A stretch of 58,058 bases of DNA from a virus. Below the pieces are notes generated by a model. That model was given only the letters and a program-made list of their open reading frames with translations, was not told the origin of the DNA and made no database searches. The position numbers and the translations under genes were made by a program. This document shows, in pieces, positions 1 through 58,058 of this stretch (positions within the stretch are counted from its first letter, which is position 1; the number at the start of each line of letters is the position of its first letter). The stretch spans positions 1-58,058 of IMG/VR virus record IMGVR_UViG_3300050821_001253; one strand, 5' to 3'.

Positions 1-97
1 GAAGGCACACACCTCCAGGGCCATGATCGCGACTGCGACTTTCTCCGGCCATGCTGCGCGCATTGCTGTCCTCCTGGCCGCCATCCTATACGCGCCG
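1..97. repeat. 97-bp terminal direct repeat, left copy
   Basis: Bases 1-97 are identical to 57962-58058. This means either that the sequence is circular and was written with an overlap, or that the virion DNA has a short direct terminal repeat. The start codon of the gene at 23 lies inside it. The right copy holds the start of a leftward gene. Confidence 0.97.
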
Positions 98-427
98 GGC
101 GCCAAAGCCCAAGTGCTTTATTACCCGTGGTGGTCAGCGACCACGACCCAGGCCGCGGGCACGATCACGACGGGCGGCACGTTCCAGACCGCTTTGGCCG
201 CGAGCACGGGGCGGCATGGCTGCCTGATCCAGAACCAGTCCTCGCATGTGATGTTCGTCTACATGGGCACGCTGGCGAATGCGACGGAGGCGAAATCCTA
301 TCAGATCACGGCGCTCGGCGGGGTGAAGGACACCTTCCCCTGCAACCAGGGGCCGTTCGTGCTGACCGACGCCGTGAACATAACCACGAGCGCGAACAGC
401 GATCCTTATGTCGTCCTGTCATGGTGA
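23..427 (+). CDS. small exported protein, signal-peptide type, paralogue 1
   Basis: 134 residues. The N-terminus has an Arg followed by a hydrophobic stretch (IAVLLAAILYAPGAKAQ) with an AKA|Q-like signal-peptidase site near residue 29. The mature part is a Gly/Thr-rich beta-type domain with two cysteines (GCLIQNQSS, TFPCNQG) ending VVLSW. The next gene encodes the same pattern (two Cys, ending AVAQW), so the two look like tandem paralogues. It sits just upstream of an SGNH-hydrolase gene. Its role is unknown; it could be a small secreted or surface-bound accessory of that enzyme. The only in-frame ATG is in the terminal repeat and has a weak ribosome site. On a circular molecule it overlaps head-to-head with the leftward gene starting at 58024. 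Confidence 0.6.
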   Translation: MIATATFSGHAARIAVLLAAILYAPGAKAQVLYYPWWSATTTQAAGTITTGGTFQTALAASTGRHGCLIQNQSSHVMFVYMGTLANATEAKSYQITALGGVKDTFPCNQGPFVLTDAVNITTSANSDPYVVLSW

Positions 428-434
428 GGTGCCG

Positions 435-806
435 ATGAAGCGCTGGTTGCTTGCTTTTGTTCTGCTGCCAGCCGTTGCGCTGGGGCAGACCGGACCGACC
501 GCGATGCCGACGGCAACGAACGGCTTCGGCACGCTGTCCGTATCGACATCATCGGTGGCGCTTTCCACGCTGACTGTGGGGCCGAATAGTCTGGCATGGC
601 ACATGCCGCTGAACGGGACGCTGTACGTCAGCAACTCGATCAACAGCGCGGGCAACCTGTATGTCTGTCCGTTCGGTGGGGCCTGCACAGCGGCGGCCGG
701 AATCCCGCTGTCACCGGGGCAGGCGTATGGGTTCAATCTTGGTGGGACTAACACATCCCCGACGGTGATCGCTGATACGACTGCGACGGCGGTTGCCCAA
801 TGGTAA
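435..806 (+). CDS. small exported protein, signal-peptide type, paralogue 2
   Basis: 123 residues. I chose the ATG at 435, behind a GAGGTG ribosome site, rather than an upstream in-frame start. The N-terminus is a clear signal peptide (Lys-Arg, a Leu/Phe/Val-rich core, and an ALG|Q cleavage site near residue 18). The mature part is Thr/Ser/Gly-rich, with CPFGGAC and a 'LSPGQAYGF' turn typical of small beta-sandwich phage accessory proteins. It overlaps the next gene by 7 bases. Export through Sec is unusual for a virion part, because virions assemble in the cytoplasm. A periplasmic or surface role in the lysogen or infected cell is a reasonable inference. Confidence 0.65.
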   Translation: MKRWLLAFVLLPAVALGQTGPTAMPTATNGFGTLSVSTSSVALSTLTVGPNSLAWHMPLNGTLYVSNSINSAGNLYVCPFGGACTAAAGIPLSPGQAYGFNLGGTNTSPTVIADTTATAVAQW

Positions 807-2773
807 GGTTGCTCGCGCTTCTCGCGCTGCTTTGGCCGGTTGTTGCTGTTGCGCAGCCGAGTTCGGCGCCGGGATGCCCTCCCTCCAACTGCACCAGACC
901 AGTCAATCTATCAGGGGGCGCCGTCATCAACGGCCTTGCGCCCGTCAACGGTGGTACCCGACCTCCGTACGGGTCAGACGACAGCACGATCCCACTTCCC
1001 GCCGGTGCGAGCTGGCAGGCCAACGGCCTCACGCTCCAATCACAAGATGCGACCGCCGGCTATGCGCTCTGGCAGCAAGTGCAGAGTGCGGTGCTGCCGC
1101 TCGACTCGATAGGTCTCTTTGTATCGGCCGCAGCTATTCAGGCCGGCGGCACGAGTTACGTAAACGGTGATACGATCACGCTTACTGGCGGTGTGGTTCT
1201 AACCGTCACCAATGCATCTGGTGGAGTGATTCAGGCGTCTGGTGTCTCGATCACGACGCCCAATATGTTCGCGTGCGCCCCATCAAACCCCGTTGCGCAA
1301 CTTCAAACGAGCGGCAGCGGGTCGGGCGCCACGTTCAATCTGACGTTGCTGAAGCCAACAGGTTACGGCATGCGGCTTCTAACGCGATGCTATGCGGGGA
1401 AGGCCCTCAATGTCGTTCGTAGCGATACCGGCGAAGCGTCTGACATAGGGTTTCTGTCGGATGGCTCTCTGGATGTGGCAACGCTAGATGGATTTACCTC
1501 TGGCGGCGTGCCCATCGCTCAGTATTCAGTCTATTCGGCGGGCGTTAATCCTCGCGTCGCGAAATGGTATGACCAGGGGGGCGGCAGCAACGACGCCACG
1601 CAAAGCACCGCCGCGAACCGACCAGTTATTTTTCCCGGTCGTTTACACGGAAATTCGCGTTCCATCATGTTCGATGGCCGAGCGACCAGCTCCTGGGATC
1701 CTACATCTGCGACGTTTCTGGCGTTGCCGGCGGGGGTATCCCTAGCAGGGAACAACAGCACAATCGCAACGCTTGCCGGGGTGCCCTCTGACAACTTCCA
1801 ATTTGTGAGCCTGATCCACATTGGGGCGCAGAGTTCTACGCCATTGATCTATCTCGATGTCAGCCCCAACGGCATGCAGTGCCAGAACAACTCAAGCAAT
1901 AAGATCAACGGGTCTGGGGCGCCCGACGAGGCAACATTCTACCTCTGCACGTCAGGCGCATCAGCAACAACCTTCTATGTCGGGAATACTGTTTCCACTG
2001 GAGCGGCAGGAAGTTCCTCGACGTTTTCTGGTGGCGCGCTTGGTGAAGTTTGGAATAGCACCGCAAGTTTCCCGATGGATGAGTCACTGGTTATCCTTGT
2101 GCCGTGGGCCTTAACTGGGGCGCAACAGTCAGCGCTACAGGCTTCGGTCGCCGCAACCTTTAAGGCGCCCCCCCAACGAGAAGGTGTGATTGTCGCTGTC
2201 GGTGATAGCCACATGGAGGATTGGGGGTACCCATATCAGCAGACGCTTTTGCGCCAAGCCGCATCGATGCTCGGCAGGCCGGACATTTCTTTTGTCGATA
2301 CCGCCTTGGCCGGCGCCGCCATCAGCGTCTTTGTCGGGAGCTCTGTCCTGAGTAATGTCGTGGTGCCGACGCTCAATGCCTATGACAGCAATAAATTCCT
2401 GCTGATTGAAGGCGGCTACAATGACCTTGGCGGCGGCCAGACCGTGGCGCAGGTGGAGGCGAGCTATACTTCCCTGGCCGGGACCGCCCACGGCGTCAGC
2501 GCAAAAGTCATTTGCGACACCGACACGGTTAGGAATGCGACGCTCACCATAAACCAAAACATTCAGGCCATCGCGGCATGGATGCGCGCGACGCCATCGG
2601 TATGCGACTACGTATTCGATCCTCAGAAGTATTCGATCTTTAACGCCGCAAGCGGGCCATGGAACTTGCCGTGGTTCGAGCAGCAGGATTCCGCTCACCA
2701 TCTTACTGCTGGCGGCAACAGCCTCGCAGCAACAATCCTGAACGGCTTGCTGTCAACGCTGATCGTGAAGTGA
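800..2773 (+). CDS. SGNH-family hydrolase with arabinofuranosidase-B-like domain and signal peptide
   Basis: 657 residues. An N-terminal signal peptide (residues 1-19, ending VAVAQ) is followed by a Gly/Ser-rich region. At about residues 190-270 there is an ArabFuran-catal-like stretch with the family pattern GYGMRLL, SLDVATL, VAKWYDQGGGSNDATQSTA and RPVIF. A C-terminal SGNH hydrolase follows: VGDSH (nucleophile Ser near 471), GGYND as the block III-like Asn, and DSAHH (Asp and His near 631-634). Such domains deacetylate or cleave surface polysaccharides in phage tailspikes. The signal peptide argues against simple assembly into a tail, so a secreted glycan esterase is the alternative. It is the last gene of a three-gene rightward group. 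Confidence 0.75.
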   Translation: MVRLLALLALLWPVVAVAQPSSAPGCPPSNCTRPVNLSGGAVINGLAPVNGGTRPPYGSDDSTIPLPAGASWQANGLTLQSQDATAGYALWQQVQSAVLPLDSIGLFVSAAAIQAGGTSYVNGDTITLTGGVVLTVTNASGGVIQASGVSITTPNMFACAPSNPVAQLQTSGSGSGATFNLTLLKPTGYGMRLLTRCYAGKALNVVRSDTGEASDIGFLSDGSLDVATLDGFTSGGVPIAQYSVYSAGVNPRVAKWYDQGGGSNDATQSTAANRPVIFPGRLHGNSRSIMFDGRATSSWDPTSATFLALPAGVSLAGNNSTIATLAGVPSDNFQFVSLIHIGAQSSTPLIYLDVSPNGMQCQNNSSNKINGSGAPDEATFYLCTSGASATTFYVGNTVSTGAAGSSSTFSGGALGEVWNSTASFPMDESLVILVPWALTGAQQSALQASVAATFKAPPQREGVIVAVGDSHMEDWGYPYQQTLLRQAASMLGRPDISFVDTALAGAAISVFVGSSVLSNVVVPTLNAYDSNKFLLIEGGYNDLGGGQTVAQVEASYTSLAGTAHGVSAKVICDTDTVRNATLTINQNIQAIAAWMRATPSVCDYVFDPQKYSIFNAASGPWNLPWFEQQDSAHHLTAGGNSLAATILNGLLSTLIVK

Positions 2774-2785
2774 CAACGCACTGAT

Positions 2786-3004
2786 TTACTTCACGTCGAT
2801 ATTTGCGGCGACGATATCAATGAAGTCGCCAACCGTGGGCGGCGTATCAATGGCCGAGGAAGATAGGGTGATTCCGAAAGCTTCCTCGCAAGCGCGACAT
2901 GCGTCGTTTCGACCGCCGATATCCCGGTTCGTGGTCCAGGGGGTATCTCTGGACGCCTTCGGCATCGCTGAACGAATGACCGATAAGATGTCAGGCCGTG
3001 CCAT
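2786..3004 (-). CDS. acyl-carrier-protein-like small protein lacking the DSL serine
   Basis: 72 residues, leftward, convergent with the SGNH gene. The C-terminal half reads like helices II-IV of acyl carrier proteins: EEAFGITLSSS, then a T-x-GD-F-ID segment (TPPTVGDFIDIV). The upstream DIGGRND part aligns with the ACP loop, but the Asp-Ser-Leu attachment site is missing and the segment is about four residues short. If it is an ACP homologue it cannot carry phosphopantetheine at the usual place. The start ATG has only a weak GGACA ribosome site. The opposite strand is also open, so the call is tentative. Confidence 0.45.
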   Translation of the reverse strand: MARPDILSVIRSAMPKASRDTPWTTNRDIGGRNDACRACEEAFGITLSSSAIDTPPTVGDFIDIVAANIDVK

Positions 3005-3272
3005 TCGTTGTGTCCAATAATTGCAAGTCGGCCTCCCAAGTCTGACGCCCTAATCCCAAATCCCGAGACTGGCCTACCACATCGCGGCATCTTCGGATAC
3101 GGCCCCCGACGGGCAATAGCGGGGCCTGAGATGGCCGTTGAGCTGCACTGACGACCGATGAATCGCCAATCCAGCGAGGGACCGCCGCGTGTCACCGCAG
3201 CGATCCCTCTCCCCGTCCCTTGCGGGACAGCCCACCAGTGGAGTGACCGCTGATGAGTAAGACGAGCCTAAC
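3005..3272. other. short region without a supported gene
   Basis: 268 bases between the ACP-like gene and the lysis cassette. I see no convincing gene. A small perfect hairpin (GTCCC-TTGC-GGGAC, 3215-3228) lies about 45 bases before the lysis cassette. It could hold the leader of the lysis genes, but no promoter is recognisable. Confidence 0.4.
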
Positions 3273-3494
3273 ATGACGCCCGGCGCGATCAACGAGGGCG
3301 AGGCGATGGACCTCCGCTCACGGCTTGGGACCGTCGAGACAAGATCGGGCGAGAACGAACGGCGGATGGACGTGCACGAGGAGAAGTGCGCGGGCCGATA
3401 CCGGATCATCATCGCGTTGGGCCTGATCTCGATCGCAATGCAGGCGCCGAGCGCGTGGCCGCACATTGCGACGCTGCTGGGGATGGTGAAGTGA
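3273..3494 (+). CDS. small membrane protein, holin or XhlA-like candidate
   Basis: 73 residues: a charged, probably coiled-coil N-terminal half (RSRLGTVETRSGENERRMD) and one hydrophobic C-terminal segment (RIIIALGLISIAMQAPSAW). This is the layout of XhlA-type holin-associated proteins. It lies directly upstream of the endolysin, whose GTG start overlaps its stop (GTGA). The ATG at 3306 (62 residues) has a better GAGGCG ribosome site and may be the true start. The role is inferred from position and topology only. Confidence 0.6.
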   Translation: MTPGAINEGEAMDLRSRLGTVETRSGENERRMDVHEEKCAGRYRIIIALGLISIAMQAPSAWPHIATLLGMVK

Positions 3495-4231
3495 CCGACT
3501 GCCTCGCCAATCTCCCGCAAGCCTTCGCGTCGGTCGCGCCTGGCGCTGATGCAACGGTGTGGTTGCCTGCACTGGAAGCGCCGATGCGCTCGAGCGGCCT
3601 CGCAACACCGAACCGCGCCGCGATGTTCCTTGGCCAGTGCGCCGAAGAGTCCGGCGGCTTCTCAGTGCTGATCGAGAACCTGAACTACTCCGCCGATGGG
3701 CTACGCGCGGAATGGCCGTCGCACTTCGCACCAACGCCGGGGATGCCCGATGCCGAGCGTTACGCGCACCAACCCGACCTGATCGCGAACTACGTCTACG
3801 CCAACCGCATGGGGAATGGACCGCCGGAAAGCGGCGACGGCTGGACGTACAGAGGGGCCGGTATAATCCAGGGCACCGGCCGCCAGTTCTGGACGGACTT
3901 CGGCGCCTCCGTGCATCTGGCACCGGCCGCAGCATGGATCTTCGCGCAGTCGCCGCATGGGGCCGTGGAGGCGGCGTGCTGGTACTGGCTCACTCGTGGC
4001 CAACTGCTGGCGATGTCCGATGCCTGGGACATCGAGGGCGTCACCCAGCGCATCAATGGTGGCCTCACCAATCTCTCCCGACGTGGCGTGCTGTGCACTG
4101 CTGCGCGCGCCGCACTCGCTGCTGGCCCCGCGCCAGTGGGCGGCTTCCCGAACGTGCCGAACCCAGACGAGTCCGCTGATGCCCTGATGGCCGTGGAGCA
4201 GACCCAACTCGATCAAGGAACCCCGACATGA
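3491..4231 (+). CDS. endolysin, glycoside hydrolase family 19 (chitinase/lysozyme-like)
   Basis: 246 residues from a GTG that overlaps the upstream stop. The core is the GH19 lysozyme fold that cleaves the beta-1,4 glycan of peptidoglycan. The catalytic Glu lies in CAEESGGF, followed by the family pattern ENLNYSADGL, then NRMGNG, GWTYRGAGIIQGTGR (with RGAGIIQ as the second signature) and a late VTQRINGG. There is no signal peptide, so release probably needs the neighbouring holin candidate. The next gene starts within its stop (ATGA). Confidence 0.92.
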   Translation: MTDCLANLPQAFASVAPGADATVWLPALEAPMRSSGLATPNRAAMFLGQCAEESGGFSVLIENLNYSADGLRAEWPSHFAPTPGMPDAERYAHQPDLIANYVYANRMGNGPPESGDGWTYRGAGIIQGTGRQFWTDFGASVHLAPAAAWIFAQSPHGAVEAACWYWLTRGQLLAMSDAWDIEGVTQRINGGLTNLSRRGVLCTAARAALAAGPAPVGGFPNVPNPDESADALMAVEQTQLDQGTPT

Positions 4232-4995
4232 TGAACCTGCTGAAGTACTCTGTGATACTGCTATTGCTCGTCCTCTCGCTGGCGCCAGTTCCCGCGCTCG
4301 CCGAGCTTGCGGGCGTTGTCGCTCCGACGCCGGCCGATGCTCTCACCATCCTGACCATGCTCGGCCTCGGCCATTACGCGGCGAGCATCATCGCCGTTGT
4401 TGGCTTGGTCGCGTTCGTGGTCGGTCATCTGATGGCGTGGGGCTGGATACCGGCGCCAGCAGCCAAGGCAACCGGCGCGTGGCCGATGATCTACACGGTG
4501 CTGAACTGGCTCGTGGCGAACTACGGCAAGACGGCGAATGCGCTGCCGATGGCAACTCCGGTGCCGGGACCAGCGAACGCACCGCCGGGCGTGCTTATGG
4601 TGCTGTTGCTCGGCACCGCACTCGCCCTCTCCGCCTGCTCCGACAACCTGACCCAGATCGGCGCTCCGGCCACACAGCAAGGCCTGGAGACCGCCGCTGG
4701 CTCGCTCGCCACCGTCGCGGCGCAGAACAGCACCACGGTTGCGGCCGCGCTGCAGAAGGGCGCGTTGGTCTGCGGGAAGATCGGCAGTGTGCCCGGACAG
4801 CTCGCGCTGGACGGCCTGGAGATTGCGGCCAATGCCGCAGGGTTGCCGGTGAGCGTCACCAACGCCGCGGCAACGACGGTTGCCGATACCTGCGCCGCGA
4901 TCGGCCTGGTCCCTGGTCCGCTGCCCGCCGCTGCTGTGCCAGCGAATGTGCCCGTGGTGCCGGTGCCGACGACTGCGCTGCCTGCGGCGGTATGA
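4228..4995 (+). CDS. membrane protein with internal lipobox, lysis-module candidate
   Basis: 255 residues. It starts with a signal-like hydrophobic segment (residues 5-25) and a second membrane span near 45-70, then WPMIYTVLNWLVANYGKTANA, a motif of small phage membrane proteins. Near residues 120-140 is what looks like a second, complete lipoprotein signal: a hydrophobic run ending in the lipobox LSAC. The remainder is an Ala/Val-rich domain with CGKIGS and DTCAAIG. It reads as a holin-like protein fused to a lipoprotein. The internal lipobox could also mark a second start for a separate outer-membrane (o-spanin-like) protein. Confidence 0.55.
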   Translation: MMNLLKYSVILLLLVLSLAPVPALAELAGVVAPTPADALTILTMLGLGHYAASIIAVVGLVAFVVGHLMAWGWIPAPAAKATGAWPMIYTVLNWLVANYGKTANALPMATPVPGPANAPPGVLMVLLLGTALALSACSDNLTQIGAPATQQGLETAAGSLATVAAQNSTTVAAALQKGALVCGKIGSVPGQLALDGLEIAANAAGLPVSVTNAAATTVADTCAAIGLVPGPLPAAAVPANVPVVPVPTTALPAAV

Positions 4996-5321
4996 CGATG
5001 GCTGCCGAAATTGCGCAGTTCCCCGCGCCTCCTTCGCAGCCCGATCTGCTGGTCGGGCCGTTCCAGGAGCGGCGTGTTCAAGTGGAGGGGCGCGTTATTC
5101 CTCGCCTCACCGGCTTCCACGATGGCGACAAGATTGCGCTCGTGGTGGATCATCGGTTCTCCGCGTCGTTCGCGCCCGATGATGCGCGGCAGGCCGCATG
5201 GCTGATTGCGCAAGCGCTCGCAATCGGCGAAGGCTACGCGTGGCTGGGTGCCGATTCGAAGGATCAGCCATTCGCGCCTAAGGCCATGCAGATCGGTTCT
5301 GCCGACGGGACGATAGAGTGA
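4992..5321 (+). CDS. hypothetical protein in lysis cassette
   Basis: 109 residues, coupled to its neighbours at both ends: its ATG overlaps the upstream stop, and the next GTG overlaps its stop. It is soluble, with a beta-rich centre (GRVIPRLTGFHDGDKIALVVDHRFSA) and an Ala-rich helical stretch (QAAWLIAQALAIGEGYAWLG). I do not recognise the family. Its place between lipoprotein-like genes links it to lysis or to virion release. Confidence 0.6.
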   Translation: MTMAAEIAQFPAPPSQPDLLVGPFQERRVQVEGRVIPRLTGFHDGDKIALVVDHRFSASFAPDDARQAAWLIAQALAIGEGYAWLGADSKDQPFAPKAMQIGSADGTIE

Positions 5322-5542
5322 CCCGCGCCGCGCTGCTGCTGGGCGCCTGCCTGATCCTAGGCGGGTGCCATGTGCCGTTGATGGTTGCTGTCTCGATCGC
5401 TGGCACCATCGGGGACAAGCTGATCGGAGGCACTGACGCCGTGGTGGCTCTGATCCAGCAGAAGCGGCAACCGACGACCACGCCGCCTGCGCCCGTGGCA
5501 CCGAAGGCTATCGGCTGGGCGTTCAACGGAGATCGACAGTGA
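5318..5542 (+). CDS. small lipoprotein, possible outer-membrane spanin
   Basis: 74 residues from a GTG that overlaps the preceding stop. A short signal ends in the lipobox LGGC at about residue 17, so the mature protein would be a lipid-anchored periplasmic peptide of about 58 residues with a Pro-rich tail (TTTPPAPVAP). Size and placement after the endolysin fit an o-spanin, but no separate inner-membrane partner with one span and a coiled coil is obvious apart from the 3273 protein. Confidence 0.6.
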   Translation: MTRAALLLGACLILGGCHVPLMVAVSIAGTIGDKLIGGTDAVVALIQQKRQPTTTPPAPVAPKAIGWAFNGDRQ

Positions 5543-5667
5543 GCGACCAACCGCCTCCCGCGCCGCCGGTTCCGCTATGGCAGAGGATCATCGCGGCGCT
5601 CCTGAACCGCGCCACCACGCCAGTTGGCGATACTCTCAAGAAGGAGAGCGGGGAGCGGGTGGAGTGA
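5539..5667 (+). CDS. 42-residue hypothetical peptide
   Basis: GTG start overlapping the lipoprotein stop (GTGA). The peptide has a Pro-rich start (QPPPAPPVPLW) and an amphipathic helix (WQRIIAALLNRATTPVG) followed by a charged tail. It is the last gene of the lysis cassette and stops just before the leftward tRNA-Arg. Function unknown. Confidence 0.5.
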   Translation: MSDQPPPAPPVPLWQRIIAALLNRATTPVGDTLKKESGERVE

Positions 5668-5670
5668 TGC

Positions 5671-5746
5671 TGCGGGCCGGGCGGGACTCGAACCCGCAAC
5701 CTCCAGATTCGGAATCTGGCACGCTATCCAGTTGCGCCACGGGATC
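5671..5746 (-). tRNA. tRNA-Arg (CCG), acceptor stem poorly paired
   Basis: The leftward strand shows a D arm (GCGC/GCGT), an anticodon stem CCAGA/TCTGG with loop TTCCGAA (anticodon CCG) and a T arm GCGGG-TTCGAGT-CCCGC. The acceptor 5' strand (GATCCCG) matches the 3' strand (CCGGCCC) at only four of seven positions, and the 3' end reads GCA rather than CCA. The other arms are intact. This may be a decayed tRNA, a tRNA whose 5' end was replaced by recombination, or a functional but unusual tRNA that would read CGG. Confidence 0.6.
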
Positions 5747-5825
5747 GGTCTCGCTATATCGTCCGCATGTTCACTGAGCGACCCGCACGCGCTCGACCGT
5801 AACGCCGCCTTGGCGTTGCTTCTGT

Positions 5826-5902
5826 CTGGGCGTAGCTCAGTTTGGTAGAGTGGCGGACTTGGAATCCGCAGGCCGCTGGTTCAAATCCAGCCGCCCAGAC
5901 CA
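5826..5902 (+). tRNA. tRNA-Pro (TGG)
   Basis: Complete cloverleaf. The acceptor CTGGGCG/CGCCCAG pairs fully, with the C1-G72 pair typical of bacterial tRNA-Pro. D stem GCTC/GAGT, anticodon stem GCGGA/TCCGC with loop CTTGGAA (anticodon TGG), T stem GCTGG/CCAGC with loop TTCAAAT, and an encoded CCA end. It would decode CCA and, by wobble, other Pro codons. It lies head-to-head with the tRNA-Arg and runs into the 3' end of rtcB on the opposite strand. Confidence 0.95.
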
Positions 5903-7255
5903 TCAATCCTTCCACGGATCGAACTCACCGTCACCCGCCATCGCGACGGCGAACGGATGCAGCGTGTGCAGTACCTTCACCAATGCTGTGTGATGCGCCA
6001 GCACGTCAGGCAACCGGCGGTATGCCATCGGGCTTTCGTCCAGATCGCCTCCTGCCAGCAGCACGCCACGGCGCTGCAACCACGCATCCATCTCGGGCTT
6101 CGTGAATCGGCGCTTGGCTTCCTTTCGGCCAAATAGTCGCCCTGCGCCATGGACCGTCGAGTAGAGTGCGGCCTTCGCCTCTGGGCAGTCCACGCCCTCC
6201 AAGATCACCGCATCGTCACCCATTGAGCCGCCGACGAAGCCGCGCTGGCCGGGAAAGGCTGGCGTCGCGCCCTTGCGAACCACCCACAAATCAACGCCGT
6301 TGTGCGTCTCGCGCCACGCATAGTTGTGGTGGTTGTGAACCATGTCAGTGACGCTCCCGCCGATGATCTGGCGCACGCGTTCGATCACCCACTCACGGCC
6401 CGCATACGAGTATCGGCCCGCGAGCTGCATGGCAGCGATGTACCGGCGTCCGATCTCGCTGTCCTCATCCACGATGGCAGGCGGCACGTTCATACCATCC
6501 TTGCCTCCGGCCGCCTTCAAGTAACGTGTGGCGCTTTTGTGACCGAGGCCGCGCGAGCCGAAGTGCACGCCGATCCAGACGAAGCCTTCTTCGTCACGCA
6601 TCAGGTCCACGTAGTGGTTGCCTGATCCCACGGTGCCAAGTTGGGCGACCGCCTTCTGTCGGTACTCGCCCATATCGGCTTCGCGCCATGCATCGCCATC
6701 GTCGAATAGTTCATGCTCGACGCGATCTGCATTGGTGCGGCCGACCCCGAATGAAATGACGCGGCGAATGTCCTCCAGCACGAGCGGTATTGTGTCCTTC
6801 ACTGCACTGTATTGCGTATCCAGCCGAACGGCCATATTGCCGCAGCCGATATCGAACCCCACGCCGGAAATGCTGATCTGCTTCTCGTAAGCGATCACGC
6901 CGCCAACTGGCTGTGCGTAGCCAAGATGCCCATCCGCACAGATCACCCCAGCAACCGCATTGCCGACTGACATGCAGTTCCGCATCTGGGCAACCGTCGC
7001 CTCATCATGCTCGCCAAAGATCGTCAGCGGCGAGCTCTGATATTGCGGCTCCTGCGGGCGCAGATTGGCGATCTGTGCTGCGGCTTCAATCTGCTCGCGT
7101 GCGTTCTGTTCGGCGCGCGCCGCATCGCGGTAATCGCACCACGCCGGCATCCCGCGCTCGCTACCCGGCTTTGGGATGCGGCTATCGGGATCGACGCCAG
7201 CCGCCAGCGCTAATTCGCGTGCACGGATTTCCTGCGGATCGGCCCGACGTGTCAT
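5903..7255 (-). CDS. rtcB: RtcB-family RNA ligase
   Basis: 450 residues from the ATG at 7255, chosen for its GGAG ribosome site and because it overlaps the upstream stop (TGATG). RtcB joins 2',3'-cyclic-phosphate or 3'-phosphate RNA ends to 5'-OH ends using GTP and Mn2+. Family signatures are in order: GVGFDIGCGN (metal Cys), GSGNHYVD, VHFGSRGLGH and MVHNHHNYAW (metal His), and HGAGR with the histidine that carries GMP. It is the last protein gene of the leftward operon and lies beside two tRNA genes, which suggests repair of tRNAs cut by host anticodon nucleases. That role is inference. Confidence 0.93.
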   Translation of the reverse strand: MTRRADPQEIRARELALAAGVDPDSRIPKPGSERGMPAWCDYRDAARAEQNAREQIEAAAQIANLRPQEPQYQSSPLTIFGEHDEATVAQMRNCMSVGNAVAGVICADGHLGYAQPVGGVIAYEKQISISGVGFDIGCGNMAVRLDTQYSAVKDTIPLVLEDIRRVISFGVGRTNADRVEHELFDDGDAWREADMGEYRQKAVAQLGTVGSGNHYVDLMRDEEGFVWIGVHFGSRGLGHKSATRYLKAAGGKDGMNVPPAIVDEDSEIGRRYIAAMQLAGRYSYAGREWVIERVRQIIGGSVTDMVHNHHNYAWRETHNGVDLWVVRKGATPAFPGQRGFVGGSMGDDAVILEGVDCPEAKAALYSTVHGAGRLFGRKEAKRRFTKPEMDAWLQRRGVLLAGGDLDESPMAYRRLPDVLAHHTALVKVLHTLHPFAVAMAGDGEFDPWKD

Positions 7256-7434
7256 CACACACTCCACATGGCCCTTGGGATCGCGCCCCAGGGGCCTTTT
7301 TTGTTTCCGGGGTTTAGGTCTGTCGTGTAAGCATCGCAATACGGACACTGATCTGGCACGACATAGGGGTCTGGATATTCGCAGCCGCACACCTCACATA
7401 CCAGTCGTTCGCCAGTTTCCATTGTGGTGCTCAC
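7255..7434 (-). CDS. 59-residue zinc-ribbon protein
   Basis: GTG start (an ATG four codons later is an alternative) and a stop that overlaps the rtcB start. Two Cys pairs, CEVC and CPYC, are spaced as in a small zinc ribbon, followed by a basic, Gly/Pro-rich tail (NPGNKKGPWG). A DNA- or RNA-binding accessory is plausible; no family assigned. Its coding region carries a rightward terminator-like hairpin (7270-7302). Confidence 0.55.
   Translation of the reverse strand: MSTTMETGERLVCEVCGCEYPDPYVVPDQCPYCDAYTTDLNPGNKKGPWGAIPRAMWSV
7270..7302 (+). terminator. rho-independent terminator, rightward, antisense to the rtcB leader
   Basis: Stem GGCCCTTGGG/CCCAGGGGCC (ten pairs, one G-T) with a seven-base loop, followed directly by six T on the + strand. 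It has no T run in the leftward direction. It would stop rightward transcripts that pass tRNA-Pro and run antisense through rtcB. Confidence 0.65.
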
Positions 7435-7443
7435 GGGGGTTTG

Positions 7444-7644
7444 CTACGCGGCTGTCGTTGCCGCGTAATCGACACGCCAAGTCGGATGGACTGGAACAGT
7501 ATGCTTCTGTCCATCGAACCGGACATTGAGGTATTGCGGATCGCCTTGCGGTCGAATGATCGTGCCTAGCCTTCCGTCCATCGTGATCCTCTGCCCGATC
7601 TTCGGATCAACGCCGTAGGTGCGGCGAATGTAGTCGTATGCCAT
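7444..7644 (-). CDS. small hypothetical protein, SH3-like beta pattern
   Basis: 66 residues from an ATG with a GGAG ribosome site. The pattern IGQRITMDGRLGTIIRPQGDPQYLNVRFDGQKHTVPVHPTW, quoted in part, is a five-strand small barrel like those found in many phage early proteins. It follows the coiled-coil gene in the leftward operon. Function unknown. Confidence 0.6.
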   Translation of the reverse strand: MAYDYIRRTYGVDPKIGQRITMDGRLGTIIRPQGDPQYLNVRFDGQKHTVPVHPTWRVDYAATTAA

Positions 7645-7670
7645 CGTGCGCTCCGCCGGTCTGCTACGCT

Positions 7671-8054
7671 TCAGACTGTTTCGGTGATGTCGAGCAAGAA
7701 ATCCTGCTCTTCCCAAAACGCTTGCTCTTCCTCCATCTGCTGCTCCCAAGCAGCCTCTTCGTCACGACGCCTCTGTTCTTCAGCCCAATATTCCTCCATG
7801 CGCGCCTGTTCCTGCCGACGCTGCTCGGCTGCACGTTGTTGCTGCCGTAGTTCCGCTTGGCGTTCTTCCTGCGCACGCGCTTCGGCTTGTCGCCGTCCAT
7901 CCTCCCACGCGCGTTCGGCTTCGCGGCAGTGATCCCATTCAAACGGCTTGCGCTGATATGGATTCTCCCACGACGGCACGAAACGATTGAAGTCTCTCTC
8001 GCCCTGCCGGCGAGCTTCCCACGGCCTTGGACAACTTGCTCTATGGGTCATCAT
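7671..8054 (-). CDS. Glu/Gln/Arg-rich coiled-coil protein with RMF-like N-terminus
   Basis: 127 residues with an ATG and GGAG ribosome site. The N-terminal half has SWENPYQRKP followed by W-x8-W-EDGRRQAE, resembling the NPY...W..G...A pattern of ribosome-modulation-factor-like peptides. The rest is a long charged helix rich in Glu, Gln and Arg (residues 55-120). It may bind RNA or the ribosome or act as a scaffold; this is inference from pattern only. Confidence 0.55.
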   Translation of the reverse strand: MMTHRASCPRPWEARRQGERDFNRFVPSWENPYQRKPFEWDHCREAERAWEDGRRQAEARAQEERQAELRQQQRAAEQRRQEQARMEEYWAEEQRRRDEEAAWEQQMEEEQAFWEEQDFLLDITETV

Positions 8055-8083
8055 GCACTCCGGGGTTTAGCGGTTCGTTGGAA

Positions 8084-8182
8084 TCAGTGCTTTTGCCAAA
8101 TGGCATCAAGCACGAGCAGCAAGCCCAACCCCATAGCCGACCAGCCGAGCGCGAATTCGACAAAAGCTTTCAGCGTGAACAT
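8084..8182 (-). CDS. 32-residue single-span membrane peptide
   Basis: ATG with a strong GGAGAGG ribosome site. Almost the whole peptide is one hydrophobic helix (FVEFALGWSAMGLGLLLVL) with a short charged tail. Good initiation signals support translation despite the size. Function unknown; it opens the rtcB-side part of the leftward operon. Confidence 0.5.
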   Translation of the reverse strand: MFTLKAFVEFALGWSAMGLGLLLVLDAIWQKH

Positions 8183-8220
8183 CTCAGTCCTCTCCGGGGT
8201 TCCATATTCAACAACTCTGA

Positions 8221-8249
8221 TTGACAGTCTTACCATCCAGTGGTAGCAC
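8221..8249 (+). promoter_or_regulatory. promoter and operator for the rightward island
   Basis: A perfect -35 box TTGACA (8221-8226), 17-base spacer and weak -10 TAGCAC (8244-8249). An inverted repeat TACCA-TCCAG-TGGTA (8231-8245) lies across the spacer and -10, as expected for an operator. It points at the recombinase-like gene starting near 8278. Confidence 0.5.
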
Positions 8250-8277
8250 ACGTCAACAGACTTGTGGAAAAAAGAAA

Positions 8278-8889
8278 TTGGCACGCTGCTACGTCAGGAA
8301 CGGAGTATGGGCTTGGTCGGTCGAACGGCAAATCAAAGAGCTTGGCGAGCTGTGGGACGCGGACGCCTCGTTCCGTGACGCCCTGCCAGCCGACAGGGCG
8401 CGGGCAGCGGGCCGGGTGCGGCCGGAGTGGCTGGTGGAACGAGCCGCCCTGCTACGCCCCTCCGGGCGGCGCAGCGAGACGATCTACGTGGCAACGCTAC
8501 TTGTCATAGCCGTGACCGAGAGCGATCTGGTGAAGGTCATCCTGGCCGCTGCTGGCCGCAATGCCGCTATCATGGCGCAGGACAGCCGGTTCACCATCCC
8601 GGCCCATGCGACTGCCGAAGTGGTCGGGGCAGCTATCACGGACTGGCAGCGGGCGAAGATGCTGGCGCGCACGACGGGCGGTAGGCTGATCGGCGTCGAG
8701 GTGGCAGCGGAGAGGCGCCGGGCTGACACCGCACGCAAGGTCAAGGTAGCTCGGCCACTGTGGCGGGATCGGCGCAAGCGGCGTCTGTCCACTGAACAGG
8801 TAGCGGAGGAAGTCGGGTTGTCGGTCAAGACGCTGTATCAGGAACTCGGCCGGCGACCGCGGATCGGGAAGGAGAGCGGCGATGAGTGA
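8278..8889 (+). CDS. resolvase-like DNA-binding protein, catalytic serine region missing
   Basis: About 203 residues from a TTG with a GGAAAAAAG ribosome-like site; an in-frame TTG at 8221 falls inside the promoter and is less likely. The second half resembles the C-terminal part of small serine recombinases: a beta-helix stretch (TLLVIAVTESDLVKVILAAAG), a long basic helix (AERRRADTARKVKVA), then a helix-turn-helix (STEQVAEEVGLSVKTLYQEL). I see no N-terminal Tyr-x-Arg-x-Ser catalytic motif. It may be a regulator derived from a resolvase. First gene of a three-gene rightward island inside the leftward operon. Confidence 0.6.
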   Translation: MARCYVRNGVWAWSVERQIKELGELWDADASFRDALPADRARAAGRVRPEWLVERAALLRPSGRRSETIYVATLLVIAVTESDLVKVILAAAGRNAAIMAQDSRFTIPAHATAEVVGAAITDWQRAKMLARTTGGRLIGVEVAAERRRADTARKVKVARPLWRDRRKRRLSTEQVAEEVGLSVKTLYQELGRRPRIGKESGDE

Positions 8890-9277
8890 AGGTGCACAGA
8901 CTGGGGCTTACCGCGCACCGCGCGGGCCGAAGTACGGCGAGCACAACGCCGCTGGGACCGACCGCGCAGAGATCGCAGTTCAGGTAACAGCGGCCGACTT
9001 CAATGGAACCAGTTGGGATGGCTGTCCATTTTCGGTCGTTCCTGACTGGCTCAAGGACGCCATGAAAAATGGCGATGTTGCGCCGCATACACGAGGTAGC
9101 ACGGATTATGCCCAATGGGACGTGAAGACCGCGCGCGGTTTGCTGAATGCGACACCCGGTGACTGGATCATCAGACGCGAGCGCGGAGATTTGTCGGTTG
9201 TCGATGAACACGACGCATTCATTCTGATCAATCTACGGCCGCCAGTCAGCGGCGATCGGGAGAACGTTCGTGGCTGA
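8882..9277 (+). CDS. hypothetical phage protein with PGDWIIR motif
   Basis: 131 residues, overlapping both neighbours by 8 bases. The centre has a WL-x2-A pattern (PDWLKDAMKNGD), and the C-terminal half carries TPGDWIIRRERGDLSVVD, close to the 'GDWIIrGvkGE' signature of a widespread small phage family of unknown function. It is predicted to be cytoplasmic. Confidence 0.65.
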   Translation: MSEGAQTGAYRAPRGPKYGEHNAAGTDRAEIAVQVTAADFNGTSWDGCPFSVVPDWLKDAMKNGDVAPHTRGSTDYAQWDVKTARGLLNATPGDWIIRRERGDLSVVDEHDAFILINLRPPVSGDRENVRG

Positions 9278-9467
9278 TCTAAAATCCCAGACGACGCCCC
9301 CAGACATCATCCTGCCGCGCGGTTGGCTGGCTGCCGACATCGAGCGCGCAAACACGCAGGCGGAAACGCACGGCTGGGCGTTGCGGCATGTCTTTGGGGA
9401 GGTTAGCCACACCCTCCCGAACGCCCCGAAACCCGGCGGCGTGCTGGTGCCGGTTAGCCACCGCTAA
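9270..9467 (+). CDS. 65-residue hypothetical protein
   Basis: GTG start overlapping the previous gene. Contains ILPRGWLAADIERANTQAE, a short amphipathic segment; no family recognised. The 3' end carries two copies of the 10-base GGTTAGCCAC repeat that form part of the proposed attachment site. Confidence 0.55.
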   Translation: MADLKSQTTPPDIILPRGWLAADIERANTQAETHGWALRHVFGEVSHTLPNAPKPGGVLVPVSHR

Positions 9468-9587
9468 CCCACTGGCGGGGCGCGATTGTGCTGGAACCCT
9501 CAGCTCCACCACCGTCCCGCGTTAAGGCGTTGATGTTGCTAGGATAATGCGGTCGAAAGTGGCTAACCTTTGGGGATGGTTAGCCAC
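9401..9587. other. attP: candidate attP region: four GGTTAGCCAC repeats
   Basis: The 10-mer GGTTAGCCAC occurs at 9401-9410, 9452-9461 and 9578-9587, and inverted at 9559-9568. The first and last sit in a longer near-repeat (CTTTGGGGA then GGTTAGCCAC). 9452-9469 forms a GGTTAGC-CACC-GCTAACC palindrome, and 9559-9587 a 10-base-arm palindrome. Clusters of short repeats close to int are typical of integrase arm sites. The crossover core would lie between 9470 and 9558. An operator for a regulator is the alternative. Confidence 0.55.
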
Positions 9588-9588
9588 C

Positions 9589-9930
9589 TCATGCTGCGAT
9601 GGCATCTTCAGCCCACCGCTGCATCTCCAGCTCAATCATCCATGATTGCCATTCCTGTTCGCCAGCGGTAGCCGATCGAGCATGGGGCGCGCCGGCTATT
9701 GCTGCCATCGCGCGCTCGCATTCGCTTTCCACGACTGACACCCATTCGGATGGAGCGCTCGCCTTTTTCAAGCAATCCGCCGCGAACACGACGCCACTGT
9801 AAAACCCGAGGTCGATCAGCTTCCTAGACTCATTAAGATCGTCTGCCTCACGCAGTTTGCGCGTCAAATCCTGCACCTGGGATTGCAGATCAAAGTAGCT
9901 GGGTTCGCGTATCTTGTCTCGGCGGTACAT
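9589..9930 (-). CDS. hypothetical protein downstream of integrase
   Basis: 113 residues, with an ATG overlapping the integrase stop (TGATG). Starts with a basic/polar coiled-coil-like stretch (YFDLQSQVQDLTRKLREADD) and continues with helical segments (GFYSGVVFAADCLKK). Not recognised. The overlap suggests it is made with the integrase. Confidence 0.6.
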   Translation of the reverse strand: MYRRDKIREPSYFDLQSQVQDLTRKLREADDLNESRKLIDLGFYSGVVFAADCLKKASAPSEWVSVVESECERAMAAIAGAPHARSATAGEQEWQSWMIELEMQRWAEDAIAA

Positions 9931-10973
9931 CACTTCTTCCTCGCGCCTCTCATCATGTCCACAGCCGCCCGCGCCATGCTCTCCTGCTGGACGCCCTCGG
10001 TATAGCGCTGGATTTCCGATAGCGTCTTGTGGCCGGTCAGCGACTTGATGTGGTGCACCGTGCCACCGTCCTCCGCCACACGCCGCGCCGCAGCCTTGCG
10101 GAGACCGTGCGGCGACTTCGATACGCCGGCTGCGCGGACGCATTCGATGAACCAGTTATAGAACGCGTTACCGGATGCGAACGGCTGGCCGAGCCTTGTC
10201 ACGAGAAACGTCGAAGTACCGCTCAGCTCGCACGCCTTGATCGCCGCAGCCAGTTCTGGGTGCATCGGGATCAACAGCTTGACCGGCTCGTCCAGCCTCT
10301 CCGTTTTCTGCGGCGTGACCAAGATTGCGTTGTCCTTGACATCCTTCGGCCCCATGCGGATTACATCCGACCGCCGTTGCGCCGTGTACAGCAGCAGTGC
10401 GAACGCCAGATATTCGCGGGTGCCGAGCGGCCATCGTGTCTCGAATGCGGCGATGTCCTCCTCGGTCCAGGTCGGGAATCCCTTCTTGTGGTACTGCACG
10501 CGCTCAATGGGCAGCGTCGGATCGTCGGCGCGTAGCTGCTCGCGCATGGCGTGCTTCATCATCAGGTGCAGCACGGATCTGAGCCGGTTGGCGGCGGCAG
10601 GCGTTGCGGCCTTGGCATCCACCATGCGGGCGATGTGGCGCCGCTCCAGTGCGCTCACCCGCTTGTCGCCGTGCGTGGCTATCAGCGCATCCACGATGCG
10701 GCCATAGACCCGCTGTGTGGCCGGGGACGTGTTGCGGAACCTGGCCGATGCCTTCCACGATATGGCGAGCGCCTTCATCGTGCCCGGAACGGCGTCCGAT
10801 CGCTGTTTCGGCTTCGGGGCCTTATTCAGCGCGGCCTGGTATGCCTCCATGAACTCGCGGGAGCCGGGTGCGCCGGGTAGCCGCACCTTCTGGCCTTTCC
10901 GCCGGAAATAGAACCGCAGCTTGCCGTGGCGGTCATAGAATCGGTGGATATAGCGCAGGGAGAGGAGGGTCAC
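9930..10973 (-). CDS. int: tyrosine-family site-specific integrase
   Basis: 347 residues from the GTG at 10973 (an in-frame GTG at 10985 overlaps the xis-like gene). The N-terminal arm-binding part has the basic pattern FYFRRKGQKVRLPG; a core-binding helical domain covers about 65-165. Catalytic residues are visible in order: Arg in AQRRSDVI, Lys in TPQKTERL, HGLRKAAAR (His-x-x-Arg), GHKTL (His) and the nucleophile Tyr in QRYTEG near residue 324. It integrates and, with the adjacent Xis-like protein, excises the prophage. The repeat cluster at 9401-9587 lies just beyond its downstream neighbour. Confidence 0.93.
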   Translation of the reverse strand: MTLLSLRYIHRFYDRHGKLRFYFRRKGQKVRLPGAPGSREFMEAYQAALNKAPKPKQRSDAVPGTMKALAISWKASARFRNTSPATQRVYGRIVDALIATHGDKRVSALERRHIARMVDAKAATPAAANRLRSVLHLMMKHAMREQLRADDPTLPIERVQYHKKGFPTWTEEDIAAFETRWPLGTREYLAFALLLYTAQRRSDVIRMGPKDVKDNAILVTPQKTERLDEPVKLLIPMHPELAAAIKACELSGTSTFLVTRLGQPFASGNAFYNWFIECVRAAGVSKSPHGLRKAAARRVAEDGGTVHHIKSLTGHKTLSEIQRYTEGVQQESMARAAVDMMRGARKK

Positions 10974-10975
10974 AT

Positions 10976-11224
10976 CTAGTCCCACTCGTTCTTTTCCGCC
11001 TCAGTAGGCAACGCCTCGAACGCGGCGTCCAGTGCGCGACTATCCCATACCCTCCGGGCCCCGATGTGCTTGGGCCGCGGCATCAGCCCCTCGGCGATCA
11101 GCTCATCGAATTTCGTGGTGCCGACGCCGATGTATTCCGCCGCCGCCTCGCGACACAGGCCGCGCGGCACAACGCCAGCCGGTAGCAGGCTTGGGCGCGA
11201 CAGAACTGCGGCCCGCTCAGCCAT
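10976..11224 (-). CDS. excisionase-like helix-turn-helix protein
   Basis: 82 residues. A MerR/AlpA-type winged helix is clear: LCREAAAEYIGVGTTKFDEL (helix-turn-helix), then LMPRPKHIGARRVWD (wing) and a closing helix. Immediately upstream of int, which fits a recombination directionality factor. Binding to the nearby repeat cluster is inference. Confidence 0.75.
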   Translation of the reverse strand: MAERAAVLSRPSLLPAGVVPRGLCREAAAEYIGVGTTKFDELIAEGLMPRPKHIGARRVWDSRALDAAFEALPTEAEKNEWD

Positions 11225-12146
11225 CGGTCGGCTGGCGCGGGGCGGGGAACTGGCGCCACTCGCGGCCGTCCAGCATGGCGCCAGCGGCTTTCTTGCCGAC
11301 GCGGCGCATGTAGCGAGAGCCTTTCTCGGTCTGCCGGGCGCCGTGTGTGTCTACTAATATCTGCACACAATCGCGACCCGATGGATGCACGCACCGCACG
11401 CGATCGGCTCGCACATCGCCGCCGAGATCGCCGCCGGGCTGGACGCGGTGTGGTTCCCATTCCCCCCACTGCTTAAAGAACAGCGGTATGCCAGCAGCCG
11501 CGCACTGATCCCTGATCGACCGTGCCCAATCAGGATGCATCGGCCGCGCGTTCGGTCCACTCTCGCCGCCGACGATGACCCAATCGGGCCGATCGTCGCG
11601 CATGTTGATAGGCCCCTGCATAGGTTCGATGCTGACGAAACTGACCCGCGCGCCCAGCCTTTCCTTTGCCCATTTCAGCTTGAGGAAATCGCGGTCCCAT
11701 TCCGGCTGATTGATCATCGTGCTACCGAGCGCAGCGTTCGGTGGCAGGCATCGCTCGCCACGCATGACATCACACATCCGTTCGGCATTGCCGATGCGCT
11801 TCGACAGCAGCAGGTAGATCAGGTTCGGCGTTGCCTCCATCACGGCGAATGCATCGCGGCGCCAGATCGGATCGACCTCGTTGTCCCAAATGTCACCGAG
11901 CGAGAGCGTGAACACCGTCTCGATAGACCCGCGCGCTGCGGCTTTCGCCTGCCAGCGTAGAGGTTCGCGCCAGTTGGCCGGTGACGTGCGTTTGCGATCC
12001 TCGCCCGCGCCCCACGTCACGCGCTTATACCTATCCTGCATCATCGTTCGCGCGTAGCAGAAGTCGCACGCCGGGCTGACCTCGGTACAGCCCAGCCATG
12101 GATTCCAGGTATGATCCGTCCATTCGATGCCGGTTTTCTCCCCCAT
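11217..12146 (-). CDS. Gp37/Gp68-type protein (DUF5131), radical-SAM-like Cys cluster
   Basis: 309 residues from the ATG that overlaps the upstream stop (TGATG). Family start GIEWTDHTWNPWLGC is followed by CTEVSPACDFCYA, a C-x6-C-x2-C cluster that resembles a radical-SAM iron-sulfur site. Later family blocks include LSLGDIWD, LLLSKRIGN and IVGGESGPNARPMHPDW, and the C-terminus has FFKQWGEW. The family is common in phages and mobile elements; its substrate is not known. Confidence 0.85.
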   Translation of the reverse strand: MGEKTGIEWTDHTWNPWLGCTEVSPACDFCYARTMMQDRYKRVTWGAGEDRKRTSPANWREPLRWQAKAAARGSIETVFTLSLGDIWDNEVDPIWRRDAFAVMEATPNLIYLLLSKRIGNAERMCDVMRGERCLPPNAALGSTMINQPEWDRDFLKLKWAKERLGARVSFVSIEPMQGPINMRDDRPDWVIVGGESGPNARPMHPDWARSIRDQCAAAGIPLFFKQWGEWEPHRVQPGGDLGGDVRADRVRCVHPSGRDCVQILVDTHGARQTEKGSRYMRRVGKKAAGAMLDGREWRQFPAPRQPTDG

Positions 12147-12319
12147 CACGCCTTCTCCGCATCCTTCGCCCGCGCGACGCCCCTAAAGAACGCCGCGATA
12201 TCTTTCCATGGCTGATAGCGTGCGGTGCCAGTCCAGAACGCAACATCCTCCGCCGTCCACGGCTCTGTCGGCACATCCATTCCCGTTACGCAATCCTCAT
12301 CCAACGGATAGCTTCTCAT
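12146..12319 (-). CDS. 57-residue hypothetical protein
   Basis: ATG overlapping the upstream stop (ATGA) and a stop overlapping the next start (TGATG). Acidic/aromatic start (MRSYPLDEDCVTGMD) and a helical centre (WTAEDVAFWTGTARYQPWKD). The double overlap is the main reason to accept it. Function unknown. Confidence 0.6.
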   Translation of the reverse strand: MRSYPLDEDCVTGMDVPTEPWTAEDVAFWTGTARYQPWKDIAAFFRGVARAKDAEKA

Positions 12320-12543
12320 CGCTCGCCGACCTCCGCATCCTTCGCCCGCAGCGCTGCGGCTGTGCGGGCTTCATTGGCGGCAAACCAGTCTTCGATAGCG
12401 ATCTGTATTGCCTCTGATAGTGACGTAAGATCGGCAGCAATCTGTTCGTCACCACGAAGCTGCTCGCAGTCGAAGTCTCTATCGGTTAGGAAGTGCCGGG
12501 CTAAATCATAGCAGGTAGAATCGATGCCAATCTTGTGGCTCAT
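12316..12543 (-). CDS. 75-residue hypothetical protein
   Basis: Overlaps both neighbours by four bases. Acidic and mostly helical, with a Leu/Ala-rich segment (LTSLSEAIQIAIEDWFAANE). No family recognised; part of the leftward early operon. Confidence 0.65.
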   Translation of the reverse strand: MSHKIGIDSTCYDLARHFLTDRDFDCEQLRGDEQIAADLTSLSEAIQIAIEDWFAANEARTAAALRAKDAEVGER

Positions 12544-13028
12544 GGCAAAATGCCTTCGATACTGATGCCTTCCGGTCCTTGCTCAACGGCCCATTGCAGG
12601 GCGTCGTCCAGCATAAGATGGACCGGCGTATCGCCGTTTTCCGCCTCACGCTGGAGCGCGGTGAGAACTTCTTTTCGCCACGCAACTATGTCGAATACGC
12701 TAACCTTGCGGAAATCGTTCTTCAGTTTGCTGAATGACGCCAGCACGCCGTTTTCCGATGCGAACCGCAGCGCGGCTGGCGTGATACGGATCACGATGTC
12801 CTCGCCTTCAAGGTGGACGAGATCAGGCGGCACGGACGGTGGAATGCCACCTATATCATCAGCGATCGCAAACAGATGCGGCCCGAACCAACCGCCCATG
12901 TCATTCAGTTCGACCATGCCGTCGCGGTCAACGGCGACAACTTTATGGACGGGACCACCATCTTTCTCGTTAGCAAACCGCACCAGTTTGTCGCGGATTG
13001 CTTCTCCGAGTTGCTTTTGATTGTCCAT
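12540..13028 (-). CDS. hypothetical protein, 162 residues
   Basis: Starts at the ATG (13028) that overlaps the upstream stop (TGATG) and ends overlapping the next start. Mixed alpha/beta: KVVAVDRDGMVELNDMGGWFG resembles a small beta domain, and the C-terminal part is helical. No family recognised. Confidence 0.65.
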   Translation of the reverse strand: MDNQKQLGEAIRDKLVRFANEKDGGPVHKVVAVDRDGMVELNDMGGWFGPHLFAIADDIGGIPPSVPPDLVHLEGEDIVIRITPAALRFASENGVLASFSKLKNDFRKVSVFDIVAWRKEVLTALQREAENGDTPVHLMLDDALQWAVEQGPEGISIEGILP

Positions 13029-13282
13029 CAGTCGTATCCCCAAGACCGTGCAATGCGGCAAAACTCTTCGTATCCAGGATGGCCTGGGCGTCCAGATAGT
13101 TGACTTATTGGCGTTACAAACTTTCGAGGTCCAATGGGATTACAGCCAGGACAGTCAGCTCGATCCGCCGCCGCTTCGCTTTCAAAGAAATAGACATCTC
13201 CAGCAGGCAACTCTGGACCGATTCCACAAGCAAACCGCCGCTTGCTGTTCAGTTCCTCATTGTCAACGCGAATATGGATCAC
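13028..13282 (-). CDS. small protein with CPGC motif
   Basis: 84 residues. An early Cys (RFACGIGPELPAGDVYFFES) and later CPGCNP could form a zinc site; the C-terminal half is polar (PGHPGYEEFCRIARSWGYD). Overlaps both neighbours. Function unknown; one of many small Cys-pair proteins in this operon. Confidence 0.6.
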   Translation of the reverse strand: MIHIRVDNEELNSKRRFACGIGPELPAGDVYFFESEAAADRADCPGCNPIGPRKFVTPISQLSGRPGHPGYEEFCRIARSWGYD

Positions 13283-13479
13283 AGGTGCTCCTCCTCATCA
13301 AAGTCTTCCATCTCGACCGATTCATCCTCGATCTCGATGTAACCGTCGCCGTCGCAGGCCGGGCAAGGATTCCGCGTTTTGTGCATGTAGCACGGGTCAT
13401 AGAAGTCCGGCCGATGTACCATCTCGTAGCCGTCGCCTTCGCACATCTCGCAGCGAATGGTCCGGGGAATGTCGCTCAT
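13279..13479 (-). CDS. DnaJ-type zinc-finger small protein
   Basis: 66 residues from the ATG at 13479. Two Cys-x-x-Cys-x-Gly-x-Gly repeats (CEMCEGDGY and CPACDGDGY), the signature of the DnaJ central zinc domain, followed by a strongly acidic tail (EDESVEMEDFDEEE). No J-domain. It may bind zinc and a partner protein or DNA; role unknown. Its ATG overlaps the stop of a 24-residue micro-ORF. Confidence 0.7.
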   Translation of the reverse strand: MSDIPRTIRCEMCEGDGYEMVHRPDFYDPCYMHKTRNPCPACDGDGYIEIEDESVEMEDFDEEEHL

Positions 13480-13553
13480 CACGTCGCCGCCATCTCCCAG
13501 CTCGGCGGCTCGGTCTCGACGCGATGCGCGAGGGAGGGGAGGGGAGGGGTCAT
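13479..13553 (-). CDS. 24-residue coupled micro-ORF
   Basis: Fills the whole gap between two genes: its ATG overlaps the upstream stop (TGATG), and its stop overlaps the downstream ATG (TGATG). The peptide is Pro-rich at the start and ends SWEMAAT. The first codons are C-rich and correspond to a G-run tract on the other strand (13532-13549). Confidence 0.5.
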   Translation of the reverse strand: MTPPLPSLAHRVETEPPSWEMAAT

Positions 13554-13879
13554 CAGCGATTCCTCAGTCGTATTTTATTACGCTCGGCGCCGCAGTTACA
13601 CGGGCCTTCTGGCAGCATCTGGTGCTCCCAATCGTTCGACGGACAACAGGGCGCGTGGTGCCAAGGCGTGTATTCGACCAGTCCCTCTCGCAGAGCGACC
13701 TCGATAAGTTCAGCGCGCGTCGGCGGCTGTGTGCGCTCAAACAGTCTCGGCTCAGGCCGTTCGCGCGGAAGGCGGTTCAACGCGATCCCCAACAAATACC
13801 GCGCGATCCGGCGCTGCCGCTTAAATTCGGGGTCGTGCTCGATATCTTCTGGTATGGCTACGCGAGTTGCGCTGCTCAT
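13553..13879 (-). CDS. hypothetical protein with C-terminal Cys motif
   Basis: 108 residues. Basic helical N-terminal half (PEFKRQRRIARYLLGIALNR), then TRAELIEVALREGLVEYTPW and a Cys-rich end (CCPSNDWEHQMLPEGPCNC). Overlaps the previous gene by four bases. No family recognised. Confidence 0.6.
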   Translation of the reverse strand: MSSATRVAIPEDIEHDPEFKRQRRIARYLLGIALNRLPRERPEPRLFERTQPPTRAELIEVALREGLVEYTPWHHAPCCPSNDWEHQMLPEGPCNCGAERNKIRLRNR

Positions 13880-14244
13880 GGCGCGTCGCCCTTGCGGATG
13901 GCTGCGCGAACCACATCCAGGCAGTTCGTCACCTCCGCTACAAGGCCGGCATCCATCTCGTCCAGCGTCGATATATCGCCAGCGAGCGTGAACGAGTCGA
14001 TGCGATGCTGAAGCTCGGCGGCTAGGAAATGCTCAGCGTTGCGCAATGCGGTATCCTTGCGCGCCACCTCAGCCTCGGCCCGCTCTGCGCGGTCGAGGAG
14101 TGATGCAATTAGGCACTCCGTAAAAGCATACTTGTGCTGACACGGCACGGGCGCTTCGCTGGGATGACAGGTGCAAATCCGGGAATCTGGCTTCTGCGCC
14201 TCCGCCAGCGCGCGGAGCCTGGTGTCAGGCGTCGGATTCTGCAT
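13876..14244 (-). CDS. hypothetical coiled-coil protein, 122 residues
   Basis: Cys/His residues near the start (CTCHPSEAPVPCQHKY) may bind zinc, followed by a heptad-like helix (ASLLDRAERAEAEVARKD) and a second helical stretch. Overlaps the next gene by four bases. Function unknown. Confidence 0.6.
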   Translation of the reverse strand: MQNPTPDTRLRALAEAQKPDSRICTCHPSEAPVPCQHKYAFTECLIASLLDRAERAEAEVARKDTALRNAEHFLAAELQHRIDSFTLAGDISTLDEMDAGLVAEVTNCLDVVRAAIRKGDAP

Positions 14245-14719
14245 TTGCGATCCCCTTATCCGCGCGCTCGCCCCACATCATCAGCCAACCGCGACACATG
14301 CGGAGTTTTTTCACGTCCTCAAACATTGTGCCGGGGCATAGTTCTTTGCTGACGGCCTTTTCTGGGTAGGCAAAGCCGTGCTTGCTGCCAGGAACGATCG
14401 GGACGCCTTTGTGGCAATAGAAGCGACCATTGGCCTTGAGGCTGGCCATAAGCTCCTTCCACTTCGCCGCGTCCTTCTGCTCAGGACTACCGGGACGGAA
14501 AGCGCAGTTGTCGCACGGTTCCTTGAAGCTGCTCGTCGTCGGCGCGTCTGTGTCAAGTAATTGCGCGGGATCGAATGGCTCCCAGAAAGCCTTGCAGTTT
14601 GCGCAGGCTTCCAGCTTTTCCGCATAGAAGCCGGTCGGCGGCAATGTTAACTCTTTGACTCGTCGTGATCCACACTTCGGACAGCGACCGGCGCCGCGAA
14701 CCTTAGTCTCAGATGTCAT
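14225..14719 (-). CDS. double zinc-ribbon protein
   Basis: 164 residues from the ATG at 14719, about 11 bases after an AGGAGG box; a GTG at 14728 is nearer to it. Zinc-ribbon N-terminus CPKCGSRRVKE with CANC, then a second cluster CDNCAFRPGSPEQKD and GRFYCHKGVP, with CPGTMF and CRGW later. The CxNC-x-FRPGSPE part resembles a small phage family of unknown role. Nucleic-acid binding is likely. Confidence 0.65.
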   Translation of the reverse strand: MTSETKVRGAGRCPKCGSRRVKELTLPPTGFYAEKLEACANCKAFWEPFDPAQLLDTDAPTTSSFKEPCDNCAFRPGSPEQKDAAKWKELMASLKANGRFYCHKGVPIVPGSKHGFAYPEKAVSKELCPGTMFEDVKKLRMCRGWLMMWGERADKGIANAESDA

Positions 14720-14734
14720 GCTCGTCACCCCCTC

Positions 14735-15445
14735 CTACGCCGCTCGCGACGGCAGATCGCCGGGGAATATATCGTCGGCAGGGGCGGCGTTCTCTGGTGC
14801 GTTTTCGATGGGCGGGTCTGCTGACGCAACCCAATCCGGCTTGTACGTCTTGATGAGTGCGTGCAGCTTTTCCAGCGCGCCATTCTTCAGCGTGCCAAGC
14901 GCGCGTCGCGTCTCCTCGCGTTCGATGATGGCCCGCACCGCGGTATCGTCGGCGCTGACTTCGAGGAACTCCGCTTCAAGGTCGGCGAACCATTGTGTCA
15001 GAGTCTTTTTCGATGTCTCAGCTTTCTTCGGCGCCTCTGACTTCTTTGACGCCGCCAACGGCTTCACTGTGAACGGCTTGCGACTGGCGCGCGTCGCTGT
15101 CAGTGCCATCGTCACATCCTGCTCGATGTGCGACATATGACTGATGCGGATACCACCAACAGCTAGGCCGCCGAACTGCACCTTTGGGTCGCGGTAAACG
15201 ACCATGGAACGCCCCGGATAAGCGGTGCCATCCTTCCCCCAAACCTGCACCAATACGCGGCGCATGCTCTTGCACGGTTTGTACGGTTTCCCGTTGTCGC
15301 CGTCGAAAAAGATGGAAATAGGTTGTTCGGCCGATTCCGGGTTAGCCGACACCTTGGTGATGTGGATAGTCATCGGCCCGGCGATCAGATCATCAGCATT
15401 CAACTGATCCGATTTTGGCGCTATAGTCAGGCTTAGGTCAGTCAT
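14735..15445 (-). CDS. conserved phage protein of the recombination block, possible ssDNA-binding partner
   Basis: 236 residues. The N-terminal domain (residues 1-125) is beta-rich with GRSMVVYRDPKVQFGGLAVG and GIRISHMSHI, a pattern seen in phage proteins encoded beside exonucleases. Then comes a Lys-rich linker (KKSEAPKKAETSKK) and a helical C-terminal part. It lies directly downstream of two exonuclease genes, so an annealing or ssDNA-binding role is inferred from position only. Confidence 0.6.
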   Translation of the reverse strand: MTDLSLTIAPKSDQLNADDLIAGPMTIHITKVSANPESAEQPISIFFDGDNGKPYKPCKSMRRVLVQVWGKDGTAYPGRSMVVYRDPKVQFGGLAVGGIRISHMSHIEQDVTMALTATRASRKPFTVKPLAASKKSEAPKKAETSKKTLTQWFADLEAEFLEVSADDTAVRAIIEREETRRALGTLKNGALEKLHALIKTYKPDWVASADPPIENAPENAAPADDIFPGDLPSRAA

Positions 15446-16133
15446 GAGTTCCTCCTGCGCGGCGCGCTATTTCCTGCTCTGCGTTCCATCGTAGATCTGC
15501 CTCCATCGTCGGTTGCCGAAGCATCCAGCCAAGAAAGCCGCCTTCAACTTCGGACCATTTGAGTCCTTTGAATTTACCAATCGGACAGCGGGGCAGAAGT
15601 GCCGGCTCCTTGGTCCATTTCACCATGTCCTTGCCGGTTGCTCCCGCATCAAACAGGGCCATGAGAATGTGCGCCGTCGTATAGGCGTCGGGTCCGGCCC
15701 GATGTGCGGGTTGTGTCAGCTCGTGAACCGGCGTGATCTTGCCTTGATCCTCCAGCCAATAGCGCAACGCACCATTGCTGTGACTAGGCGCGTCGGGCCA
15801 GATTCGCAGCGCAGCCTTATAGGTGCAAATCATTGGTAGTGCTGATTGGTAGAACTTTGTCTCGAACGACGCGTTATGCGCGCATGCCGCAGCTAGTTCG
15901 TCATCGAACAACGTCTTTGGGTCGAAGGGTGGTTGAGCGGCGCATTCTGCCAACGATATGTGATGCACGGCGCGAACCTCTACCGGCATCGCTTTGACGC
16001 CGCAAAGCCACGATCTGTATTCCTCGATGCGCCGGTCCTCCAGAACGAAATCGCATAGACCGACTTCGCACACCTCTGCATCAGGCGGCTCGATCCCTGT
16101 AGTCTCAAAGTCGATCACGCGAATGATGGTCAA
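15438..16133 (-). CDS. DnaQ/ExoX-type 3'-5' exonuclease
   Basis: 231 residues. DEDD motifs in order: VIDFETTG (Exo I), AHNASFE (Exo II) and HRAGPDAYTT (Exo III, H-x-A/G-x-x-D). The C-terminal part (LPRCPIGKFKGLKWSEV and GFLGWML) matches the ExoX-like C-terminal extension. Removes nucleotides from 3' ends of DNA; likely works with the YqaJ-type exonuclease, whose gene it overlaps. Confidence 0.88.
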   Translation of the reverse strand: MTIIRVIDFETTGIEPPDAEVCEVGLCDFVLEDRRIEEYRSWLCGVKAMPVEVRAVHHISLAECAAQPPFDPKTLFDDELAAACAHNASFETKFYQSALPMICTYKAALRIWPDAPSHSNGALRYWLEDQGKITPVHELTQPAHRAGPDAYTTAHILMALFDAGATGKDMVKWTKEPALLPRCPIGKFKGLKWSEVEGGFLGWMLRQPTMEADLRWNAEQEIARRAGGTHD

Positions 16134-16876
16134 AGTACAATCTCCTCCTCAACGCGCCGCTCTGTCGGCAAGAACGCCATTGCCGATGCGGTCGCCTTGT
16201 ATTTCTCGTGCTTCTCGGCCAGTCGGCGCTCGAAAGCACCGGCCGCATTCACGATGGCGTCCTGCACTTCGTGGTCGGGATGGACGCGGATAATGATCAT
16301 CGGCCAGCCGCCGCTGTAGCTGATGAAGTCGATCCATTCCCGGTCATCCGCGACCAGCAATCCGGTCTGATGCTGGATCAGGTAATCGGTTGGCACTTCA
16401 TGCGTCGGCACGCACTCGATCATCGTTTCGACCTGGAATTTCTGCCGGCGTGACTTGCACTCGATCAGGCCATTCGCGCCAACCAATCCATCCGGCGAGT
16501 AGCCGAGCAGAAAGCCCCACTTGTCGTTGGTGACAAAGCCGACGCCCTCCACCGGATGATAGTGTTCGTGGTAGAGCGCGCGGGCCATGATCTCGTCCTC
16601 CTGGCCGCGCAGCATGTCGTCGCTGACATAGGCAGGCTCGACAAACTTCGTGATCCGTTGCGCCAGAAGCTCATACAGGTGCGCGCGTTCCTTGTCGTTG
16701 CTGGCGATCTTCAGCGTCGGCGTGATGATCAGTTTCATCTCGCTCGCCGTCAGTAGCCCGCACCGAACGGCACGCCATTCATCCGAGCCCTGGATCAGGT
16801 CGGGGTGATAGGTGGCGCCCTTGGGACTGGACGGCCGCGCGGTCGATTGATCGCCCCACGTAAGTTGTTCGCTCAT
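16130..16876 (-). CDS. YqaJ-type (lambda-exonuclease-like) viral recombinase nuclease
   Basis: 248 residues. PD-(D/E)xK exonuclease pattern: Q-G-S-D-E-W-R at the start (family 'QGsdeWl..R.G..TAS'), RGQEDEIMAR, LLGYSPDGLV (Asp) and LIECKSRR (E-x-K). It would resect dsDNA for homologous recombination or processing of phage DNA. Gene order, exonuclease followed by an ExoX-like protein and a putative annealing partner, forms a recombination module. Confidence 0.85.
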   Translation of the reverse strand: MSEQLTWGDQSTARPSSPKGATYHPDLIQGSDEWRAVRCGLLTASEMKLIITPTLKIASNDKERAHLYELLAQRITKFVEPAYVSDDMLRGQEDEIMARALYHEHYHPVEGVGFVTNDKWGFLLGYSPDGLVGANGLIECKSRRQKFQVETMIECVPTHEVPTDYLIQHQTGLLVADDREWIDFISYSGGWPMIIIRVHPDHEVQDAIVNAAGAFERRLAEKHEKYKATASAMAFLPTERRVEEEIVL

Positions 16877-16883
16877 GGCACCC

Positions 16884-18299
16884 TCAATAGCTGATGGAAA
16901 CGTGTGGGATTTCTGACTTCGCGATCGCAGTAACGATGGCGACTGCGATCTTCTCGGCGCCCTCTTGGTTGCCTTCGAACGCCTCGCTCATCGCCAGCGC
17001 AACGGCAGCAACTGCCTCACGATTGATCTTCCGCCGATGCGCAACGTTCGCCTCACGCTTGCGAGTTTTTTCGGCAATGCGAGCCGCTTCCTGTTCCTGA
17101 CGGCGGCGCTCGGCTTCAACGGCAGCTTGCCGCGTGGCTTCGGCCAGACGTTCGGCCTCAATCCGCGCGGCCTCAGCCTGCTTGGCCTCCCGTTGTTCAG
17201 CGGTGGCCAGTAGCGATTCCGTTCGGCTGATTTCTGTGGCCAACGTCTTCGCTGCCTTGTCGGCATACTCCTGCCAATCGCGCGCCGGATAGTTGTTCAG
17301 ATATTCCAGCCGGCGCCGCAGCTCTGCCGATGTCTCCGCCGCACCAAAGCCGGGATGTTCGCAAATCGCCTCCAGCGCTTCTGTGTGCGCCAGCATCCGA
17401 GCGGTTTCGGCGCGCGCCTCGGCTTCCTGACGCTGACGCTCCGCAAGCGCCAATGCCTCAGCGGTTTCGCGCTCGCGACGGGCAGCGGCATCACGTTCGG
17501 CCTGTGCTTGGCGCTCGATCATGGCGGCTTCCTCTGCCGCCACCCTCTCAGCTTCAACGCGCGCCGCCTCGGCAGCCTCCGCTGCGATACGGGCCTCTCG
17601 CTCAGCCTGTAGTCTCGCCGCCTCCGCGCGTTGCCGCTCGGCTTCCTCTGCCGCCAGTCGCGCATCCTCAGCGGCTTGCGCTTCGCGTTCGGCCAGTTCC
17701 ATGCGCGCGACCTTCAGCGCATTGAACGCTGCGGCTGCGGCATCCTGCGCCCGCTGGCGGAACTCCTGCCAGTCGCGTTCGCGATGCGGATGCGCGCCTA
17801 ATTCGGTGATGCGGGCAGCAATCTGTACGGAAGTCCATGCCGGATCGACAGTCGCCCAGCCGGTGATTTCGGCGAGCGCGGCCTCATGTCCAGCAATGCG
17901 CGCCTTCTCCGCGTTCTCAAAGTCGGTGAGCGGTTGGCGCACCTGAACCTTGAGCGCGTCCATGCGCTCCTCGATCAGATTGCATTCCTCGTTCACGGCC
18001 TTGGTGGATTTGCGCCAGCTTTCGGTAAGGCTTTTCCCGAGCCGGATCAGATCCATTTTGGACGACGCAACCTCAGCCGCGAGTGATGCGATTTCGCGCC
18101 GTCCTTTTGGGGTTGAGATGTCGGGCTTGTGCGCCGCGATCTTCTTCGCCAGCGTACCAAGAATGTCGTTTTCATCAGCGGCCAGGATCGTTGGCAATGA
18201 CGACGGCGGGATCACTGCCAACGCAGTTGATTGCGTGCTGGTGATCGCGTCCAGCAATGGCGCCATCGTTTCCATTGAGGCTTCGTTTACGTCGTTCAT
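16884..18299 (-). CDS. long coiled-coil protein of the early operon
   Basis: 471 residues from an ATG with a GGAG ribosome site; a longer upstream reading is less likely. The N-terminal 100 residues are helical (DILGTLAKKIAAHKPD). About residues 180-420 are a near-continuous Ala/Glu/Arg coiled coil (AERQRAEAARLQAEREARIA), interrupted near 300-345 by ICEHPGFGAAETSAELRRR. The C-terminal 50 residues form a conserved-looking helical domain ending IPHVSISY. Possibly a structural partner of the recombination enzymes downstream. Confidence 0.65.
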   Translation of the reverse strand: MNDVNEASMETMAPLLDAITSTQSTALAVIPPSSLPTILAADENDILGTLAKKIAAHKPDISTPKGRREIASLAAEVASSKMDLIRLGKSLTESWRKSTKAVNEECNLIEERMDALKVQVRQPLTDFENAEKARIAGHEAALAEITGWATVDPAWTSVQIAARITELGAHPHRERDWQEFRQRAQDAAAAAFNALKVARMELAEREAQAAEDARLAAEEAERQRAEAARLQAEREARIAAEAAEAARVEAERVAAEEAAMIERQAQAERDAAARRERETAEALALAERQRQEAEARAETARMLAHTEALEAICEHPGFGAAETSAELRRRLEYLNNYPARDWQEYADKAAKTLATEISRTESLLATAEQREAKQAEAARIEAERLAEATRQAAVEAERRRQEQEAARIAEKTRKREANVAHRRKINREAVAAVALAMSEAFEGNQEGAEKIAVAIVTAIAKSEIPHVSISY

Positions 18300-18337
18300 C
18301 TGATCACTCCATTCCCAATGCCACTCAGCAGATACAT
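18296..18337 (-). CDS. 13-residue coupled micro-ORF
   Basis: Short ORF in the only gap of this stretch; its stop overlaps the downstream ATG (ATGA), and it contains that gene's GGAG ribosome site. Its own start has only a weak ribosome site and does not overlap an upstream stop, so this is the weakest of the micro-ORFs. Confidence 0.3.
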   Translation of the reverse strand: MYLLSGIGNGVIR

Positions 18338-18369
18338 CGCGCGGACCCGGCGAGCGTCGTCCTGGCGCG

Positions 18370-18684
18370 TTACGGCGTGTAAGCCTTTTCCCGCGCCGTC
18401 GCCTCCGCATCCGCGCCATTCGCAACCGCGCGCAGATACGCCGTCATCTCCGGATACAGCCGCATCTCGGCCCGCGCGCATGCGGCACGGAACCGGAGCC
18501 AGCGGATGTCGATGTCAGCCGGCATGTCGGGCCGCGTCCGCAGGACGCTCGGCACGATCCCCAACGCGATGCCGTCGCGGATGATCTGGCGGTCGATCGA
18601 GGTTGCCGCGGCATCAGGCAGCAGCGGCAGCATCTCGCGCTCGGCGGCTTGCATGCGCTCTACGGGGTCCAGGGTGGCGAGCAT
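18370..18684 (-). CDS. hypothetical helical protein, 104 residues
   Basis: Starts at an ATG that overlaps the upstream stop (TAATG). Helical throughout (LDPVERMQAAEREMLPLLPD and RFRAACARAEMRLYPEM). Not recognised. Confidence 0.6.
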   Translation of the reverse strand: MLATLDPVERMQAAEREMLPLLPDAAATSIDRQIIRDGIALGIVPSVLRTRPDMPADIDIRWLRFRAACARAEMRLYPEMTAYLRAVANGADAEATAREKAYTP

Positions 18685-19127
18685 TAGCGCGCGCCTTCTG
18701 CTTTGGCGGGCAACGTCGGTATCGGACGCCAACAGGTGATGCGAACGGTGTTCGTCGCGCTCCAATCGGTATCTGCTGGATGCGATGGCTCGTATGGCAA
18801 GCTAGTGATGCCGGAGCGCCACCATTGATATCTACCCTTTGTCATGTGCTGCGTCGCCGATGCGATGACCACCCAACCGCTGGTCAGAGCTGCAAGAAAT
18901 TCCGTTCCATCCGTGGGTGCTGTCGCAACGTCCTGCCATTCATCTACCTCAAACATCCGCCGCAGATCGGCGAGTGCCGTTGTCAGCTCGAGCCGCTTTG
19001 CGACTTGCATTTGCCGATATTCTCGGTCTCGCGGCGCGGCATCCAGAAGCTGGTCAAGTTCCTCCAGCTCCTGCGATTCAACCCCCACCCGCCTCGCGAG
19101 CGCGATCAGTTCTGCGTCGGTGGGCAT
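18684..19127 (-). CDS. DUF551-type protein with helical N-terminus
   Basis: 147 residues. Helical first half (RVGVESQELEELDQLLD), then the DUF551-like pattern EWQDVATAPTDGTEFLA, a beta stretch, and ending TCWRPIP. The same family recurs at 22030-22275 in the rightward operon. Function not known. Confidence 0.65.
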   Translation of the reverse strand: MPTDAELIALARRVGVESQELEELDQLLDAAPRDREYRQMQVAKRLELTTALADLRRMFEVDEWQDVATAPTDGTEFLAALTSGWVVIASATQHMTKGRYQWWRSGITSLPYEPSHPADTDWSATNTVRITCWRPIPTLPAKAEGAR

Positions 19128-19375
19128 TAGCGGGAGTCCTCATCGTCTGGCATTTCAAAGCCAAGCAACACTTTGATGCAGAGACCGTTTTTCAACTCAT
19201 ATACGGCCGCTACGGTGGGGAGTGCGTCCTCAAAAGAGATGCCCGCTTCCTCATACATGCGAAAGGCATCGTTCACCATCATCTCGGCAAGTTTGGTTGC
19301 CCATTCGGGGACTGCCGCTTTGATGGCAGCGAGATCGTATTTTGGCTGCGGCACCGGCGTGCGTTTTGCGTTCAT
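19127..19375 (-). CDS. hypothetical protein, 82 residues
   Basis: A basic start (MNAKRTPVPQPKYD) and acidic end flank two helices (EWATKLAEMMVNDAFRM). Overlaps both neighbours. No family recognised. Confidence 0.6.
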   Translation of the reverse strand: MNAKRTPVPQPKYDLAAIKAAVPEWATKLAEMMVNDAFRMYEEAGISFEDALPTVAAVYELKNGLCIKVLLGFEMPDDEDSR

Positions 19376-19518
19376 GCCCCAACTCCAAACTGTCCGTTAG
19401 CCGCCCGCTCCTCGCGCTCGTCCTCAGCCGCGATTGCTTCGCACTGCGGCGAGCAACGGTCGGGCGATTCCATTTCTTGACCGCATCGGGGGCAGGTGGT
19501 GGGGTTGCGATCGCTCAT
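19372..19518 (-). CDS. 48-residue zinc-ribbon-like protein
   Basis: ATG and stop both overlap neighbours (ATGA at each end). Cys pairs CPRC and CSPQC with a Glu/Arg-rich helix after them. Small zinc-binding peptide; the coupling at both ends supports translation. Confidence 0.6.
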   Translation of the reverse strand: MSDRNPTTCPRCGQEMESPDRCSPQCEAIAAEDEREERAANGQFGVGA

Positions 19519-19838
19519 GACCGTTGCGCCCAAGCCCGCACAGCGGCGAAGATGCTTACGGGTTTCGCGGGAGACGGCGCGGGCAATGCCAACGGGGCAT
19601 CGCTAACAACAGTGGCGTCTATATAGGCGCCCTGCCAGTTCTTCCCTTGCGCACCACACCGGCCCAAGCCCCCACGCCAAGTCGCGCAGTAGTAATGGTT
19701 GTCTGGGCCATCTTCTCCAGCCACTAGATACTCAGCCGTTTTCAGGGCGCTTGGGTGCATGCACTTCGCATTAGTCGCCCGGTGCCCATCAGCGTGCATC
19801 CACCGGCAATCAACGCACAGGCGTTCGTTCGCGCCCAT
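19515..19838 (-). CDS. hypothetical Cys/His-rich protein, 107 residues
   Basis: Starts at the ATG overlapping the micro-ORF stop. Cys/His pattern LCVDCRWMHADGHR, KCMHPS, YYCATWRG and GRCGAQG suggests a zinc-binding fold; the end is Ala/Pro-rich. Function unknown. Confidence 0.6.
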   Translation of the reverse strand: MGANERLCVDCRWMHADGHRATNAKCMHPSALKTAEYLVAGEDGPDNHYYCATWRGGLGRCGAQGKNWQGAYIDATVVSDAPLALPAPSPAKPVSIFAAVRAWAQRS

Positions 19839-19900
19839 CACAGCCACCCCACCACCGCAGCATAACCGGCGGCTCGCGCGGATTGGGTTGGGGCGGTCAT
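19838..19900 (-). CDS. 20-residue coupled micro-ORF
   Basis: ATG overlaps the upstream stop (ATGA), and the stop overlaps the next ATG (TGATG), so it exactly bridges the gap. The C-terminal half is hydrophobic (GYAAVVGWL). Confidence 0.5.
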   Translation of the reverse strand: MTAPTQSARAAGYAAVVGWL

Positions 19901-20622
19901 GCGGGCCTCCGCTTGATCCACGAACCGTCGTTTCCGCGTATGTAAGGGAACTCGCGTCCGACTAGTTGCGCGTAGCATTCGGGTGGAAGAAAGCCGCCGA
20001 ATACCATCCATTTGGCACTGATTTCAGCGGCAGTATTGTAGTCGTCATCGTTCCACTTGGTGCGGCCTGCATCACGCATGCTGCGATTGCCCGCATCGGT
20101 TCCGCTCGCATATGCAAGCGACCGCGTGATGGTTACCGCGCCGCGTCCGTGCGGCCGGAAGGCCACCACTTCATCGTCGGTCAGGTGAAATGCCGGCGCG
20201 TTGTGTTCCGTGATGTGGATGCGCCCTACCGCCTCCGCTTCCTCGGCTCGTCCGGGGGAAGCCAGCGGGGTTAGCGCGGTCTCAGATGCTCCGGCCGACG
20301 CCCCGCTCGTGCCAGCACCCGCCGCATCTCCCGCAGCGCGCGGAGCAGCACATCCGCCACGTCCGCCGACAGGCTCGGCGACTGATAGGCGTGCGTCACC
20401 AGCACTTCCGAGCGATCCAGACAGTTCACAACCTGATTGAAGCTGAGCGGACGTTCCTTGCGGGGCGGTTTCATTTCGCACCTCGATTGATGAAACGTTA
20501 CCGGGGATATACCGCGTTATTGTTTGACAGTTCGGAGGCGGTTCGCGCGTAAGTTGTGGCCTCACGGTAGCGCGATCTGCCGCGAAATCCTCACACGATA
20601 GGGGAATGGAATGGGCGGACAC
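19897..20622 (-). CDS. first gene of leftward operon, 241 residues, with an embedded overlapping gene
   Basis: GTG start with an excellent GGAGG ribosome site seven bases upstream. The N-terminal part (TVRPQLTREPPPNCQTITRY) and the C-terminal part (HLTDDEVVAFRPHGRG and NTAAEISAKWMVFGGFLPP) look like real protein, but residues 50-115 are Ala/Gly-rich and coincide with a second gene in another frame (20271-20474). There is no other plausible start for the C-terminal part before a GTG near residue 149. Either a dual-coding region or two separate proteins. Family not recognised. Confidence 0.55.
   Translation of the reverse strand: MSAHSIPLSCEDFAADRATVRPQLTREPPPNCQTITRYIPGNVSSIEVRNETAPQGTSAQLQSGCELSGSLGSAGDARLSVAEPVGGRGGCAAPRAAGDAAGAGTSGASAGASETALTPLASPGRAEEAEAVGRIHITEHNAPAFHLTDDEVVAFRPHGRGAVTITRSLAYASGTDAGNRSMRDAGRTKWNDDDYNTAAEISAKWMVFGGFLPPECYAQLVGREFPYIRGNDGSWIKRRPA
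20271..20474 (-). CDS. 67-residue basic helical protein inside another ORF
   Basis: ATG with a GAGGTG ribosome site. Composition is that of a real protein: basic start (KPPRKERPLSFNQVVNCLDR) and two helices (DVADVLLRALREMRRVLARA). It lies wholly within 19897-20622 in another frame of the same strand. Confidence 0.55.
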   Translation of the reverse strand: MKPPRKERPLSFNQVVNCLDRSEVLVTHAYQSPSLSADVADVLLRALREMRRVLARAGRRPEHLRPR

Positions 20623-20627
20623 GTCGA

Positions 20628-20645
20628 CCTCCAGCGATCTGGAGG
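20628..20645. repeat. hairpin covering the first ribosome site of the leftward operon
   Basis: Perfect inverted repeat CCTCCAG-CGAT-CTGGAGG. Read leftward, the second arm contains the GGAGG ribosome site of the GTG at 20622, so folding could hide it. It may also act as an operator, since it overlaps the expected transcription start. Confidence 0.5.
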
Positions 20646-20647
20646 CG

Positions 20648-20677
20648 AGAATATGCCACTATGGCATTTGCCGTCAA
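20648..20677 (-). promoter_or_regulatory. PL, leftward early promoter with operator
   Basis: Read leftward: -35 TTGACG (20677-20672), an 18-base spacer and -10 TATTCT (20653-20648). The perfect palindrome ATGCCA-CTA-TGGCAT (20653-20667) fills the spacer, and CCGTCAA...TTGACGG (20671-20692) straddles the -35 box. A repressor bound here would block the operon that ends at rtcB. Confidence 0.65.
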
Positions 20678-20739
20678 GGCATATTTTGACGGGTTGGCCT
20701 ATTACTCTCGATCAAAGATCGCCGCGATGAGGCGCCTAG

Positions 20740-21138
20740 CTACTCCGCCCCGTCATCCAGACGGATGGCATCTCTGTATGAAGCCAGGGCCGTGTCCATG
20801 TCTCGATCCGTGTCTGTGGGGTCGGGCACCAGCAGGTGAGGAACCTTCAGCCGCAGCAGTCGCAACAGTGCCGGGTGCGTGCCAACCGGCATCCCCCGAT
20901 AGATCAGATCCAGCGACGTTTTCGCCCGTCGCGCAAAGCGAAGCATAGCCTCCACATCGGCGGGGCGCGTTCCGCGTTCCCACCGGCTCCACTGCGACTG
21001 GCCCGCGCCACACACTGCGGCCAGATCGCCTTGATTGAGGCCGCTGAGTTGCCGGATGGCCCGTATCCGCTGGCCGGTCTGGTGCATGCGCTCGGTGGCG
21101 CTGGCGTCCAAAAGCTCGGCTTTTGCTGTCTTTGGCAT
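20740..21138 (-). CDS. XRE-family repressor (CI-like)
   Basis: 132 residues. Helix-turn-helix at about residues 22-75: TGQRIRAIRQLSGLNQGDLA, AVCGAGQSQWSRWERGTRPA and VEAMLRFARRAKTSLD. The C-terminal part is short with no LexA/S24 peptidase motif, so SOS self-cleavage is not expected. It lies between two divergent promoters with palindromic operators, the usual place of a phage repressor. The start has only a weak ribosome site. Confidence 0.82.
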   Translation of the reverse strand: MPKTAKAELLDASATERMHQTGQRIRAIRQLSGLNQGDLAAVCGAGQSQWSRWERGTRPADVEAMLRFARRAKTSLDLIYRGMPVGTHPALLRLLRLKVPHLLVPDPTDTDRDMDTALASYRDAIRLDDGAE

Positions 21139-21169
21139 GCTGCGTACGCTGCCGTACGGTAGCAGTTCT

Positions 21170-21204
21170 GGGCAAAGGACATTTTGCCCTTGCGGCATAT
21201 GCCG
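21170..21204. promoter_or_regulatory. operator palindromes between repressor and Cro-like gene
   Basis: GGGCAAA-GGACAT-TTTGCCC (21170-21189) followed by the perfect 12-base palindrome CGGCATATGCCG (21193-21204), which lies in the PR spacer. Half-site GGCATA recurs at PL (20652-20657 inverted, 20678-20683), so both promoters could be read by one regulator. Confidence 0.6.
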
Positions 21205-21218
21205 GGATGGCCTATTGT
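21190..21218 (+). promoter_or_regulatory. PR, rightward early promoter
   Basis: -35 TTGCGG (21190-21195), 17-base spacer, -10 TATTGT (21213-21218). The expected start of transcription, about 21225, falls at or beside the ATG at 21226, so the first mRNA may be leaderless. Confidence 0.6.
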
Positions 21219-21225
21219 CGTGGCT

Positions 21226-21459
21226 ATGGAGCAAGCCCCGCAAACGCACCGCGACATAATCGGCGCCCTCGGCGGTCCCGCAATTCTCGCGCGGGAGCTG
21301 GGCATTTACCGGCCGATCCCCACCACCGTGCATTGGTCCACGCGCGGCATCCCGTCCCGGTACTGGCACCGCATCGTCGAGTTGCTTGCCACGAAAGGCC
21401 ACCGCTTCACCGCCTACGACATCGAACGCATGCCGATTAAGGCGGCAGAGGCCGCCTGA
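21226..21459 (+). CDS. Cro-like / YdaS-type regulator
   Basis: 77 residues from the ATG right after the PR promoter; an upstream in-frame ATG at 21184 lies before the -10 box and is unlikely. DIIGALGGPAILARELGIYR, then TTVHWSTRGIPSRYWHRIVEL is the arrangement of YdaS/Cro-type helix-turn-helix proteins ('lGg...lA..LGv....v..W..rGIP..yw..I'). It begins the rightward early operon and probably opposes the repressor. Confidence 0.75.
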   Translation: MEQAPQTHRDIIGALGGPAILARELGIYRPIPTTVHWSTRGIPSRYWHRIVELLATKGHRFTAYDIERMPIKAAEAA

Positions 21460-21785
21460 TGTCCCACCGCAAGCCCGGCGGACGCCCGCTGTTCGATGCC
21501 TACATCGGCTTTGAGCACGTCGCGACCTATCAGTCTCTCGGGAAGGCTCTGGCAGCAATCCAACGTCGCGCTGGCAAGCAAGATGTTCGCGCCGGCAATG
21601 TCGTGGTCAAACGTCGCAGCGTCGCTGGATCGAGTTCGCCGCGCAGGCTGAGGCTGATACACCGCACGAACCGCACGCCTCTGCTGGTGGTCGACCGACC
21701 CCTGCAGCCCCGGCCAATGCTTGGTGGCATGTATCCCCTCGGCTTCGTTGATGCGTGGCACAAGAGCCGCGAGCTTCGTCCGTGA
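21459..21785 (+). CDS. hypothetical protein, 108 residues
   Basis: ATG overlaps the previous stop (TGATG). Basic, with a helical centre (YQSLGKALAAIQRRAGKQD) and a Pro/Arg-rich second half. No family recognised. Confidence 0.6.
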   Translation: MSHRKPGGRPLFDAYIGFEHVATYQSLGKALAAIQRRAGKQDVRAGNVVVKRRSVAGSSSPRRLRLIHRTNRTPLLVVDRPLQPRPMLGGMYPLGFVDAWHKSRELRP

Positions 21786-22033
21786 CCCCCCTCTCCCTCA
21801 TCCACTCCCGCGCCGCCCGCGGCGCTGCGGCTGCCCCTGAGCGCAGTGTCGTTGCTGTGTTGGCGTGGGAGCGGTGCAAGCGCTTGGCCCGGCGTCCTGA
21901 CCCGACGCCTGTTGCGGCTGCGGATGTCGATCGGTGGCGCGTGTTCCGCTGCGGGTGCGGCGCCGAGTGCATCGGCATGTGGCGGGGGCGGGATCTGTGT
22001 TCCATGTGTCTGGCGCGGAGGGCGCTCACGTGA
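21782..22033 (+). CDS. small Cys-rich protein
   Basis: 83 residues from a GTG that overlaps the previous stop. Basic Ala/Arg-rich first half, then FRCGCGAEC and CSMC, a likely zinc ribbon. Function unknown; nucleic-acid binding plausible. Confidence 0.6.
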   Translation: MTPLSLIHSRAARGAAAAPERSVVAVLAWERCKRLARRPDPTPVAAADVDRWRVFRCGCGAECIGMWRGRDLCSMCLARRALT

Positions 22034-22275
22034 GCGCGTGGCAACCAATCGAGACTGCGCCGAAGGATGGCACCGTAATCGACCTTTGGGTTGATGATCC
22101 CCAATGGGGCGCCACCCGAGAATGCGACATGCGTTGGATCAAGCATACGCGCTACTACCGGAACGGTCGCACGGAGGACGTAGAGGGCTGGGGCTGGCCC
22201 GGCTTGGATGAGCCGGACTTTCTTTCGGATGGCAAGCCAACGCATTGGATGCCCGTACCGGAGCCGCCGGCATGA
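22030..22275 (+). CDS. DUF551-type protein
   Basis: 81 residues from a GTG overlapping the previous stop. WQPIETAPKDGTVIDLWV at the start and THWMPVPEPP at the end match the DUF551 family, as in 18684-19127 on the other strand. Function not known. Confidence 0.75.
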   Translation: MSAWQPIETAPKDGTVIDLWVDDPQWGATRECDMRWIKHTRYYRNGRTEDVEGWGWPGLDEPDFLSDGKPTHWMPVPEPPA

Positions 22276-22322
22276 CGCACGCAGCGGCGCGGCAGATGGA
22301 GTTGGTGGAGGGCCACCGATAA
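22272..22322 (+). CDS. 16-residue coupled micro-ORF
   Basis: ATG overlaps the previous stop (ATGA), and the TAA overlaps the next ATG (TAATG). It bridges the full gap and carries the GGAGGG ribosome site of the next gene. Confidence 0.5.
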   Translation: MTHAAARQMELVEGHR

Positions 22323-22726
22323 TGTGCATGTGGGACGGCGCCGATCCGCCAACGGTTTCGCGCAAGAGCCACCACGCCACACGGAAGCCACGTGTCTGTG
22401 AGGAGTGCGGCCGTACCATCAATGTTGGCGAGCGCTATTGCTACGAGTTCATGGTGTACGAGGGCAACGCTATGACGTTCTATCGCTGCCCGCATTGTGA
22501 GATCGCGGCAGTTTGGCTCATCGAGAACTGCGGCGGCTACATGGTTGGCGGCGGCGCGATCCAACAGGACATCCGCGAGCATGTCAGCGAATATCGGTCT
22601 CTCGCTTACGGATTGTGGCGGCTTGTCGTCGGTATCCGGCGCAAATGGCAGCGGTTCGACGGCGCGGGCTTGATGCCGATTGAGCACGTGCCCGCTGGCA
22701 TTCAGCGAGTGATGGCCGATGCCTGA
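22322..22726 (+). CDS. zinc-finger protein, 134 residues
   Basis: Starts at the ATG overlapping the micro-ORF stop. VCEECGRTINVGERYCYEF and CPHCEIAAVW form a four-Cys zinc module of a kind common in phage early genes; the C-terminal half is helical and ends PAGIQRVMADA. Function unknown. Confidence 0.65.
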   Translation: MCMWDGADPPTVSRKSHHATRKPRVCEECGRTINVGERYCYEFMVYEGNAMTFYRCPHCEIAAVWLIENCGGYMVGGGAIQQDIREHVSEYRSLAYGLWRLVVGIRRKWQRFDGAGLMPIEHVPAGIQRVMADA

Positions 22727-22952
22727 TTGTCCGAACCACTTCCCCCCCAACCTATGCGCGGCTCTCTGCCCTGAGTCGCATGAATGCGCCAGCGATGGCG
22801 TGTCCGTGGCGATCGGATTTCGCTGTGACGTTCCTCCCCAACCTTCCCCGCCGGCGTTGCCAATGCAAGAGGATACGCCGGCGGGGTTTTTTGCAGCTCC
22901 TTCCATAGCTCCGGACCTCCTTCGCCTAAGCAGCATGGAGCAAGGAACGTGA
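22719..22952 (+). CDS. Cys-rich 77-residue ORF carrying a terminator
   Basis: ATG overlaps the previous gene by 8 bases, and the stop overlaps the next GTG, so it is coupled at both ends. N-terminal half Cys-rich (CPNHFPPNLCAALCPESHEC). The second half is the translation of a rho-independent hairpin (PSPPALP...TPAGFF), a pattern that usually marks terminators read as protein. Either an attenuator leader or a chance ORF. Confidence 0.4.
   Translation: MPDCPNHFPPNLCAALCPESHECASDGVSVAIGFRCDVPPQPSPPALPMQEDTPAGFFAAPSIAPDLLRLSSMEQGT
22846..22892 (+). terminator. strong rho-independent terminator inside the early operon
   Basis: Twelve-pair GC-rich stem CCCCGCCGGCGT/ACGCCGGCGGGG with a 17-base loop and six T. 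It lies in the middle of the rightward operon, about 1.6 kb after PR. Downstream genes need read-through, translation of the overlapping ORF, or an antiterminator. Confidence 0.85.
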
Positions 22953-23341
22953 GAAAGTATTCGCCAAAGTTGCCCAAAGACTATGCCGAATCCGCGATTG
23001 AGGTGATCCGCCATCTGGTTGCGGCCCATCGCGGAACCGGCATGGGCACCCGCGCGGCGCTCGAAGTCATCGCGCCAGAACTGGAAATGCCGCTTCGCCG
23101 TCCGCGCCGTCTCTTTGAGCGCGATCGCGATCCGCATGTCGGCATCGATGAATACAGCCGCCTCCTGTTCCTCGGTGCCCGCATCTTGCGCCGCATCGCA
23201 GATCATCTGCGCGAACGCGCGGATCGGTGGGATGCTGAGGCCGATCTGCTGGAAATCAAGCACAGACAACTAAGCCTATGGAACGGGGCCGGGGAATGGA
23301 CATTGCGTGGCGGCGCACCGCCGCAAAGACGTGCCGCATGA
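22949..23341 (+). CDS. hypothetical protein, 130 residues
   Basis: GTG with an AAGGA ribosome site. Basic and helical (SAIEVIRHLVAAHRGTGMG, ARILRRIADHLRERADRWD). Helix-rich, Arg-rich composition fits DNA or RNA binding, but no family recognised. It is the first gene after the internal terminator. Confidence 0.6.
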   Translation: MRKYSPKLPKDYAESAIEVIRHLVAAHRGTGMGTRAALEVIAPELEMPLRRPRRLFERDRDPHVGIDEYSRLLFLGARILRRIADHLRERADRWDAEADLLEIKHRQLSLWNGAGEWTLRGGAPPQRRAA

Positions 23342-23529
23342 TCACAGCACAGCTCTATCGCATCGCGTTGAACGTGGAGACGCGCTCAGCCATGCACCGC
23401 GCCGATCGGCTGATCGGGAAGCGTCCCCGCATCGACTGGGTGCGTGTCGCGGTGTGGACGCTGGGGCCGCTGGGGTGCGTCGCGTTCTGGTGGTGGCTCG
23501 GGTCAGAGATCGCGCGGTTGGGGTGGTGA
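23338..23529 (+). CDS. small membrane protein
   Basis: 63 residues, ATG overlapping the previous stop. Basic N-terminal half (NVETRSAMHRADRLIGKRPR), then one membrane span (VAVWTLGPLGCVAFWWWLG). Function unknown. Confidence 0.6.
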   Translation: MITAQLYRIALNVETRSAMHRADRLIGKRPRIDWVRVAVWTLGPLGCVAFWWWLGSEIARLGW

Positions 23530-23561
23530 TGGAAGCGACAGACAGGGAAGGGGCGGGGTGA
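23529..23561 (+). CDS. 10-residue coupled micro-ORF
   Basis: ATG overlaps the previous stop (TGATG), and the stop overlaps the next ATG (TGATG). It consists largely of the purine-rich ribosome site of the next gene. Probably a translational bridge rather than a functional peptide. Confidence 0.4.
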   Translation: MEATDREGAG

Positions 23562-23800
23562 TGGGGGAGACAGCCACACAGCCGACGGTTGCTAAGTTCA
23601 ATGACAGCGAACTGGCGCGACGAGTGCGGGAAGCGACTGCGGCGTTCAATGCGGCGATCGATGAAGCGCACGCGGCCGGTATCCAGGTCGATTTTGGCGT
23701 CTCTACGTGGACCTCCAGACCCTCAAAGAGCCACGTCGAAAACCTGCGCATCGAGCGGCCATCGGATTGGCGCACTGATTATCCGGGACAGACGTTGTGA
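23561..23800 (+). CDS. hypothetical protein, 79 residues
   Basis: Starts at the ATG after a very purine-rich ribosome site. Helical (NDSELARRVREATAAFNAAI) then a polar end. No family recognised. Confidence 0.6.
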   Translation: MGETATQPTVAKFNDSELARRVREATAAFNAAIDEAHAAGIQVDFGVSTWTSRPSKSHVENLRIERPSDWRTDYPGQTL

Positions 23801-23810
23801 GGCACCAGCA

Positions 23811-23844
23811 CGCGCGCTCGCGCATTAACTAACGACAGCGCGCG
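23811..23844. repeat. inverted repeat before the DUF2312-like gene
   Basis: Arms CGCGCGCT/AGCGCGCG with an 18-base AT-rich loop, in the only sizeable gap of the rightward early operon (23801-23871). No T run follows. Could be an operator or an mRNA structure; no promoter seen. Confidence 0.45.
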
Positions 23845-23871
23845 GCCGTGGTGGTCGCAGAGGGGGTAGGG

Positions 23872-24270
23872 ATGAGTAACGTACCGACATCTGATGAGAT
23901 CATGGCCGGGATGCATAAGGCTATCGCATCCGGCGCCAGCGCTACGTCTCCCGCACCAAAGCCGGAGAAGCCGAGCCTGGAAGCGTCAGACGAGAAGAAG
24001 CGCCTGCGCTCAGTTGTTGATCGGATCGTTCGTCTCGAAGAGGAGAAGAAAGGTCTCGGCGCCGACATTCGGGCGATTTACGATGAGGCCAAATCGGCCG
24101 GTTACTCAAAGAAGTCCATTCGCATCGTTGTGTAACGCGAGATGGAGGACGGCGAGCAACGCGCCGCGCGCGAGGCGGCAGAAGATGAGGCCGAGGCGAT
24201 CATGGCGGCGCTCGGTGATTTTGCCAGTTCACCGCTTGGTGAGTCTGCGACGGGCCGCGGCCGTCACTGA
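23872..24270 (+). pseudogene. GapR/DUF2312-like gene interrupted by in-frame TAA
   Basis: From the ATG at 23872 (GAGGGGG ribosome site) the reading gives 87 residues with the DUF2312 core LRSVVDRIVRLEEEKKGLGA, then DIRAIYDEAKSAGYSKKSIR, the coiled-coil DNA-binding fold of GapR. Then TAA at 24133-24135. The same frame continues with REMEDGEQRAAREAAEDEAE and IMAALGDF, which matches the expected C-terminal end, and stops at 24270 with a TGATG overlap to the next gene. So a single codon change splits an otherwise intact 132-codon gene. The first piece alone may still bind AT-rich or overtwisted DNA. Confidence 0.75.
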
Positions 24271-24584
24271 TGGGCAACGTGCCGTTTAAGAGCGTGACCA
24301 TTGAAAGCGCGCCGTCAGACTGGCGGCGTCAGTTTCATTGCGGCTGGGTGCACGCGCAGAACGGCCAAGCGTGGTCGAATGATTACGATCGCATGAACAA
24401 GAGTGAGCAGATTGCTTATGAGCAAGGGCGACTGCTCGCGAGGGAAGCGATAGCTGCTGGGTTCGCGTTGCCTGTCTGGCGCGGCGACAAGGGCGCGGCG
24501 CGATCCGTGGACGTTCTGTGGACCGAGGTTTGGAGAAAGCTTGGTCACGCGCCAGTCCCTCGCGAAAGGACAACAGCACCATGA
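24270..24584 (+). CDS. hypothetical protein, 104 residues
   Basis: ATG overlaps the previous stop. FHCGWVHAQNGQAWSNDYDR, then IAYEQGRLLAREAIAAGFAL suggests a small alpha/beta phage protein. Function unknown. Confidence 0.6.
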   Translation: MGNVPFKSVTIESAPSDWRRQFHCGWVHAQNGQAWSNDYDRMNKSEQIAYEQGRLLAREAIAAGFALPVWRGDKGAARSVDVLWTEVWRKLGHAPVPRERTTAP

Positions 24585-24799
24585 CCCCCGAACCCTTCGG
24601 CGCGCGGGTCCGCAGGTTGCGGATGGAGGCTCGGCTGACGCAGGCGCAAGTCGCGAAGCGTGCCGGTGCGAGCGATGAGCGCCTGGTCTCGAACTGGGAG
24701 CGCGGCTTCTGCCATCCCCGCATCGACAGGCTTGCTCCACTGGCTCAGGCGCTAGGCGTCTCCTGCGATGTGCTGCTGACGGGTTGTGAGGCGGTATGA
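24581..24799 (+). CDS. XRE-family helix-turn-helix protein
   Basis: 72 residues, ATG overlapping the previous stop. FGARVRRLRMEARLTQAQVA, then DERLVSNWERGFCHPRIDRL and LAQALGVSCDVLL is a complete XRE domain with no other part. A second regulator of the operon or of the adjacent methyltransferase; like C-proteins, it lies directly upstream of the methylase gene. Confidence 0.8.
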   Translation: MTPEPFGARVRRLRMEARLTQAQVAKRAGASDERLVSNWERGFCHPRIDRLAPLAQALGVSCDVLLTGCEAV

Positions 24800-25389
24800 G
24801 CGAAGCCGTTCTCAACTTCCAAACGATCGGCCGTTCAAGCAAAGGCCATGCGCGCGCCTCTGGCTACGAACGCGCGGCCCATGACTGGTACTGCGAACCG
24901 CCCCGCGCGGTTGATGCGTTGCTGGATGCTGAGCAGTTCATCGGCGAGGTTCTCGATCCAGCATGCGGCGGCGGCAACATCGTACAGCGCTGCCTTGCGC
25001 GCGGCATTGAGGCGCATGGGTCTGATCTTGTTGACCGCGCCAATGGTGCGTTTCCGATCCTCGATTTCTTCGACATTGCCGAGCCGGTAGACAACATCAT
25101 CAGCAATCCGCCCTACAATGTGGCGGAGCAGTTTGTTCTGCATGCGCTGAGGCTGGCGACACGCAAGGTTGCAGTGTTGGTGCGTTCCGCCTTCACCGAG
25201 GGCCAGGGCAGGCTTGCGAGGCTCTACACGCCGCATCCACCAGTTCAGATTTGGCAGTTTGCGAGCCGGATCAGCATGCCGCCGGGTGGCACGGCGATCG
25301 AGGCTAAAGGTGGTTCGGTCGCGTTCTGCTGGGTTGTCTGGGATACGCGATCGCGCGGCGGTCGGACGGAATACGGATGGCTGCCGTGA
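24796..25389 (+). CDS. DNA adenine methyltransferase, orphan
   Basis: 197 residues. SAM-binding motif VLDPACGGGN (motif I), a second acidic motif (GSDLVDR) and catalytic NPPY (ISNPPYNVAEQ), the N6-adenine class. The C-terminal part has few extra residues for target recognition. No restriction enzyme lies beside it, so it is probably an orphan methylase that protects phage DNA. The XRE gene in front may regulate it. Confidence 0.85.
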   Translation: MSEAVLNFQTIGRSSKGHARASGYERAAHDWYCEPPRAVDALLDAEQFIGEVLDPACGGGNIVQRCLARGIEAHGSDLVDRANGAFPILDFFDIAEPVDNIISNPPYNVAEQFVLHALRLATRKVAVLVRSAFTEGQGRLARLYTPHPPVQIWQFASRISMPPGGTAIEAKGGSVAFCWVVWDTRSRGGRTEYGWLP

Positions 25390-25601
25390 TCCAGATCGCA
25401 GGCCACACATTCGCCGACACGTCAGCGGGCCGCATCTGCGCCTGCGGGAAGGCGTGGCGGGATATCGCGTCGGTAACACGCGCCGATGTCGGGGCGTTCG
25501 GCATCGCGTGCCACGGGGCGCTGACCGACGCAGAGGCCGATCAGATCGCGGCTGAACGGGATCGGATCTGGGCCGCTGTGCAGGAGGCGGCGGGGGCGTG
25601 A
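25377..25601 (+). CDS. hypothetical protein, 74 residues
   Basis: ATG at 25377; a GTG at 25386 that overlaps the methylase stop is an equally good start. Contains RICACGKAW, possibly half of a zinc site, and a helical end (DAEADQIAAERDRIWAAVQE). No family recognised. Confidence 0.55.
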   Translation: MAAVIQIAGHTFADTSAGRICACGKAWRDIASVTRADVGAFGIACHGALTDAEADQIAAERDRIWAAVQEAAGA

Positions 25602-26041
25602 CGACGCCATACCTCCTCCGCGTGCCGGCGCGCCAGATGAACAGGCTTGTATGCGCCTATTGTGGCGACGGGCTGAATGAGGATCGCGACGGAACCGCGA
25701 ATTTCCGCACGCGCGATCACATTCTGACGCGGCTTGGACCGTTCATTCGTCGCATGGAGCACATCGGCGGTCCCGATGTCACCAACATCCGGCCATGCTG
25801 TTTCTCCTGCAATCAACTCCGCGCCGAACTAGGACACTGCTGCGGCGCGCTGGCCATTGCGATCCTGCACGGCATCCACACCGGACAGCCAAAGAAGCGT
25901 GCCGCGAAGGCGTTGGGGATGCTTCAGCCGAAGAAGCGGCGGCGGTTCACTGCTGCTGAGCGGCGACGGATGCGCAGCCATCGGCTCGCAGTTCGCGCAA
26001 ACCAGCCGCTCCCCACGCTTGCCGCTGTGTGGCCGGCATGA
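25598..26041 (+). CDS. HNH-like zinc protein
   Basis: 147 residues from a GTG overlapping the previous stop. CAYCGDGL, TRDHILTR and IRPCCFSCNQLRAELGHC give a Cys4 frame around an Asp-His, as in HNH-type nuclease folds. The C-terminal tail is very basic (PKKRRRFTAAERRRMRSHR). Likely a DNA endonuclease or a relic of one that only binds DNA. Confidence 0.65.
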   Translation: MTTPYLLRVPARQMNRLVCAYCGDGLNEDRDGTANFRTRDHILTRLGPFIRRMEHIGGPDVTNIRPCCFSCNQLRAELGHCCGALAIAILHGIHTGQPKKRAAKALGMLQPKKRRRFTAAERRRMRSHRLAVRANQPLPTLAAVWPA

Positions 26042-26547
26042 CCGTCCAGCGAGAACACGCCTTCCAGGGCATTGCTGATCGCTTCATCGACCGCGTGATG
26101 CTGGCGCCCTATTGGACGACGGGCATCAACCACGAGAACGAACTGACCGACAACGCCAGGGCGCGCGCTCGCGGTCGTGGCGTAAAGCCGGGCGTTCCGG
26201 ATATCTACATCGCACAAGGCGGTCGGTCCTGCTGGATCGAACTGAAGTGGGGCAGCAATCAGCCTTCGGATGCTCAGATTGCGGTTCACGACGCACTGAC
26301 TGATTGCCAGATCGCTCGATCCTTCGCGTGGTCGATCCACGGGATCATGACGGCGCTGCTCGGTGCCGGTTTCAGCTTGCATCCGAATGCCCTCAACATC
26401 GCCGTCGAGTATCAGGCGCGCGCAGAGGCGGCCGTAGCGAAGGCAGAGGAACGGGCATCGCGGCCTCGGTCCAGGGGACGTGCCCGTTCCCTGAAACCGA
26501 CCCCGGCACAGGTTCGGCGGGTTCGTGCGGCTGGAGTACTCGTGTGA
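26038..26547 (+). CDS. VRR-NUC domain nuclease
   Basis: 169 residues from an ATG overlapping the previous stop. VRR-NUC signature: an early Glu/Asn-rich part, GVKPGVPDIYIA (Asp) and CWIELKWG (E-x-K), then a helix after. A basic C-terminal tail. Homologues cut branched or flap DNA and are common near phage replication genes. Confidence 0.85.
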   Translation: MTVQREHAFQGIADRFIDRVMLAPYWTTGINHENELTDNARARARGRGVKPGVPDIYIAQGGRSCWIELKWGSNQPSDAQIAVHDALTDCQIARSFAWSIHGIMTALLGAGFSLHPNALNIAVEYQARAEAAVAKAEERASRPRSRGRARSLKPTPAQVRRVRAAGVLV

Positions 26548-26741
26548 GCGATCCAACCTATACCGGCACACTGACGAAGGGCGCCGCACCCAACACGGTC
26601 GAGCTCGTACTCCGCGACGTGTTTGGCTGGGAAATCCGTGGTACTGGCCAGCGCCAACCGGACGGCTCCTATGCCCTTAGCGCCACCGTTGGCGATCCGG
26701 GGTTTCTGCGGCTGCCGGCGATCGACGGAGAGGCACCATGA
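26544..26741 (+). CDS. hypothetical protein, 65 residues
   Basis: GTG overlapping the previous stop. Beta-rich (LVLRDVFGWEIRGTGQRQPD). No family recognised. Confidence 0.55.
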   Translation: MSDPTYTGTLTKGAAPNTVELVLRDVFGWEIRGTGQRQPDGSYALSATVGDPGFLRLPAIDGEAP

Positions 26742-26923
26742 CAGCGCTCATCATCGAGTTCGGCCGTTGCGGCTTCGGGCCATCACGTTCCGGGCTGCGG
26801 CTCTGGTGGATCCACATCTATGCGTGCCGGCATTCAATCCTGGACGAGTTTGCGACCCTACGCCGGCGCGTCGATGCCAGACAACCACGTGATCGCAGCG
26901 GACGATTTGTGAGGGCGTCGTGA
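26738..26923 (+). CDS. hypothetical protein, 61 residues
   Basis: Overlaps both neighbours by four bases. Aromatic-rich first half (GLRLWWIHIYACRHSIL) and a basic tail ending RSGRFVRAS. Unknown. Confidence 0.5.
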   Translation: MTALIIEFGRCGFGPSRSGLRLWWIHIYACRHSILDEFATLRRRVDARQPRDRSGRFVRAS

Positions 26924-27261
26924 AGCTGCGGAGCAGGCCGCGCGGTCGTGCCCATCGTGCATGGATACGCGAGAACATCGTGGCGTATGTGCGCCCCGGC
27001 TGCATGTTGCCGACAGGTGCAGAAATCGGCAGGCACCTCGGCATTTGCCAGTCAGAGGCGGACCAACACCTGAAGCGGGTCCTCGCCGAGCATGGAATCG
27101 AGACAGTGGTGTGCGGCGTTAAGAGCAACGCACCCGTCAGGCGGCGGAAATTCGTCACTTTTTTCCGAAGTCCCCCGTTACCCAAGGATACCGACTATTC
27201 AACCGGCGCGGGCGCGCGTGTAGATACAACGTCCAGCCAACAAACCGAGGCCGGACCATGA
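26920..27261 (+). CDS. hypothetical winged-helix-like protein
   Basis: 113 residues from a GTG overlapping the previous stop. Basic start, then helices IRENIVAYVRPG, TGAEIGRHLGICQSEADQHL and a beta pair (IETVVCGVKSNAPVRRRKFV) in a winged-helix order. It lies just before the replication-type gene. Identification is by pattern only. Confidence 0.55.
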   Translation: MKLRSRPRGRAHRAWIRENIVAYVRPGCMLPTGAEIGRHLGICQSEADQHLKRVLAEHGIETVVCGVKSNAPVRRRKFVTFFRSPPLPKDTDYSTGAGARVDTTSSQQTEAGP

Positions 27262-28076
27262 GCGATTTACCCGCCCCGCTGACGCCGCCTGAATGCGATC
27301 TCCGCGGCTATGACTTCATGCCGCTGTTCGGGCACCGGCTGTTCCGTTCCGATCTCTACGAGCAGACGGATGGCGAGGAGTTCAAGTGCGCCGTCAAGCT
27401 GTGGTGGGAGGCATGGAACCAGTGCCCGGCTGGCTCGCTACCGGACGACGACGCGAAGCTGGCACGCCTTGCTGATCTCGGCCGCGACGTAAAGACATGG
27501 CGCAAGATGCGTGACGCCGTGCTGCGCGGCTTCGTGCTGTGTAGCGACGGACGCCTATACCACAAGGCCCTCTGCGAATGGGCGATGGAGGCATACGAGC
27601 GACGGGTCAGAGACCGTCAACGGAAGCGGAAATGGCGCGACAAGGGACGGGACGGAGACGGGGACAACCCTAGTCCGTCACGCGGACCAGACGGACGTTT
27701 CCACCCCCCAAGTGACGGGGACAACAACGACAGTCCGCGTCACAGAGACGTTCTACCACCGTTGACAGGAGAGGACAGGACAGGACAGGAGAGGAGAGGA
27801 GAGGAAATCAAGAAAGATTTAAACCTTTCTGAGGAAGAGTCTCTGTCCCGCGCGGGAAGCGAACCGGAGCCGTCCCGCACCGACATCATCGGTCCTGACG
27901 CGTCGGCATCGGTTATCTCCCTCGTCCGCAAGGCGCTGAAACCGACAGCGTATCCGCCGGGACGCCGGCCAGTGCGGGACGCCGCCGAGCAGATCGAGGC
28001 CGTTGCCAAGCCGCCGCCGAAGTCCGCGCATCTGACGCCGGAGCAGCTCGCGTTGGTACGCAGGAGGACCGCATGA
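27258..28076 (+). CDS. YdaU-like (DUF1376) replication protein
   Basis: 272 residues. The N-terminal 110 residues have the DUF1376 pattern LFGHRLFRSDLYEQ, FKCAVKLWWEAWNQ, PAGSLPDDDAKLARLADLG and CSDGRLYHKALCEWAMEAYE. The middle (residues 115-200) is a low-complexity charged linker. The C-terminal part is short. This family occurs at the position of replication initiators in many temperate phages. The linker-coding DNA holds a purine repeat and an AT-rich palindrome (27762-27830). Confidence 0.75.
   Translation: MSDLPAPLTPPECDLRGYDFMPLFGHRLFRSDLYEQTDGEEFKCAVKLWWEAWNQCPAGSLPDDDAKLARLADLGRDVKTWRKMRDAVLRGFVLCSDGRLYHKALCEWAMEAYERRVRDRQRKRKWRDKGRDGDGDNPSPSRGPDGRFHPPSDGDNNDSPRHRDVLPPLTGEDRTGQERRGEEIKKDLNLSEEESLSRAGSEPEPSRTDIIGPDASASVISLVRKALKPTAYPPGRRPVRDAAEQIEAVAKPPPKSAHLTPEQLALVRRRTA
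27762..27830. other. candidate replication origin inside the replication gene
   Basis: A purine tract of tandem GGACA and GGAGA repeats (27768-27805) is followed by an AT-rich stretch with the perfect palindrome AGAAAG-ATTTAAAC-CTTTCT (27811-27830). Repeats beside an AT-rich unwinding stretch inside the replication gene is the layout of the lambda origin in gene O. No protein binding is shown. Confidence 0.4.
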
Positions 28077-28111
28077 CCCCGCCACACCCCGCGCCGGAGG
28101 TGGTGCTGTGA
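28073..28111 (+). CDS. 12-residue coupled micro-ORF
   Basis: ATG overlaps the replication-gene stop (ATGA); stop overlaps the next GTG. Contains a GGAGGTGG ribosome site for the next ORF. Confidence 0.45.
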   Translation: MTPPHPAPEVVL

Positions 28112-28155
28112 CCCCGGCGCAGGCGGAGCGGCTGATCGCTGCGGTGGTGGGATGA
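28108..28155 (+). CDS. 15-residue coupled micro-ORF
   Basis: GTG overlaps the previous micro-ORF stop; its own stop overlaps the next ATG (ATGA). Reads as a short helix (TPAQAERLIAAVVG). Two micro-ORFs in a row bridge this gap. Confidence 0.45.
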   Translation: MTPAQAERLIAAVVG

Positions 28156-28604
28156 GCGCGCCGGCACTCGATCTCTGCGGCCGAACCTTTGGCCGGCTCG
28201 CCGTCGCGAGACGAGCTGGCAGCGACGCGCAAGGCCGAGCGCTTTGGCTTTGTGTCTGTAAATGCGGCGCTGAATGCCTTAATCGCTCCAGTGATCTGGT
28301 GGCTGCGAAAGTCAAGAGTTGCGGCTGTTGGAGGAGCGAGCGCGCCGGGCAGATAGGCACGGCTTCGCGCGGCAAGACGCTGGGCCGTAGGGCTGGATCG
28401 CGCCCGATGGGGCGCGCTTTGGTCGATTTGACCGGCAAAGTTTTTGGCTGCCTCACGGCGCAGGAGCGCGTCGGTTTCACCCGCTCCCGGCATTCGTTGT
28501 GGGCCTGTATCTGCGAGTGCGGCGCGAGCCGTGTTGTTAGCATTTCTATCCTCCGACGGAGCGCCACGGGCTGCCGCTGCCTGAAGCGTGGGGGGCCAAC
28601 ATGA
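28152..28604 (+). CDS. tandem zinc-ribbon domains of the phage AP2/HNH type, nuclease part absent
   Basis: 150 residues made of two copies of one domain: DLCGRTFGRLAVARRAG...CVCKCGAE...SCGC and DLTGKVFGCLTAQERVG...CICECGAS...GCRC. The same domain opens the HNH protein at 42057 (DFAGQRFGRLTVVKRE, CECDCG, SCGC). Here no HNH or AP2 part follows, so it may be a DNA-binding relic or a regulator built by duplication. Confidence 0.7.
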   Translation: MSAPALDLCGRTFGRLAVARRAGSDAQGRALWLCVCKCGAECLNRSSDLVAAKVKSCGCWRSERAGQIGTASRGKTLGRRAGSRPMGRALVDLTGKVFGCLTAQERVGFTRSRHSLWACICECGASRVVSISILRRSATGCRCLKRGGPT

Positions 28605-28885
28605 TCCCCTACGCCCTCGCCGAACCGGTCGAGATCGACGAATGGACTGCGGTCGCCATCCAGCCGCGTCCAGGCGCCCCCTGCGCGTCGCGGAGGCGTG
28701 GGGTGGCGAGCGTCCATGGTCCGAGGTGGCGGGACATCCCAGAGGCGCCCCTGACGCTGGCGCAGGCCAAGGCGCTGGTGGAGGCCGGCCTGCTGCTGGC
28801 CGCAAACCGCGTCACGGACTGCGGGACCGAGTTCGTGGTGAAAACGGCGAGACTGGCGTTGTCCGGACATGGCGGAAGGCGGTAG
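28601..28885 (+). CDS. hypothetical protein, 94 residues
   Basis: ATG overlaps the previous stop. Ends with APLTLAQAKALVEAGLLLAA and a short beta end (GTEFVVKTARLAL). Function unknown; the last gene before packaging. Confidence 0.55.
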   Translation: MIPYALAEPVEIDEWTAVAIQPRPGAPCASRRRGVASVHGPRWRDIPEAPLTLAQAKALVEAGLLLAANRVTDCGTEFVVKTARLALSGHGGRR

Positions 28886-28893
28886 GGCGCGCC

Positions 28894-29247
28894 ATGGCTG
28901 AGAACAGTGTCGCTGAGCCGATCAAGAGAGGTGCTGGCAGACCGTTCGCGCCTGGGGTGTCTGGAAACCCCGGCGGACGCCCGAAAGGCGTGGAGGAGGT
29001 CCAGAGGCTCGCGAGGGAGCATACTGCATCCGCCATTCAAACGCTAATCGGAATTGCGAAAGGCGGCAAATTTCCAGCAGCGGCGCGCGTGTCGGCAGCA
29101 AGCGTGTTGCTTGACCGAGGATGGGGCAAGCCGGTCCAACCCACTGAGCACTCCGGCGAGCTCGTGCAGCGCGTGATCTCGGGCGAACCGCTGACCCAGG
29201 AGCAGTGGGCGCAGAAGTACGCCACCGACAAATCCGATGCCGTTTGA
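28894..29247 (+). CDS. terminase small-subunit-like protein (DUF5681 type)
   Basis: 117 residues. GRPFAPGVSGNPGGRPKG is the DUF5681 signature found in small proteins next to phage large terminases; the rest is helical (VQRLAREHTASAIQTLIGIA). Overlaps the large terminase by 11 bases. Expected to recognise phage DNA for packaging. Confidence 0.75.
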   Translation: MAENSVAEPIKRGAGRPFAPGVSGNPGGRPKGVEEVQRLAREHTASAIQTLIGIAKGGKFPAAARVSAASVLLDRGWGKPVQPTEHSGELVQRVISGEPLTQEQWAQKYATDKSDAV

Positions 29248-30670
29248 CGGCCGCAATATCGTCTGGGCGCCGCAGGCCGGTCCGCAGAAGGCGTTCTTCG
29301 ATTGCCCAGTCGGCGACATCCTGTTCGGCGGCTCGCGTGGTGGCGGCAAATCGGATGGCATCCTCGGCAAGTACGGCGCGAAGGCCGAGCGCTATGGTCG
29401 CGGATTCAATGGCGTGTTCTTCCGCAAGGAAATGCCGCAGCAGGATGATCTGGTCGAGCGATCAAAGGAGATATTCCTGCCGCTCGGTGCTGAATGGATC
29501 GAGTACAAGAAAACGTTCAACTTCGCTGGTGGTGGGCGCCTGCGTTTCCGTCCGCTGGAATCGTTAGCCGATGCCGAGAAATACCAGGGCCAGAACCTGA
29601 CCGACGCCGCGGTCGAGGAGGCGGGTAACTACGAGGATCCGGCGCCGCTTGATCGGCTACACGGCGCGCTCCGCAGCGTGCATGGTGTCCCGGTGCAGCT
29701 TGTCCTAACTGCCAATCCTGGTGGGCCTGGGCATCAGTGGATCAAGCGGCGTTACATCGATCCGGCCCCATTGGGCATGAAGATACTCACTCGCGAACTG
29801 CCGAACGGGCGCCAGCATCGCTACATCTACATCCCGTCGCGCGTGCAGGATAACGCGGCACTGCTGAGCCGCGACCCTGGCTACATCGATCGGCTATATC
29901 TCGTCGGCTCTGTCGAATTGGTGAAGGCGTGGCTTGAGGGCGACTGGAACGTCATCGCGGGCGCGTTCTTCGATTGCTGGTCTACGGGGAAGCACGTCAT
30001 CCGGCCGTTCGCCATTCCGCCGCACTGGCTACGGTTCGGCTCGTTCGATTGGGGTAGTGCGAAGCCGTTCTCGATGGGCTGGTGGGCCGTGTCGGATGGC
30101 AACTTTGTCGGCGACCGCTTGTTCCCGACGGGGGCGCTGATCCGCTATCGGGAGTGGTATGGCGCCTCCGAGCCGAATGTCGGGCTGAAGCTGCCCGTGG
30201 CAGATATCGCCCATGGTATACGCAAGCTGGAGGGTGACGAGACGATCTCATACCGCGTCGCCGACCCGGCGTGCTGGAAGGTCGATGGCGGTCCATCGCA
30301 CGCGGAGACGATGGCGAAAGAGAAGGTGATCTTCCGTCGTGCCGATAACTCGCGCGTTGCGGGATGGGAACAGGTGCGCGGCCGGTTGATGGGCCATGAC
30401 GGCGTGCCGATGCTCTACACATTCGACACATGCCGCGACCTGATCCGGACACTGCCAGCGCTGCAGCACGATGAGCATCGCGCCGAGGACGTGGACAGTG
30501 ACGCCGAGGACCACGCGCCGGACGAGGCCCGTTACGCCTGCATGTCGCGGCCATGGACGCGCCACCTCGACGTGCCGCTCCCGATCCGCAGCGCAGCCGA
30601 GATGACGATCGACGAGGCGTGGAAGCACGCTGATCCGCGCCACGACCGGCGCATGGGGGGTAGGATATGA
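29237..30670 (+). CDS. terL: terminase large subunit
   Basis: 477 residues. Walker A loop ILFGGSRGGGKSD near residues 30-40, acidic AAVEEAGN as the Walker B-like region near 125, LVLTANPGGPGH as the coupling motif, and a C-terminal nuclease with GSFDWGSAKP near residue 270 and YRVADPACWK. Cuts and pumps DNA into the procapsid through the portal. Lies directly after the small subunit. Confidence 0.93.
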   Translation: MPFDGRNIVWAPQAGPQKAFFDCPVGDILFGGSRGGGKSDGILGKYGAKAERYGRGFNGVFFRKEMPQQDDLVERSKEIFLPLGAEWIEYKKTFNFAGGGRLRFRPLESLADAEKYQGQNLTDAAVEEAGNYEDPAPLDRLHGALRSVHGVPVQLVLTANPGGPGHQWIKRRYIDPAPLGMKILTRELPNGRQHRYIYIPSRVQDNAALLSRDPGYIDRLYLVGSVELVKAWLEGDWNVIAGAFFDCWSTGKHVIRPFAIPPHWLRFGSFDWGSAKPFSMGWWAVSDGNFVGDRLFPTGALIRYREWYGASEPNVGLKLPVADIAHGIRKLEGDETISYRVADPACWKVDGGPSHAETMAKEKVIFRRADNSRVAGWEQVRGRLMGHDGVPMLYTFDTCRDLIRTLPALQHDEHRAEDVDSDAEDHAPDEARYACMSRPWTRHLDVPLPIRSAAEMTIDEAWKHADPRHDRRMGGRI

Positions 30671-30843
30671 ACGAGCAGCAGAGCGATCCGAACTGGTGGC
30701 GCGGCTGGCGTAAGCCCGACGGCAGCGAATGCAATCGTTGGGAAGTGTTGCGGATGCTCGCAGCATGGAGACGGCGTAACCGGCAAATCCTGCATGCGGT
30801 CGCGGCCGGAACCGCCACGGTAACGAAGGGCGCCACGATATGA
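30667..30843 (+). CDS. 58-residue hypothetical protein
   Basis: ATG and stop both overlap neighbours (ATGA). Trp-rich start (PNWWRGWRKPDGSECNRWEV) then a basic helix (AAWRRRNRQILHAVAAG). Coupling on both sides supports expression. Possibly a small head or packaging accessory. Confidence 0.6.
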   Translation: MNEQQSDPNWWRGWRKPDGSECNRWEVLRMLAAWRRRNRQILHAVAAGTATVTKGATI

Positions 30844-31289
30844 AACTCACATCAATGCGTCGTTCAGCCAAGGAGCGTGGTGGCGATGCCGACAAGATGC
30901 CAATGACCGTCGGTGGCGAGAAGGACAAGGCGCCACCACCCGAGAAGGACGACATCGAGCTACGGCTTGAGCATCACCACATCGAGAAGCTCGGCCTCGG
31001 GCGTCCGCTGCCGCACGGCACGAAAATATCGTTCGAGGGTGAGGGCGAAGTCGGCGACAGCGGCACGCACGAAGATTATAGCGGTGCCGAGCCGCGTCAC
31101 CACATGACCATCCGCATTGCGCGCGCCGGCATCGAACACGAAGGCGCGGGCGACGATCCGACTGGCGACCTCCGCGGCGAGATCAGCAAGAACACCGAGC
31201 GCGCCGAGACCGATCGCGCGGACAAGAGCAAGTCCACCGGCGCGGCAAAGACGGAGAAGTCGGGCGCCGAGCCGGGGGTGAAGGGGTGA
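30840..31289 (+). CDS. capsid-staple-like protein
   Basis: 149 residues. The centre matches a small phage head family: DDIELRLEHHHIEKLGLG, PLPHGTKISFEGEGEV, then HHMTIRIARAGI, with a long charged disordered C-terminus (TERAETDRADKSKSTG). These proteins clamp capsid subunits in related podoviruses. The match is by pattern and by position between terminase and portal. Confidence 0.6.
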   Translation: MKLTSMRRSAKERGGDADKMPMTVGGEKDKAPPPEKDDIELRLEHHHIEKLGLGRPLPHGTKISFEGEGEVGDSGTHEDYSGAEPRHHMTIRIARAGIEHEGAGDDPTGDLRGEISKNTERAETDRADKSKSTGAAKTEKSGAEPGVKG

Positions 31290-31291
31290 AC

Positions 31292-31837
31292 TTACTCTTG
31301 CGCACCAAAGCAAGCGAACTCGCCCTGTACTTCAGCGGCAGCGTAGCAGTACGCTACATGCGCAAGCTCTGCGGACGTGAATGTGCCGAGGTAACGGCTC
31401 ACACCTTTATAGCAAATGGACGCAATAAAGTTCCGTCCCCTCGCGTAGACACCTTTAGGAAGGCCACACGTTCTCTTGCGTACTCGGTTACACGAGTTCT
31501 GCTGATGTGTAGCGGCTCGCAAGTTGTTCTAGCGATTGTTCAGGCCGTCTCGGTCGCGATGGTCTATCTCTTTCGGTTGCTCGCCAGTCCCCATGCGCCA
31601 AATGAGTGCGTGCGCTGGATAAATCATACCATCGAGCGAAACCTGAATGTGCGGCCTATCGTGAGGGCGCGCCACCCATCCACACTTTGCGCCAGCATAG
31701 CGGACGTTCCATCGGTTCCATTCAACCAAGCTATTGAAGTGGGTTGCCGGCCGTTGGCGCCAATTGAGGGCGCCAGTATGAGGATCATACACGAAGCATG
31801 CTTGCAGGTAACTAGCGTCAGGAAGGGTGCGCCTCAT
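31292..31837 (-). pseudogene. HNH-AP2 homing endonuclease with in-frame TAG
   Basis: Leftward gene between the staple and portal genes. N-terminal part ACFVYDPHTGALNWRQRP, PHIQVSLDGMIYPAHALIWR and EIDHRDRDGLNNR is an HNH motif. Then TAG at 31529-31531 replaces the Trp of the usual NNRWxNLR, and the same frame goes on with NLRAATHQQNSCNR and an AP2-like DNA-binding end (GVYARGRNFIASICYKGVSR, YLGTF). A single G-to-A change would restore it. The start is uncertain (31837 or 31879). Confidence 0.75.
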
Positions 31838-31913
31838 CGGTGGTTGCCCAGCTTCTTGTGCGGCCCTTTGTATATGCATCAGGTCAGCACAGATCAAGCC
31901 TTAGAGGCCACAA

Positions 31914-33635
31914 ATGTCTGATCCTATCATCGGCCCCGATCGCATCGACACCATCGACGATCTCGATTCCGGGAATTTGGGTCTCTACGAGTTCTGGATG
32001 GGCCAGGAGAAGATCGCGGAGAAGGAAGAGGACAAGTGGATCAAGCGCGCCCGCAAGGTGGTGAAGCGCTACCGCGATGAGCGGCCGGAATCGATGCAGA
32101 TGACGCATCGGTTTAACATCCTCTGGTCCAATGTGCAGACGCTGATCCCGACGCTATACGCGCGGACCCCGAAGCCGGACATCCAGCGCCGGTTCAAGGA
32201 TCAGGACGACACCGGGCGGCTGGCATCCGATCTGCTGGAGCGTTGCATCTCGTTCTCGCTCGATCCGTCGCATTCGGACTTCGACGCCGTGATGCTGGCG
32301 TGTGTCGAGGACAGGCTGCTGCCGGGCCGCGGCGTGCCGCGCGTGCTGTATGTGCCCCACTTCGGCGACACGATACCGGAGGGCAAGCAAACCACGGGCG
32401 ACGGCACAGCGCCAGCATTCGAGGAGACGCAGGGCGCTTCGGCTGTCGTGGATAATGAGGGCGACGAAGGCGAGCCGCTACGTGAGGTGGTGTACGAGGA
32501 AGTCATCACCAGCTACGTATTTTGGGAGGACTACCGCGAAGGCCCGGCACGGACTTGGCGCGAGGTTCCGTGGGTTCGCTATCAGGCGTTCATGACGCGT
32601 GATGAGCTTGTCAAGCGGTTCGGGTCCAAGAAGGGGAAGAAAGTCAACCTCGATTTCCCGTCAAAGAGCCGTGAGGAAAACCGCGAAGGCCAACGCGAGG
32701 AAGTGCCGCCCGATCTGTTCCGTAAGGCGATCGTGCGGGAGTATTGGGACAAGGCGAAGAAGCGCGTCATCTGGATTGCGCCTGGCACGCCTGATCTGGT
32801 GCTGGACGAGATCGACGATCCGCTCGGGCTGCCGAACTTCTTCCCGAACCCGGATCCGCTGCTGGCAACGACGACCAACGATACCCGCATTCCGGTGCCG
32901 GACTTCATCGAGTACCAGGACCAGGCCGACGAGCTGGACAAACTGACGGCGCGGATTGATCGACTGACGCGGGCGCTCAAGGTGAGCGGCGTCTATGCCG
33001 GCGAGCAGAAACAGGCGCTCCAGCAACTGATCGATGAGGGCACCGAGAACCGGCTGATCCCGATTGAGGACTGGCAGTCGTTCGCTGACAAGGGCGGCAT
33101 GCAGAACATCATCCAATGGCTGCCGATCAAGGATATCGCTGGAACGCTGGTGCAGCTCTATGATGCCCGCGACCGCGTGAAGTCGATCCTGTACGAGATC
33201 ACCGGTATCGGCGATATCATGCGAGGCAACACGCAGCCGAACGAGACGCTCGGCGCCCAGCAGTTGAAGGCCAACTTCATCACTCGGCGCGTGGTGCCGC
33301 AGCAGCGGGCCGTGGCGCGGCTGGCGCGGGATACGATCCGGCTGATGGCGGCGATCATTGCGGGGCATTTCTCGGCCGATACCATTTCGCAGATCACCGG
33401 CTATCCGCAACTGCTGCCGGTGCCGGAACTGCCGCCAGCGCCGCCGCAATGGATACCGGCGCCTGTGCAGCAGGCGCCCGTTATGGCGCCTCCTCCACAG
33501 CAAGCACCGGCGGCTGCCAACGCCAATGCGCCACCGCCCCAGGCGTTGCAGCAGCTACGCGAGGGCGTGCCGACGCGGTTTGCGAACGGGCAGCGGTGGA
33601 TGTTGCGTAATGGGCAAGCGGTGAGGGTGGCGTGA
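31914..33635 (+). CDS. portal protein
   Basis: 573 residues with a GAGG ribosome site. Typical of podovirus portals: acidic/basic start (QEKIAEKEEDKWIKRARKV), NILWSNVQTLIPTLYARTPK, SYVFWEDYREGPARTWREV, a central stem-helix region (TARIDRLTRALKVSGVYAGE) and TQPNETLGAQQLKANFITRR. It forms the 12-subunit ring through which DNA passes. The C-terminal 80 residues are Pro/Gln/Ala-rich. Confidence 0.85.
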   Translation: MSDPIIGPDRIDTIDDLDSGNLGLYEFWMGQEKIAEKEEDKWIKRARKVVKRYRDERPESMQMTHRFNILWSNVQTLIPTLYARTPKPDIQRRFKDQDDTGRLASDLLERCISFSLDPSHSDFDAVMLACVEDRLLPGRGVPRVLYVPHFGDTIPEGKQTTGDGTAPAFEETQGASAVVDNEGDEGEPLREVVYEEVITSYVFWEDYREGPARTWREVPWVRYQAFMTRDELVKRFGSKKGKKVNLDFPSKSREENREGQREEVPPDLFRKAIVREYWDKAKKRVIWIAPGTPDLVLDEIDDPLGLPNFFPNPDPLLATTTNDTRIPVPDFIEYQDQADELDKLTARIDRLTRALKVSGVYAGEQKQALQQLIDEGTENRLIPIEDWQSFADKGGMQNIIQWLPIKDIAGTLVQLYDARDRVKSILYEITGIGDIMRGNTQPNETLGAQQLKANFITRRVVPQQRAVARLARDTIRLMAAIIAGHFSADTISQITGYPQLLPVPELPPAPPQWIPAPVQQAPVMAPPPQQAPAAANANAPPPQALQQLREGVPTRFANGQRWMLRNGQAVRVA

Positions 33636-33697
33636 CGCGTTGCTTTCGAGGGCCGCTCAGCTTGTTGATGAGCTTGAGAGGCTGGCATAATCCGTGA
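33632..33697 (+). CDS. 21-residue coupled micro-ORF
   Basis: GTG overlaps the portal stop (GTGA), and its stop overlaps the next GTG (GTGA), so it exactly bridges the 58-base gap between portal and aminotransferase. Peptide is basic and Leu-rich (RGPLSLLMSLRGWHNP). Confidence 0.55.
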   Translation: MTRCFRGPLSLLMSLRGWHNP

Positions 33698-34791
33698 AAG
33701 TCCCCGTAGTCAACCTCCGCGAAGCCTATGAAGTCGATCGCGTGGAAATCGACGCCTCCATGCGTCGCGTCATGGAGTCCGGCTGGTACATTCTCGGCCC
33801 AGAAGTCGAGTCATTCGAGCGCGAGTTCGCCCACTGGCTCGGTACCAAGCACTGCGTCGGCGTGGCGAATGGGACCGACGCGATTGCGCTAGCACTAAAG
33901 GCCGTCGGGTGCGGTCCCGGCACAACCGTCGTCACGGTCTCGCATACGGTAAGCGCGACGGTCGCCGCGATCGAGCAAATCGGTGCCACACCGCTGCTGA
34001 TCGACATCGAGGCGGGGTTCTACACGATGGATCCCCGCGAATTGGCCGACGTGCTGGACTCGCCACCAGCCAACGTGCCTCCGATCAGGGCCGCGCTGCC
34101 GGTGCATCTGTATGGCGGCGCGGCTGATCTGCGGTCGATTGCCGCAGTATGTCGGCGTCATGGCGTCGCGTTGGTTGATGACTGCGCGCACGCGGTTGGG
34201 GCGACGTTCGAGGGCGAGAAGATCGGCGCAACGCTGGCCGATGCGTCGTGCTTCAGCTTCTATCCGACGAAGAACCTTGGTGGCTTTGGTGACGGCGGCG
34301 CGGTGACGACGCGCGACGATGCCATTGCGGAGCGGGTGCGCTCACTGCGGCAATACGGCTGGGGGCAACGCTATGTATCGGAGATGGCCGGCGGCGTGGA
34401 CAGCCGACTGGACGAGCTGCAGGCGGCGATACTGCGCGTGAGGCTGCGGCGGTTGGATGAGCGGCAAGAACGCCGATGGCTAATAGCCCGTGATTACGGT
34501 TGCGCGCTTCCCTTTCATCATGGGGACGCTCCCAATCATCTCTACGTCGTGCGCGTGCCAGATCGCAACGCCTTCATGGCGCACCTCGAATCCCATGGCA
34601 TTCAGGGCGCCATCCATTATCCGGTCCCAGTACACTTGCAACCGGCCTATCGCGATCGCGTTGCGCTTGGTCCATCAGGTTGCCGGGAAAGCGAACGCGC
34701 GTCGCAGGAGGTCGTGAGCCTGCCGATCTATCCCGAGATGACCGACGAACAGCTCGCCATCGTGTGCGACGCGCTGCGGAGTTGGAAATGA
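33694..34791 (+). CDS. DegT/DnrJ/EryC1/StrS-type sugar aminotransferase
   Basis: 365 residues from a GTG. A PLP enzyme that turns a keto group of a nucleotide-linked sugar into an amine. Family features in order: WYILGPEVESFEREFA, GVANGTDAIALALKA, TVSHTVSATVAAIEQIGATP, DDCAHAVGATFEGEKIG (Asp for the PLP nitrogen), SFYPTKNLGGFGDGG (Lys193, the Schiff base) and GVDSRLDELQAAIL. It is full length with every key residue. It sits between the portal gene and further head genes, an odd place for metabolism. The acyltransferase and glycosyltransferase genes at 43143-45238 are probable partners. Confidence 0.92.
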   Translation: MKVPVVNLREAYEVDRVEIDASMRRVMESGWYILGPEVESFEREFAHWLGTKHCVGVANGTDAIALALKAVGCGPGTTVVTVSHTVSATVAAIEQIGATPLLIDIEAGFYTMDPRELADVLDSPPANVPPIRAALPVHLYGGAADLRSIAAVCRRHGVALVDDCAHAVGATFEGEKIGATLADASCFSFYPTKNLGGFGDGGAVTTRDDAIAERVRSLRQYGWGQRYVSEMAGGVDSRLDELQAAILRVRLRRLDERQERRWLIARDYGCALPFHHGDAPNHLYVVRVPDRNAFMAHLESHGIQGAIHYPVPVHLQPAYRDRVALGPSGCRESERASQEVVSLPIYPEMTDEQLAIVCDALRSWK

Positions 34792-35264
34792 GCGCCTCAG
34801 TCCAACAAGCCGCCGATCCGTGGGATATCGTTGAGCACGAGGCGCCCCCACCACCGGCACCCCCTCCGGCCCCTGCACCAGCACCAGTCCACCCCGACGT
34901 GATCGCCCACACCAGCGCGGCCTTCAGCGCGGCGCACAACGCAAAGACTTCTGCGGATGCGGCCGATGCCGCCGCCAAGGAAGCCCAGATGCACCGCTCG
35001 CACATGGATGCCCGCAAGGCGGAGATCGATTCCGCTCATGCCGCAGTTATGGCGGCGCTTGGCGTTGCCAATGAGCTGGCAGATCGTCTCGGGCAGATGA
35101 TGACGACGCAGCAGGAGCAGATGCTCGCCGCGTTTGCTGCCACAGCAGAGGGTATGCGTGGCATTGTTGCCGAGATGCAGAAGCCGCGGCGCGTGAAGGT
35201 GACGAAGCGGGACCGCGACGGCGGGATCAGCGAAGCGATCAGTGAGGTTAGGAAAGATGCTTGA
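34788..35264 (+). CDS. Ala/Pro-rich coiled-coil structural protein candidate
   Basis: 158 residues, ATG overlapping the aminotransferase stop. Pro-rich start (APPPPAPPPAPAPAPVHPD), then a long helix with Met/Gln runs (QMMTTQQEQMLAAFAATAEG) and a basic end. No family recognised; probably a minor head protein. Confidence 0.6.
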   Translation: MSASVQQAADPWDIVEHEAPPPPAPPPAPAPAPVHPDVIAHTSAAFSAAHNAKTSADAADAAAKEAQMHRSHMDARKAEIDSAHAAVMAALGVANELADRLGQMMTTQQEQMLAAFAATAEGMRGIVAEMQKPRRVKVTKRDRDGGISEAISEVRKDA

Positions 35265-35835
35265 CGTTCTGAATGCCGGCGACGTCGTCACTGCCGGAAT
35301 GACTGCCGACGCAGGATCGATCGAACGCGCCGGCGCCAAGGGATGGTACAACCTAACCTGTTACGACGATAAAGGCATGCCGATCTGGACTGAGCGCGTT
35401 GACAATGTAGTCTGCACGCTTGGCAAGAACGCGACGTTCGCTGCTGCCTTGCAGGGGTCGTCCTATACCGTCACTGGTCCTTATATGCTGCTGATCTCCA
35501 GCGCATCATTTTCGGCGGTCTCAGCGGCAGATACCATGGCATCGCATAGTGGGTGGCTTGAGGCGGGAAGCGCGAACGCCCCTACATTCTCTGGCACCCG
35601 CCCCACTGTCTCGTTCAATGCTCCGTCGAGTGGTACCATCACCAGTTCCGGCACGATTTCCTATGTGATCACTGGAACAGGCACCATCCAAGGCATCGCC
35701 ATGACCTTCGGTACTGGCGCCACGAGCGCGATTGCCAACAGTGGGGGCACGTTGCTTTCTGCGGGCACGTTGGGCACCGCGCAGCCTGTCATCAACGGCA
35801 ATACGGTTGTCGCGACCTATACGCTGACGATGTAA
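35257..35835 (+). CDS. conserved phage structural protein, beta-rich
   Basis: 192 residues from the ATG at 35257 behind GGTTAGGAA. Pattern KGWYNLTCYDDKGMPIWTER, VCTLGKNATFAAALQGSSYT, TGPYMLLISSASFSA, then DTMASHSGWLEAG and repeated Thr/Ser-Gly strands is shared by a family encoded among podovirus head genes. It may be a head fibre or decoration protein. Confidence 0.65.
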   Translation: MLDVLNAGDVVTAGMTADAGSIERAGAKGWYNLTCYDDKGMPIWTERVDNVVCTLGKNATFAAALQGSSYTVTGPYMLLISSASFSAVSAADTMASHSGWLEAGSANAPTFSGTRPTVSFNAPSSGTITSSGTISYVITGTGTIQGIAMTFGTGATSAIANSGGTLLSAGTLGTAQPVINGNTVVATYTLTM

Positions 35836-35838
35836 GCA

Positions 35839-36222
35839 ATGGCGTCGGATCAGTTCGGCGTCGTGCACACGGCGAACAACATCATCATAGCCATCATCGA
35901 AACCGAAGGCGATGCGGACAATTCGGCGCTCGATCGGCGCGAAGGCCGTCTGGCGCAGGGCTATAAGCTGACCCGGCTCAATCACACTGATCATCCTGTC
36001 AAACCAGACGGTAGCGGGCGTCGCGTCACTGACCTTCAACCCCACATTGGTATGCCGGCACACTCAGGGCGCTGCGTGATAGTGCGCGACGGCAACGTCG
36101 TCGCCACGGCGCAGGCTGATCCAGCCGTTTGGCAAAGCGAGCTCGGCACCCTCATTCAGCACGATCAGGCTGACGTCGGGTGGATTTACAAGGATGGCAC
36201 CTTTTCGCCGCCGGCCGCATGA
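35839..36222 (+). CDS. hypothetical protein, 127 residues
   Basis: Mixed alpha/beta: VVHTANNIIIAIIETEGDAD, then YKLTRLNHTDHPVKPDG, with a beta end (DVGWIYKDGTFSPP). Overlapped by the next gene (ATGA). Probably a virion accessory; not recognised. Confidence 0.55.
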   Translation: MASDQFGVVHTANNIIIAIIETEGDADNSALDRREGRLAQGYKLTRLNHTDHPVKPDGSGRRVTDLQPHIGMPAHSGRCVIVRDGNVVATAQADPAVWQSELGTLIQHDQADVGWIYKDGTFSPPAA

Positions 36223-37637
36223 CGACGATTTTCTATACCGGCTCCGGGACGTGGGTCGCCGGCCTGACGGGCAGCATCGCGGCGCACGCCATTGGCGCGG
36301 GCGGTGGCGGCGGTCCGTACAAGGCTGGAGGCGGCGGTGAGCACCGCGAGAACTCGTCGATGTCAGTCACGTCAGGTAACTCCTACACGGTGCACGTCGC
36401 CGCGCGATCTGGCGCGGACGCGTCCGGTAGCTACAGTTTCTTTGGCTCGATCTCGACCCTCAAGGCGAATGGTGGAATCGGTAACACCTTCTCGGGCGCC
36501 GGCGGCTCCGGTGGTGTCGGCGCGATCGGGCATAACGGCGGCGGCGGCGCTTCAGGCTACGGAGCCGGCGGAGCGGGCGGCCCAAGTGGCATAGGCGGCT
36601 CTGGGCATGCCACCGGCACTGGTGCCGGCCTCGGCGACACGCCCTCCGCAGCATCCACGGGCGGCTACAAGGCCGGCGGCCAGACAGGCGGCGCCGGCAG
36701 CAGTTTCGGTGCGGGCAAAGGCGCTGGCGGCGGCGGTGCTGGCGCCGTCGGTGCGGTCGCCGGTTCTGGCGGCAAGTATGGCGGTGGCGGTGGCGGCCAG
36801 AGCCACACAGGCGGGAGCACCTACGGCGCGCAGGGCCTTGTGGTGCTGAGCTACTCATCCAGCATAGGAATTTCTGTTTCCGAGGCAGGTATAGGCGCTA
36901 ATACCATAGCGGAGACAATGACGGCTTCTGTGGCTGTCTCGGAGGCGGCCATTGGCGCAGATACCGTTGCCGAGCAGATGTCCGCTGCAATCGCAGCGAC
37001 GGAGACCGCAACGGGTGCTGACGCGGTAGCTGTTCAGGCGACTGTGGCGATTGCCATCTCGGAAACCGGAAGCGCCGCGGATACTGTTGCGGCCGGGATG
37101 ACGGCTGCCATTGCCGCTTCAGAGAGCGGCGTAGCGGCGGACTCGTTTAGCGCAACCGGAGGAGTGACGCCTCCCGTCGTAGTCGCGCCATCAGGCGGGT
37201 TTGACGCCGGCCCCTCCGCATTCGGCGGCTGGTTCAATCTCGCATTCAAGAGCGGCCAGTCCCGGCGCCGGAAGCGCGCAACCGACATCGGCCGCGAACT
37301 GGATGCCCTGGCCTATGCGGAGGAGGCGCATGTTTCACGTGCAACACTCGCGCCAGGGGTTGCGAAACGCACCGATGAGGTCGTCGAGCAGGCTGTCGCG
37401 GCGCTCCGGCGTGATGCCGGCGTTGCGGACGACGCAGCGGCGCTCCGTCGTGTCGCGGCCCACGAGATCGCGTTCGCCAGACTGCGGGAGCAGCAGCGCG
37501 AAGATGCGCGCCGGGCCTTCATCGCGGCGATTGTAGAACGGGCGACGCGGGAGTATATACAGGAAGCCGCCGAGCATCGGCGCCGGCGCGTCGCGCGTGA
37601 TGACGCGGATATCCTGATGCTGATGGAGTTGGTGTGA
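36219..37637 (+). CDS. glycine-rich repeat structural protein
   Basis: 472 residues. Residues 1-200 are a Gly-rich tail-fibre-like domain (VAGLTGSIAAHAIGAGGGGG). Residues 215-305 hold about four degenerate repeats of the form I-S-x-S-E-x-x-x-x-A-D-T-V-A-x-x-M-T-A-A. The C-terminal third is a charged, helical coiled-coil region (RRRKRATDIGRELDALAYAE). Gly-rich proteins of this type form fibres or tips. Confidence 0.65.
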   Translation: MTTIFYTGSGTWVAGLTGSIAAHAIGAGGGGGPYKAGGGGEHRENSSMSVTSGNSYTVHVAARSGADASGSYSFFGSISTLKANGGIGNTFSGAGGSGGVGAIGHNGGGGASGYGAGGAGGPSGIGGSGHATGTGAGLGDTPSAASTGGYKAGGQTGGAGSSFGAGKGAGGGGAGAVGAVAGSGGKYGGGGGGQSHTGGSTYGAQGLVVLSYSSSIGISVSEAGIGANTIAETMTASVAVSEAAIGADTVAEQMSAAIAATETATGADAVAVQATVAIAISETGSAADTVAAGMTAAIAASESGVAADSFSATGGVTPPVVVAPSGGFDAGPSAFGGWFNLAFKSGQSRRRKRATDIGRELDALAYAEEAHVSRATLAPGVAKRTDEVVEQAVAALRRDAGVADDAAALRRVAAHEIAFARLREQQREDARRAFIAAIVERATREYIQEAAEHRRRRVARDDADILMLMELV

Positions 37638-37657
37638 TGGGTGGGAGGGGCGCATGA
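37637..37657 (+). CDS. 6-residue coupled micro-ORF
   Basis: ATG overlaps the previous stop (TGATG); stop overlaps the next ATG (ATGA). It contains the strong GGGAGGGG ribosome site for the next micro-ORF. Too short to be a product; reported as part of a bridging pattern. Confidence 0.35.
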   Translation: MGGRGA

Positions 37658-37698
37658 CGCGAAGGAGCTATACGCATATGACTGGCGAACCCCAATGA
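37654..37698 (+). CDS. 14-residue coupled micro-ORF
   Basis: ATG behind GGGAGGGG and overlapping the previous stop; its stop overlaps the next ATG (ATGA). Peptide MTRRSYTHMTGEPQ. Confidence 0.45.
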   Translation: MTRRSYTHMTGEPQ

Positions 37699-38447
37699 GC
37701 ACCACCCTCTCCCCACCACCCGGTCCCGCGCCCGGCGCGCCCCAAGCGCCGCCCGGCATGATGCTGAACCGGGCCTACGCCCAATGGGCGCAGCAGCAGC
37801 AGAAGGTCCAGGCCATCCAGGCGGTCAACCAGCAGCGCCAGCAGCAATTCGAGGCAGCGGTCGCGCTGATCAAGAAAGACGGCATGCACGGCTTCCGTCT
37901 GGATATCGAGGCCGATTCGACCATCGCGCCGGACGAGGAAGCCGAGAAGCGGTCGCGCATCGAGTTCATGCAGCAATTCGTGCCGCTGATGGAGCAGATC
38001 GTGCCTATCGCGCAGGGCAACCCGCCGCTGGCATCGCTGGCCAAGGAGGTAACGCTGTTCGCCATGCGCGGCTTCCGCGTCGCGCGGCCGTTGGAGGAAA
38101 CGGTGGAGGAGGCATTCGACGCTATCGCGCAGATGCCGCCCAATCCGAAGGTTTCCGGCGCACAGGGGAAGGGCGGCACGCAGCAGAATCCCGCCGTCGA
38201 ACAAGCCAAGATCGCGGCGGATGTGCATGATACCCAGATGAAGGCGCAGACCGACATGGCGGCGATTGCGCAGAAGCAGCAGGCGGCACAGATACAGGCC
38301 AGCATGGCTGCACAGCGCGACGCCACGGAGGATCAACACAATCAGGCGCAACTGGCGTTGGAAGCCGAGAAGCTGGCGCAGACCGAGCGGCTGGAGCAGG
38401 CCCGGGTGACGCGGATCGGGATGCAGGATGCGGGGGCTTTGCGGTGA
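37695..38447 (+). CDS. Gln/Ala-rich helical structural protein candidate
   Basis: 250 residues. Pro-rich start, then long helices rich in Gln (QWAQQQQKVQAIQAVNQQRQ, IAQKQQAAQIQASMAAQRDA). The middle has EFMQQFVPLMEQIVPIAQGN. Likely a minor head or scaffold-related protein, to judge from composition and place before the scaffold gene. Confidence 0.6.
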   Translation: MSTTLSPPPGPAPGAPQAPPGMMLNRAYAQWAQQQQKVQAIQAVNQQRQQQFEAAVALIKKDGMHGFRLDIEADSTIAPDEEAEKRSRIEFMQQFVPLMEQIVPIAQGNPPLASLAKEVTLFAMRGFRVARPLEETVEEAFDAIAQMPPNPKVSGAQGKGGTQQNPAVEQAKIAADVHDTQMKAQTDMAAIAQKQQAAQIQASMAAQRDATEDQHNQAQLALEAEKLAQTERLEQARVTRIGMQDAGALR

Positions 38448-38644
38448 TCAAATTCCGTAACGGCGTCCTCGAATTTGGCTTTAACTTTCGCGGCCCCGGC
38501 TGGCTGGGGCGACTTCTGGCGCGGAGAATCATCGGCAATCGCGGATCGTGGCTTGCGAGCGGCCGCACTGTCTCGCGCGAATATTCCTCTGCCAACCGCG
38601 TTGTGTCCGCGCAAGTGGTAGTAGTGCCGGAGCCGCCGAAATGA
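38444..38644 (+). CDS. hypothetical protein, 66 residues
   Basis: GTG overlapping the previous stop. Basic and aromatic (GFNFRGPGWLGRLLARRIIG), ends in a Val-rich strand. Unknown. Confidence 0.5.
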   Translation: MIKFRNGVLEFGFNFRGPGWLGRLLARRIIGNRGSWLASGRTVSREYSSANRVVSAQVVVVPEPPK

Positions 38645-38829
38645 ACCGCGAAGCCGTGCGCTTACTCCAAGAGGCCGTCGCGCTGGAGCGCAAGCCGATC
38701 GGGCGCCCGCTTGCGGATGAACTGGCGCGGTTCAACGCTGAGCGTGCGAGGGCGCTGAACGGGCAGCCGCCCGCGCCGGGTGATCGCATCCCGCTGCCAC
38801 GAAGCGGGGTCGGGGGGGATTTGGAGTGA
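38641..38829 (+). CDS. hypothetical protein, 62 residues
   Basis: ATG overlapping the previous stop. One long helix (AVRLLQEAVALERKPIGRPL) and a Pro/Gly-rich end. Overlaps the next GTG. Unknown. Confidence 0.5.
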   Translation: MNREAVRLLQEAVALERKPIGRPLADELARFNAERARALNGQPPAPGDRIPLPRSGVGGDLE

Positions 38830-39077
38830 TCAAACGTCGCGGATTTCTCGCCGGTCTTGGATTGCTTGTAGCGCCAGCCATCATTCGTACGCCGGGGCTG
38901 CTGATGCCGATCATGATGCCGCAGTCAGTCCTGCCGAAATACAGCGGGTATGCGCCGCTCCATTTTGACGAGATTGTGCGTGAAACCTTGCGGGCGCGTG
39001 GCCCGCAGTTGGCGGCCAATATTATGGCGAATAACGCTCTCTTCCAGCATTTAGTTGCCGGCAGCGCCCTCGCATGA
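38826..39077 (+). CDS. small protein with twin-arginine (Tat-like) signal
   Basis: 83 residues from a GTG. The N-terminus has IKRRGFLAGLGLLVAPAIIR, a twin-arginine motif and hydrophobic core. The mature part is helical (FDEIVRETLRARGPQLAANI). Similar short proteins with this signal are found in phage head regions; whether it is exported is not known. Confidence 0.65.
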   Translation: MIKRRGFLAGLGLLVAPAIIRTPGLLMPIMMPQSVLPKYSGYAPLHFDEIVRETLRARGPQLAANIMANNALFQHLVAGSALA

Positions 39078-39397
39078 CCCGCCGCACCTACGCCTACGAT
39101 CCGGATCTGGACTGCCTCGTGCAAATCCGCGGCCCCGGTTCCAATCATCCCGTCGAGCAACCCGGCGCCGGCATGCACATCATCCGTGACATCGAGCCTT
39201 ACCGCACCGCGGCGGCAGATGTGGCGGCGCAAGGCAAGCGCCCCGTGATCGCCGGGCGTCGCCAGCATCGCGAGTTCCTGCGCCGGAATGGGTATGTCGA
39301 GGTCGGGAATGAGCGGCCTGTTCAGGGGGAGCGGGACACGCTAAGCCGGGTTGGCCGGATCGAGGATATCCGGCGTGCGATGGGGGATTTTGGGTGA
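39074..39397 (+). CDS. hypothetical structural-region protein
   Basis: 107 residues. Pattern YAYDPDLDCLVQIRGPGSNH, then HIIRDIEPYRTAA and RRQHREFLRRNGYVEVGNE, with Arg-rich helix. A family seen beside podovirus head genes; function unknown. Confidence 0.55.
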   Translation: MTRRTYAYDPDLDCLVQIRGPGSNHPVEQPGAGMHIIRDIEPYRTAAADVAAQGKRPVIAGRRQHREFLRRNGYVEVGNERPVQGERDTLSRVGRIEDIRRAMGDFG

Positions 39398-39630
39398 GCA
39401 AGGTCATAGCGCAGGTCACGATGAAGATTGAGGCGACCGGCCCGGCTGGCGTGATGCTGCCGCCGCCGGTCTTTCAGCGCGAAGGAGACTCCGTTCTTGT
39501 GGTCAACGGCAGCGACCGGCCTGTCACGGTCTATTCGGCTGAAGGTGGACGCAACTCGATCGTGCTCCAGCCCGGCGACACAGCGATAACGCTGCCGACG
39601 GACTATAAGCTGATCGAGCCGCCCGGCTAA
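39394..39630 (+). CDS. hypothetical protein, 78 residues, beta-rich
   Basis: GTG overlapping the previous stop. Beta-strand pattern (SVLVVNGSDRPVTVYSAEGG, IVLQPGDTAITLP). Possibly a small decoration-type protein. A 71-base gap without a gene follows before the scaffold gene. Confidence 0.5.
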   Translation: MSKVIAQVTMKIEATGPAGVMLPPPVFQREGDSVLVVNGSDRPVTVYSAEGGRNSIVLQPGDTAITLPTDYKLIEPPG

Positions 39631-39701
39631 ATTTCCGAGACTGGCGTTGACCGTCCTCGCGCTGCTCCGCTACCCGCGCTCTCGTTTGCCAGGAGCGCGC
39701 C

Positions 39702-40877
39702 TTGTCCGACACGATCACCGAGGAGCGGCCAGAGACCGAGGCGCCGGATGACATCCGCAGCGCCGTCGCGGCAGCATTCGACGAGGCCGAGACAACCGCG
39801 CCGGAGACCCCGCAACCGGCAGCAAAGCCCGCAGCCGAGACGCCCGAGACGACCACCACGCAGCGCGGTCCCGACGGCAAGTTTGTCAAGTCCGACGCCG
39901 AGCCGGTCGCGAAAACGACCGAGGAACCGGCCAAGCCGGCGGCAGCAGCCGAACCCGACGGCCCTGCATTCGCGAAAAGTTGGGCGCCGGCCGAGCGCGA
40001 TCTGCTCGCCAAGGCGCCTCCCGAAGTCAAGGCCCTGATCGAGCGCCGTTTCGGCGATCTCCATGCCGACTACACGCGCAAGAACCAGGAAGCCGCCACG
40101 TTCCGCAATGAGTGGCAACCGATCGCGCAGATGTTCGCGCCGCATGCAGATGTCATGCAGCAGAAGGGCCTCACCCCGGCGTCCACCATCCAGGCATGGT
40201 ACAACGTCGAGCGCCAGCTCATGAGCGGCGGCGATGGCGCCGCGCTGTTGCTCGCCAACGTCGCCAAGAATTACAAGGTCGATCCCGCCGCCGTCATGCG
40301 GCATCTCGGCATTCAGTCTCATGCCCCGGCCGATCCCGCAGACCCAAAGCCAGAGGGCCAGCAGCCCGCGCTACCGCCGGAAGTAGCGGAGCGGTTCCAG
40401 CGGTACGACCAGTTCATCGCCAATCAGCAGGCCGAGCGCGAGCAGCAGCAGCGTCAGCAGTTCAACGCCCAAGCGAACCAAGTCATGAGCAGCATCGACC
40501 AGTTCGCCGCCGCGACCGACGATGCCGGCGCGTTGAAGCATCCCCATTTCCGCGATGTTGAGGCCGACATGACCCGTCATGTCCTCGCGGTACGCGCAGC
40601 CGGGCAACCGGTTCCAGCGCTTGCGGACCTCTACGACATGGCCGTGTGGGCCAATCCCGCAACGCGAGCCAAGGTTCTGGCCGAGCAGCACGCAGCCGAA
40701 GAGGCCAAGCGTGTTGCGACGGAACAGGCTCGCCAGCAGGAAGCCCGCGAGAAGGCCGAGAAAGCGAGACGTGCCGCGTCCTCCGTCACTGGCTCACCAG
40801 CCAGCCAGACGCCGCGACGTGCCACAGGCTCGCTCAGAGACGAGCTGGAGGCAGCCGCCGAGGATCTGGCGGCCTGA
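39702..40877 (+). CDS. capsid scaffolding protein
   Basis: 391 residues from a TTG behind an AGGAG ribosome site. Acidic, Pro/Ala/Thr-rich start, RGPDGKFVKSD, then the helical core AERDLLAKAPPEVKALIERR and QAEREQQQRQQFNAQANQVM, and a basic helical C-terminus (AEKARRAASSVTGSP). Immediately precedes the major capsid gene. This order and charge layout are typical of scaffolds that shape the procapsid and then leave. Confidence 0.8.
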   Translation: MSDTITEERPETEAPDDIRSAVAAAFDEAETTAPETPQPAAKPAAETPETTTTQRGPDGKFVKSDAEPVAKTTEEPAKPAAAAEPDGPAFAKSWAPAERDLLAKAPPEVKALIERRFGDLHADYTRKNQEAATFRNEWQPIAQMFAPHADVMQQKGLTPASTIQAWYNVERQLMSGGDGAALLLANVAKNYKVDPAAVMRHLGIQSHAPADPADPKPEGQQPALPPEVAERFQRYDQFIANQQAEREQQQRQQFNAQANQVMSSIDQFAAATDDAGALKHPHFRDVEADMTRHVLAVRAAGQPVPALADLYDMAVWANPATRAKVLAEQHAAEEAKRVATEQARQQEAREKAEKARRAASSVTGSPASQTPRRATGSLRDELEAAAEDLAA

Positions 40878-40945
40878 TCTTCATACGAGCGTCGTGAGAC
40901 GCCCGATCCCAGTGCGGTCGCAAGGCCGCCGAGATGGAGCCTTAA

Positions 40946-41977
40946 ATGTCGATACCCAATACGAATTGGGGCGAGATCACCACAACCACCCTGTATAACA
41001 GGTCGCGTCGTCTCGCCGATAACGTCACGAAGAACAACGCTCTTCTGCGCCGACTCTCCCAGCGCGGCAAGATCAAGCCTTTCGATGGTGGTCAAGCCAT
41101 CGTGCAGGAGATCGAGTACAGCGAAAACGGCACCTACAAGCGCTATAGCGGCTACGACATCCTGAACATCACGCCGTCGGATGTGTTCACCGCCGCGCAG
41201 TACTCGATCGCGCAGGCCGCGGTCGCGGTGTCGATCTCCGGCCTCGAAATGCTGCAGAACTCCGGCAAGGAGAAGATGATCGATCTGCTGGAAAGCCGCA
41301 TCGGCAACGCCGAACGGACCATGCAGAACAACATCTCCAATGACTGCTACTCCAACGGCACGGCCGATGGCGGCAAGCAGATCGGCGGTCTCCAGTTGCT
41401 GGTCGGCGATGTCAACAACTCTGGCGTCATCGGCGGCATAGACAGTTCGGTGTGGGGCTTCTGGGAGAACAACCTCCAGAGCTTCGCCACGAACGGCCTG
41501 TCCGCCGGCTCCGCGACGATGCAGACCATGATGAACCGCGCATGGCTGGCCCAGGCCCGTCAGGCGGATCGTCCTGACCTGATGATCGCCGACAACGTTT
41601 ACTTCCGGTACTACTGGGAGTCGTTGCAGGCGATCCAGCGGATCCAGGATGAGCGCAGCGCCATGGCCGGCTTCATGACGCTGAAGTTCATGGACGCCGA
41701 CGTGGTCTTCGACGGTGGTTTCCAGGGCAACTCCACCGGCAACGGCAGCGTGCTCGGTTCCGGCGTGACGTGGCTTTCTGGCTCAGGCGCTCCAGCTTCG
41801 CACATGTATGTGCTGAACACGGACTACCTGTTCCTGCGGCCACACGCCGACCGGAACATGGTCCCGCTCGATCCCGACAGATTTTCCGTGAATCAGGACG
41901 CTATGGTAAAACTCATAGCGTGGGCCGGGAATATGAGCATGTCCAACAGGTTCCTACAAGGGGTCATCAAGGCTTAA
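40946..41977 (+). CDS. major capsid protein
   Basis: 343 residues with a GGAG ribosome site. Starts NTNWGEITTTTLYNRSRRLA, a family pattern of podovirus coat proteins, followed by QAIVQEIEYSENGTYKRYSG, long helix MLQNSGKEKMIDLLESRIGN, FMTLKFMDADVVFDGGFQGN and HADRNMVPLDPDRFSVNQD. Follows the scaffold and forms the shell. A homing-type endonuclease gene follows it. Confidence 0.85.
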   Translation: MSIPNTNWGEITTTTLYNRSRRLADNVTKNNALLRRLSQRGKIKPFDGGQAIVQEIEYSENGTYKRYSGYDILNITPSDVFTAAQYSIAQAAVAVSISGLEMLQNSGKEKMIDLLESRIGNAERTMQNNISNDCYSNGTADGGKQIGGLQLLVGDVNNSGVIGGIDSSVWGFWENNLQSFATNGLSAGSATMQTMMNRAWLAQARQADRPDLMIADNVYFRYYWESLQAIQRIQDERSAMAGFMTLKFMDADVVFDGGFQGNSTGNGSVLGSGVTWLSGSGAPASHMYVLNTDYLFLRPHADRNMVPLDPDRFSVNQDAMVKLIAWAGNMSMSNRFLQGVIKA

Positions 41978-42056
41978 TACTCGGGCAATGCCAATGATTT
42001 GCAATATTACGCACACCATTATACAATCGGTTCCAATAGAGCCGTTGGAGAATGCT

Positions 42057-42632
42057 GTGCGTGACTTTGCAGGTCAGAGATTCGGCCGCCTAACCGTGGT
42101 CAAGCGGGAGCCGGGCGGCGTTTGGCTGTGCGAGTGCGATTGTGGGAATTTTTCGCACGTCATCACGGGCAATCTCAAAAACGGCGGGAGCCGTTCGTGC
42201 GGTTGCCTGTGGCGCGAGAAAATCACCGTCCACGGTCTTACTGGCAGCCCCGAGTATAAGGCATGGAAGGCAATGCACAGTCGCTGCCGCTCCAATCACC
42301 CGAAAATCCGGTCGATCTACAAGGATCGAGGGATCGTCGTGTGCCCGGAGTGGGGAGACTTTTCTACCTTCCTGCGCGACATGGGGATGAAGCCGGCGCC
42401 GAAAACCGATCTCGATCGGATCGACAACGAGAAGGGTTATTCCAAGGCAAACTGTCGGTGGCTCACGCATCGGCAGAACCTGAATAACCGCCGCAACAGT
42501 CGCTTCGTAGAGTTCGACGGCAAGAGACAGACCATAGCCGACTGGGCCGAAGAGCTTGGGTTGAACTATCGGACCCTTAACAACCGCTTCAACCGTGGTT
42601 GGCCTCCTGAAAAGGCCCTCTCGAAAGGATAA
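42057..42632 (+). CDS. HNH/AP2-type homing endonuclease, intact
   Basis: 191 residues from the GTG with a GGAG ribosome site; an ATG at 41988 is possible but weak. Zinc-ribbon start (DFAGQRFGRLTVVKRE, CECDCG, SCGC), then EYKAWKAMHSRC, DRGIVVCPEWGDFSTFLRDM and DLDRIDNEKGYSKANCRWLT, the family of phage free-standing endonucleases, with a DNA-binding end (TIADWAEELGLNYRTLNNRF). Inserted between the capsid and decoration genes, a favoured site for homing elements. Confidence 0.78.
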   Translation: MRDFAGQRFGRLTVVKREPGGVWLCECDCGNFSHVITGNLKNGGSRSCGCLWREKITVHGLTGSPEYKAWKAMHSRCRSNHPKIRSIYKDRGIVVCPEWGDFSTFLRDMGMKPAPKTDLDRIDNEKGYSKANCRWLTHRQNLNNRRNSRFVEFDGKRQTIADWAEELGLNYRTLNNRFNRGWPPEKALSKG

Positions 42633-42639
42633 CGTATCA

Positions 42640-43143
42640 ATGGCCTACACACCCAACTCCCCGGAAGCCGGCGTTCAGCCGATCGCCGCAACTTCGACGA
42701 CGCAGAACCTGCCGCTTGGCTATAAGGTCGGGGCTTACGATCCGACCTATGGCTACGGCGAGTTCATCTACCTCGCTGGCGTCGCAAGCACCGCGATCGG
42801 ATCGCTGGTCACGTACAACCAGCTCACCGGCGCAACCACACTGGCACCGAGCACGGCGCATCTCGCGCAGCCGCTGGCGGTTGCCATGGCGGCAAATACC
42901 TCGACCACCAGCTATGGCTGGTATCAGGTGTTCGGCGCGGCGGTGATCGCCAAGACGGCAACGAAGGTCAGCCCTGCGGTGCCGCTATTCCTCTCCGGCA
43001 CAGCGGGCAGCGTGTTCGCAACCGCGACCTCCGGCAAGGAAGTGCTGAACTGCGTCTCGATCAACGCGGCGACCGTTGCCTCGGCTACCGGCACGATCAC
43101 CGCGCAGATCGCCTACCCGTTCGCCCAGGGCCAGGTGATCTGA
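42640..43143 (+). CDS. capsid decoration / stabilising protein candidate
   Basis: 167 residues, AAAGGATA ribosome site. Small beta-rich protein rich in Ala, Thr and Ser (GVASTAIGSLVTYNQLTGAT, AVAMAANTSTTSYGWYQVFG). The PLAVAMAANTS and GWYQVFG pattern is common in decoration proteins encoded after capsid genes. Being Thr/Ser-rich and directly upstream of the acyltransferase and glycosyltransferase genes, it is a possible target of glycosylation. Confidence 0.65.
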   Translation: MAYTPNSPEAGVQPIAATSTTQNLPLGYKVGAYDPTYGYGEFIYLAGVASTAIGSLVTYNQLTGATTLAPSTAHLAQPLAVAMAANTSTTSYGWYQVFGAAVIAKTATKVSPAVPLFLSGTAGSVFATATSGKEVLNCVSINAATVASATGTITAQIAYPFAQGQVI

Positions 43144-43808
43144 TGGCTCCTCGCCACACTCATGAGCTCAGCGATATCGAGTGGGGCGACGGCTGCGTTG
43201 TGCATCGCTTCGCCATTGTCGGGCGCTTCCCTTCTGGGCACCCGACTTTGGCGAGGCAGCCAACGATCTATGATTTTCTGCGCATCGGTTCCCGCGTCGA
43301 GATCGGGCCGCACGCAACGATCTATGTTGGGGCCGCGATCGGCGACGACTGCCTGATCGGTGACGGGGCTTCCATCCGCGAAGGCGTCAAGATCGGCGAC
43401 CGCTGCGTCATCGGGCGCAATGTCACGATCAACTATGACGCCGAACTGGCCGACGATGTGAAGATCCAGGACGGCACGCACATCACCGGCGGTTGCCGCA
43501 TCGGTCGGGGCACATTCGTTGGCGTCAATGTGACAACCTCCAACGACAAGCGCCGGGCCATCGTGGATTACGAGTTCGTCGGCGCAACACCTCCAGTCAT
43601 CGGGGCCGGATGCCTGATCGGTTCTGGCGCCTGCATCGTGCCGGGCGTGACGATCGGCGATGGCGCTGTGATTGGTGCCGGCGCGCTGGTGACGCGAGAC
43701 GTGCCAGCAGGCGCCACGGTACTCGGGGCGCCTGCACGGCTCTACGAAGCGTCGCTCCTCGTCGGGTTTGGGGCGAGCGATCTCCAGCACCGCATGGAGC
43801 GCGCATGA
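43143..43808 (+). CDS. left-handed beta-helix (hexapeptide) acyltransferase
   Basis: 221 residues, ATG overlapping the previous stop (TGATG). At least ten hexapeptide repeats, such as IGDDCLIGDGASIREGVKIG and VIGAGCLIGSGACIVPGVTI, ending VTRDVPAGATVLGAPARL, the classic C-terminal end of sugar acetyltransferases. It would move an acetyl or formyl group from CoA or folate to an amino or hydroxyl group, plausibly the amine made by the aminotransferase at 33694. The next gene starts within its stop. Confidence 0.88.
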   Translation: MAPRHTHELSDIEWGDGCVVHRFAIVGRFPSGHPTLARQPTIYDFLRIGSRVEIGPHATIYVGAAIGDDCLIGDGASIREGVKIGDRCVIGRNVTINYDAELADDVKIQDGTHITGGCRIGRGTFVGVNVTTSNDKRRAIVDYEFVGATPPVIGAGCLIGSGACIVPGVTIGDGAVIGAGALVTRDVPAGATVLGAPARLYEASLLVGFGASDLQHRMERA

Positions 43809-45238
43809 ACATCGTCTCGTTCTACGCGCCGCGGCCGGAGCATCCGTTCTTCCAGGATTACCGCCCCTATCTCGCGCTGCTGCGGGAATCCTGCGCGCGG
43901 TTCGGCCATCAGCATCTGGTGCTGACCGACGACCCGATGGAGATCGGCGCCGATGATGCGTATGTGGTCGATCTCCCGCGACCGCTGATGAAGGCGGTTC
44001 TGGCCGCACAATACGCGTATCTCGCCGATCCTGCGAACGCGCATGAGCCGACGCTGCTCGTTGGCGCTGATTGTGTGCTGGCGAACGATCCGGCCGCGTA
44101 TTTCCCGACGGACTGCGATCTCGCCGTCACGGTAGGCGACTTTGCCGACTGCCGGATGAATACCGGCGCAATATTCGTGCCACACCCGTGCCAGGTTGCT
44201 GAAATCTGGGCCGACGCATTGGCGCATGTCGGCGAGGATTGGGGCGACGATCAGACTTCTCTGTACCGCGCCATCCAGGAGCGACCGACGCATGGGCTGT
44301 GGAGCGCCGATGTGCGCGAGCTACCCGTCGATCCGTTCAACCTGGCGCCCGAGTTTCCCGGCGATGATTGCCGCCGCGGCGTGGTGCTGCACTTCCGCGG
44401 GCCTCGGAAGCGGTGGATGCAGAGTTATTGCCAGTCCTGGCTCGGCATCGGTCCCGGCGTGACGCTCAATGCCGTGCCGAACACGTCCGAAGCCGACATG
44501 GCCGCGAACGTGGATGCCTGTATGGAGCGTGGTCTGCGCGATATCGGACTGCGGAACGCGCACGAGCAGCACGCAGTTCTGGTCGGCGGCGGTGCGTCGC
44601 TGGAATCCAGCCTCCACGAGATCAAGTGGCGCGCCGCGCAAGGCCAGACGATCTTCGCCCTGAACGGCACCGCGAAGTGGCTGGCAGACCGCGGCATCGT
44701 CGCGGATTACGCAGTCATCCTGGATCCCCGTGCCAGCAATGCCGGCTTCATCGATCCCCGCGTCGGGACGTGGCTGCTCGCGTCACAGTGCGCGCCGGAA
44801 GTGTTCGATGCCGCGGAGAGCCAGCGGATTCGCCCGTTGGTCTGGCATTTCCTCGAAAGCGCCAAGCACATCCCGGACGCCCAGCTTGTCGGAGGCGGCA
44901 TCACCGTCGGTCTCACCGCGATGGCTCTCGCATACACGATGGGCTACCGGATGCTGCACCTCTACGGCTACGACAGCAGCATGGCCGACGACGGCTCGGC
45001 CCATGCATATGCGCAGGCCGAAAGCGCGCCCGATGCGCAGCGCCTGGAAGTCTGGAGCGGGCGCAATCGTTTCCTGACATCGCCGGCCATGTACGCGCAG
45101 GCCCGCGCCTTCCCTGAATGGGCGGCGAAACTGGCCAATGAGGGCGCCGTGATCACGGTCCACGGAACGGGACTTCTTCCTACCGTCGCGCGGCAGATAG
45201 ACGCCGCCATACCACTGCAAGGAGAGCTTGCCGCATGA
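43805..45238 (+). CDS. two-domain glycosyltransferase: GT-A-like plus DUF115 (MptE/Maf-like)
   Basis: 477 residues, ATG overlapping the previous stop. N-terminal half is like a GT-A nucleotide-sugar transferase: FYAPRPEHPFFQDYRPYLAL, then AAQYAYLADPANAHEPTLLV, GADCVLANDP as the acidic motif, and MNTGAIFVPHP. C-terminal half (from about residue 258) is DUF115-like: AVLVGGGASLESSLHEIKW, IFALNGTAKWLADRGIVADY, AVILDPR, then GGGITVGLTAMALAYTMGY and LYGYDSS. DUF115 proteins of the Maf type attach sugars to flagellin Ser/Thr. A fused pair in a virion operon suggests protein glycosylation; the target is unknown. Confidence 0.8.
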   Translation: MNIVSFYAPRPEHPFFQDYRPYLALLRESCARFGHQHLVLTDDPMEIGADDAYVVDLPRPLMKAVLAAQYAYLADPANAHEPTLLVGADCVLANDPAAYFPTDCDLAVTVGDFADCRMNTGAIFVPHPCQVAEIWADALAHVGEDWGDDQTSLYRAIQERPTHGLWSADVRELPVDPFNLAPEFPGDDCRRGVVLHFRGPRKRWMQSYCQSWLGIGPGVTLNAVPNTSEADMAANVDACMERGLRDIGLRNAHEQHAVLVGGGASLESSLHEIKWRAAQGQTIFALNGTAKWLADRGIVADYAVILDPRASNAGFIDPRVGTWLLASQCAPEVFDAAESQRIRPLVWHFLESAKHIPDAQLVGGGITVGLTAMALAYTMGYRMLHLYGYDSSMADDGSAHAYAQAESAPDAQRLEVWSGRNRFLTSPAMYAQARAFPEWAAKLANEGAVITVHGTGLLPTVARQIDAAIPLQGELAA

Positions 45239-45603
45239 GTACCCCCGGAGAACTGATGGCTACCGGAGTGCCGGCCGCCGCCGCCGTGCAAATCGGCCAG
45301 GCCAATCACACAAGCCTCAAGGCAACCGGCTCGACCAAAGCCGGCGCGCTCGTTCTGCAGGACCAGGGCGGCGCTTATGTGTTCGCCACCGTGTCGTCCA
45401 GCACTGGCGCGCTCCTTCCGCCGGCAGCCGGCGCAGCGATCACCGCCATCTATAATGGCGGATCGAACCCGCTGCTGGTGTACGCGAACGGCACCGACAC
45501 CATCAACGCGCTGTCGGCTGGGGCCTCTTTCTCTGTGACGAACGCCAAATCGGCGTACTTCGTCCCCTCCAAGAACACCTGGGTAGCGAACCTTTCAGCA
45601 TGA
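45235..45603 (+). CDS. small Ala/Thr/Ser-rich structural protein candidate
   Basis: 122 residues, ATG overlapping the previous stop. Beta-rich with many Thr/Ser/Asn (HTSLKATGSTKAGALVLQDQ, AGASFSVTNAKSAYFVPSKN). Looks like a small decoration or tail-surface protein. Another possible glycosylation target, since it is encoded right after the glycosyltransferase. Confidence 0.6.
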   Translation: MSTPGELMATGVPAAAAVQIGQANHTSLKATGSTKAGALVLQDQGGAYVFATVSSSTGALLPPAAGAAITAIYNGGSNPLLVYANGTDTINALSAGASFSVTNAKSAYFVPSKNTWVANLSA

Positions 45604-46319
45604 GCGACAACATCCCGCGCACCGGCGCTTTCACCCGGTCGATGAACTTCGCTGCCACCAGCGATCCGACGCAGCCGCGGTTCTTCATGGACCCGGTGCA
45701 GGACGAAGCCGCGACGGCCCGCGAAGGGCGCCCGATCTTCCGCGAGCGCGAGCTGGTGCAACTCCTCATCCCCGGCTCGCCGAACCAGCCGACATTCGAG
45801 GTGAACGACGAATACCGGAAACGCTGGCCGACGCAGTACGAGCAATTCAAGAAGGGGCTGGAGCCGGCACTGAACGGCACGCCGCTTGAGCAGTGGCCGA
45901 TCCTGAACCGGTCCATGGTGCTTGAGCTGAAGGCGCTCCAGATCTTCACAGTCGAGCAGCTCGCCGCCCTGTCAGATGTTCACCTCCAGCAGATCAAGAT
46001 GGCTGGGCGGCGCCTCCGCGATCTGGCGCAGGCATATCTCGACGACAGCAAGCACGAGGCGCTTCTGACGGAGGTTACGCGCCGCAACGAGGAACTGGAG
46101 ACGCGCCTCGCGGAGCAGGATGCAAAGATCGCGTCGCAGGACGAGTTGCTGCAACGGCTGAGTTCGCAGCTTCTCGCGATGCGGGACGCGCCGCACCCGT
46201 TGGCAACCTATGTGCCTGGCAACGACGGCAATCAGCCCCGCGCCATTGAGCCGGTCGTGGCACAGTCGGCGCTGGACAATCTCCCGGCACCCCGTCGGCG
46301 CGGCAAGGAGGCGGCGTAA
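45600..46319 (+). CDS. hypothetical structural protein, 239 residues
   Basis: Starts with DNIPRTGAFTRSMNF; middle FEVNDEYRKRWPTQYEQFKK, then VEQLAALSDVHLQQIKMAGR and a coiled coil (LETRLAEQDAKIASQDELLQ). Common in podovirus neck regions. Function unknown. Confidence 0.6.
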   Translation: MSDNIPRTGAFTRSMNFAATSDPTQPRFFMDPVQDEAATAREGRPIFRERELVQLLIPGSPNQPTFEVNDEYRKRWPTQYEQFKKGLEPALNGTPLEQWPILNRSMVLELKALQIFTVEQLAALSDVHLQQIKMAGRRLRDLAQAYLDDSKHEALLTEVTRRNEELETRLAEQDAKIASQDELLQRLSSQLLAMRDAPHPLATYVPGNDGNQPRAIEPVVAQSALDNLPAPRRRGKEAA

Positions 46320-46606
46320 TGGCTGCCCCGCGCAAGGCTGAACGGATGAAGCTGGCCGCGGCCGGGAAGGCGCAGGCGCACGCCGTGCCTGGTGCAGCAC
46401 GCGGCTCCTATCCTACAGACACCCCCGGCCGCGCCCGTGCCGCGAAGTCGTATGCATCGGCTGCCGTAAACGAGGGCCGCATGTCGGCCGGGACAGAGCG
46501 CGGCATCGATGCGCGCGCCAATCGCGAGCTTGGCAAGCCCGGCAACGCGCGGATCGCTAAGCAGGTCGAGAAGCGCGTCGCGTCCCGCAACGATGGGAAG
46601 CGGTGA
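46319..46606 (+). CDS. basic Ala-rich protein, 95 residues
   Basis: ATG overlaps the previous stop (TAATG). Very Ala/Arg/Lys-rich (AARGSYPTDTPGRARAAKSY). May bind DNA in the head. Unknown. Confidence 0.55.
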   Translation: MAAPRKAERMKLAAAGKAQAHAVPGAARGSYPTDTPGRARAAKSYASAAVNEGRMSAGTERGIDARANRELGKPGNARIAKQVEKRVASRNDGKR

Positions 46607-46923
46607 TGTCGGGAACCGCCGCAAACGCACTGCTGGCGCCAGCCCAGGTCGCTCCCGCATCGCAGGCCATCGGCGGCGGCGGCATCAGCCCGCTCGCAGC
46701 CGCAATGATGGGTCGCATGGGGGCCTCTCCGGGCGCCGGAATGAGCAATCCGCTCGGCGGCATCCCATTGGGCACGCTCGCTATGCTGATGGGCAACCGG
46801 AACAACCCGAATACGCTGCTGCCGAATGGCTACATGGGCAACGGGACGCCGGGGCCGCAGATGATGGGCGATCTGACCAGTCAGGCCGCAGGCAACGTCG
46901 CCGGCGGCGCGGCGGGGCTTTGA
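46606..46923 (+). CDS. Gly/Met/Ala-rich protein, 105 residues
   Basis: ATG overlapping the previous stop. Gly-rich and Met-rich (PLAAAMMGRMGASPGAGMSN). Similar composition to the start of the ejection protein at 52962 (MLAGGGINPMMLGNPALL). Unknown virion part. Confidence 0.55.
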   Translation: MSGTAANALLAPAQVAPASQAIGGGGISPLAAAMMGRMGASPGAGMSNPLGGIPLGTLAMLMGNRNNPNTLLPNGYMGNGTPGPQMMGDLTSQAAGNVAGGAAGL

Positions 46924-46924
46924 G

Positions 46925-47113
46925 ATGCCATCCGAGAGCGGTCCGCAGCATCGGTTCTTCGAGTGGATCGACCATACGCCACGCGCTGCGAAGCGGGCAG
47001 GCGTTCCCCGTTCGGTAGCCCACGAGTTCGTCCTCGCTGATATCGGGCGGAAGTTCGCGCCGCCGAAGCCAGCAAAAAGGAGCGGCAATGGAAAGAGTAT
47101 TCGAGCACGCTGA
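46925..47113 (+). CDS. hypothetical protein, 62 residues
   Basis: Starts one base after the previous stop. PQHRFFEWIDHTPRAAKRAG, VAHEFVLADIGRKFAP, then a basic tail. Unknown. Confidence 0.5.
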   Translation: MPSESGPQHRFFEWIDHTPRAAKRAGVPRSVAHEFVLADIGRKFAPPKPAKRSGNGKSIRAR

Positions 47114-47309
47114 CGGCCGGATCATGGTGGATGTCGGTCCCGCCGGCGGCATCGGCGGCGGCTGTCCGCACGTCTTTCATCGGCTCGCGACTGACGATGA
47201 AGCCGCGGCGTATCGGGCATCGCTGGCTCCTGCAGCCGTAGAGCCGGAGCCGGAACCCGCAGCAGAGACTCCCCCGACTGAGGCGCTGGATCAGCCGCAG
47301 GACGGCTGA
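47088..47309 (+). CDS. hypothetical protein, 73 residues
   Basis: GGAG ribosome site, overlapping the previous gene by 26 bases. Compact start (RVFEHADGRIMVDVGPAGG), acidic Pro/Glu-rich end (VEPEPEPAAETPPTE). Unknown. Confidence 0.5.
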   Translation: MERVFEHADGRIMVDVGPAGGIGGGCPHVFHRLATDDEAAAYRASLAPAAVEPEPEPAAETPPTEALDQPQDG

Positions 47310-47320
47310 GCGCTCCTGCC

Positions 47321-48316
47321 GTGACCCTTCTCACCATCTGCCAGGCCGTCGCGAATTACGCCCCGGTTGCGGCGCCGTCCGCGATCGTCGACAACTCCGA
47401 TCAGACCGCGACGCTGCTGCTGGCGATAGCGAACGCAGCGGGGAGTTCGCTTGCGAACCGGCCTCCTGGCGGCTGGGTCTCGATGATCGAGGAGTACGAT
47501 TTCGTCACCAACGCGACGCCTGAGTATTCTGGCACGATCGCGAACGTCGATGATGTCGCGGTGGTCACGCTCTTGCAGCCGGCCCTTTGTGCCAACACCA
47601 ATCTACAGGTGATCGGCGATGGCACGTGGATCGCCAACGGGACTGGCATTCCGAACAACGCCATCGTGACGCAATATCTCGAAATCTTTGTGGGGACGCC
47701 TCCCTTTCTTACCCCTACATACGTCTATACGCTGAACCAGCCCGCGACGTTTACCGGCAGCGGCACATACAATTTCGGGCAGTCTGATTACGCGTTGCCA
47801 ACCGATTTCAAGCGCGCGGTGGACAACACGTTCTGGGATCGCTCGCGGTACTGGTCCATGCGTGGTCCGCAAAGCCCGCAGCAGTGGCAGCTCTACAAAT
47901 CGAGCGTCATCGGCAAGGCATCGATCCAGCGCCGCTATCGGTTCCGCTCGATCGAGGGAACGACGAAGCTATCCATCGATCCGGTGCCATTCGATAACGG
48001 GTCGGCTCTTGTCTTTGAATATGTGTCCACCGGATGGTGCCAGAGCGCCGCTGGAGTGCGGCAGAGTTCGTGGATGGCCGATACCGACAATGCGGTCTTG
48101 TCGGCGCACCTGATACAGCTTGGCATGACGTGGCGCCTATTGCGGCGGCTCGGCCTTTCCTACAACGAGGAGATGGCTGAGTACGAGCGAGAAGTAGACA
48201 AGGCGCTCGCTGTCGATGGCGCCGCCGCGATCCTCGATCTCACACCGAACGAGCATCTGACGCTGCTTGGACCGTGGAATTTGCCTGAGAGCGGGTTTGG
48301 TAATGTCCTATCATAA
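47321..48316 (+). CDS. head-tail connector / adaptor protein
   Basis: 331 residues from a GTG. LLTICQAVANYAP at the start is a common first helix of podovirus adaptors; DQTATLLLAIANAAGSSLAN, EYDFVTNATPEYSGTIANVD, ALPTDFKRAVDNTFWDRSRY and FRSIEGTTKLSIDPVPFDNG follow. The C-terminal part is helical. Sits between the head genes and the nozzle, as in related phages. Identification by pattern. Confidence 0.7.
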   Translation: MTLLTICQAVANYAPVAAPSAIVDNSDQTATLLLAIANAAGSSLANRPPGGWVSMIEEYDFVTNATPEYSGTIANVDDVAVVTLLQPALCANTNLQVIGDGTWIANGTGIPNNAIVTQYLEIFVGTPPFLTPTYVYTLNQPATFTGSGTYNFGQSDYALPTDFKRAVDNTFWDRSRYWSMRGPQSPQQWQLYKSSVIGKASIQRRYRFRSIEGTTKLSIDPVPFDNGSALVFEYVSTGWCQSAAGVRQSSWMADTDNAVLSAHLIQLGMTWRLLRRLGLSYNEEMAEYEREVDKALAVDGAAAILDLTPNEHLTLLGPWNLPESGFGNVLS

Positions 48317-48357
48317 CTCAATGATTACTGGACATTACGAGGATTTCGGGCCATACA

Positions 48358-48916
48358 ATGGGCCACGGCAAGGACAAAACCGCCTCTGCGCGAGGCTTTC
48401 AATGCTCGTTACCGCGTCAATCAGGAAACGGGTTGCTGGGAATGGACTGGCACGAAGGCAAAGGGCGATTACGGGCAGTACCAGCTCGAAAAATATCGCG
48501 ACCCAAATTCGGAACGATATATACGAACTCGTATATACGCTCATCGTCTCTCCTGGGAGCTACATTACGGCGAGATTCCGGCGGGGCACGAGGTGTGTCA
48601 CCGTTGCGACAATCCTCCATGCGTTAACCCGCGACATCTGTTTCTTGGCACGCACAAAGCGAATATGGACGACCGCGACGCAAAGATGCGCCACGTCCAC
48701 GGCGAGCGTCAGGGACGCGCTCGCCTTACAGGGTTCGCCGTGAGAGAAATCATGGCATCTACCCAGACAAATCAGAGCCTAGCCGATCGCTTTGGGGTTT
48801 CGCTTGCGGCAGTACATGACGTGCGCCGGGGGAAAACATGGTCTCACCTTGGGCTAACCCGCTCAGATGATCCAAAAGCGAATCAAGGTCGCCGCGGCTT
48901 GAGGATTGCCCCATGA
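48358..48916 (+). pseudogene. HNH endonuclease with one-base shift at an A4 run
   Basis: From the ATG at 48358 the frame gives MGHGKDK, then goes out of frame at AAAA (48376-48379). Skipping one A gives PPLREAFNARYRVNQETGCW, EWTG, AHRLSWELHYGEIPAGHE, VCHRCDNPPCVNPRHLFLGT, KANM and a helix-turn-helix end (NQSLADRFGVSLAAVHDVRR). That is a complete HNH family. The downstream half alone can start at a GTG at 48593 (107 residues), but loses the N-terminal part. Its stop overlaps the next ATG. Confidence 0.75.
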
Positions 48917-49980
48917 CCCTCAACACGGTAGACAACCAACCGACGGCCGTCTCGCTTCAGGTCACCGATTACCTGCTCGCATGGCAGGCCGCGCAAGCGC
49001 CGCCGACGCGCAAGCTGGCGATATCGGGCCTCGCTGCTTACTACGCATCGCTAAGCGGCGCGACGTTCACTGGCGCTATCACGATTTCGTCTGGCGGCAT
49101 CACCGTCACCGGCAATTCGACCATCACCGGAACGCTTACTCTTTCTTCCACTCTGACTGTTTCAGGTGGCGGCGTCTCGGTCACCGGCAACTCGACCGTT
49201 GCTGGCACGCTCGGCGTGACCGGCGCGCTGTCTGGTGCGCTCTACAATTATCTCGCGGGTCTCACGCTTTCCAATGATGGCGTCTCGCCCAATAGCGTGC
49301 TGGACATCGAGGCTGGCGTTTGTTCGGACAGCACCAACGCGGTCAGCATCGTGCTCGGTGCGTTCACAAAATCGACCTCCGCCACATGGGCGGCTGGGAC
49401 TGGCAATGGCGGCATGGGGACCGGCCTCACCATTGCCGACAGCACATGGTACCATGTGTTCGCCATCATCAATAACGACTCGCCGGATGTGTACTTCGAC
49501 ACATCCCTTACTGCGGCGAACGCGCCGAGCGGCACCACAGCCTTTCGCCGCATCGGCTCGTTCCTGACCGACGGCTCCGCCCATATTCTGGCATTCAACC
49601 AGAACGGCGATGAGTTTATCTGGGCGGCCTTTATTTCAGAGAGCGGCATCACAAGCCCGATCAGCACCACTTCCGTGTTGCAATCGCTGGCGGGCGTTCC
49701 GCCCGGCGTGAAGGTCAATGCCCTGATCCGTGCCGAGGCATCCGGTTCCGCGCCGACGCGCGTCCTGCTGAACTCCCCGGCTGAGACGGCGGTTTCTGGC
49801 ACCACGCTGGCGTCAAACAACAACAGCAACCTGATCGTCCAGGTCAACAGCCAGGCGGTTGGTGGCTGGTTCAATATCCGCACCAACGCGTCGAACCAGA
49901 TCCAGTCCGTTGCCGGTGGCAGCACGACGCTGATCATCAAGACGAACGGCTGGATCGATACGCGCGGCAGGCTCGCGTAA
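48913..49980 (+). CDS. tail appendage / fibre protein
   Basis: 355 residues. N-terminal 35 residues look like an attachment part, followed by Thr/Ser/Gly repeats (GAITISSGGITVTGNSTITG, TLTLSSTLTVSGGGVSVTGN) of a beta-fibre, and a C-terminal globular domain ending TNASNQIQSVAGGSTTLIIK and GWIDTRGRLA, a common end of short phage fibre proteins. Likely part of the tail. Confidence 0.72.
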   Translation: MTLNTVDNQPTAVSLQVTDYLLAWQAAQAPPTRKLAISGLAAYYASLSGATFTGAITISSGGITVTGNSTITGTLTLSSTLTVSGGGVSVTGNSTVAGTLGVTGALSGALYNYLAGLTLSNDGVSPNSVLDIEAGVCSDSTNAVSIVLGAFTKSTSATWAAGTGNGGMGTGLTIADSTWYHVFAIINNDSPDVYFDTSLTAANAPSGTTAFRRIGSFLTDGSAHILAFNQNGDEFIWAAFISESGITSPISTTSVLQSLAGVPPGVKVNALIRAEASGSAPTRVLLNSPAETAVSGTTLASNNNSNLIVQVNSQAVGGWFNIRTNASNQIQSVAGGSTTLIIKTNGWIDTRGRLA

Positions 49981-51524
49981 TGCTCTCCACGCAGCAGCGC
50001 ATCCAGCAGGGCGCGCAGCCGTTCACCGCACCGCTATCCGTTCCGGCTCCCCTCAAGGGATGGAACACGCGCGACGAACTGGATGCAATGGACCCGCTCG
50101 ATGCGGTGCAGCTAGACAACTTCTATCCCGATTCCGAAGGTGTCTACGTTCGCACCGGCTCGCAGAGCTGGGCGACAGGACTTGGAAGCGGTGCGGTCGA
50201 GACCTTGGCAGAATTTCGTAACGCATCGGCGGACAAGCTGCTTGGCGCATGCGGGGGAAGTATTTTTGACGTGACCGCTGGTGGCGCGGTGGGCGCCGCG
50301 CTGGGCAGCGGCTTCAGCGGCGATCGCTGGCAGACGGTCAATTTTCTCAGCCATCTGTTTCTCGTGAACGGCGCCGATGCGCCGCAAATCTTCGATGGAA
50401 CCACCCTCGCGAATGCGAGCTTCAGTGGCAGCGACCTGACCGCAACCACCCTGAATGGCGTATTCCAGTACCAGCAGCGGCTATTCTTCTGGCAGACTGC
50501 CTCGACCGGCTTCTGGTACGCCCCGCTTAATTCGATCAGCGGGACGCTGGTGTTCTATGATCTCGCCCCATTTGCGCCTCGAGGCGGCACGCTGGTTGCC
50601 GTGACATCGGTTACGCATGACGGCGGTAACGGCGTCCTCGATTTCATCTGTTTCATCATGTCCAGCGGCGATGCGCTGCTGTTCTTCGGCAACGATCCGT
50701 CGAACAACAATGCGTGGCAGGAGATCGGCCGATATCGGGTCTCACCGCCCGTCAACATCCGTGCCGTCTGCCAGTACGGCGGCGACAGCTTCCTCGCCAC
50801 ATTCGATGATTATCTGCCGCTCCAGCAGCAGCTTGTCGCGCTCAAGGTCGGGCAACTTCCGCCGCGGTCGAAAATCTCCGGTGCGGTGCAGGCGGCGATT
50901 GCAGCGAACGCTGGCGGCTTCGGATGGCAGGCGCTCTATTACCCCAAGGGGCGCCGCCTGATCTTCAACGTGCCCAATCTCGACGGCACCTTTGCACAGC
51001 ATGTCTGCAATACCGCGCTCCCATCGCAGCCGTGGTGCCGCTTCCTCAATCTGAATGCCTCCTGCTGGGGCCTGCTCGGAAATAATCTGTTCTTCGGCGG
51101 TCCCGGCGGCGTCGTGTATCAGGCCGATGTCGGCCAGACCGATAGCGGGACGCCGATCAGTGGGACCGCGCAACAGGCATGGAGCACGACGAACAGCGCG
51201 TACCGGAAGCGGATGACGGCCGTGCGGCCAATCGTCCAGTCTGCGCAGGGGGCCTACACTTTCGCGATCGGCTACGACTATGGCGCCCTGACGATCCCGG
51301 AACCGACCGCGCTTGCGGGCGCCCCGCTGACCGATGACGGCGGCAACGACATCACCGACGACAGCGGCAACCCGATCACGATTGGCATCGCCAGCATCAG
51401 CACCGCATGGCGCGCCGCAGGGGGGACAGGGACCGCGTACAGCTTCGGCATGATGGTGAGCGTGGCCGCGCTGACAAGCTGGCTGCGCACGGATTGCCGG
51501 CTGGAGCAGGGGACTGCGCTGTGA
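49980..51524 (+). CDS. tail nozzle / stabilisation-like protein
   Basis: 514 residues. PLKGWNTRDELDAMDPLDAV, QLDNFYPDSEGVYVRTGSQS and LAEFRNASADKLLGACGGSI are a conserved start; a series of WD-like blades follows (GVFQYQQRLFFWQTASTGFW, NNLFFGGPGGVVYQADVGQT). This order is typical of the podovirus nozzle protein that closes the portal-adaptor channel. The ATG overlaps the fibre stop (TAATG). Confidence 0.72.
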   Translation: MLSTQQRIQQGAQPFTAPLSVPAPLKGWNTRDELDAMDPLDAVQLDNFYPDSEGVYVRTGSQSWATGLGSGAVETLAEFRNASADKLLGACGGSIFDVTAGGAVGAALGSGFSGDRWQTVNFLSHLFLVNGADAPQIFDGTTLANASFSGSDLTATTLNGVFQYQQRLFFWQTASTGFWYAPLNSISGTLVFYDLAPFAPRGGTLVAVTSVTHDGGNGVLDFICFIMSSGDALLFFGNDPSNNNAWQEIGRYRVSPPVNIRAVCQYGGDSFLATFDDYLPLQQQLVALKVGQLPPRSKISGAVQAAIAANAGGFGWQALYYPKGRRLIFNVPNLDGTFAQHVCNTALPSQPWCRFLNLNASCWGLLGNNLFFGGPGGVVYQADVGQTDSGTPISGTAQQAWSTTNSAYRKRMTAVRPIVQSAQGAYTFAIGYDYGALTIPEPTALAGAPLTDDGGNDITDDSGNPITIGIASISTAWRAAGGTGTAYSFGMMVSVAALTSWLRTDCRLEQGTAL

Positions 51525-51649
51525 TGCTGCGGGCCAGTTTCTACGCTCACGCTGGCATGGGCACGGGTGCAAGGCCCCAGGGTTCTACAGAGCTTCCGAC
51601 GCTCCTGACGTACCTGTCTACGCTGCCGCCGCGCGGCATCATACCATGA
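51524..51649 (+). CDS. 41-residue hypothetical peptide
   Basis: ATG overlaps the previous stop (TGATG), and its stop overlaps the next ATG. Sequence has FYAHAGMGTGARPQGSTELP. Coupled on both sides; no family recognised. Confidence 0.5.
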   Translation: MLRASFYAHAGMGTGARPQGSTELPTLLTYLSTLPPRGIIP

Positions 51650-52092
51650 TGCTCTACGGCTTCAACCGCCATGTGGCAGCGTGGGCCGGGGAGCGGCTCG
51701 GCATCGCGGACTGGGGACCGTGCAAGACAATCGGCGTCCTCCGGAATGGCGACCTCGTGGCGGCCGCTGTGTTCAACCAGTGGCGCCCTCCGAATATCGA
51801 GATCAGCTTCGTGACCACCTCCCGCCGGTGGGCCACGCCAGAAGCGGTGCGGGCGATACTGGCATACCCGTTCATCCAACTGGGCTGTAAGAGAATCACG
51901 TCAACGACCGAGGCCACGAACCAGCGCGCCCGCGCATTCCTCTGCCGCCTCGGGTTCCGCGAGGAGGGGTATCATCCCGATGCCCTGCCAACCGGTGATG
52001 CCGTCAGTTATGGGCTGCTCGCGCGAGACGCGGCCCGATGGCTAAGGGCAGGGGAAGTAAGTGAGCAAGTCCAGCGCGCCATCGCCGCCTGA
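51646..52092 (+). CDS. GNAT-family acetyltransferase
   Basis: 148 residues. GNAT pattern: VLRNGDLVAAAVFNQWRPPN, EISFVTTSRRWATPEAVRAI, LAYPFIQLGCKRITSTTEAT and NQRARAFLCRLGFREEGYHP. The family appears in the tail regions of many podoviruses. Uses acetyl-CoA; its substrate (a virion protein, host protein or sugar) is not known. May join the sugar cassette, but nothing proves this. Confidence 0.8.
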   Translation: MMLYGFNRHVAAWAGERLGIADWGPCKTIGVLRNGDLVAAAVFNQWRPPNIEISFVTTSRRWATPEAVRAILAYPFIQLGCKRITSTTEATNQRARAFLCRLGFREEGYHPDALPTGDAVSYGLLARDAARWLRAGEVSEQVQRAIAA

Positions 52093-52954
52093 TCCGACAG
52101 CAACGGCTGCGGCGCAGTCCACTGCGGACGTCAACACGGCTGCCGCGCAGACCGCGCTGAACGATGTCAACCAGAACACGCCGTACGGCTCGACCACCTA
52201 TAACCCGACCGGGCAGTACACGACCCCGAGCGGCCTGACCGTTCCGACCTATACCCAGACCACGCAGCTAACCCCGCTGGCGCAGTCCATCCTGACCGGC
52301 GAGCAGACCGTCGGCGCGAACCTGATGCCGACGGCGCAATCGTTGGCTAACGAGGCCAGCACATCGGCCACAACACCGCTCAATTTCAATACGCCGGACA
52401 GCGCGACGCTGAATGAGGGACCACAGCTTCTCGATCAGAACGTCACGAATGCGCTCTACGGCCAGCAAGCCGGGTTCCTCAATCCGCAGTGGAACCAGCA
52501 GCAGCAGCTCCTGCAGGATCAGCTTTCCCGGCAGGGAATCCCCGTCGGCAGTGACGCCTACAACAATGCGATGGAGCAGTTCAACAATTCCAAGACGCAG
52601 GCGTACCAGTCGGCGCAGGATTCGGCGATCGGGGCCGGGACGACTGCGGCATCGAACCTGTTCAACATGGCGCTGACGGGCCAGCAGCAGAACATCGCGC
52701 AGCAGCAGACCGCGCAGTCCAATCCGCTGCAACTTCTCAGTTCGCTGTTCGGGGCGGCGCCGCAGACGCCATCGCAGCCGATTACGACGCCAACATCCAG
52801 CACCGTATCGCCAACCGATGTCGTCGGGGCGACCGGGCTGTCAACGCAGGCACAGCTTTCGGATTACCAGGCACAGCTTGCCCAGCAGAACGCGATGTTC
52901 GGCGGACTGTCGTCGCTTGGAGGCGCGGCCATCCTCGGCGCGATGCTGATGTGA
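52061..52954 (+). CDS. internal virion / ejection protein 1
   Basis: 297 residues from a GTG behind AGGGGAAG. Pro/Ala/Thr-rich start, then Gln-rich helices (NPQWNQQQQLLQDQLSRQGI) and a Gly-rich hydrophobic end (FGGLSSLGGAAILGAMLM) that could insert in a membrane. It precedes two very large proteins. Gln-rich start and membrane-type end fit an ejection protein that helps DNA cross the cell envelope. Confidence 0.65.
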   Translation: MSKSSAPSPPDPTATAAAQSTADVNTAAAQTALNDVNQNTPYGSTTYNPTGQYTTPSGLTVPTYTQTTQLTPLAQSILTGEQTVGANLMPTAQSLANEASTSATTPLNFNTPDSATLNEGPQLLDQNVTNALYGQQAGFLNPQWNQQQQLLQDQLSRQGIPVGSDAYNNAMEQFNNSKTQAYQSAQDSAIGAGTTAASNLFNMALTGQQQNIAQQQTAQSNPLQLLSSLFGAAPQTPSQPITTPTSSTVSPTDVVGATGLSTQAQLSDYQAQLAQQNAMFGGLSSLGGAAILGAMLM

Positions 52955-52961
52955 GAATGAC

Positions 52962-55001
52962 ATGAGCGGTTTCGCAGGCAACGGTTCCACAATGTCGCCC
53001 CTAACCATGGCGATGCTTGCTGGCGGCGGCATCAACCCGATGATGCTGGGCAACCCCGCGCTGCTCGCGCCTACCGAGCGCATGCAGCTTGGTCAGCGCA
53101 TGGCGGCGGAGGGGACCGACAGCAGTGCGGCCTATCCCGCGCAGGCGCTGTCCAGGCTCGGGCAGGCGCTTATCGGCGGCCTGATGATGAAGGGCGGCAT
53201 GAGCGGGTTGCAGGATGCCATGCAGCAGCAGCAGCAGGGCACGCTCGGCGCGATCCAATACATGCGGGGGGATGGCGGCGATCTGTCGGGTGGGGCTGTG
53301 TCGGCACCTCCGATAGCGGCTCCTTCTCCGGCCGCGTCGCCCGCGGCGGCCGCCCCGTCCGTTCCGAGAGACGGCACGCAAACCGCAGGGATGCAGGCGA
53401 ACAACCCTGGCAACCTGATGTATGCGGGCCAGCCGGGAGCGTCTGGCGTTATCCCGGTGTCAGGTGGCCGCAACATCGCCGCTTTCCCGGACATGCCGAC
53501 GGGCGTTGCTGCGGATGCGCGACAGCTCATGATCAATCAGGATCAGCACGGCGTTCAGTCGGTGCGGCAACAGGTCGCGCGATGGGTGAGTGACCCGAAA
53601 GCCAATATCGACAGCTATGTCACCGACGCGGCGAAAGCGATCGGCGTCGATCCTGATGCACCAGTGGATTGGCACAATCCGCAGGTCCAGACCGCGTTCT
53701 TGCAGGCGCAATTCCCGCACGAGTCTGCTGGCGGCGCAACGACACTTCAGCCGGCCGATGTCCAGAAGGGCGTCGCTTTGGCTGGCGCTCCCGTGGGCAC
53801 GCAATACGCCCAGGCCGGGAACGCGGCGACGGACGCCGGGACCGGAGCAGCTCCTGGCACCGCCGCCCCAGCGATGCCGCCAACCGGCCTTAACTCGCCG
53901 ATGGTCGCTCGCGCCATGGGCATGATGCAGCGCGCGCAGGCGATGATGGCTGCGAACCCGTACAACCCGGCGATTCAGGAAGCCGGCCGCATGCAGATCC
54001 AGCAGGCGCAGATGCTGGCGGGGCTGGATCAGGTAGTCACGCTTCCGAATGGTGTGCAGCTAAATCTACGCAGTGGCCAGCAATCGAGCGCCGCAATGCC
54101 ATTGCCGCATTACGTCACGACACCCACCGGCTCCGAGGATACGACCGGTACGCATCCGCCGACGTTCATGCCGTCACCGCGCGTATTCCAGACTCCGGCC
54201 GGCGAGACTGGAGCAGTGGGGCCTGGAAGCGCAACTACGGTCATATCGCCACCCAACAACCCCGGCGTCGCGGCGCGGTCCGCCGCCGCAGAACAGGGCA
54301 CGCAAGTCGGCAGACAAGCCGCCGTCACCGTGGACAAGATGGCCGACATCGGCCGTGAGTCCGATACTGCGCTCGGCAATATCGACTACGGCTTGAACCA
54401 ACTGCACGCAGCCCAGCAGGGCGGCATAAATTCCGGCTATTTCGCGCCATGGCTGGCGACCGCAGCGGCGGCCGGGAAGTCGCTCGGCGTCGATCTGAAG
54501 GGCCTCGGCATCGACCCCGCTGCCGTCGGCAACGTGCAGTCAGCGCAGAAAACGCTGGGCGTCGTCGCGGGCACGATCCTGCAAAACACCATCGGCAAGG
54601 ATAGCCAGATCACCGACGCCAAGATCGATCACTTCATCCATACGCAGCCCGGCATCGAGACCGACCCGCAGGCGATCGAGCGCATCATGAACTGGGCGCG
54701 GACGCAGTTCGTGTTCAACCACAACATGGCGATGGACGCCATGAACAACGTCGATCCGCAAACGGGAATGCTGCCGCCGGGCTGGCGCGCATCATACTTC
54801 GCCAAAAACAAGGCATTCGCGCCGATTTATGACCCGCTAGCCGGCGAGATGAAGCAGCCGAACGGGGAATCGCCACCCGCTGAAGCGCCGCAACCGGGCC
54901 AAGTGGCGGGGCAGCCGCAGCAGAGCGCACAGACGCCTGCCGCCACGCCATCTCGCGCAGACATTGAAGCGGAGATGCGCCGGAGAGGCTTGATTAAGTG
55001 A
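52962..55001 (+). CDS. internal virion protein with peptidoglycan-hydrolase-like domain
   Basis: 679 residues. Gly/Met-rich start, and at about residues 148-250 a lytic domain: ANNPGNLMYAGQPG, FPDMPTGVAADARQLMINQD, VRQQVARWVSDPKANIDSYV and FLQAQFPHES, the pattern of phage lysis domains that begin with NPGN. The middle holds Met/Gln/Ala-rich helices (VARAMGMMQRAQAMMAANPY). Probably ejected into the periplasm to open peptidoglycan. Confidence 0.72.
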   Translation: MSGFAGNGSTMSPLTMAMLAGGGINPMMLGNPALLAPTERMQLGQRMAAEGTDSSAAYPAQALSRLGQALIGGLMMKGGMSGLQDAMQQQQQGTLGAIQYMRGDGGDLSGGAVSAPPIAAPSPAASPAAAAPSVPRDGTQTAGMQANNPGNLMYAGQPGASGVIPVSGGRNIAAFPDMPTGVAADARQLMINQDQHGVQSVRQQVARWVSDPKANIDSYVTDAAKAIGVDPDAPVDWHNPQVQTAFLQAQFPHESAGGATTLQPADVQKGVALAGAPVGTQYAQAGNAATDAGTGAAPGTAAPAMPPTGLNSPMVARAMGMMQRAQAMMAANPYNPAIQEAGRMQIQQAQMLAGLDQVVTLPNGVQLNLRSGQQSSAAMPLPHYVTTPTGSEDTTGTHPPTFMPSPRVFQTPAGETGAVGPGSATTVISPPNNPGVAARSAAAEQGTQVGRQAAVTVDKMADIGRESDTALGNIDYGLNQLHAAQQGGINSGYFAPWLATAAAAGKSLGVDLKGLGIDPAAVGNVQSAQKTLGVVAGTILQNTIGKDSQITDAKIDHFIHTQPGIETDPQAIERIMNWARTQFVFNHNMAMDAMNNVDPQTGMLPPGWRASYFAKNKAFAPIYDPLAGEMKQPNGESPPAEAPQPGQVAGQPQQSAQTPAATPSRADIEAEMRRRGLIK

Positions 55002-57037
55002 CCGATCTTTCGGCGCTATCAGACGAGCAGCTTCAGGCGCTGTACGGCCAACCTGCGACGGGGGTGCCCACAGCAACGGCTGCATTGCCCCTTGGTAGCA
55101 TGTCGGACGACCAACTTCAGGCTGCCTATAAGCAAGCGCAGATGCCGGCAAACCCCATCATGGGCGGTGCCCGAGCCGATGTGGCGACGGGCGATCCTGC
55201 GACCGACATCCCGCGGTTTCTCGGAACGGCTGCCATCAGGGCGGCGGCAGGCGCAACAGCCCTCCCGCGCACACTGGCGCAGGGCGTGGACTGGCTCGGT
55301 TCCAAAGTCGGCTTGAACCCCGGAGCAGATCAGGCGCTCGCCTCGATCCCGAACCCGGCGAACAAGAATTACTCCCTGTTCCCCGACTATCCGACCGCAA
55401 AGAACGTGTTCACCGTCGGCACCGATTCCACCGAATACGTGCCGCAGACATGGCTCGGCCGGCGCGGGATGGATGCGACAACGGGCGCGATCGGTGGCGC
55501 GATCGGCGGTCCCGCTGCCATTCTCCCTGCTGCTGGAGGCGCGGCGACCGGGGGCGCTACGGCAGAACTGTTCCCGAACCATCCGCTTGTTGCCGCGCTG
55601 CTCGGCTCCATCCCCGGCGTATGGGGCGGAAGCGCCGTGACGAACATGCCGCAACGCATCGGCGCCGCCCTGACCGATACCGGGGCGAGCGAGCCGTACG
55701 GTGCCTTCACCCGGCAGGGGCTTCCGACCAACCTCGCCGGCACATCCACCGGCGATCCTGGGCTGATCTGGGCCGAGAAGTTCGCCGGCCGGATGCCTGG
55801 AAGCGAATCGACCATAGCGGATGCGCATGGGCAATTGCTGAACGCATGGCAGCAGCGGCTCGGCCAGGTCGCAGACAATCTCGGCACGGCCGCGACGCCT
55901 CAAGAGGCTGGCGTCTCGCTACAAAATGCGGCGCGGAACTGGCTGACGGACTTCAAGACGAATACCGGCAATTTGTGGAACGATTTCTACTCCAAGGTGC
56001 CGGGCACGACGCAGGTTCCGGTGAGCAATTACCAGCAGACGCTCACCGATCTGCTGGGCACGTTCCCTGGCGCCCAGACCACGGCCGGGGTCCTCCGTCC
56101 CGCTACTGTGCAATCCCTGTCGGATGCGCTCGGCGTGGACTTGCAGGGCGGCAATACGCTGCCATGGGATGCGCTGAAGAACATCCGCACATCGATCGGG
56201 GAGAAGATTGAGAACCCGAGCGTGATGGCGGATACCTCGCAAGCCGCGCTGCGCCAGATCTATGGCGGCCTATCCCAAGATATGCAGGCTGGCGCCGGGA
56301 CAGTGGGGCCCGATGCGCTATCGGCGTTCCATCGCGCGAATGCCGCAACGGCTGCGGGTCACGATCTGCTCGACAACCAGATCAGCCCCATTCTGACGGC
56401 GATCAATCCGGAATCGGCGACGGCCTATGCGATGGGACAGGCGCGGCAGGGCGGCTCTCGGCTCGGCGCGATCACGTTCAATCTGCCATCCGCAGCGGGC
56501 GATCTCGGCTCCTACGCGCTCCGTAACGCGGCGACCAACGTCGAAAGCCCGAGTGCCTTGGCAAACGCGCTGCTGGGCCGCAAGCCGATTTACTCGCCCG
56601 AGGCACAAAGCGTCCTGTTCCCGCAGCCTGACACGCAGGCCGACATCAACGACCTCGCCACCGTCGGCAAAGCCATGCAGCCGGTGGAGCGCGATCTCGC
56701 CAACAGCCCGACGGCGACACATTCCGCGCGGGGCTTGGGCCGCGTCATAACCGCAGTGGAGCTGGCGCGGCAGGGGCACGAGCTGGCCGGCGTTCCAGGG
56801 GCGGCAGCAGGCGCTACAGCGGGGCTGCTGGCGCCGAACATCCTGGGGCGCGTTGCCCAGGCGACGGCGCTGAACCCCTATTTGTCGGCGCTGTACGGCA
56901 GGAATATCCCGATGGTCGCCCAGGCGCCATCAGCGCTGGCGCGGGCGCTCATCGCGCCGGGCGTGATGCCTCAGTTGCAGGCGCCGGGTGTGCCGGCTTG
57001 GGCGTCTGCCACATCTGCCAATTCAATGCCGCAATGA
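54998..57037 (+). CDS. large internal virion / ejection protein
   Basis: 679 residues, ATG overlapping the previous stop. The start has two copies of a short motif (LSDEQLQALYGQPA and MSDDQLQAAYKQAQ). Residues 150-210 are hydrophobic Gly/Ala-rich (AIGGAIGGPAAILPAAGGAA), probably membrane-active. Helical core through QDMQAGAGTVGPDALSAFHR. The last rightward gene of the long late operon. Its 3' end overlaps a leftward gene. Confidence 0.7.
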   Translation: MTDLSALSDEQLQALYGQPATGVPTATAALPLGSMSDDQLQAAYKQAQMPANPIMGGARADVATGDPATDIPRFLGTAAIRAAAGATALPRTLAQGVDWLGSKVGLNPGADQALASIPNPANKNYSLFPDYPTAKNVFTVGTDSTEYVPQTWLGRRGMDATTGAIGGAIGGPAAILPAAGGAATGGATAELFPNHPLVAALLGSIPGVWGGSAVTNMPQRIGAALTDTGASEPYGAFTRQGLPTNLAGTSTGDPGLIWAEKFAGRMPGSESTIADAHGQLLNAWQQRLGQVADNLGTAATPQEAGVSLQNAARNWLTDFKTNTGNLWNDFYSKVPGTTQVPVSNYQQTLTDLLGTFPGAQTTAGVLRPATVQSLSDALGVDLQGGNTLPWDALKNIRTSIGEKIENPSVMADTSQAALRQIYGGLSQDMQAGAGTVGPDALSAFHRANAATAAGHDLLDNQISPILTAINPESATAYAMGQARQGGSRLGAITFNLPSAAGDLGSYALRNAATNVESPSALANALLGRKPIYSPEAQSVLFPQPDTQADINDLATVGKAMQPVERDLANSPTATHSARGLGRVITAVELARQGHELAGVPGAAAGATAGLLAPNILGRVAQATALNPYLSALYGRNIPMVAQAPSALARALIAPGVMPQLQAPGVPAWASATSANSMPQ

Positions 57038-57158
57038 GGGCGAACAGCATCAGCTTCCAGGGCCTGCGCCGGATATGGAGGATGTCGGCCGCCATCCAGG
57101 TCAGCAGCGCCGGCACCACCACGAACAGGAACAGGAATACCGGCACGAAGATTATCAT
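56949..57158 (-). CDS. small two-span membrane protein
   Basis: 69 residues. Starts with a membrane segment (IIFVPVFLFLFVVVPALLTW), then HIRRRPWK and a second span (LMLFALIAALNWQMW), and a Pro/Ala-rich tail. The last 89 bases overlap the ejection-protein gene on the other strand. Third gene of a leftward group after the HNH gene. Holin-like topology, but position far from the endolysin. Confidence 0.55.
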   Translation of the reverse strand: MIIFVPVFLFLFVVVPALLTWMAADILHIRRRPWKLMLFALIAALNWQMWQTPKPAHPAPATEASRPAR

Positions 57159-57173
57159 CGAGGACCGTTCAGT

Positions 57174-57818
57174 TCAGAGAAGTTTGCCGAGTGATCTGGC
57201 CCAATCTATCGGGTCTTTGGCGGATTTCCGAACGTTGCAGGTCGGGCACGCTACGACCAAGTTTCTGGGCGCATGCTCGCCGCCCCTGCTCAGCGGCATC
57301 ACATGGTCAATATGCCAGCGCCTTCCAAGCGGCTCGCTGCACCATGCACAACGGCGCCGTTGGGCCTTGAGAAGCGCAGTGACCACGGCCGCGGAAACTG
57401 TGTCGGGACTTCCTGCGCGGCGCGCGTTATTGGAAATGCGCGAGATCATCCGCGCTCGTTCGGGGTTTTTTGCGCGCCATTCTCGCATGGTGGCCGCATA
57501 CGCCTTCCGATCTGCTGATCGGACTGCCGACAGCTTGGCGATCACGGCGACGCGGCGCCTTGGATATGCCGCTCGGAGCCTTTCCAAAACGGTCCTTTGG
57601 TGCTTCCAGTACCACTCCTTCGACTTGTCCAGCTTATATGTTGGACGGTCTGTCAGCCACCTCGTGGTGGCCGCCTTGTCACAGATCACGCAGCGCGCGG
57701 TGCGGGTGTACCGCTCAGCGGTGTGTCCTTGTTTGCAGGCGTTGCCCGTGAAGTACCGGATCGCCTTGGCCGCCTTCGCTTCCTTCCGGGTGACGACGGC
57801 CGGGGGCGCCTCATTCAT
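57174..57818 (-). CDS. HNH endonuclease
   Basis: 214 residues from an ATG overlapping the upstream stop. Cys pairs at the start (NACKQGH, ARCVICDKAATTRW) and a long basic linker precede the HNH domain: CAWCSEPLGRRWHIDHVMPL, SRGGEHAPRNLVVACPTCNV and RKSAKDP. All catalytic His/Asn positions are present. Either a homing endonuclease or a packaging-associated HNH enzyme. It lies near the ends of the window. Confidence 0.85.
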   Translation of the reverse strand: MNEAPPAVVTRKEAKAAKAIRYFTGNACKQGHTAERYTRTARCVICDKAATTRWLTDRPTYKLDKSKEWYWKHQRTVLERLRAAYPRRRVAVIAKLSAVRSADRKAYAATMREWRAKNPERARMISRISNNARRAGSPDTVSAAVVTALLKAQRRRCAWCSEPLGRRWHIDHVMPLSRGGEHAPRNLVVACPTCNVRKSAKDPIDWARSLGKLL

Positions 57819-58024
57819 CTGGGGACCTCGAGGCGAAGGGACGGCAAGATGAGAATGAGCCAGACTGGTAGTGCGGTCGTCGCCGGAATGCGCCAAAGCT
57901 GCCCGAGAGACGCGAACCAGTCCTCGGTCATGGCATGGGGATTTCCGACGGTCAGCAGGATGAAGGCACACACCTCCAGGGCCATGATCGCGACTGCGAC
58001 TTTCTCCGGCCATGCTGCGCGCAT
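57815..58024 (-). CDS. small two-span membrane protein opening the leftward end operon
   Basis: 69 residues from the ATG at 58024, chosen because it has an AGGAGG ribosome site eight bases upstream. Two hydrophobic segments (VAVAIMALEVCAFILLTVG and TTALPVWLILILPSL). Its stop overlaps the HNH start. The 5' end lies in the terminal repeat; on a circle it overlaps the gene at 23-427 by 41 bases head-to-head. Confidence 0.6.
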   Translation of the reverse strand: MRAAWPEKVAVAIMALEVCAFILLTVGNPHAMTEDWFASLGQLWRIPATTALPVWLILILPSLRLEVPR

Positions 58025-58058
58025 TGCTGTCCTCCTGGCCGCCATCCTATACGCGCCG
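57962..58058. repeat. 97-bp terminal direct repeat, right copy
   Basis: Exact copy of bases 1-97. Contains the start of the leftward membrane-protein gene. Confidence 0.97.

Follow-up and report, generated by a model that had tools for sequence, protein, structure and literature searches.

Between neighbouring prokaryotic genes a spacing of -4 is by far the commonest, with -1 and -8 enriched too, and re-initiation at -4 and -1 junctions is known, with little or no coupling past a spacing of 30-40 nt (PMC12548453). Short ORFs can bring ribosomes to a coupled gene (PMC12548453), and in the MIRU elements of mycobacteria a short insert brings in an ORF that is coupled at -4 to the gene next to it (Supply et al., 1997; PMC12548453). 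In the axe-txe system a minigene showed that a very short upstream ORF can raise translation of the next gene (PMC8708949).

The DNA considered here (the window) is a 58,058-base virus contig from IMG/VR with a GC content of 58-67% in 2-kb blocks. Its portal protein shares ~35% identity with those of Mx8-like podophages (Myxococcus phages Mx8 and Mx9 and Bradyrhizobium phage ppBjS10J-1) and up to ~70% with those of uncultivated contigs, and a search of phage records for near-DNA relatives of the window gave zero matches. The capsid gene of one relative was found inside a Xanthobacteraceae genome bin, therefore the host of the phage is probably alphaproteobacterial.

Spacings in this phage follow the prokaryotic pattern, and its junctions carry the same NTGA (-4) and TGATG/TAATG (-1) motifs as stop-start translational coupling, with 46 of 79 same-strand junctions in the hand-completed gene list, a majority, overlapping by 4 nt (NTGA) or 1 nt (TGATG). 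The difference is that here the coupled unit is sometimes just 6-24 codons, overlapping on both sides. Such micro-ORFs resemble the axe-txe minigene in being a very short ORF immediately upstream of a gene, but that minigene has two codons, belongs to the leader of a single toxin gene and does not bridge two genes by double overlap. With MIRU they share a short inserted sequence with a -4-coupled ORF, whereas MIRU are repeated mobile sequences and the micro-ORF spacers are not mutual copies; comparison of the micro-ORFs with the window gave short, near-chance matches only and the longest exact match between micro-ORFs was 14 nt, so a MIRU-like repeat was rejected. The small phage genes of 20-70 codons found in operons with 4-nt overlaps are likewise comparable, and related loci (L133, L135, L140, L006) carry small genes with both overlaps, a size range that the micro-ORFs extend downwards. 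Starting on the upstream stop and stopping on the downstream start as coupled ORFs do, the micro-ORFs have the appearance of minimal members of a familiar arrangement, the stop-start gene chains of phages and bacteria. They are best read, with a probability of roughly 0.6, as very small ORFs, probably translated, at the short end of gene sizes in stop-start-coupled phage operons.

Micro-ORFs and their start signals

The first-pass annotation had listed nine micro-ORFs that overlap both neighbours and one ORF that overlaps at its 3′ end only. Each was read directly and all ten are present as described, the nine having 6-24 codons and a 4-nt or 1-nt overlap with each neighbour. That list lacked a further double-overlap ORF of 42 codons and two longer linking ORFs of 58 and 83 codons, the latter two being probably ordinary genes. 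The features are as follows.

13479..13553, minus strand: micro-ORF, 24 codons, MTPPLPSLAHRVETEPPSWEMAAT; TGATG at both ends; top coding-like score in the set
18296..18337, minus strand: ORF with 3′ overlap only; tail of longer ORF 18296-18481
19838..19900, minus strand: micro-ORF, 20 codons, MTAPTQSARAAGYAAVVGWL; start ATGA, end TGATG; GGAGG before the ATG; neutral coding score
22272..22322, plus strand: micro-ORF, 16 codons, MTHAAARQMELVEGHR; start ATGA, end TAATG
23529..23561, plus strand: micro-ORF, 10 codons, MEATDREGAG; TGATG at both ends; also the tail of longer ORF 23307-23561
24270..28604, plus strand: early operon, genes chained almost throughout by 4-nt (NTGA) overlaps; contains 28073-28155
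28073..28111, plus strand: micro-ORF, 12 codons, MTPPHPAPEVVL; start ATGA, end GTGA; AGGAGG 5 nt before the ATG
28108..28155, plus strand: micro-ORF, 15 codons, VTPAQAERLIAAVVG; start GTGA, end ATGA; GGAGG 7 nt before the GTG
28152..28604, plus strand: gene after the tandem micro-ORFs, HNH-endonuclease-like (phrog_374), probably mobile
33632..33697, plus strand: micro-ORF, 21 codons, at the border of portal N-half and cassette; GTGA at both ends; poor coding score
37637..37657, plus strand: micro-ORF, 6 codons, MGGRGA, 3′ of the cassette; start TGATG, end ATGA
37654..37698, plus strand: micro-ORF, 14 codons, MTRRSYTHMTGEPQ, preceding the portal C-half; ATGA at both ends
51522..51649, plus strand: additional double-overlap ORF, 42 codons; coding-like (z 2.0)

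The tandem micro-ORFs at 28073-28155 are simply two extra links in the 24270-28604 chain. At micro-ORF starts in the window the mean anti-SD pairing energy is -8.0 kcal/mol, compared with ~-6 at gene starts and -2.4 at interior NTGA sites (P 8e-7), with the SD clearest as AGGAGG before 28073 and GGAGG before 28108 and 19900(-). The pairing is also stronger than at start codons that lie unused at the ends of relatives' genes (P=0.001), and the presence of an SD at these starts makes it likely that the window micro-ORFs are translated and coupled. The SD expected of a coupled start is thus found at window micro-ORFs but not at those of relatives as a group, where the SD of micro-ORF starts was no better than that of gene-end start codons not in use; SD enrichment was therefore discarded as a feature typical of micro-ORFs in general.

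A very improbable alternative is that the spacers are mis-annotated parts of their neighbours, through other true starts or frameshifts, leaving no gaps to bridge. In keeping with this, portal-C has an open frame from 37638 onwards, in which a GTG at 37641 is an alternative start, such that the existence of the gap at 37637-37698 depends on the choice of start, longer ORFs contain 23529-23561 and 18296-18337 as their tails, and in 33632-33697 an alternative frame (DALLSRAAQLVDELERLA) scores better and reads as more protein-like, this micro-ORF being possibly a chance reading of a remnant. Against it, the family match of 22322-22726 begins ~4 residues after the chosen start, and 28073-28155 has two SD-led starts within a chain of 4-nt overlaps.

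Excess of double overlaps over chance

With the window as its only training data, a hexamer gene caller failed to recover most of the early genes. Genes were instead called with a codon/dicodon model that included frame contrast, and the list was then completed by hand with the finding already known; the gene starts in it are predictions. With the curated list, 8 of the 17 same-strand gaps of 11-150 nt are bridged; 8-9 of the 17, similar in length, have no bridge, among them the gaps before 39702 and 40946 (major capsid protein). The automatic list gives 5/17, the lower count reflecting some small early genes that the caller overlooked.

Three types of null were applied. When spacers were dinucleotide-shuffled at the same length, 12 of 29 gaps of 1-300 nt were bridged against 4.4 expected (P=2e-6, conditional on spacer length). 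When spacer halves were swapped, the 8/17 of the window stood against 13% expected (P=7e-4), and a non-redundant set of 75 related loci had 19 bridged gaps out of 389 against 6.9 expected (P=9e-5). The strictest null held both end overlaps, randomised spacer length modulo 3 and scored an open frame between the ends: 8 of 9 eligible gaps in the window were joined (2.2 expected, P=8e-5), as were 19 of 34 in the 75 distant related loci (8.3 expected, P=6e-5) and 9 of 20 in a third, mixed sample (~3.2 expected) carried mainly by low-GC loci. The share of bridged gaps is higher in the window than in related loci (Fisher P 2e-6 with curated and 2e-3 with automatic genes). The first-pass annotation held that a stop would rarely meet the next start by chance and named shuffled spacers as its own test; counts remain above the shuffles, and the claim of double overlaps beyond chance was borne out in the window and in two further samples of loci. 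The excess is therefore genuine and not confined to this phage. The end-fixed open-frame test is simple and can be applied to all phage genomes to gauge how general the excess is.

These results bear on the proposal that chance and flexibility in start sites account for the pattern, given how frequently genes in GC-rich phage DNA end in NTGA or TGATG. Some members fit it, with 33632-33697 being individually unremarkable given its own length (P ~0.4-0.5) and of poor coding score, and the start of portal-C ambiguous, and the count from automatic gene calls points the same way. Nonetheless the excess persists with the end motifs fixed and recurs in independent loci, making the proposal improbable, and pure chance as the whole explanation is ruled out by the shuffle, half-swap and end-fixed tests. 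Chance likely still accounts for one or two of the nine micro-ORFs.

Coding tendency and the bridging of spacers

The coding tendency of the micro-ORFs was assessed by a codon-model score against shuffles that were likewise frame-linked. As a set they scored above the linked shuffles in both the window (z 2.55) and relatives (z 2.67). The score of the window set is owed to 13479, 28073+28108, 51522 and 22272; 19838, 23529, 33632 and 37637-37698 are neutral or poor. With coding-like and non-coding-like members side by side the set is therefore a mixture. In codon usage and SD, 13479-13553, 28073-28111 with 28108-28155, 22272-22322 and 51522-51649 look like genuine mini-genes, and several double-overlap ORFs of relatives are plain transmembrane-like mini-peptides (e.g. 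MAAPAIGVLALFVIVMVLAGAK).

Most window micro-ORFs are too short for any homology test. Orthologous early-region spacers were sought by DNA and protein in ~40 related records and in further protein scans, yielding distant single-gene matches only; among these relatives there was neither an orthologous early-region spacer nor a conserved window micro-ORF, and as no micro-ORF was matched in relatives there was no direct sign of peptide function or of shrinkage from a longer gene. The possibility that 28108-28155 is a truncated known gene was pursued with the pattern MTPAQAERL, but its five IMG/VR matches are all N-termini of long unrelated proteins, so there is no sign of such a gene.

We infer that the micro-ORFs originate in gene turnover and are translated by re-initiation. 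Insertion, shortening or exchange of genes between coupled genes would leave the flanking NTGA/TGATG signals in place, and a short frame open from one overlap signal to the other may survive; a ribosome finishing the upstream gene would then re-initiate on the micro-ORF and afterwards on the next gene. Turnover between coupled genes would account for the architecture, for the mixed coding scores and for the series of inserts seen at the portal (see below). Hand-off of ribosomes is a plausible consequence of the micro-ORFs, and coupling across the gap a likely one. If translated, they would rank among the smallest phage mini-genes, overlooked by gene callers and yet influencing how the following genes are expressed.

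An alternative that is possible but rather unlikely is that the micro-ORFs were selected as ribosome bridges, the peptide being irrelevant and the benefit lying in ribosomes kept on the mRNA, through coupling or shielding from Rho. The open frame joins the ends far above expectation, the micro-ORF starts of the window have a strong SD, and since coupling weakens past 30-40 nt and short ORFs can supply ribosomes (PMC12548453), bridging spacers of 31-75 nt could matter. However, roughly one in two gaps of comparable length lacks a bridge, and most genes 3′ of the micro-ORFs in the window retain an SD of their own; bridging is thus not a general rule and selection for it is unsupported. Moreover, some frames are coding-like, which a mere bridge would not need, relatives show no SD enrichment at micro-ORF starts, and two of the sites border an insertion between portal halves. 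The stronger form, in which micro-ORFs of 6-24 codons are kept by selection as peptide-indifferent bridges and form a general phage design wherever spacers would break coupling, is a shade less probable again; were it true, an excess of frame-linked double overlaps should be visible in many phages. The first-pass annotation had suggested gap-free transfer of ribosomes along the operon, protecting the mRNA from Rho or coupling expression. The excess of overlaps is upheld and the SD in the window favour translation and coupling; the purpose is unsupported in view of the unbridged gaps, the own SDs, the coding-like frames and the portal-insertion borders.

The portal junction

Two of the micro-ORF sites lie between the halves of the portal gene, which is split in the window.

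31914..33635, plus strand: portal protein, N-terminal half (phrog_12082, E 3.5e-153)
33694..37637, plus strand: 4-kb cassette between the portal halves, an aminotransferase and four genes of unknown function
33694-34791, plus strand: DegT/DnrJ/EryC1 aminotransferase within the cassette
37695..38447, plus strand: portal protein, C-terminal half (phrog_12082 positions 518-700)

Family matching of the four other cassette genes gave weak matches or none. The cassette is bordered by micro-ORFs 33632-33697 and 37637-37698, which are probably remnants or by-products of its insertion between the portal halves. Among 103 loci with both halves the portal is a single ORF in 84 and two ORFs in 19, and in the window the split lies in a proline-rich linker. 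In a maximum-likelihood tree the window groups with L028 (support 99/89), both being split inside an otherwise unsplit group; apart from them there are a separate clade of 14 split portals, and L025. In L028, the sister of the window, and in L025 the halves overlap directly without cargo (ATGA and GTGA, respectively). Portal-C opens with ATGAGC, which contains the stop of 37654-37698 and is the site where portal-N ends in L028; thus this 3′ overlap may be a legacy of the old N/C junction and not a product of selection for bridging, the accompanying likeness of GAPQ* in L028 to GEPQ* in the window being a weak match of few residues only.

Inserts between the portal halves include an ORF of 35 codons in L140, one of 69 codons in L135 and two of 60+72 codons in L133, with 1-4 kb present in other relatives; the end overlaps are often kept. 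Comparison of orthologous spacers is confined to this junction, as the early region had no close relative among the records searched. At the inserts of L133, L135 and L140 both overlaps are retained as the length varies, but with 35-72 codons these inserts resemble ordinary small genes. The portal slot with its exchangeable cargo is the more unusual by-product of the analysis: a single site with a natural series in which coupled inserts number 0, 1, 2 or more.

The portal gene and its junction

The portal gene of the window (31914-38447) is present as two ORFs broken in a proline-rich linker, with the halves separated by a 4-kb cassette of a DegT/DnrJ/EryC1 aminotransferase gene and four unknown genes.

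31914-33635 (+), portal-N, first portal half
37695-38447 (+), portal-C, second portal half

At the same portal position in related contigs the insert is absent, small or large (L025, L028, L031-L035, L133-L135, L140-L145, L151, L153), and the portal-gene interior looks like a slot for exchangeable cargo. In Bradyrhizobium phage ppBjS10J-1 (L025) the annotated start of the second portal half, at 15692, looks too late; the homologous frame opens with the GTG at 15503, a start codon that overlaps the stop of portal-N as GTGA, with 15503-15691 lying between the two starts.

Cargo between the portal halves

The cargo is often a single large gene of 716-933 aa (L031, L034, L035, L143, L144, L151) with the N-terminal motif (L/V)(I/V)PVDHDP, a family search with these inter-half genes being without match. 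A 60-aa gene in L133 starts with a similar motif. A small gene starting MSNNVMWLVN also lies between the halves (L145, 6152-6406; L153, 5468-5677), and its differing place within the two inserts suggests that it moves inside the portal slot.

Frames within the bridged spacers

33632-33697 (+), 21-codon micro-ORF between portal-N and the cassette
19838-19900 (-), micro-ORF
28108-28155 (+), micro-ORF

Within the first of these spacers another frame (33640-33690) gives DALLSRAAQLVDELERLA*, which is more protein-like than the micro-ORF itself; the end of either a longer portal-N or a gene since lost may survive here as a remnant. A 14-nt string, GCTGCGGTGGTGGG, occurs in both of the other micro-ORFs (19848-19861 and 28138-28151), where it encodes AAVVG a short way ahead of the stop, and this is the sole notable likeness among the micro-ORFs of the window.
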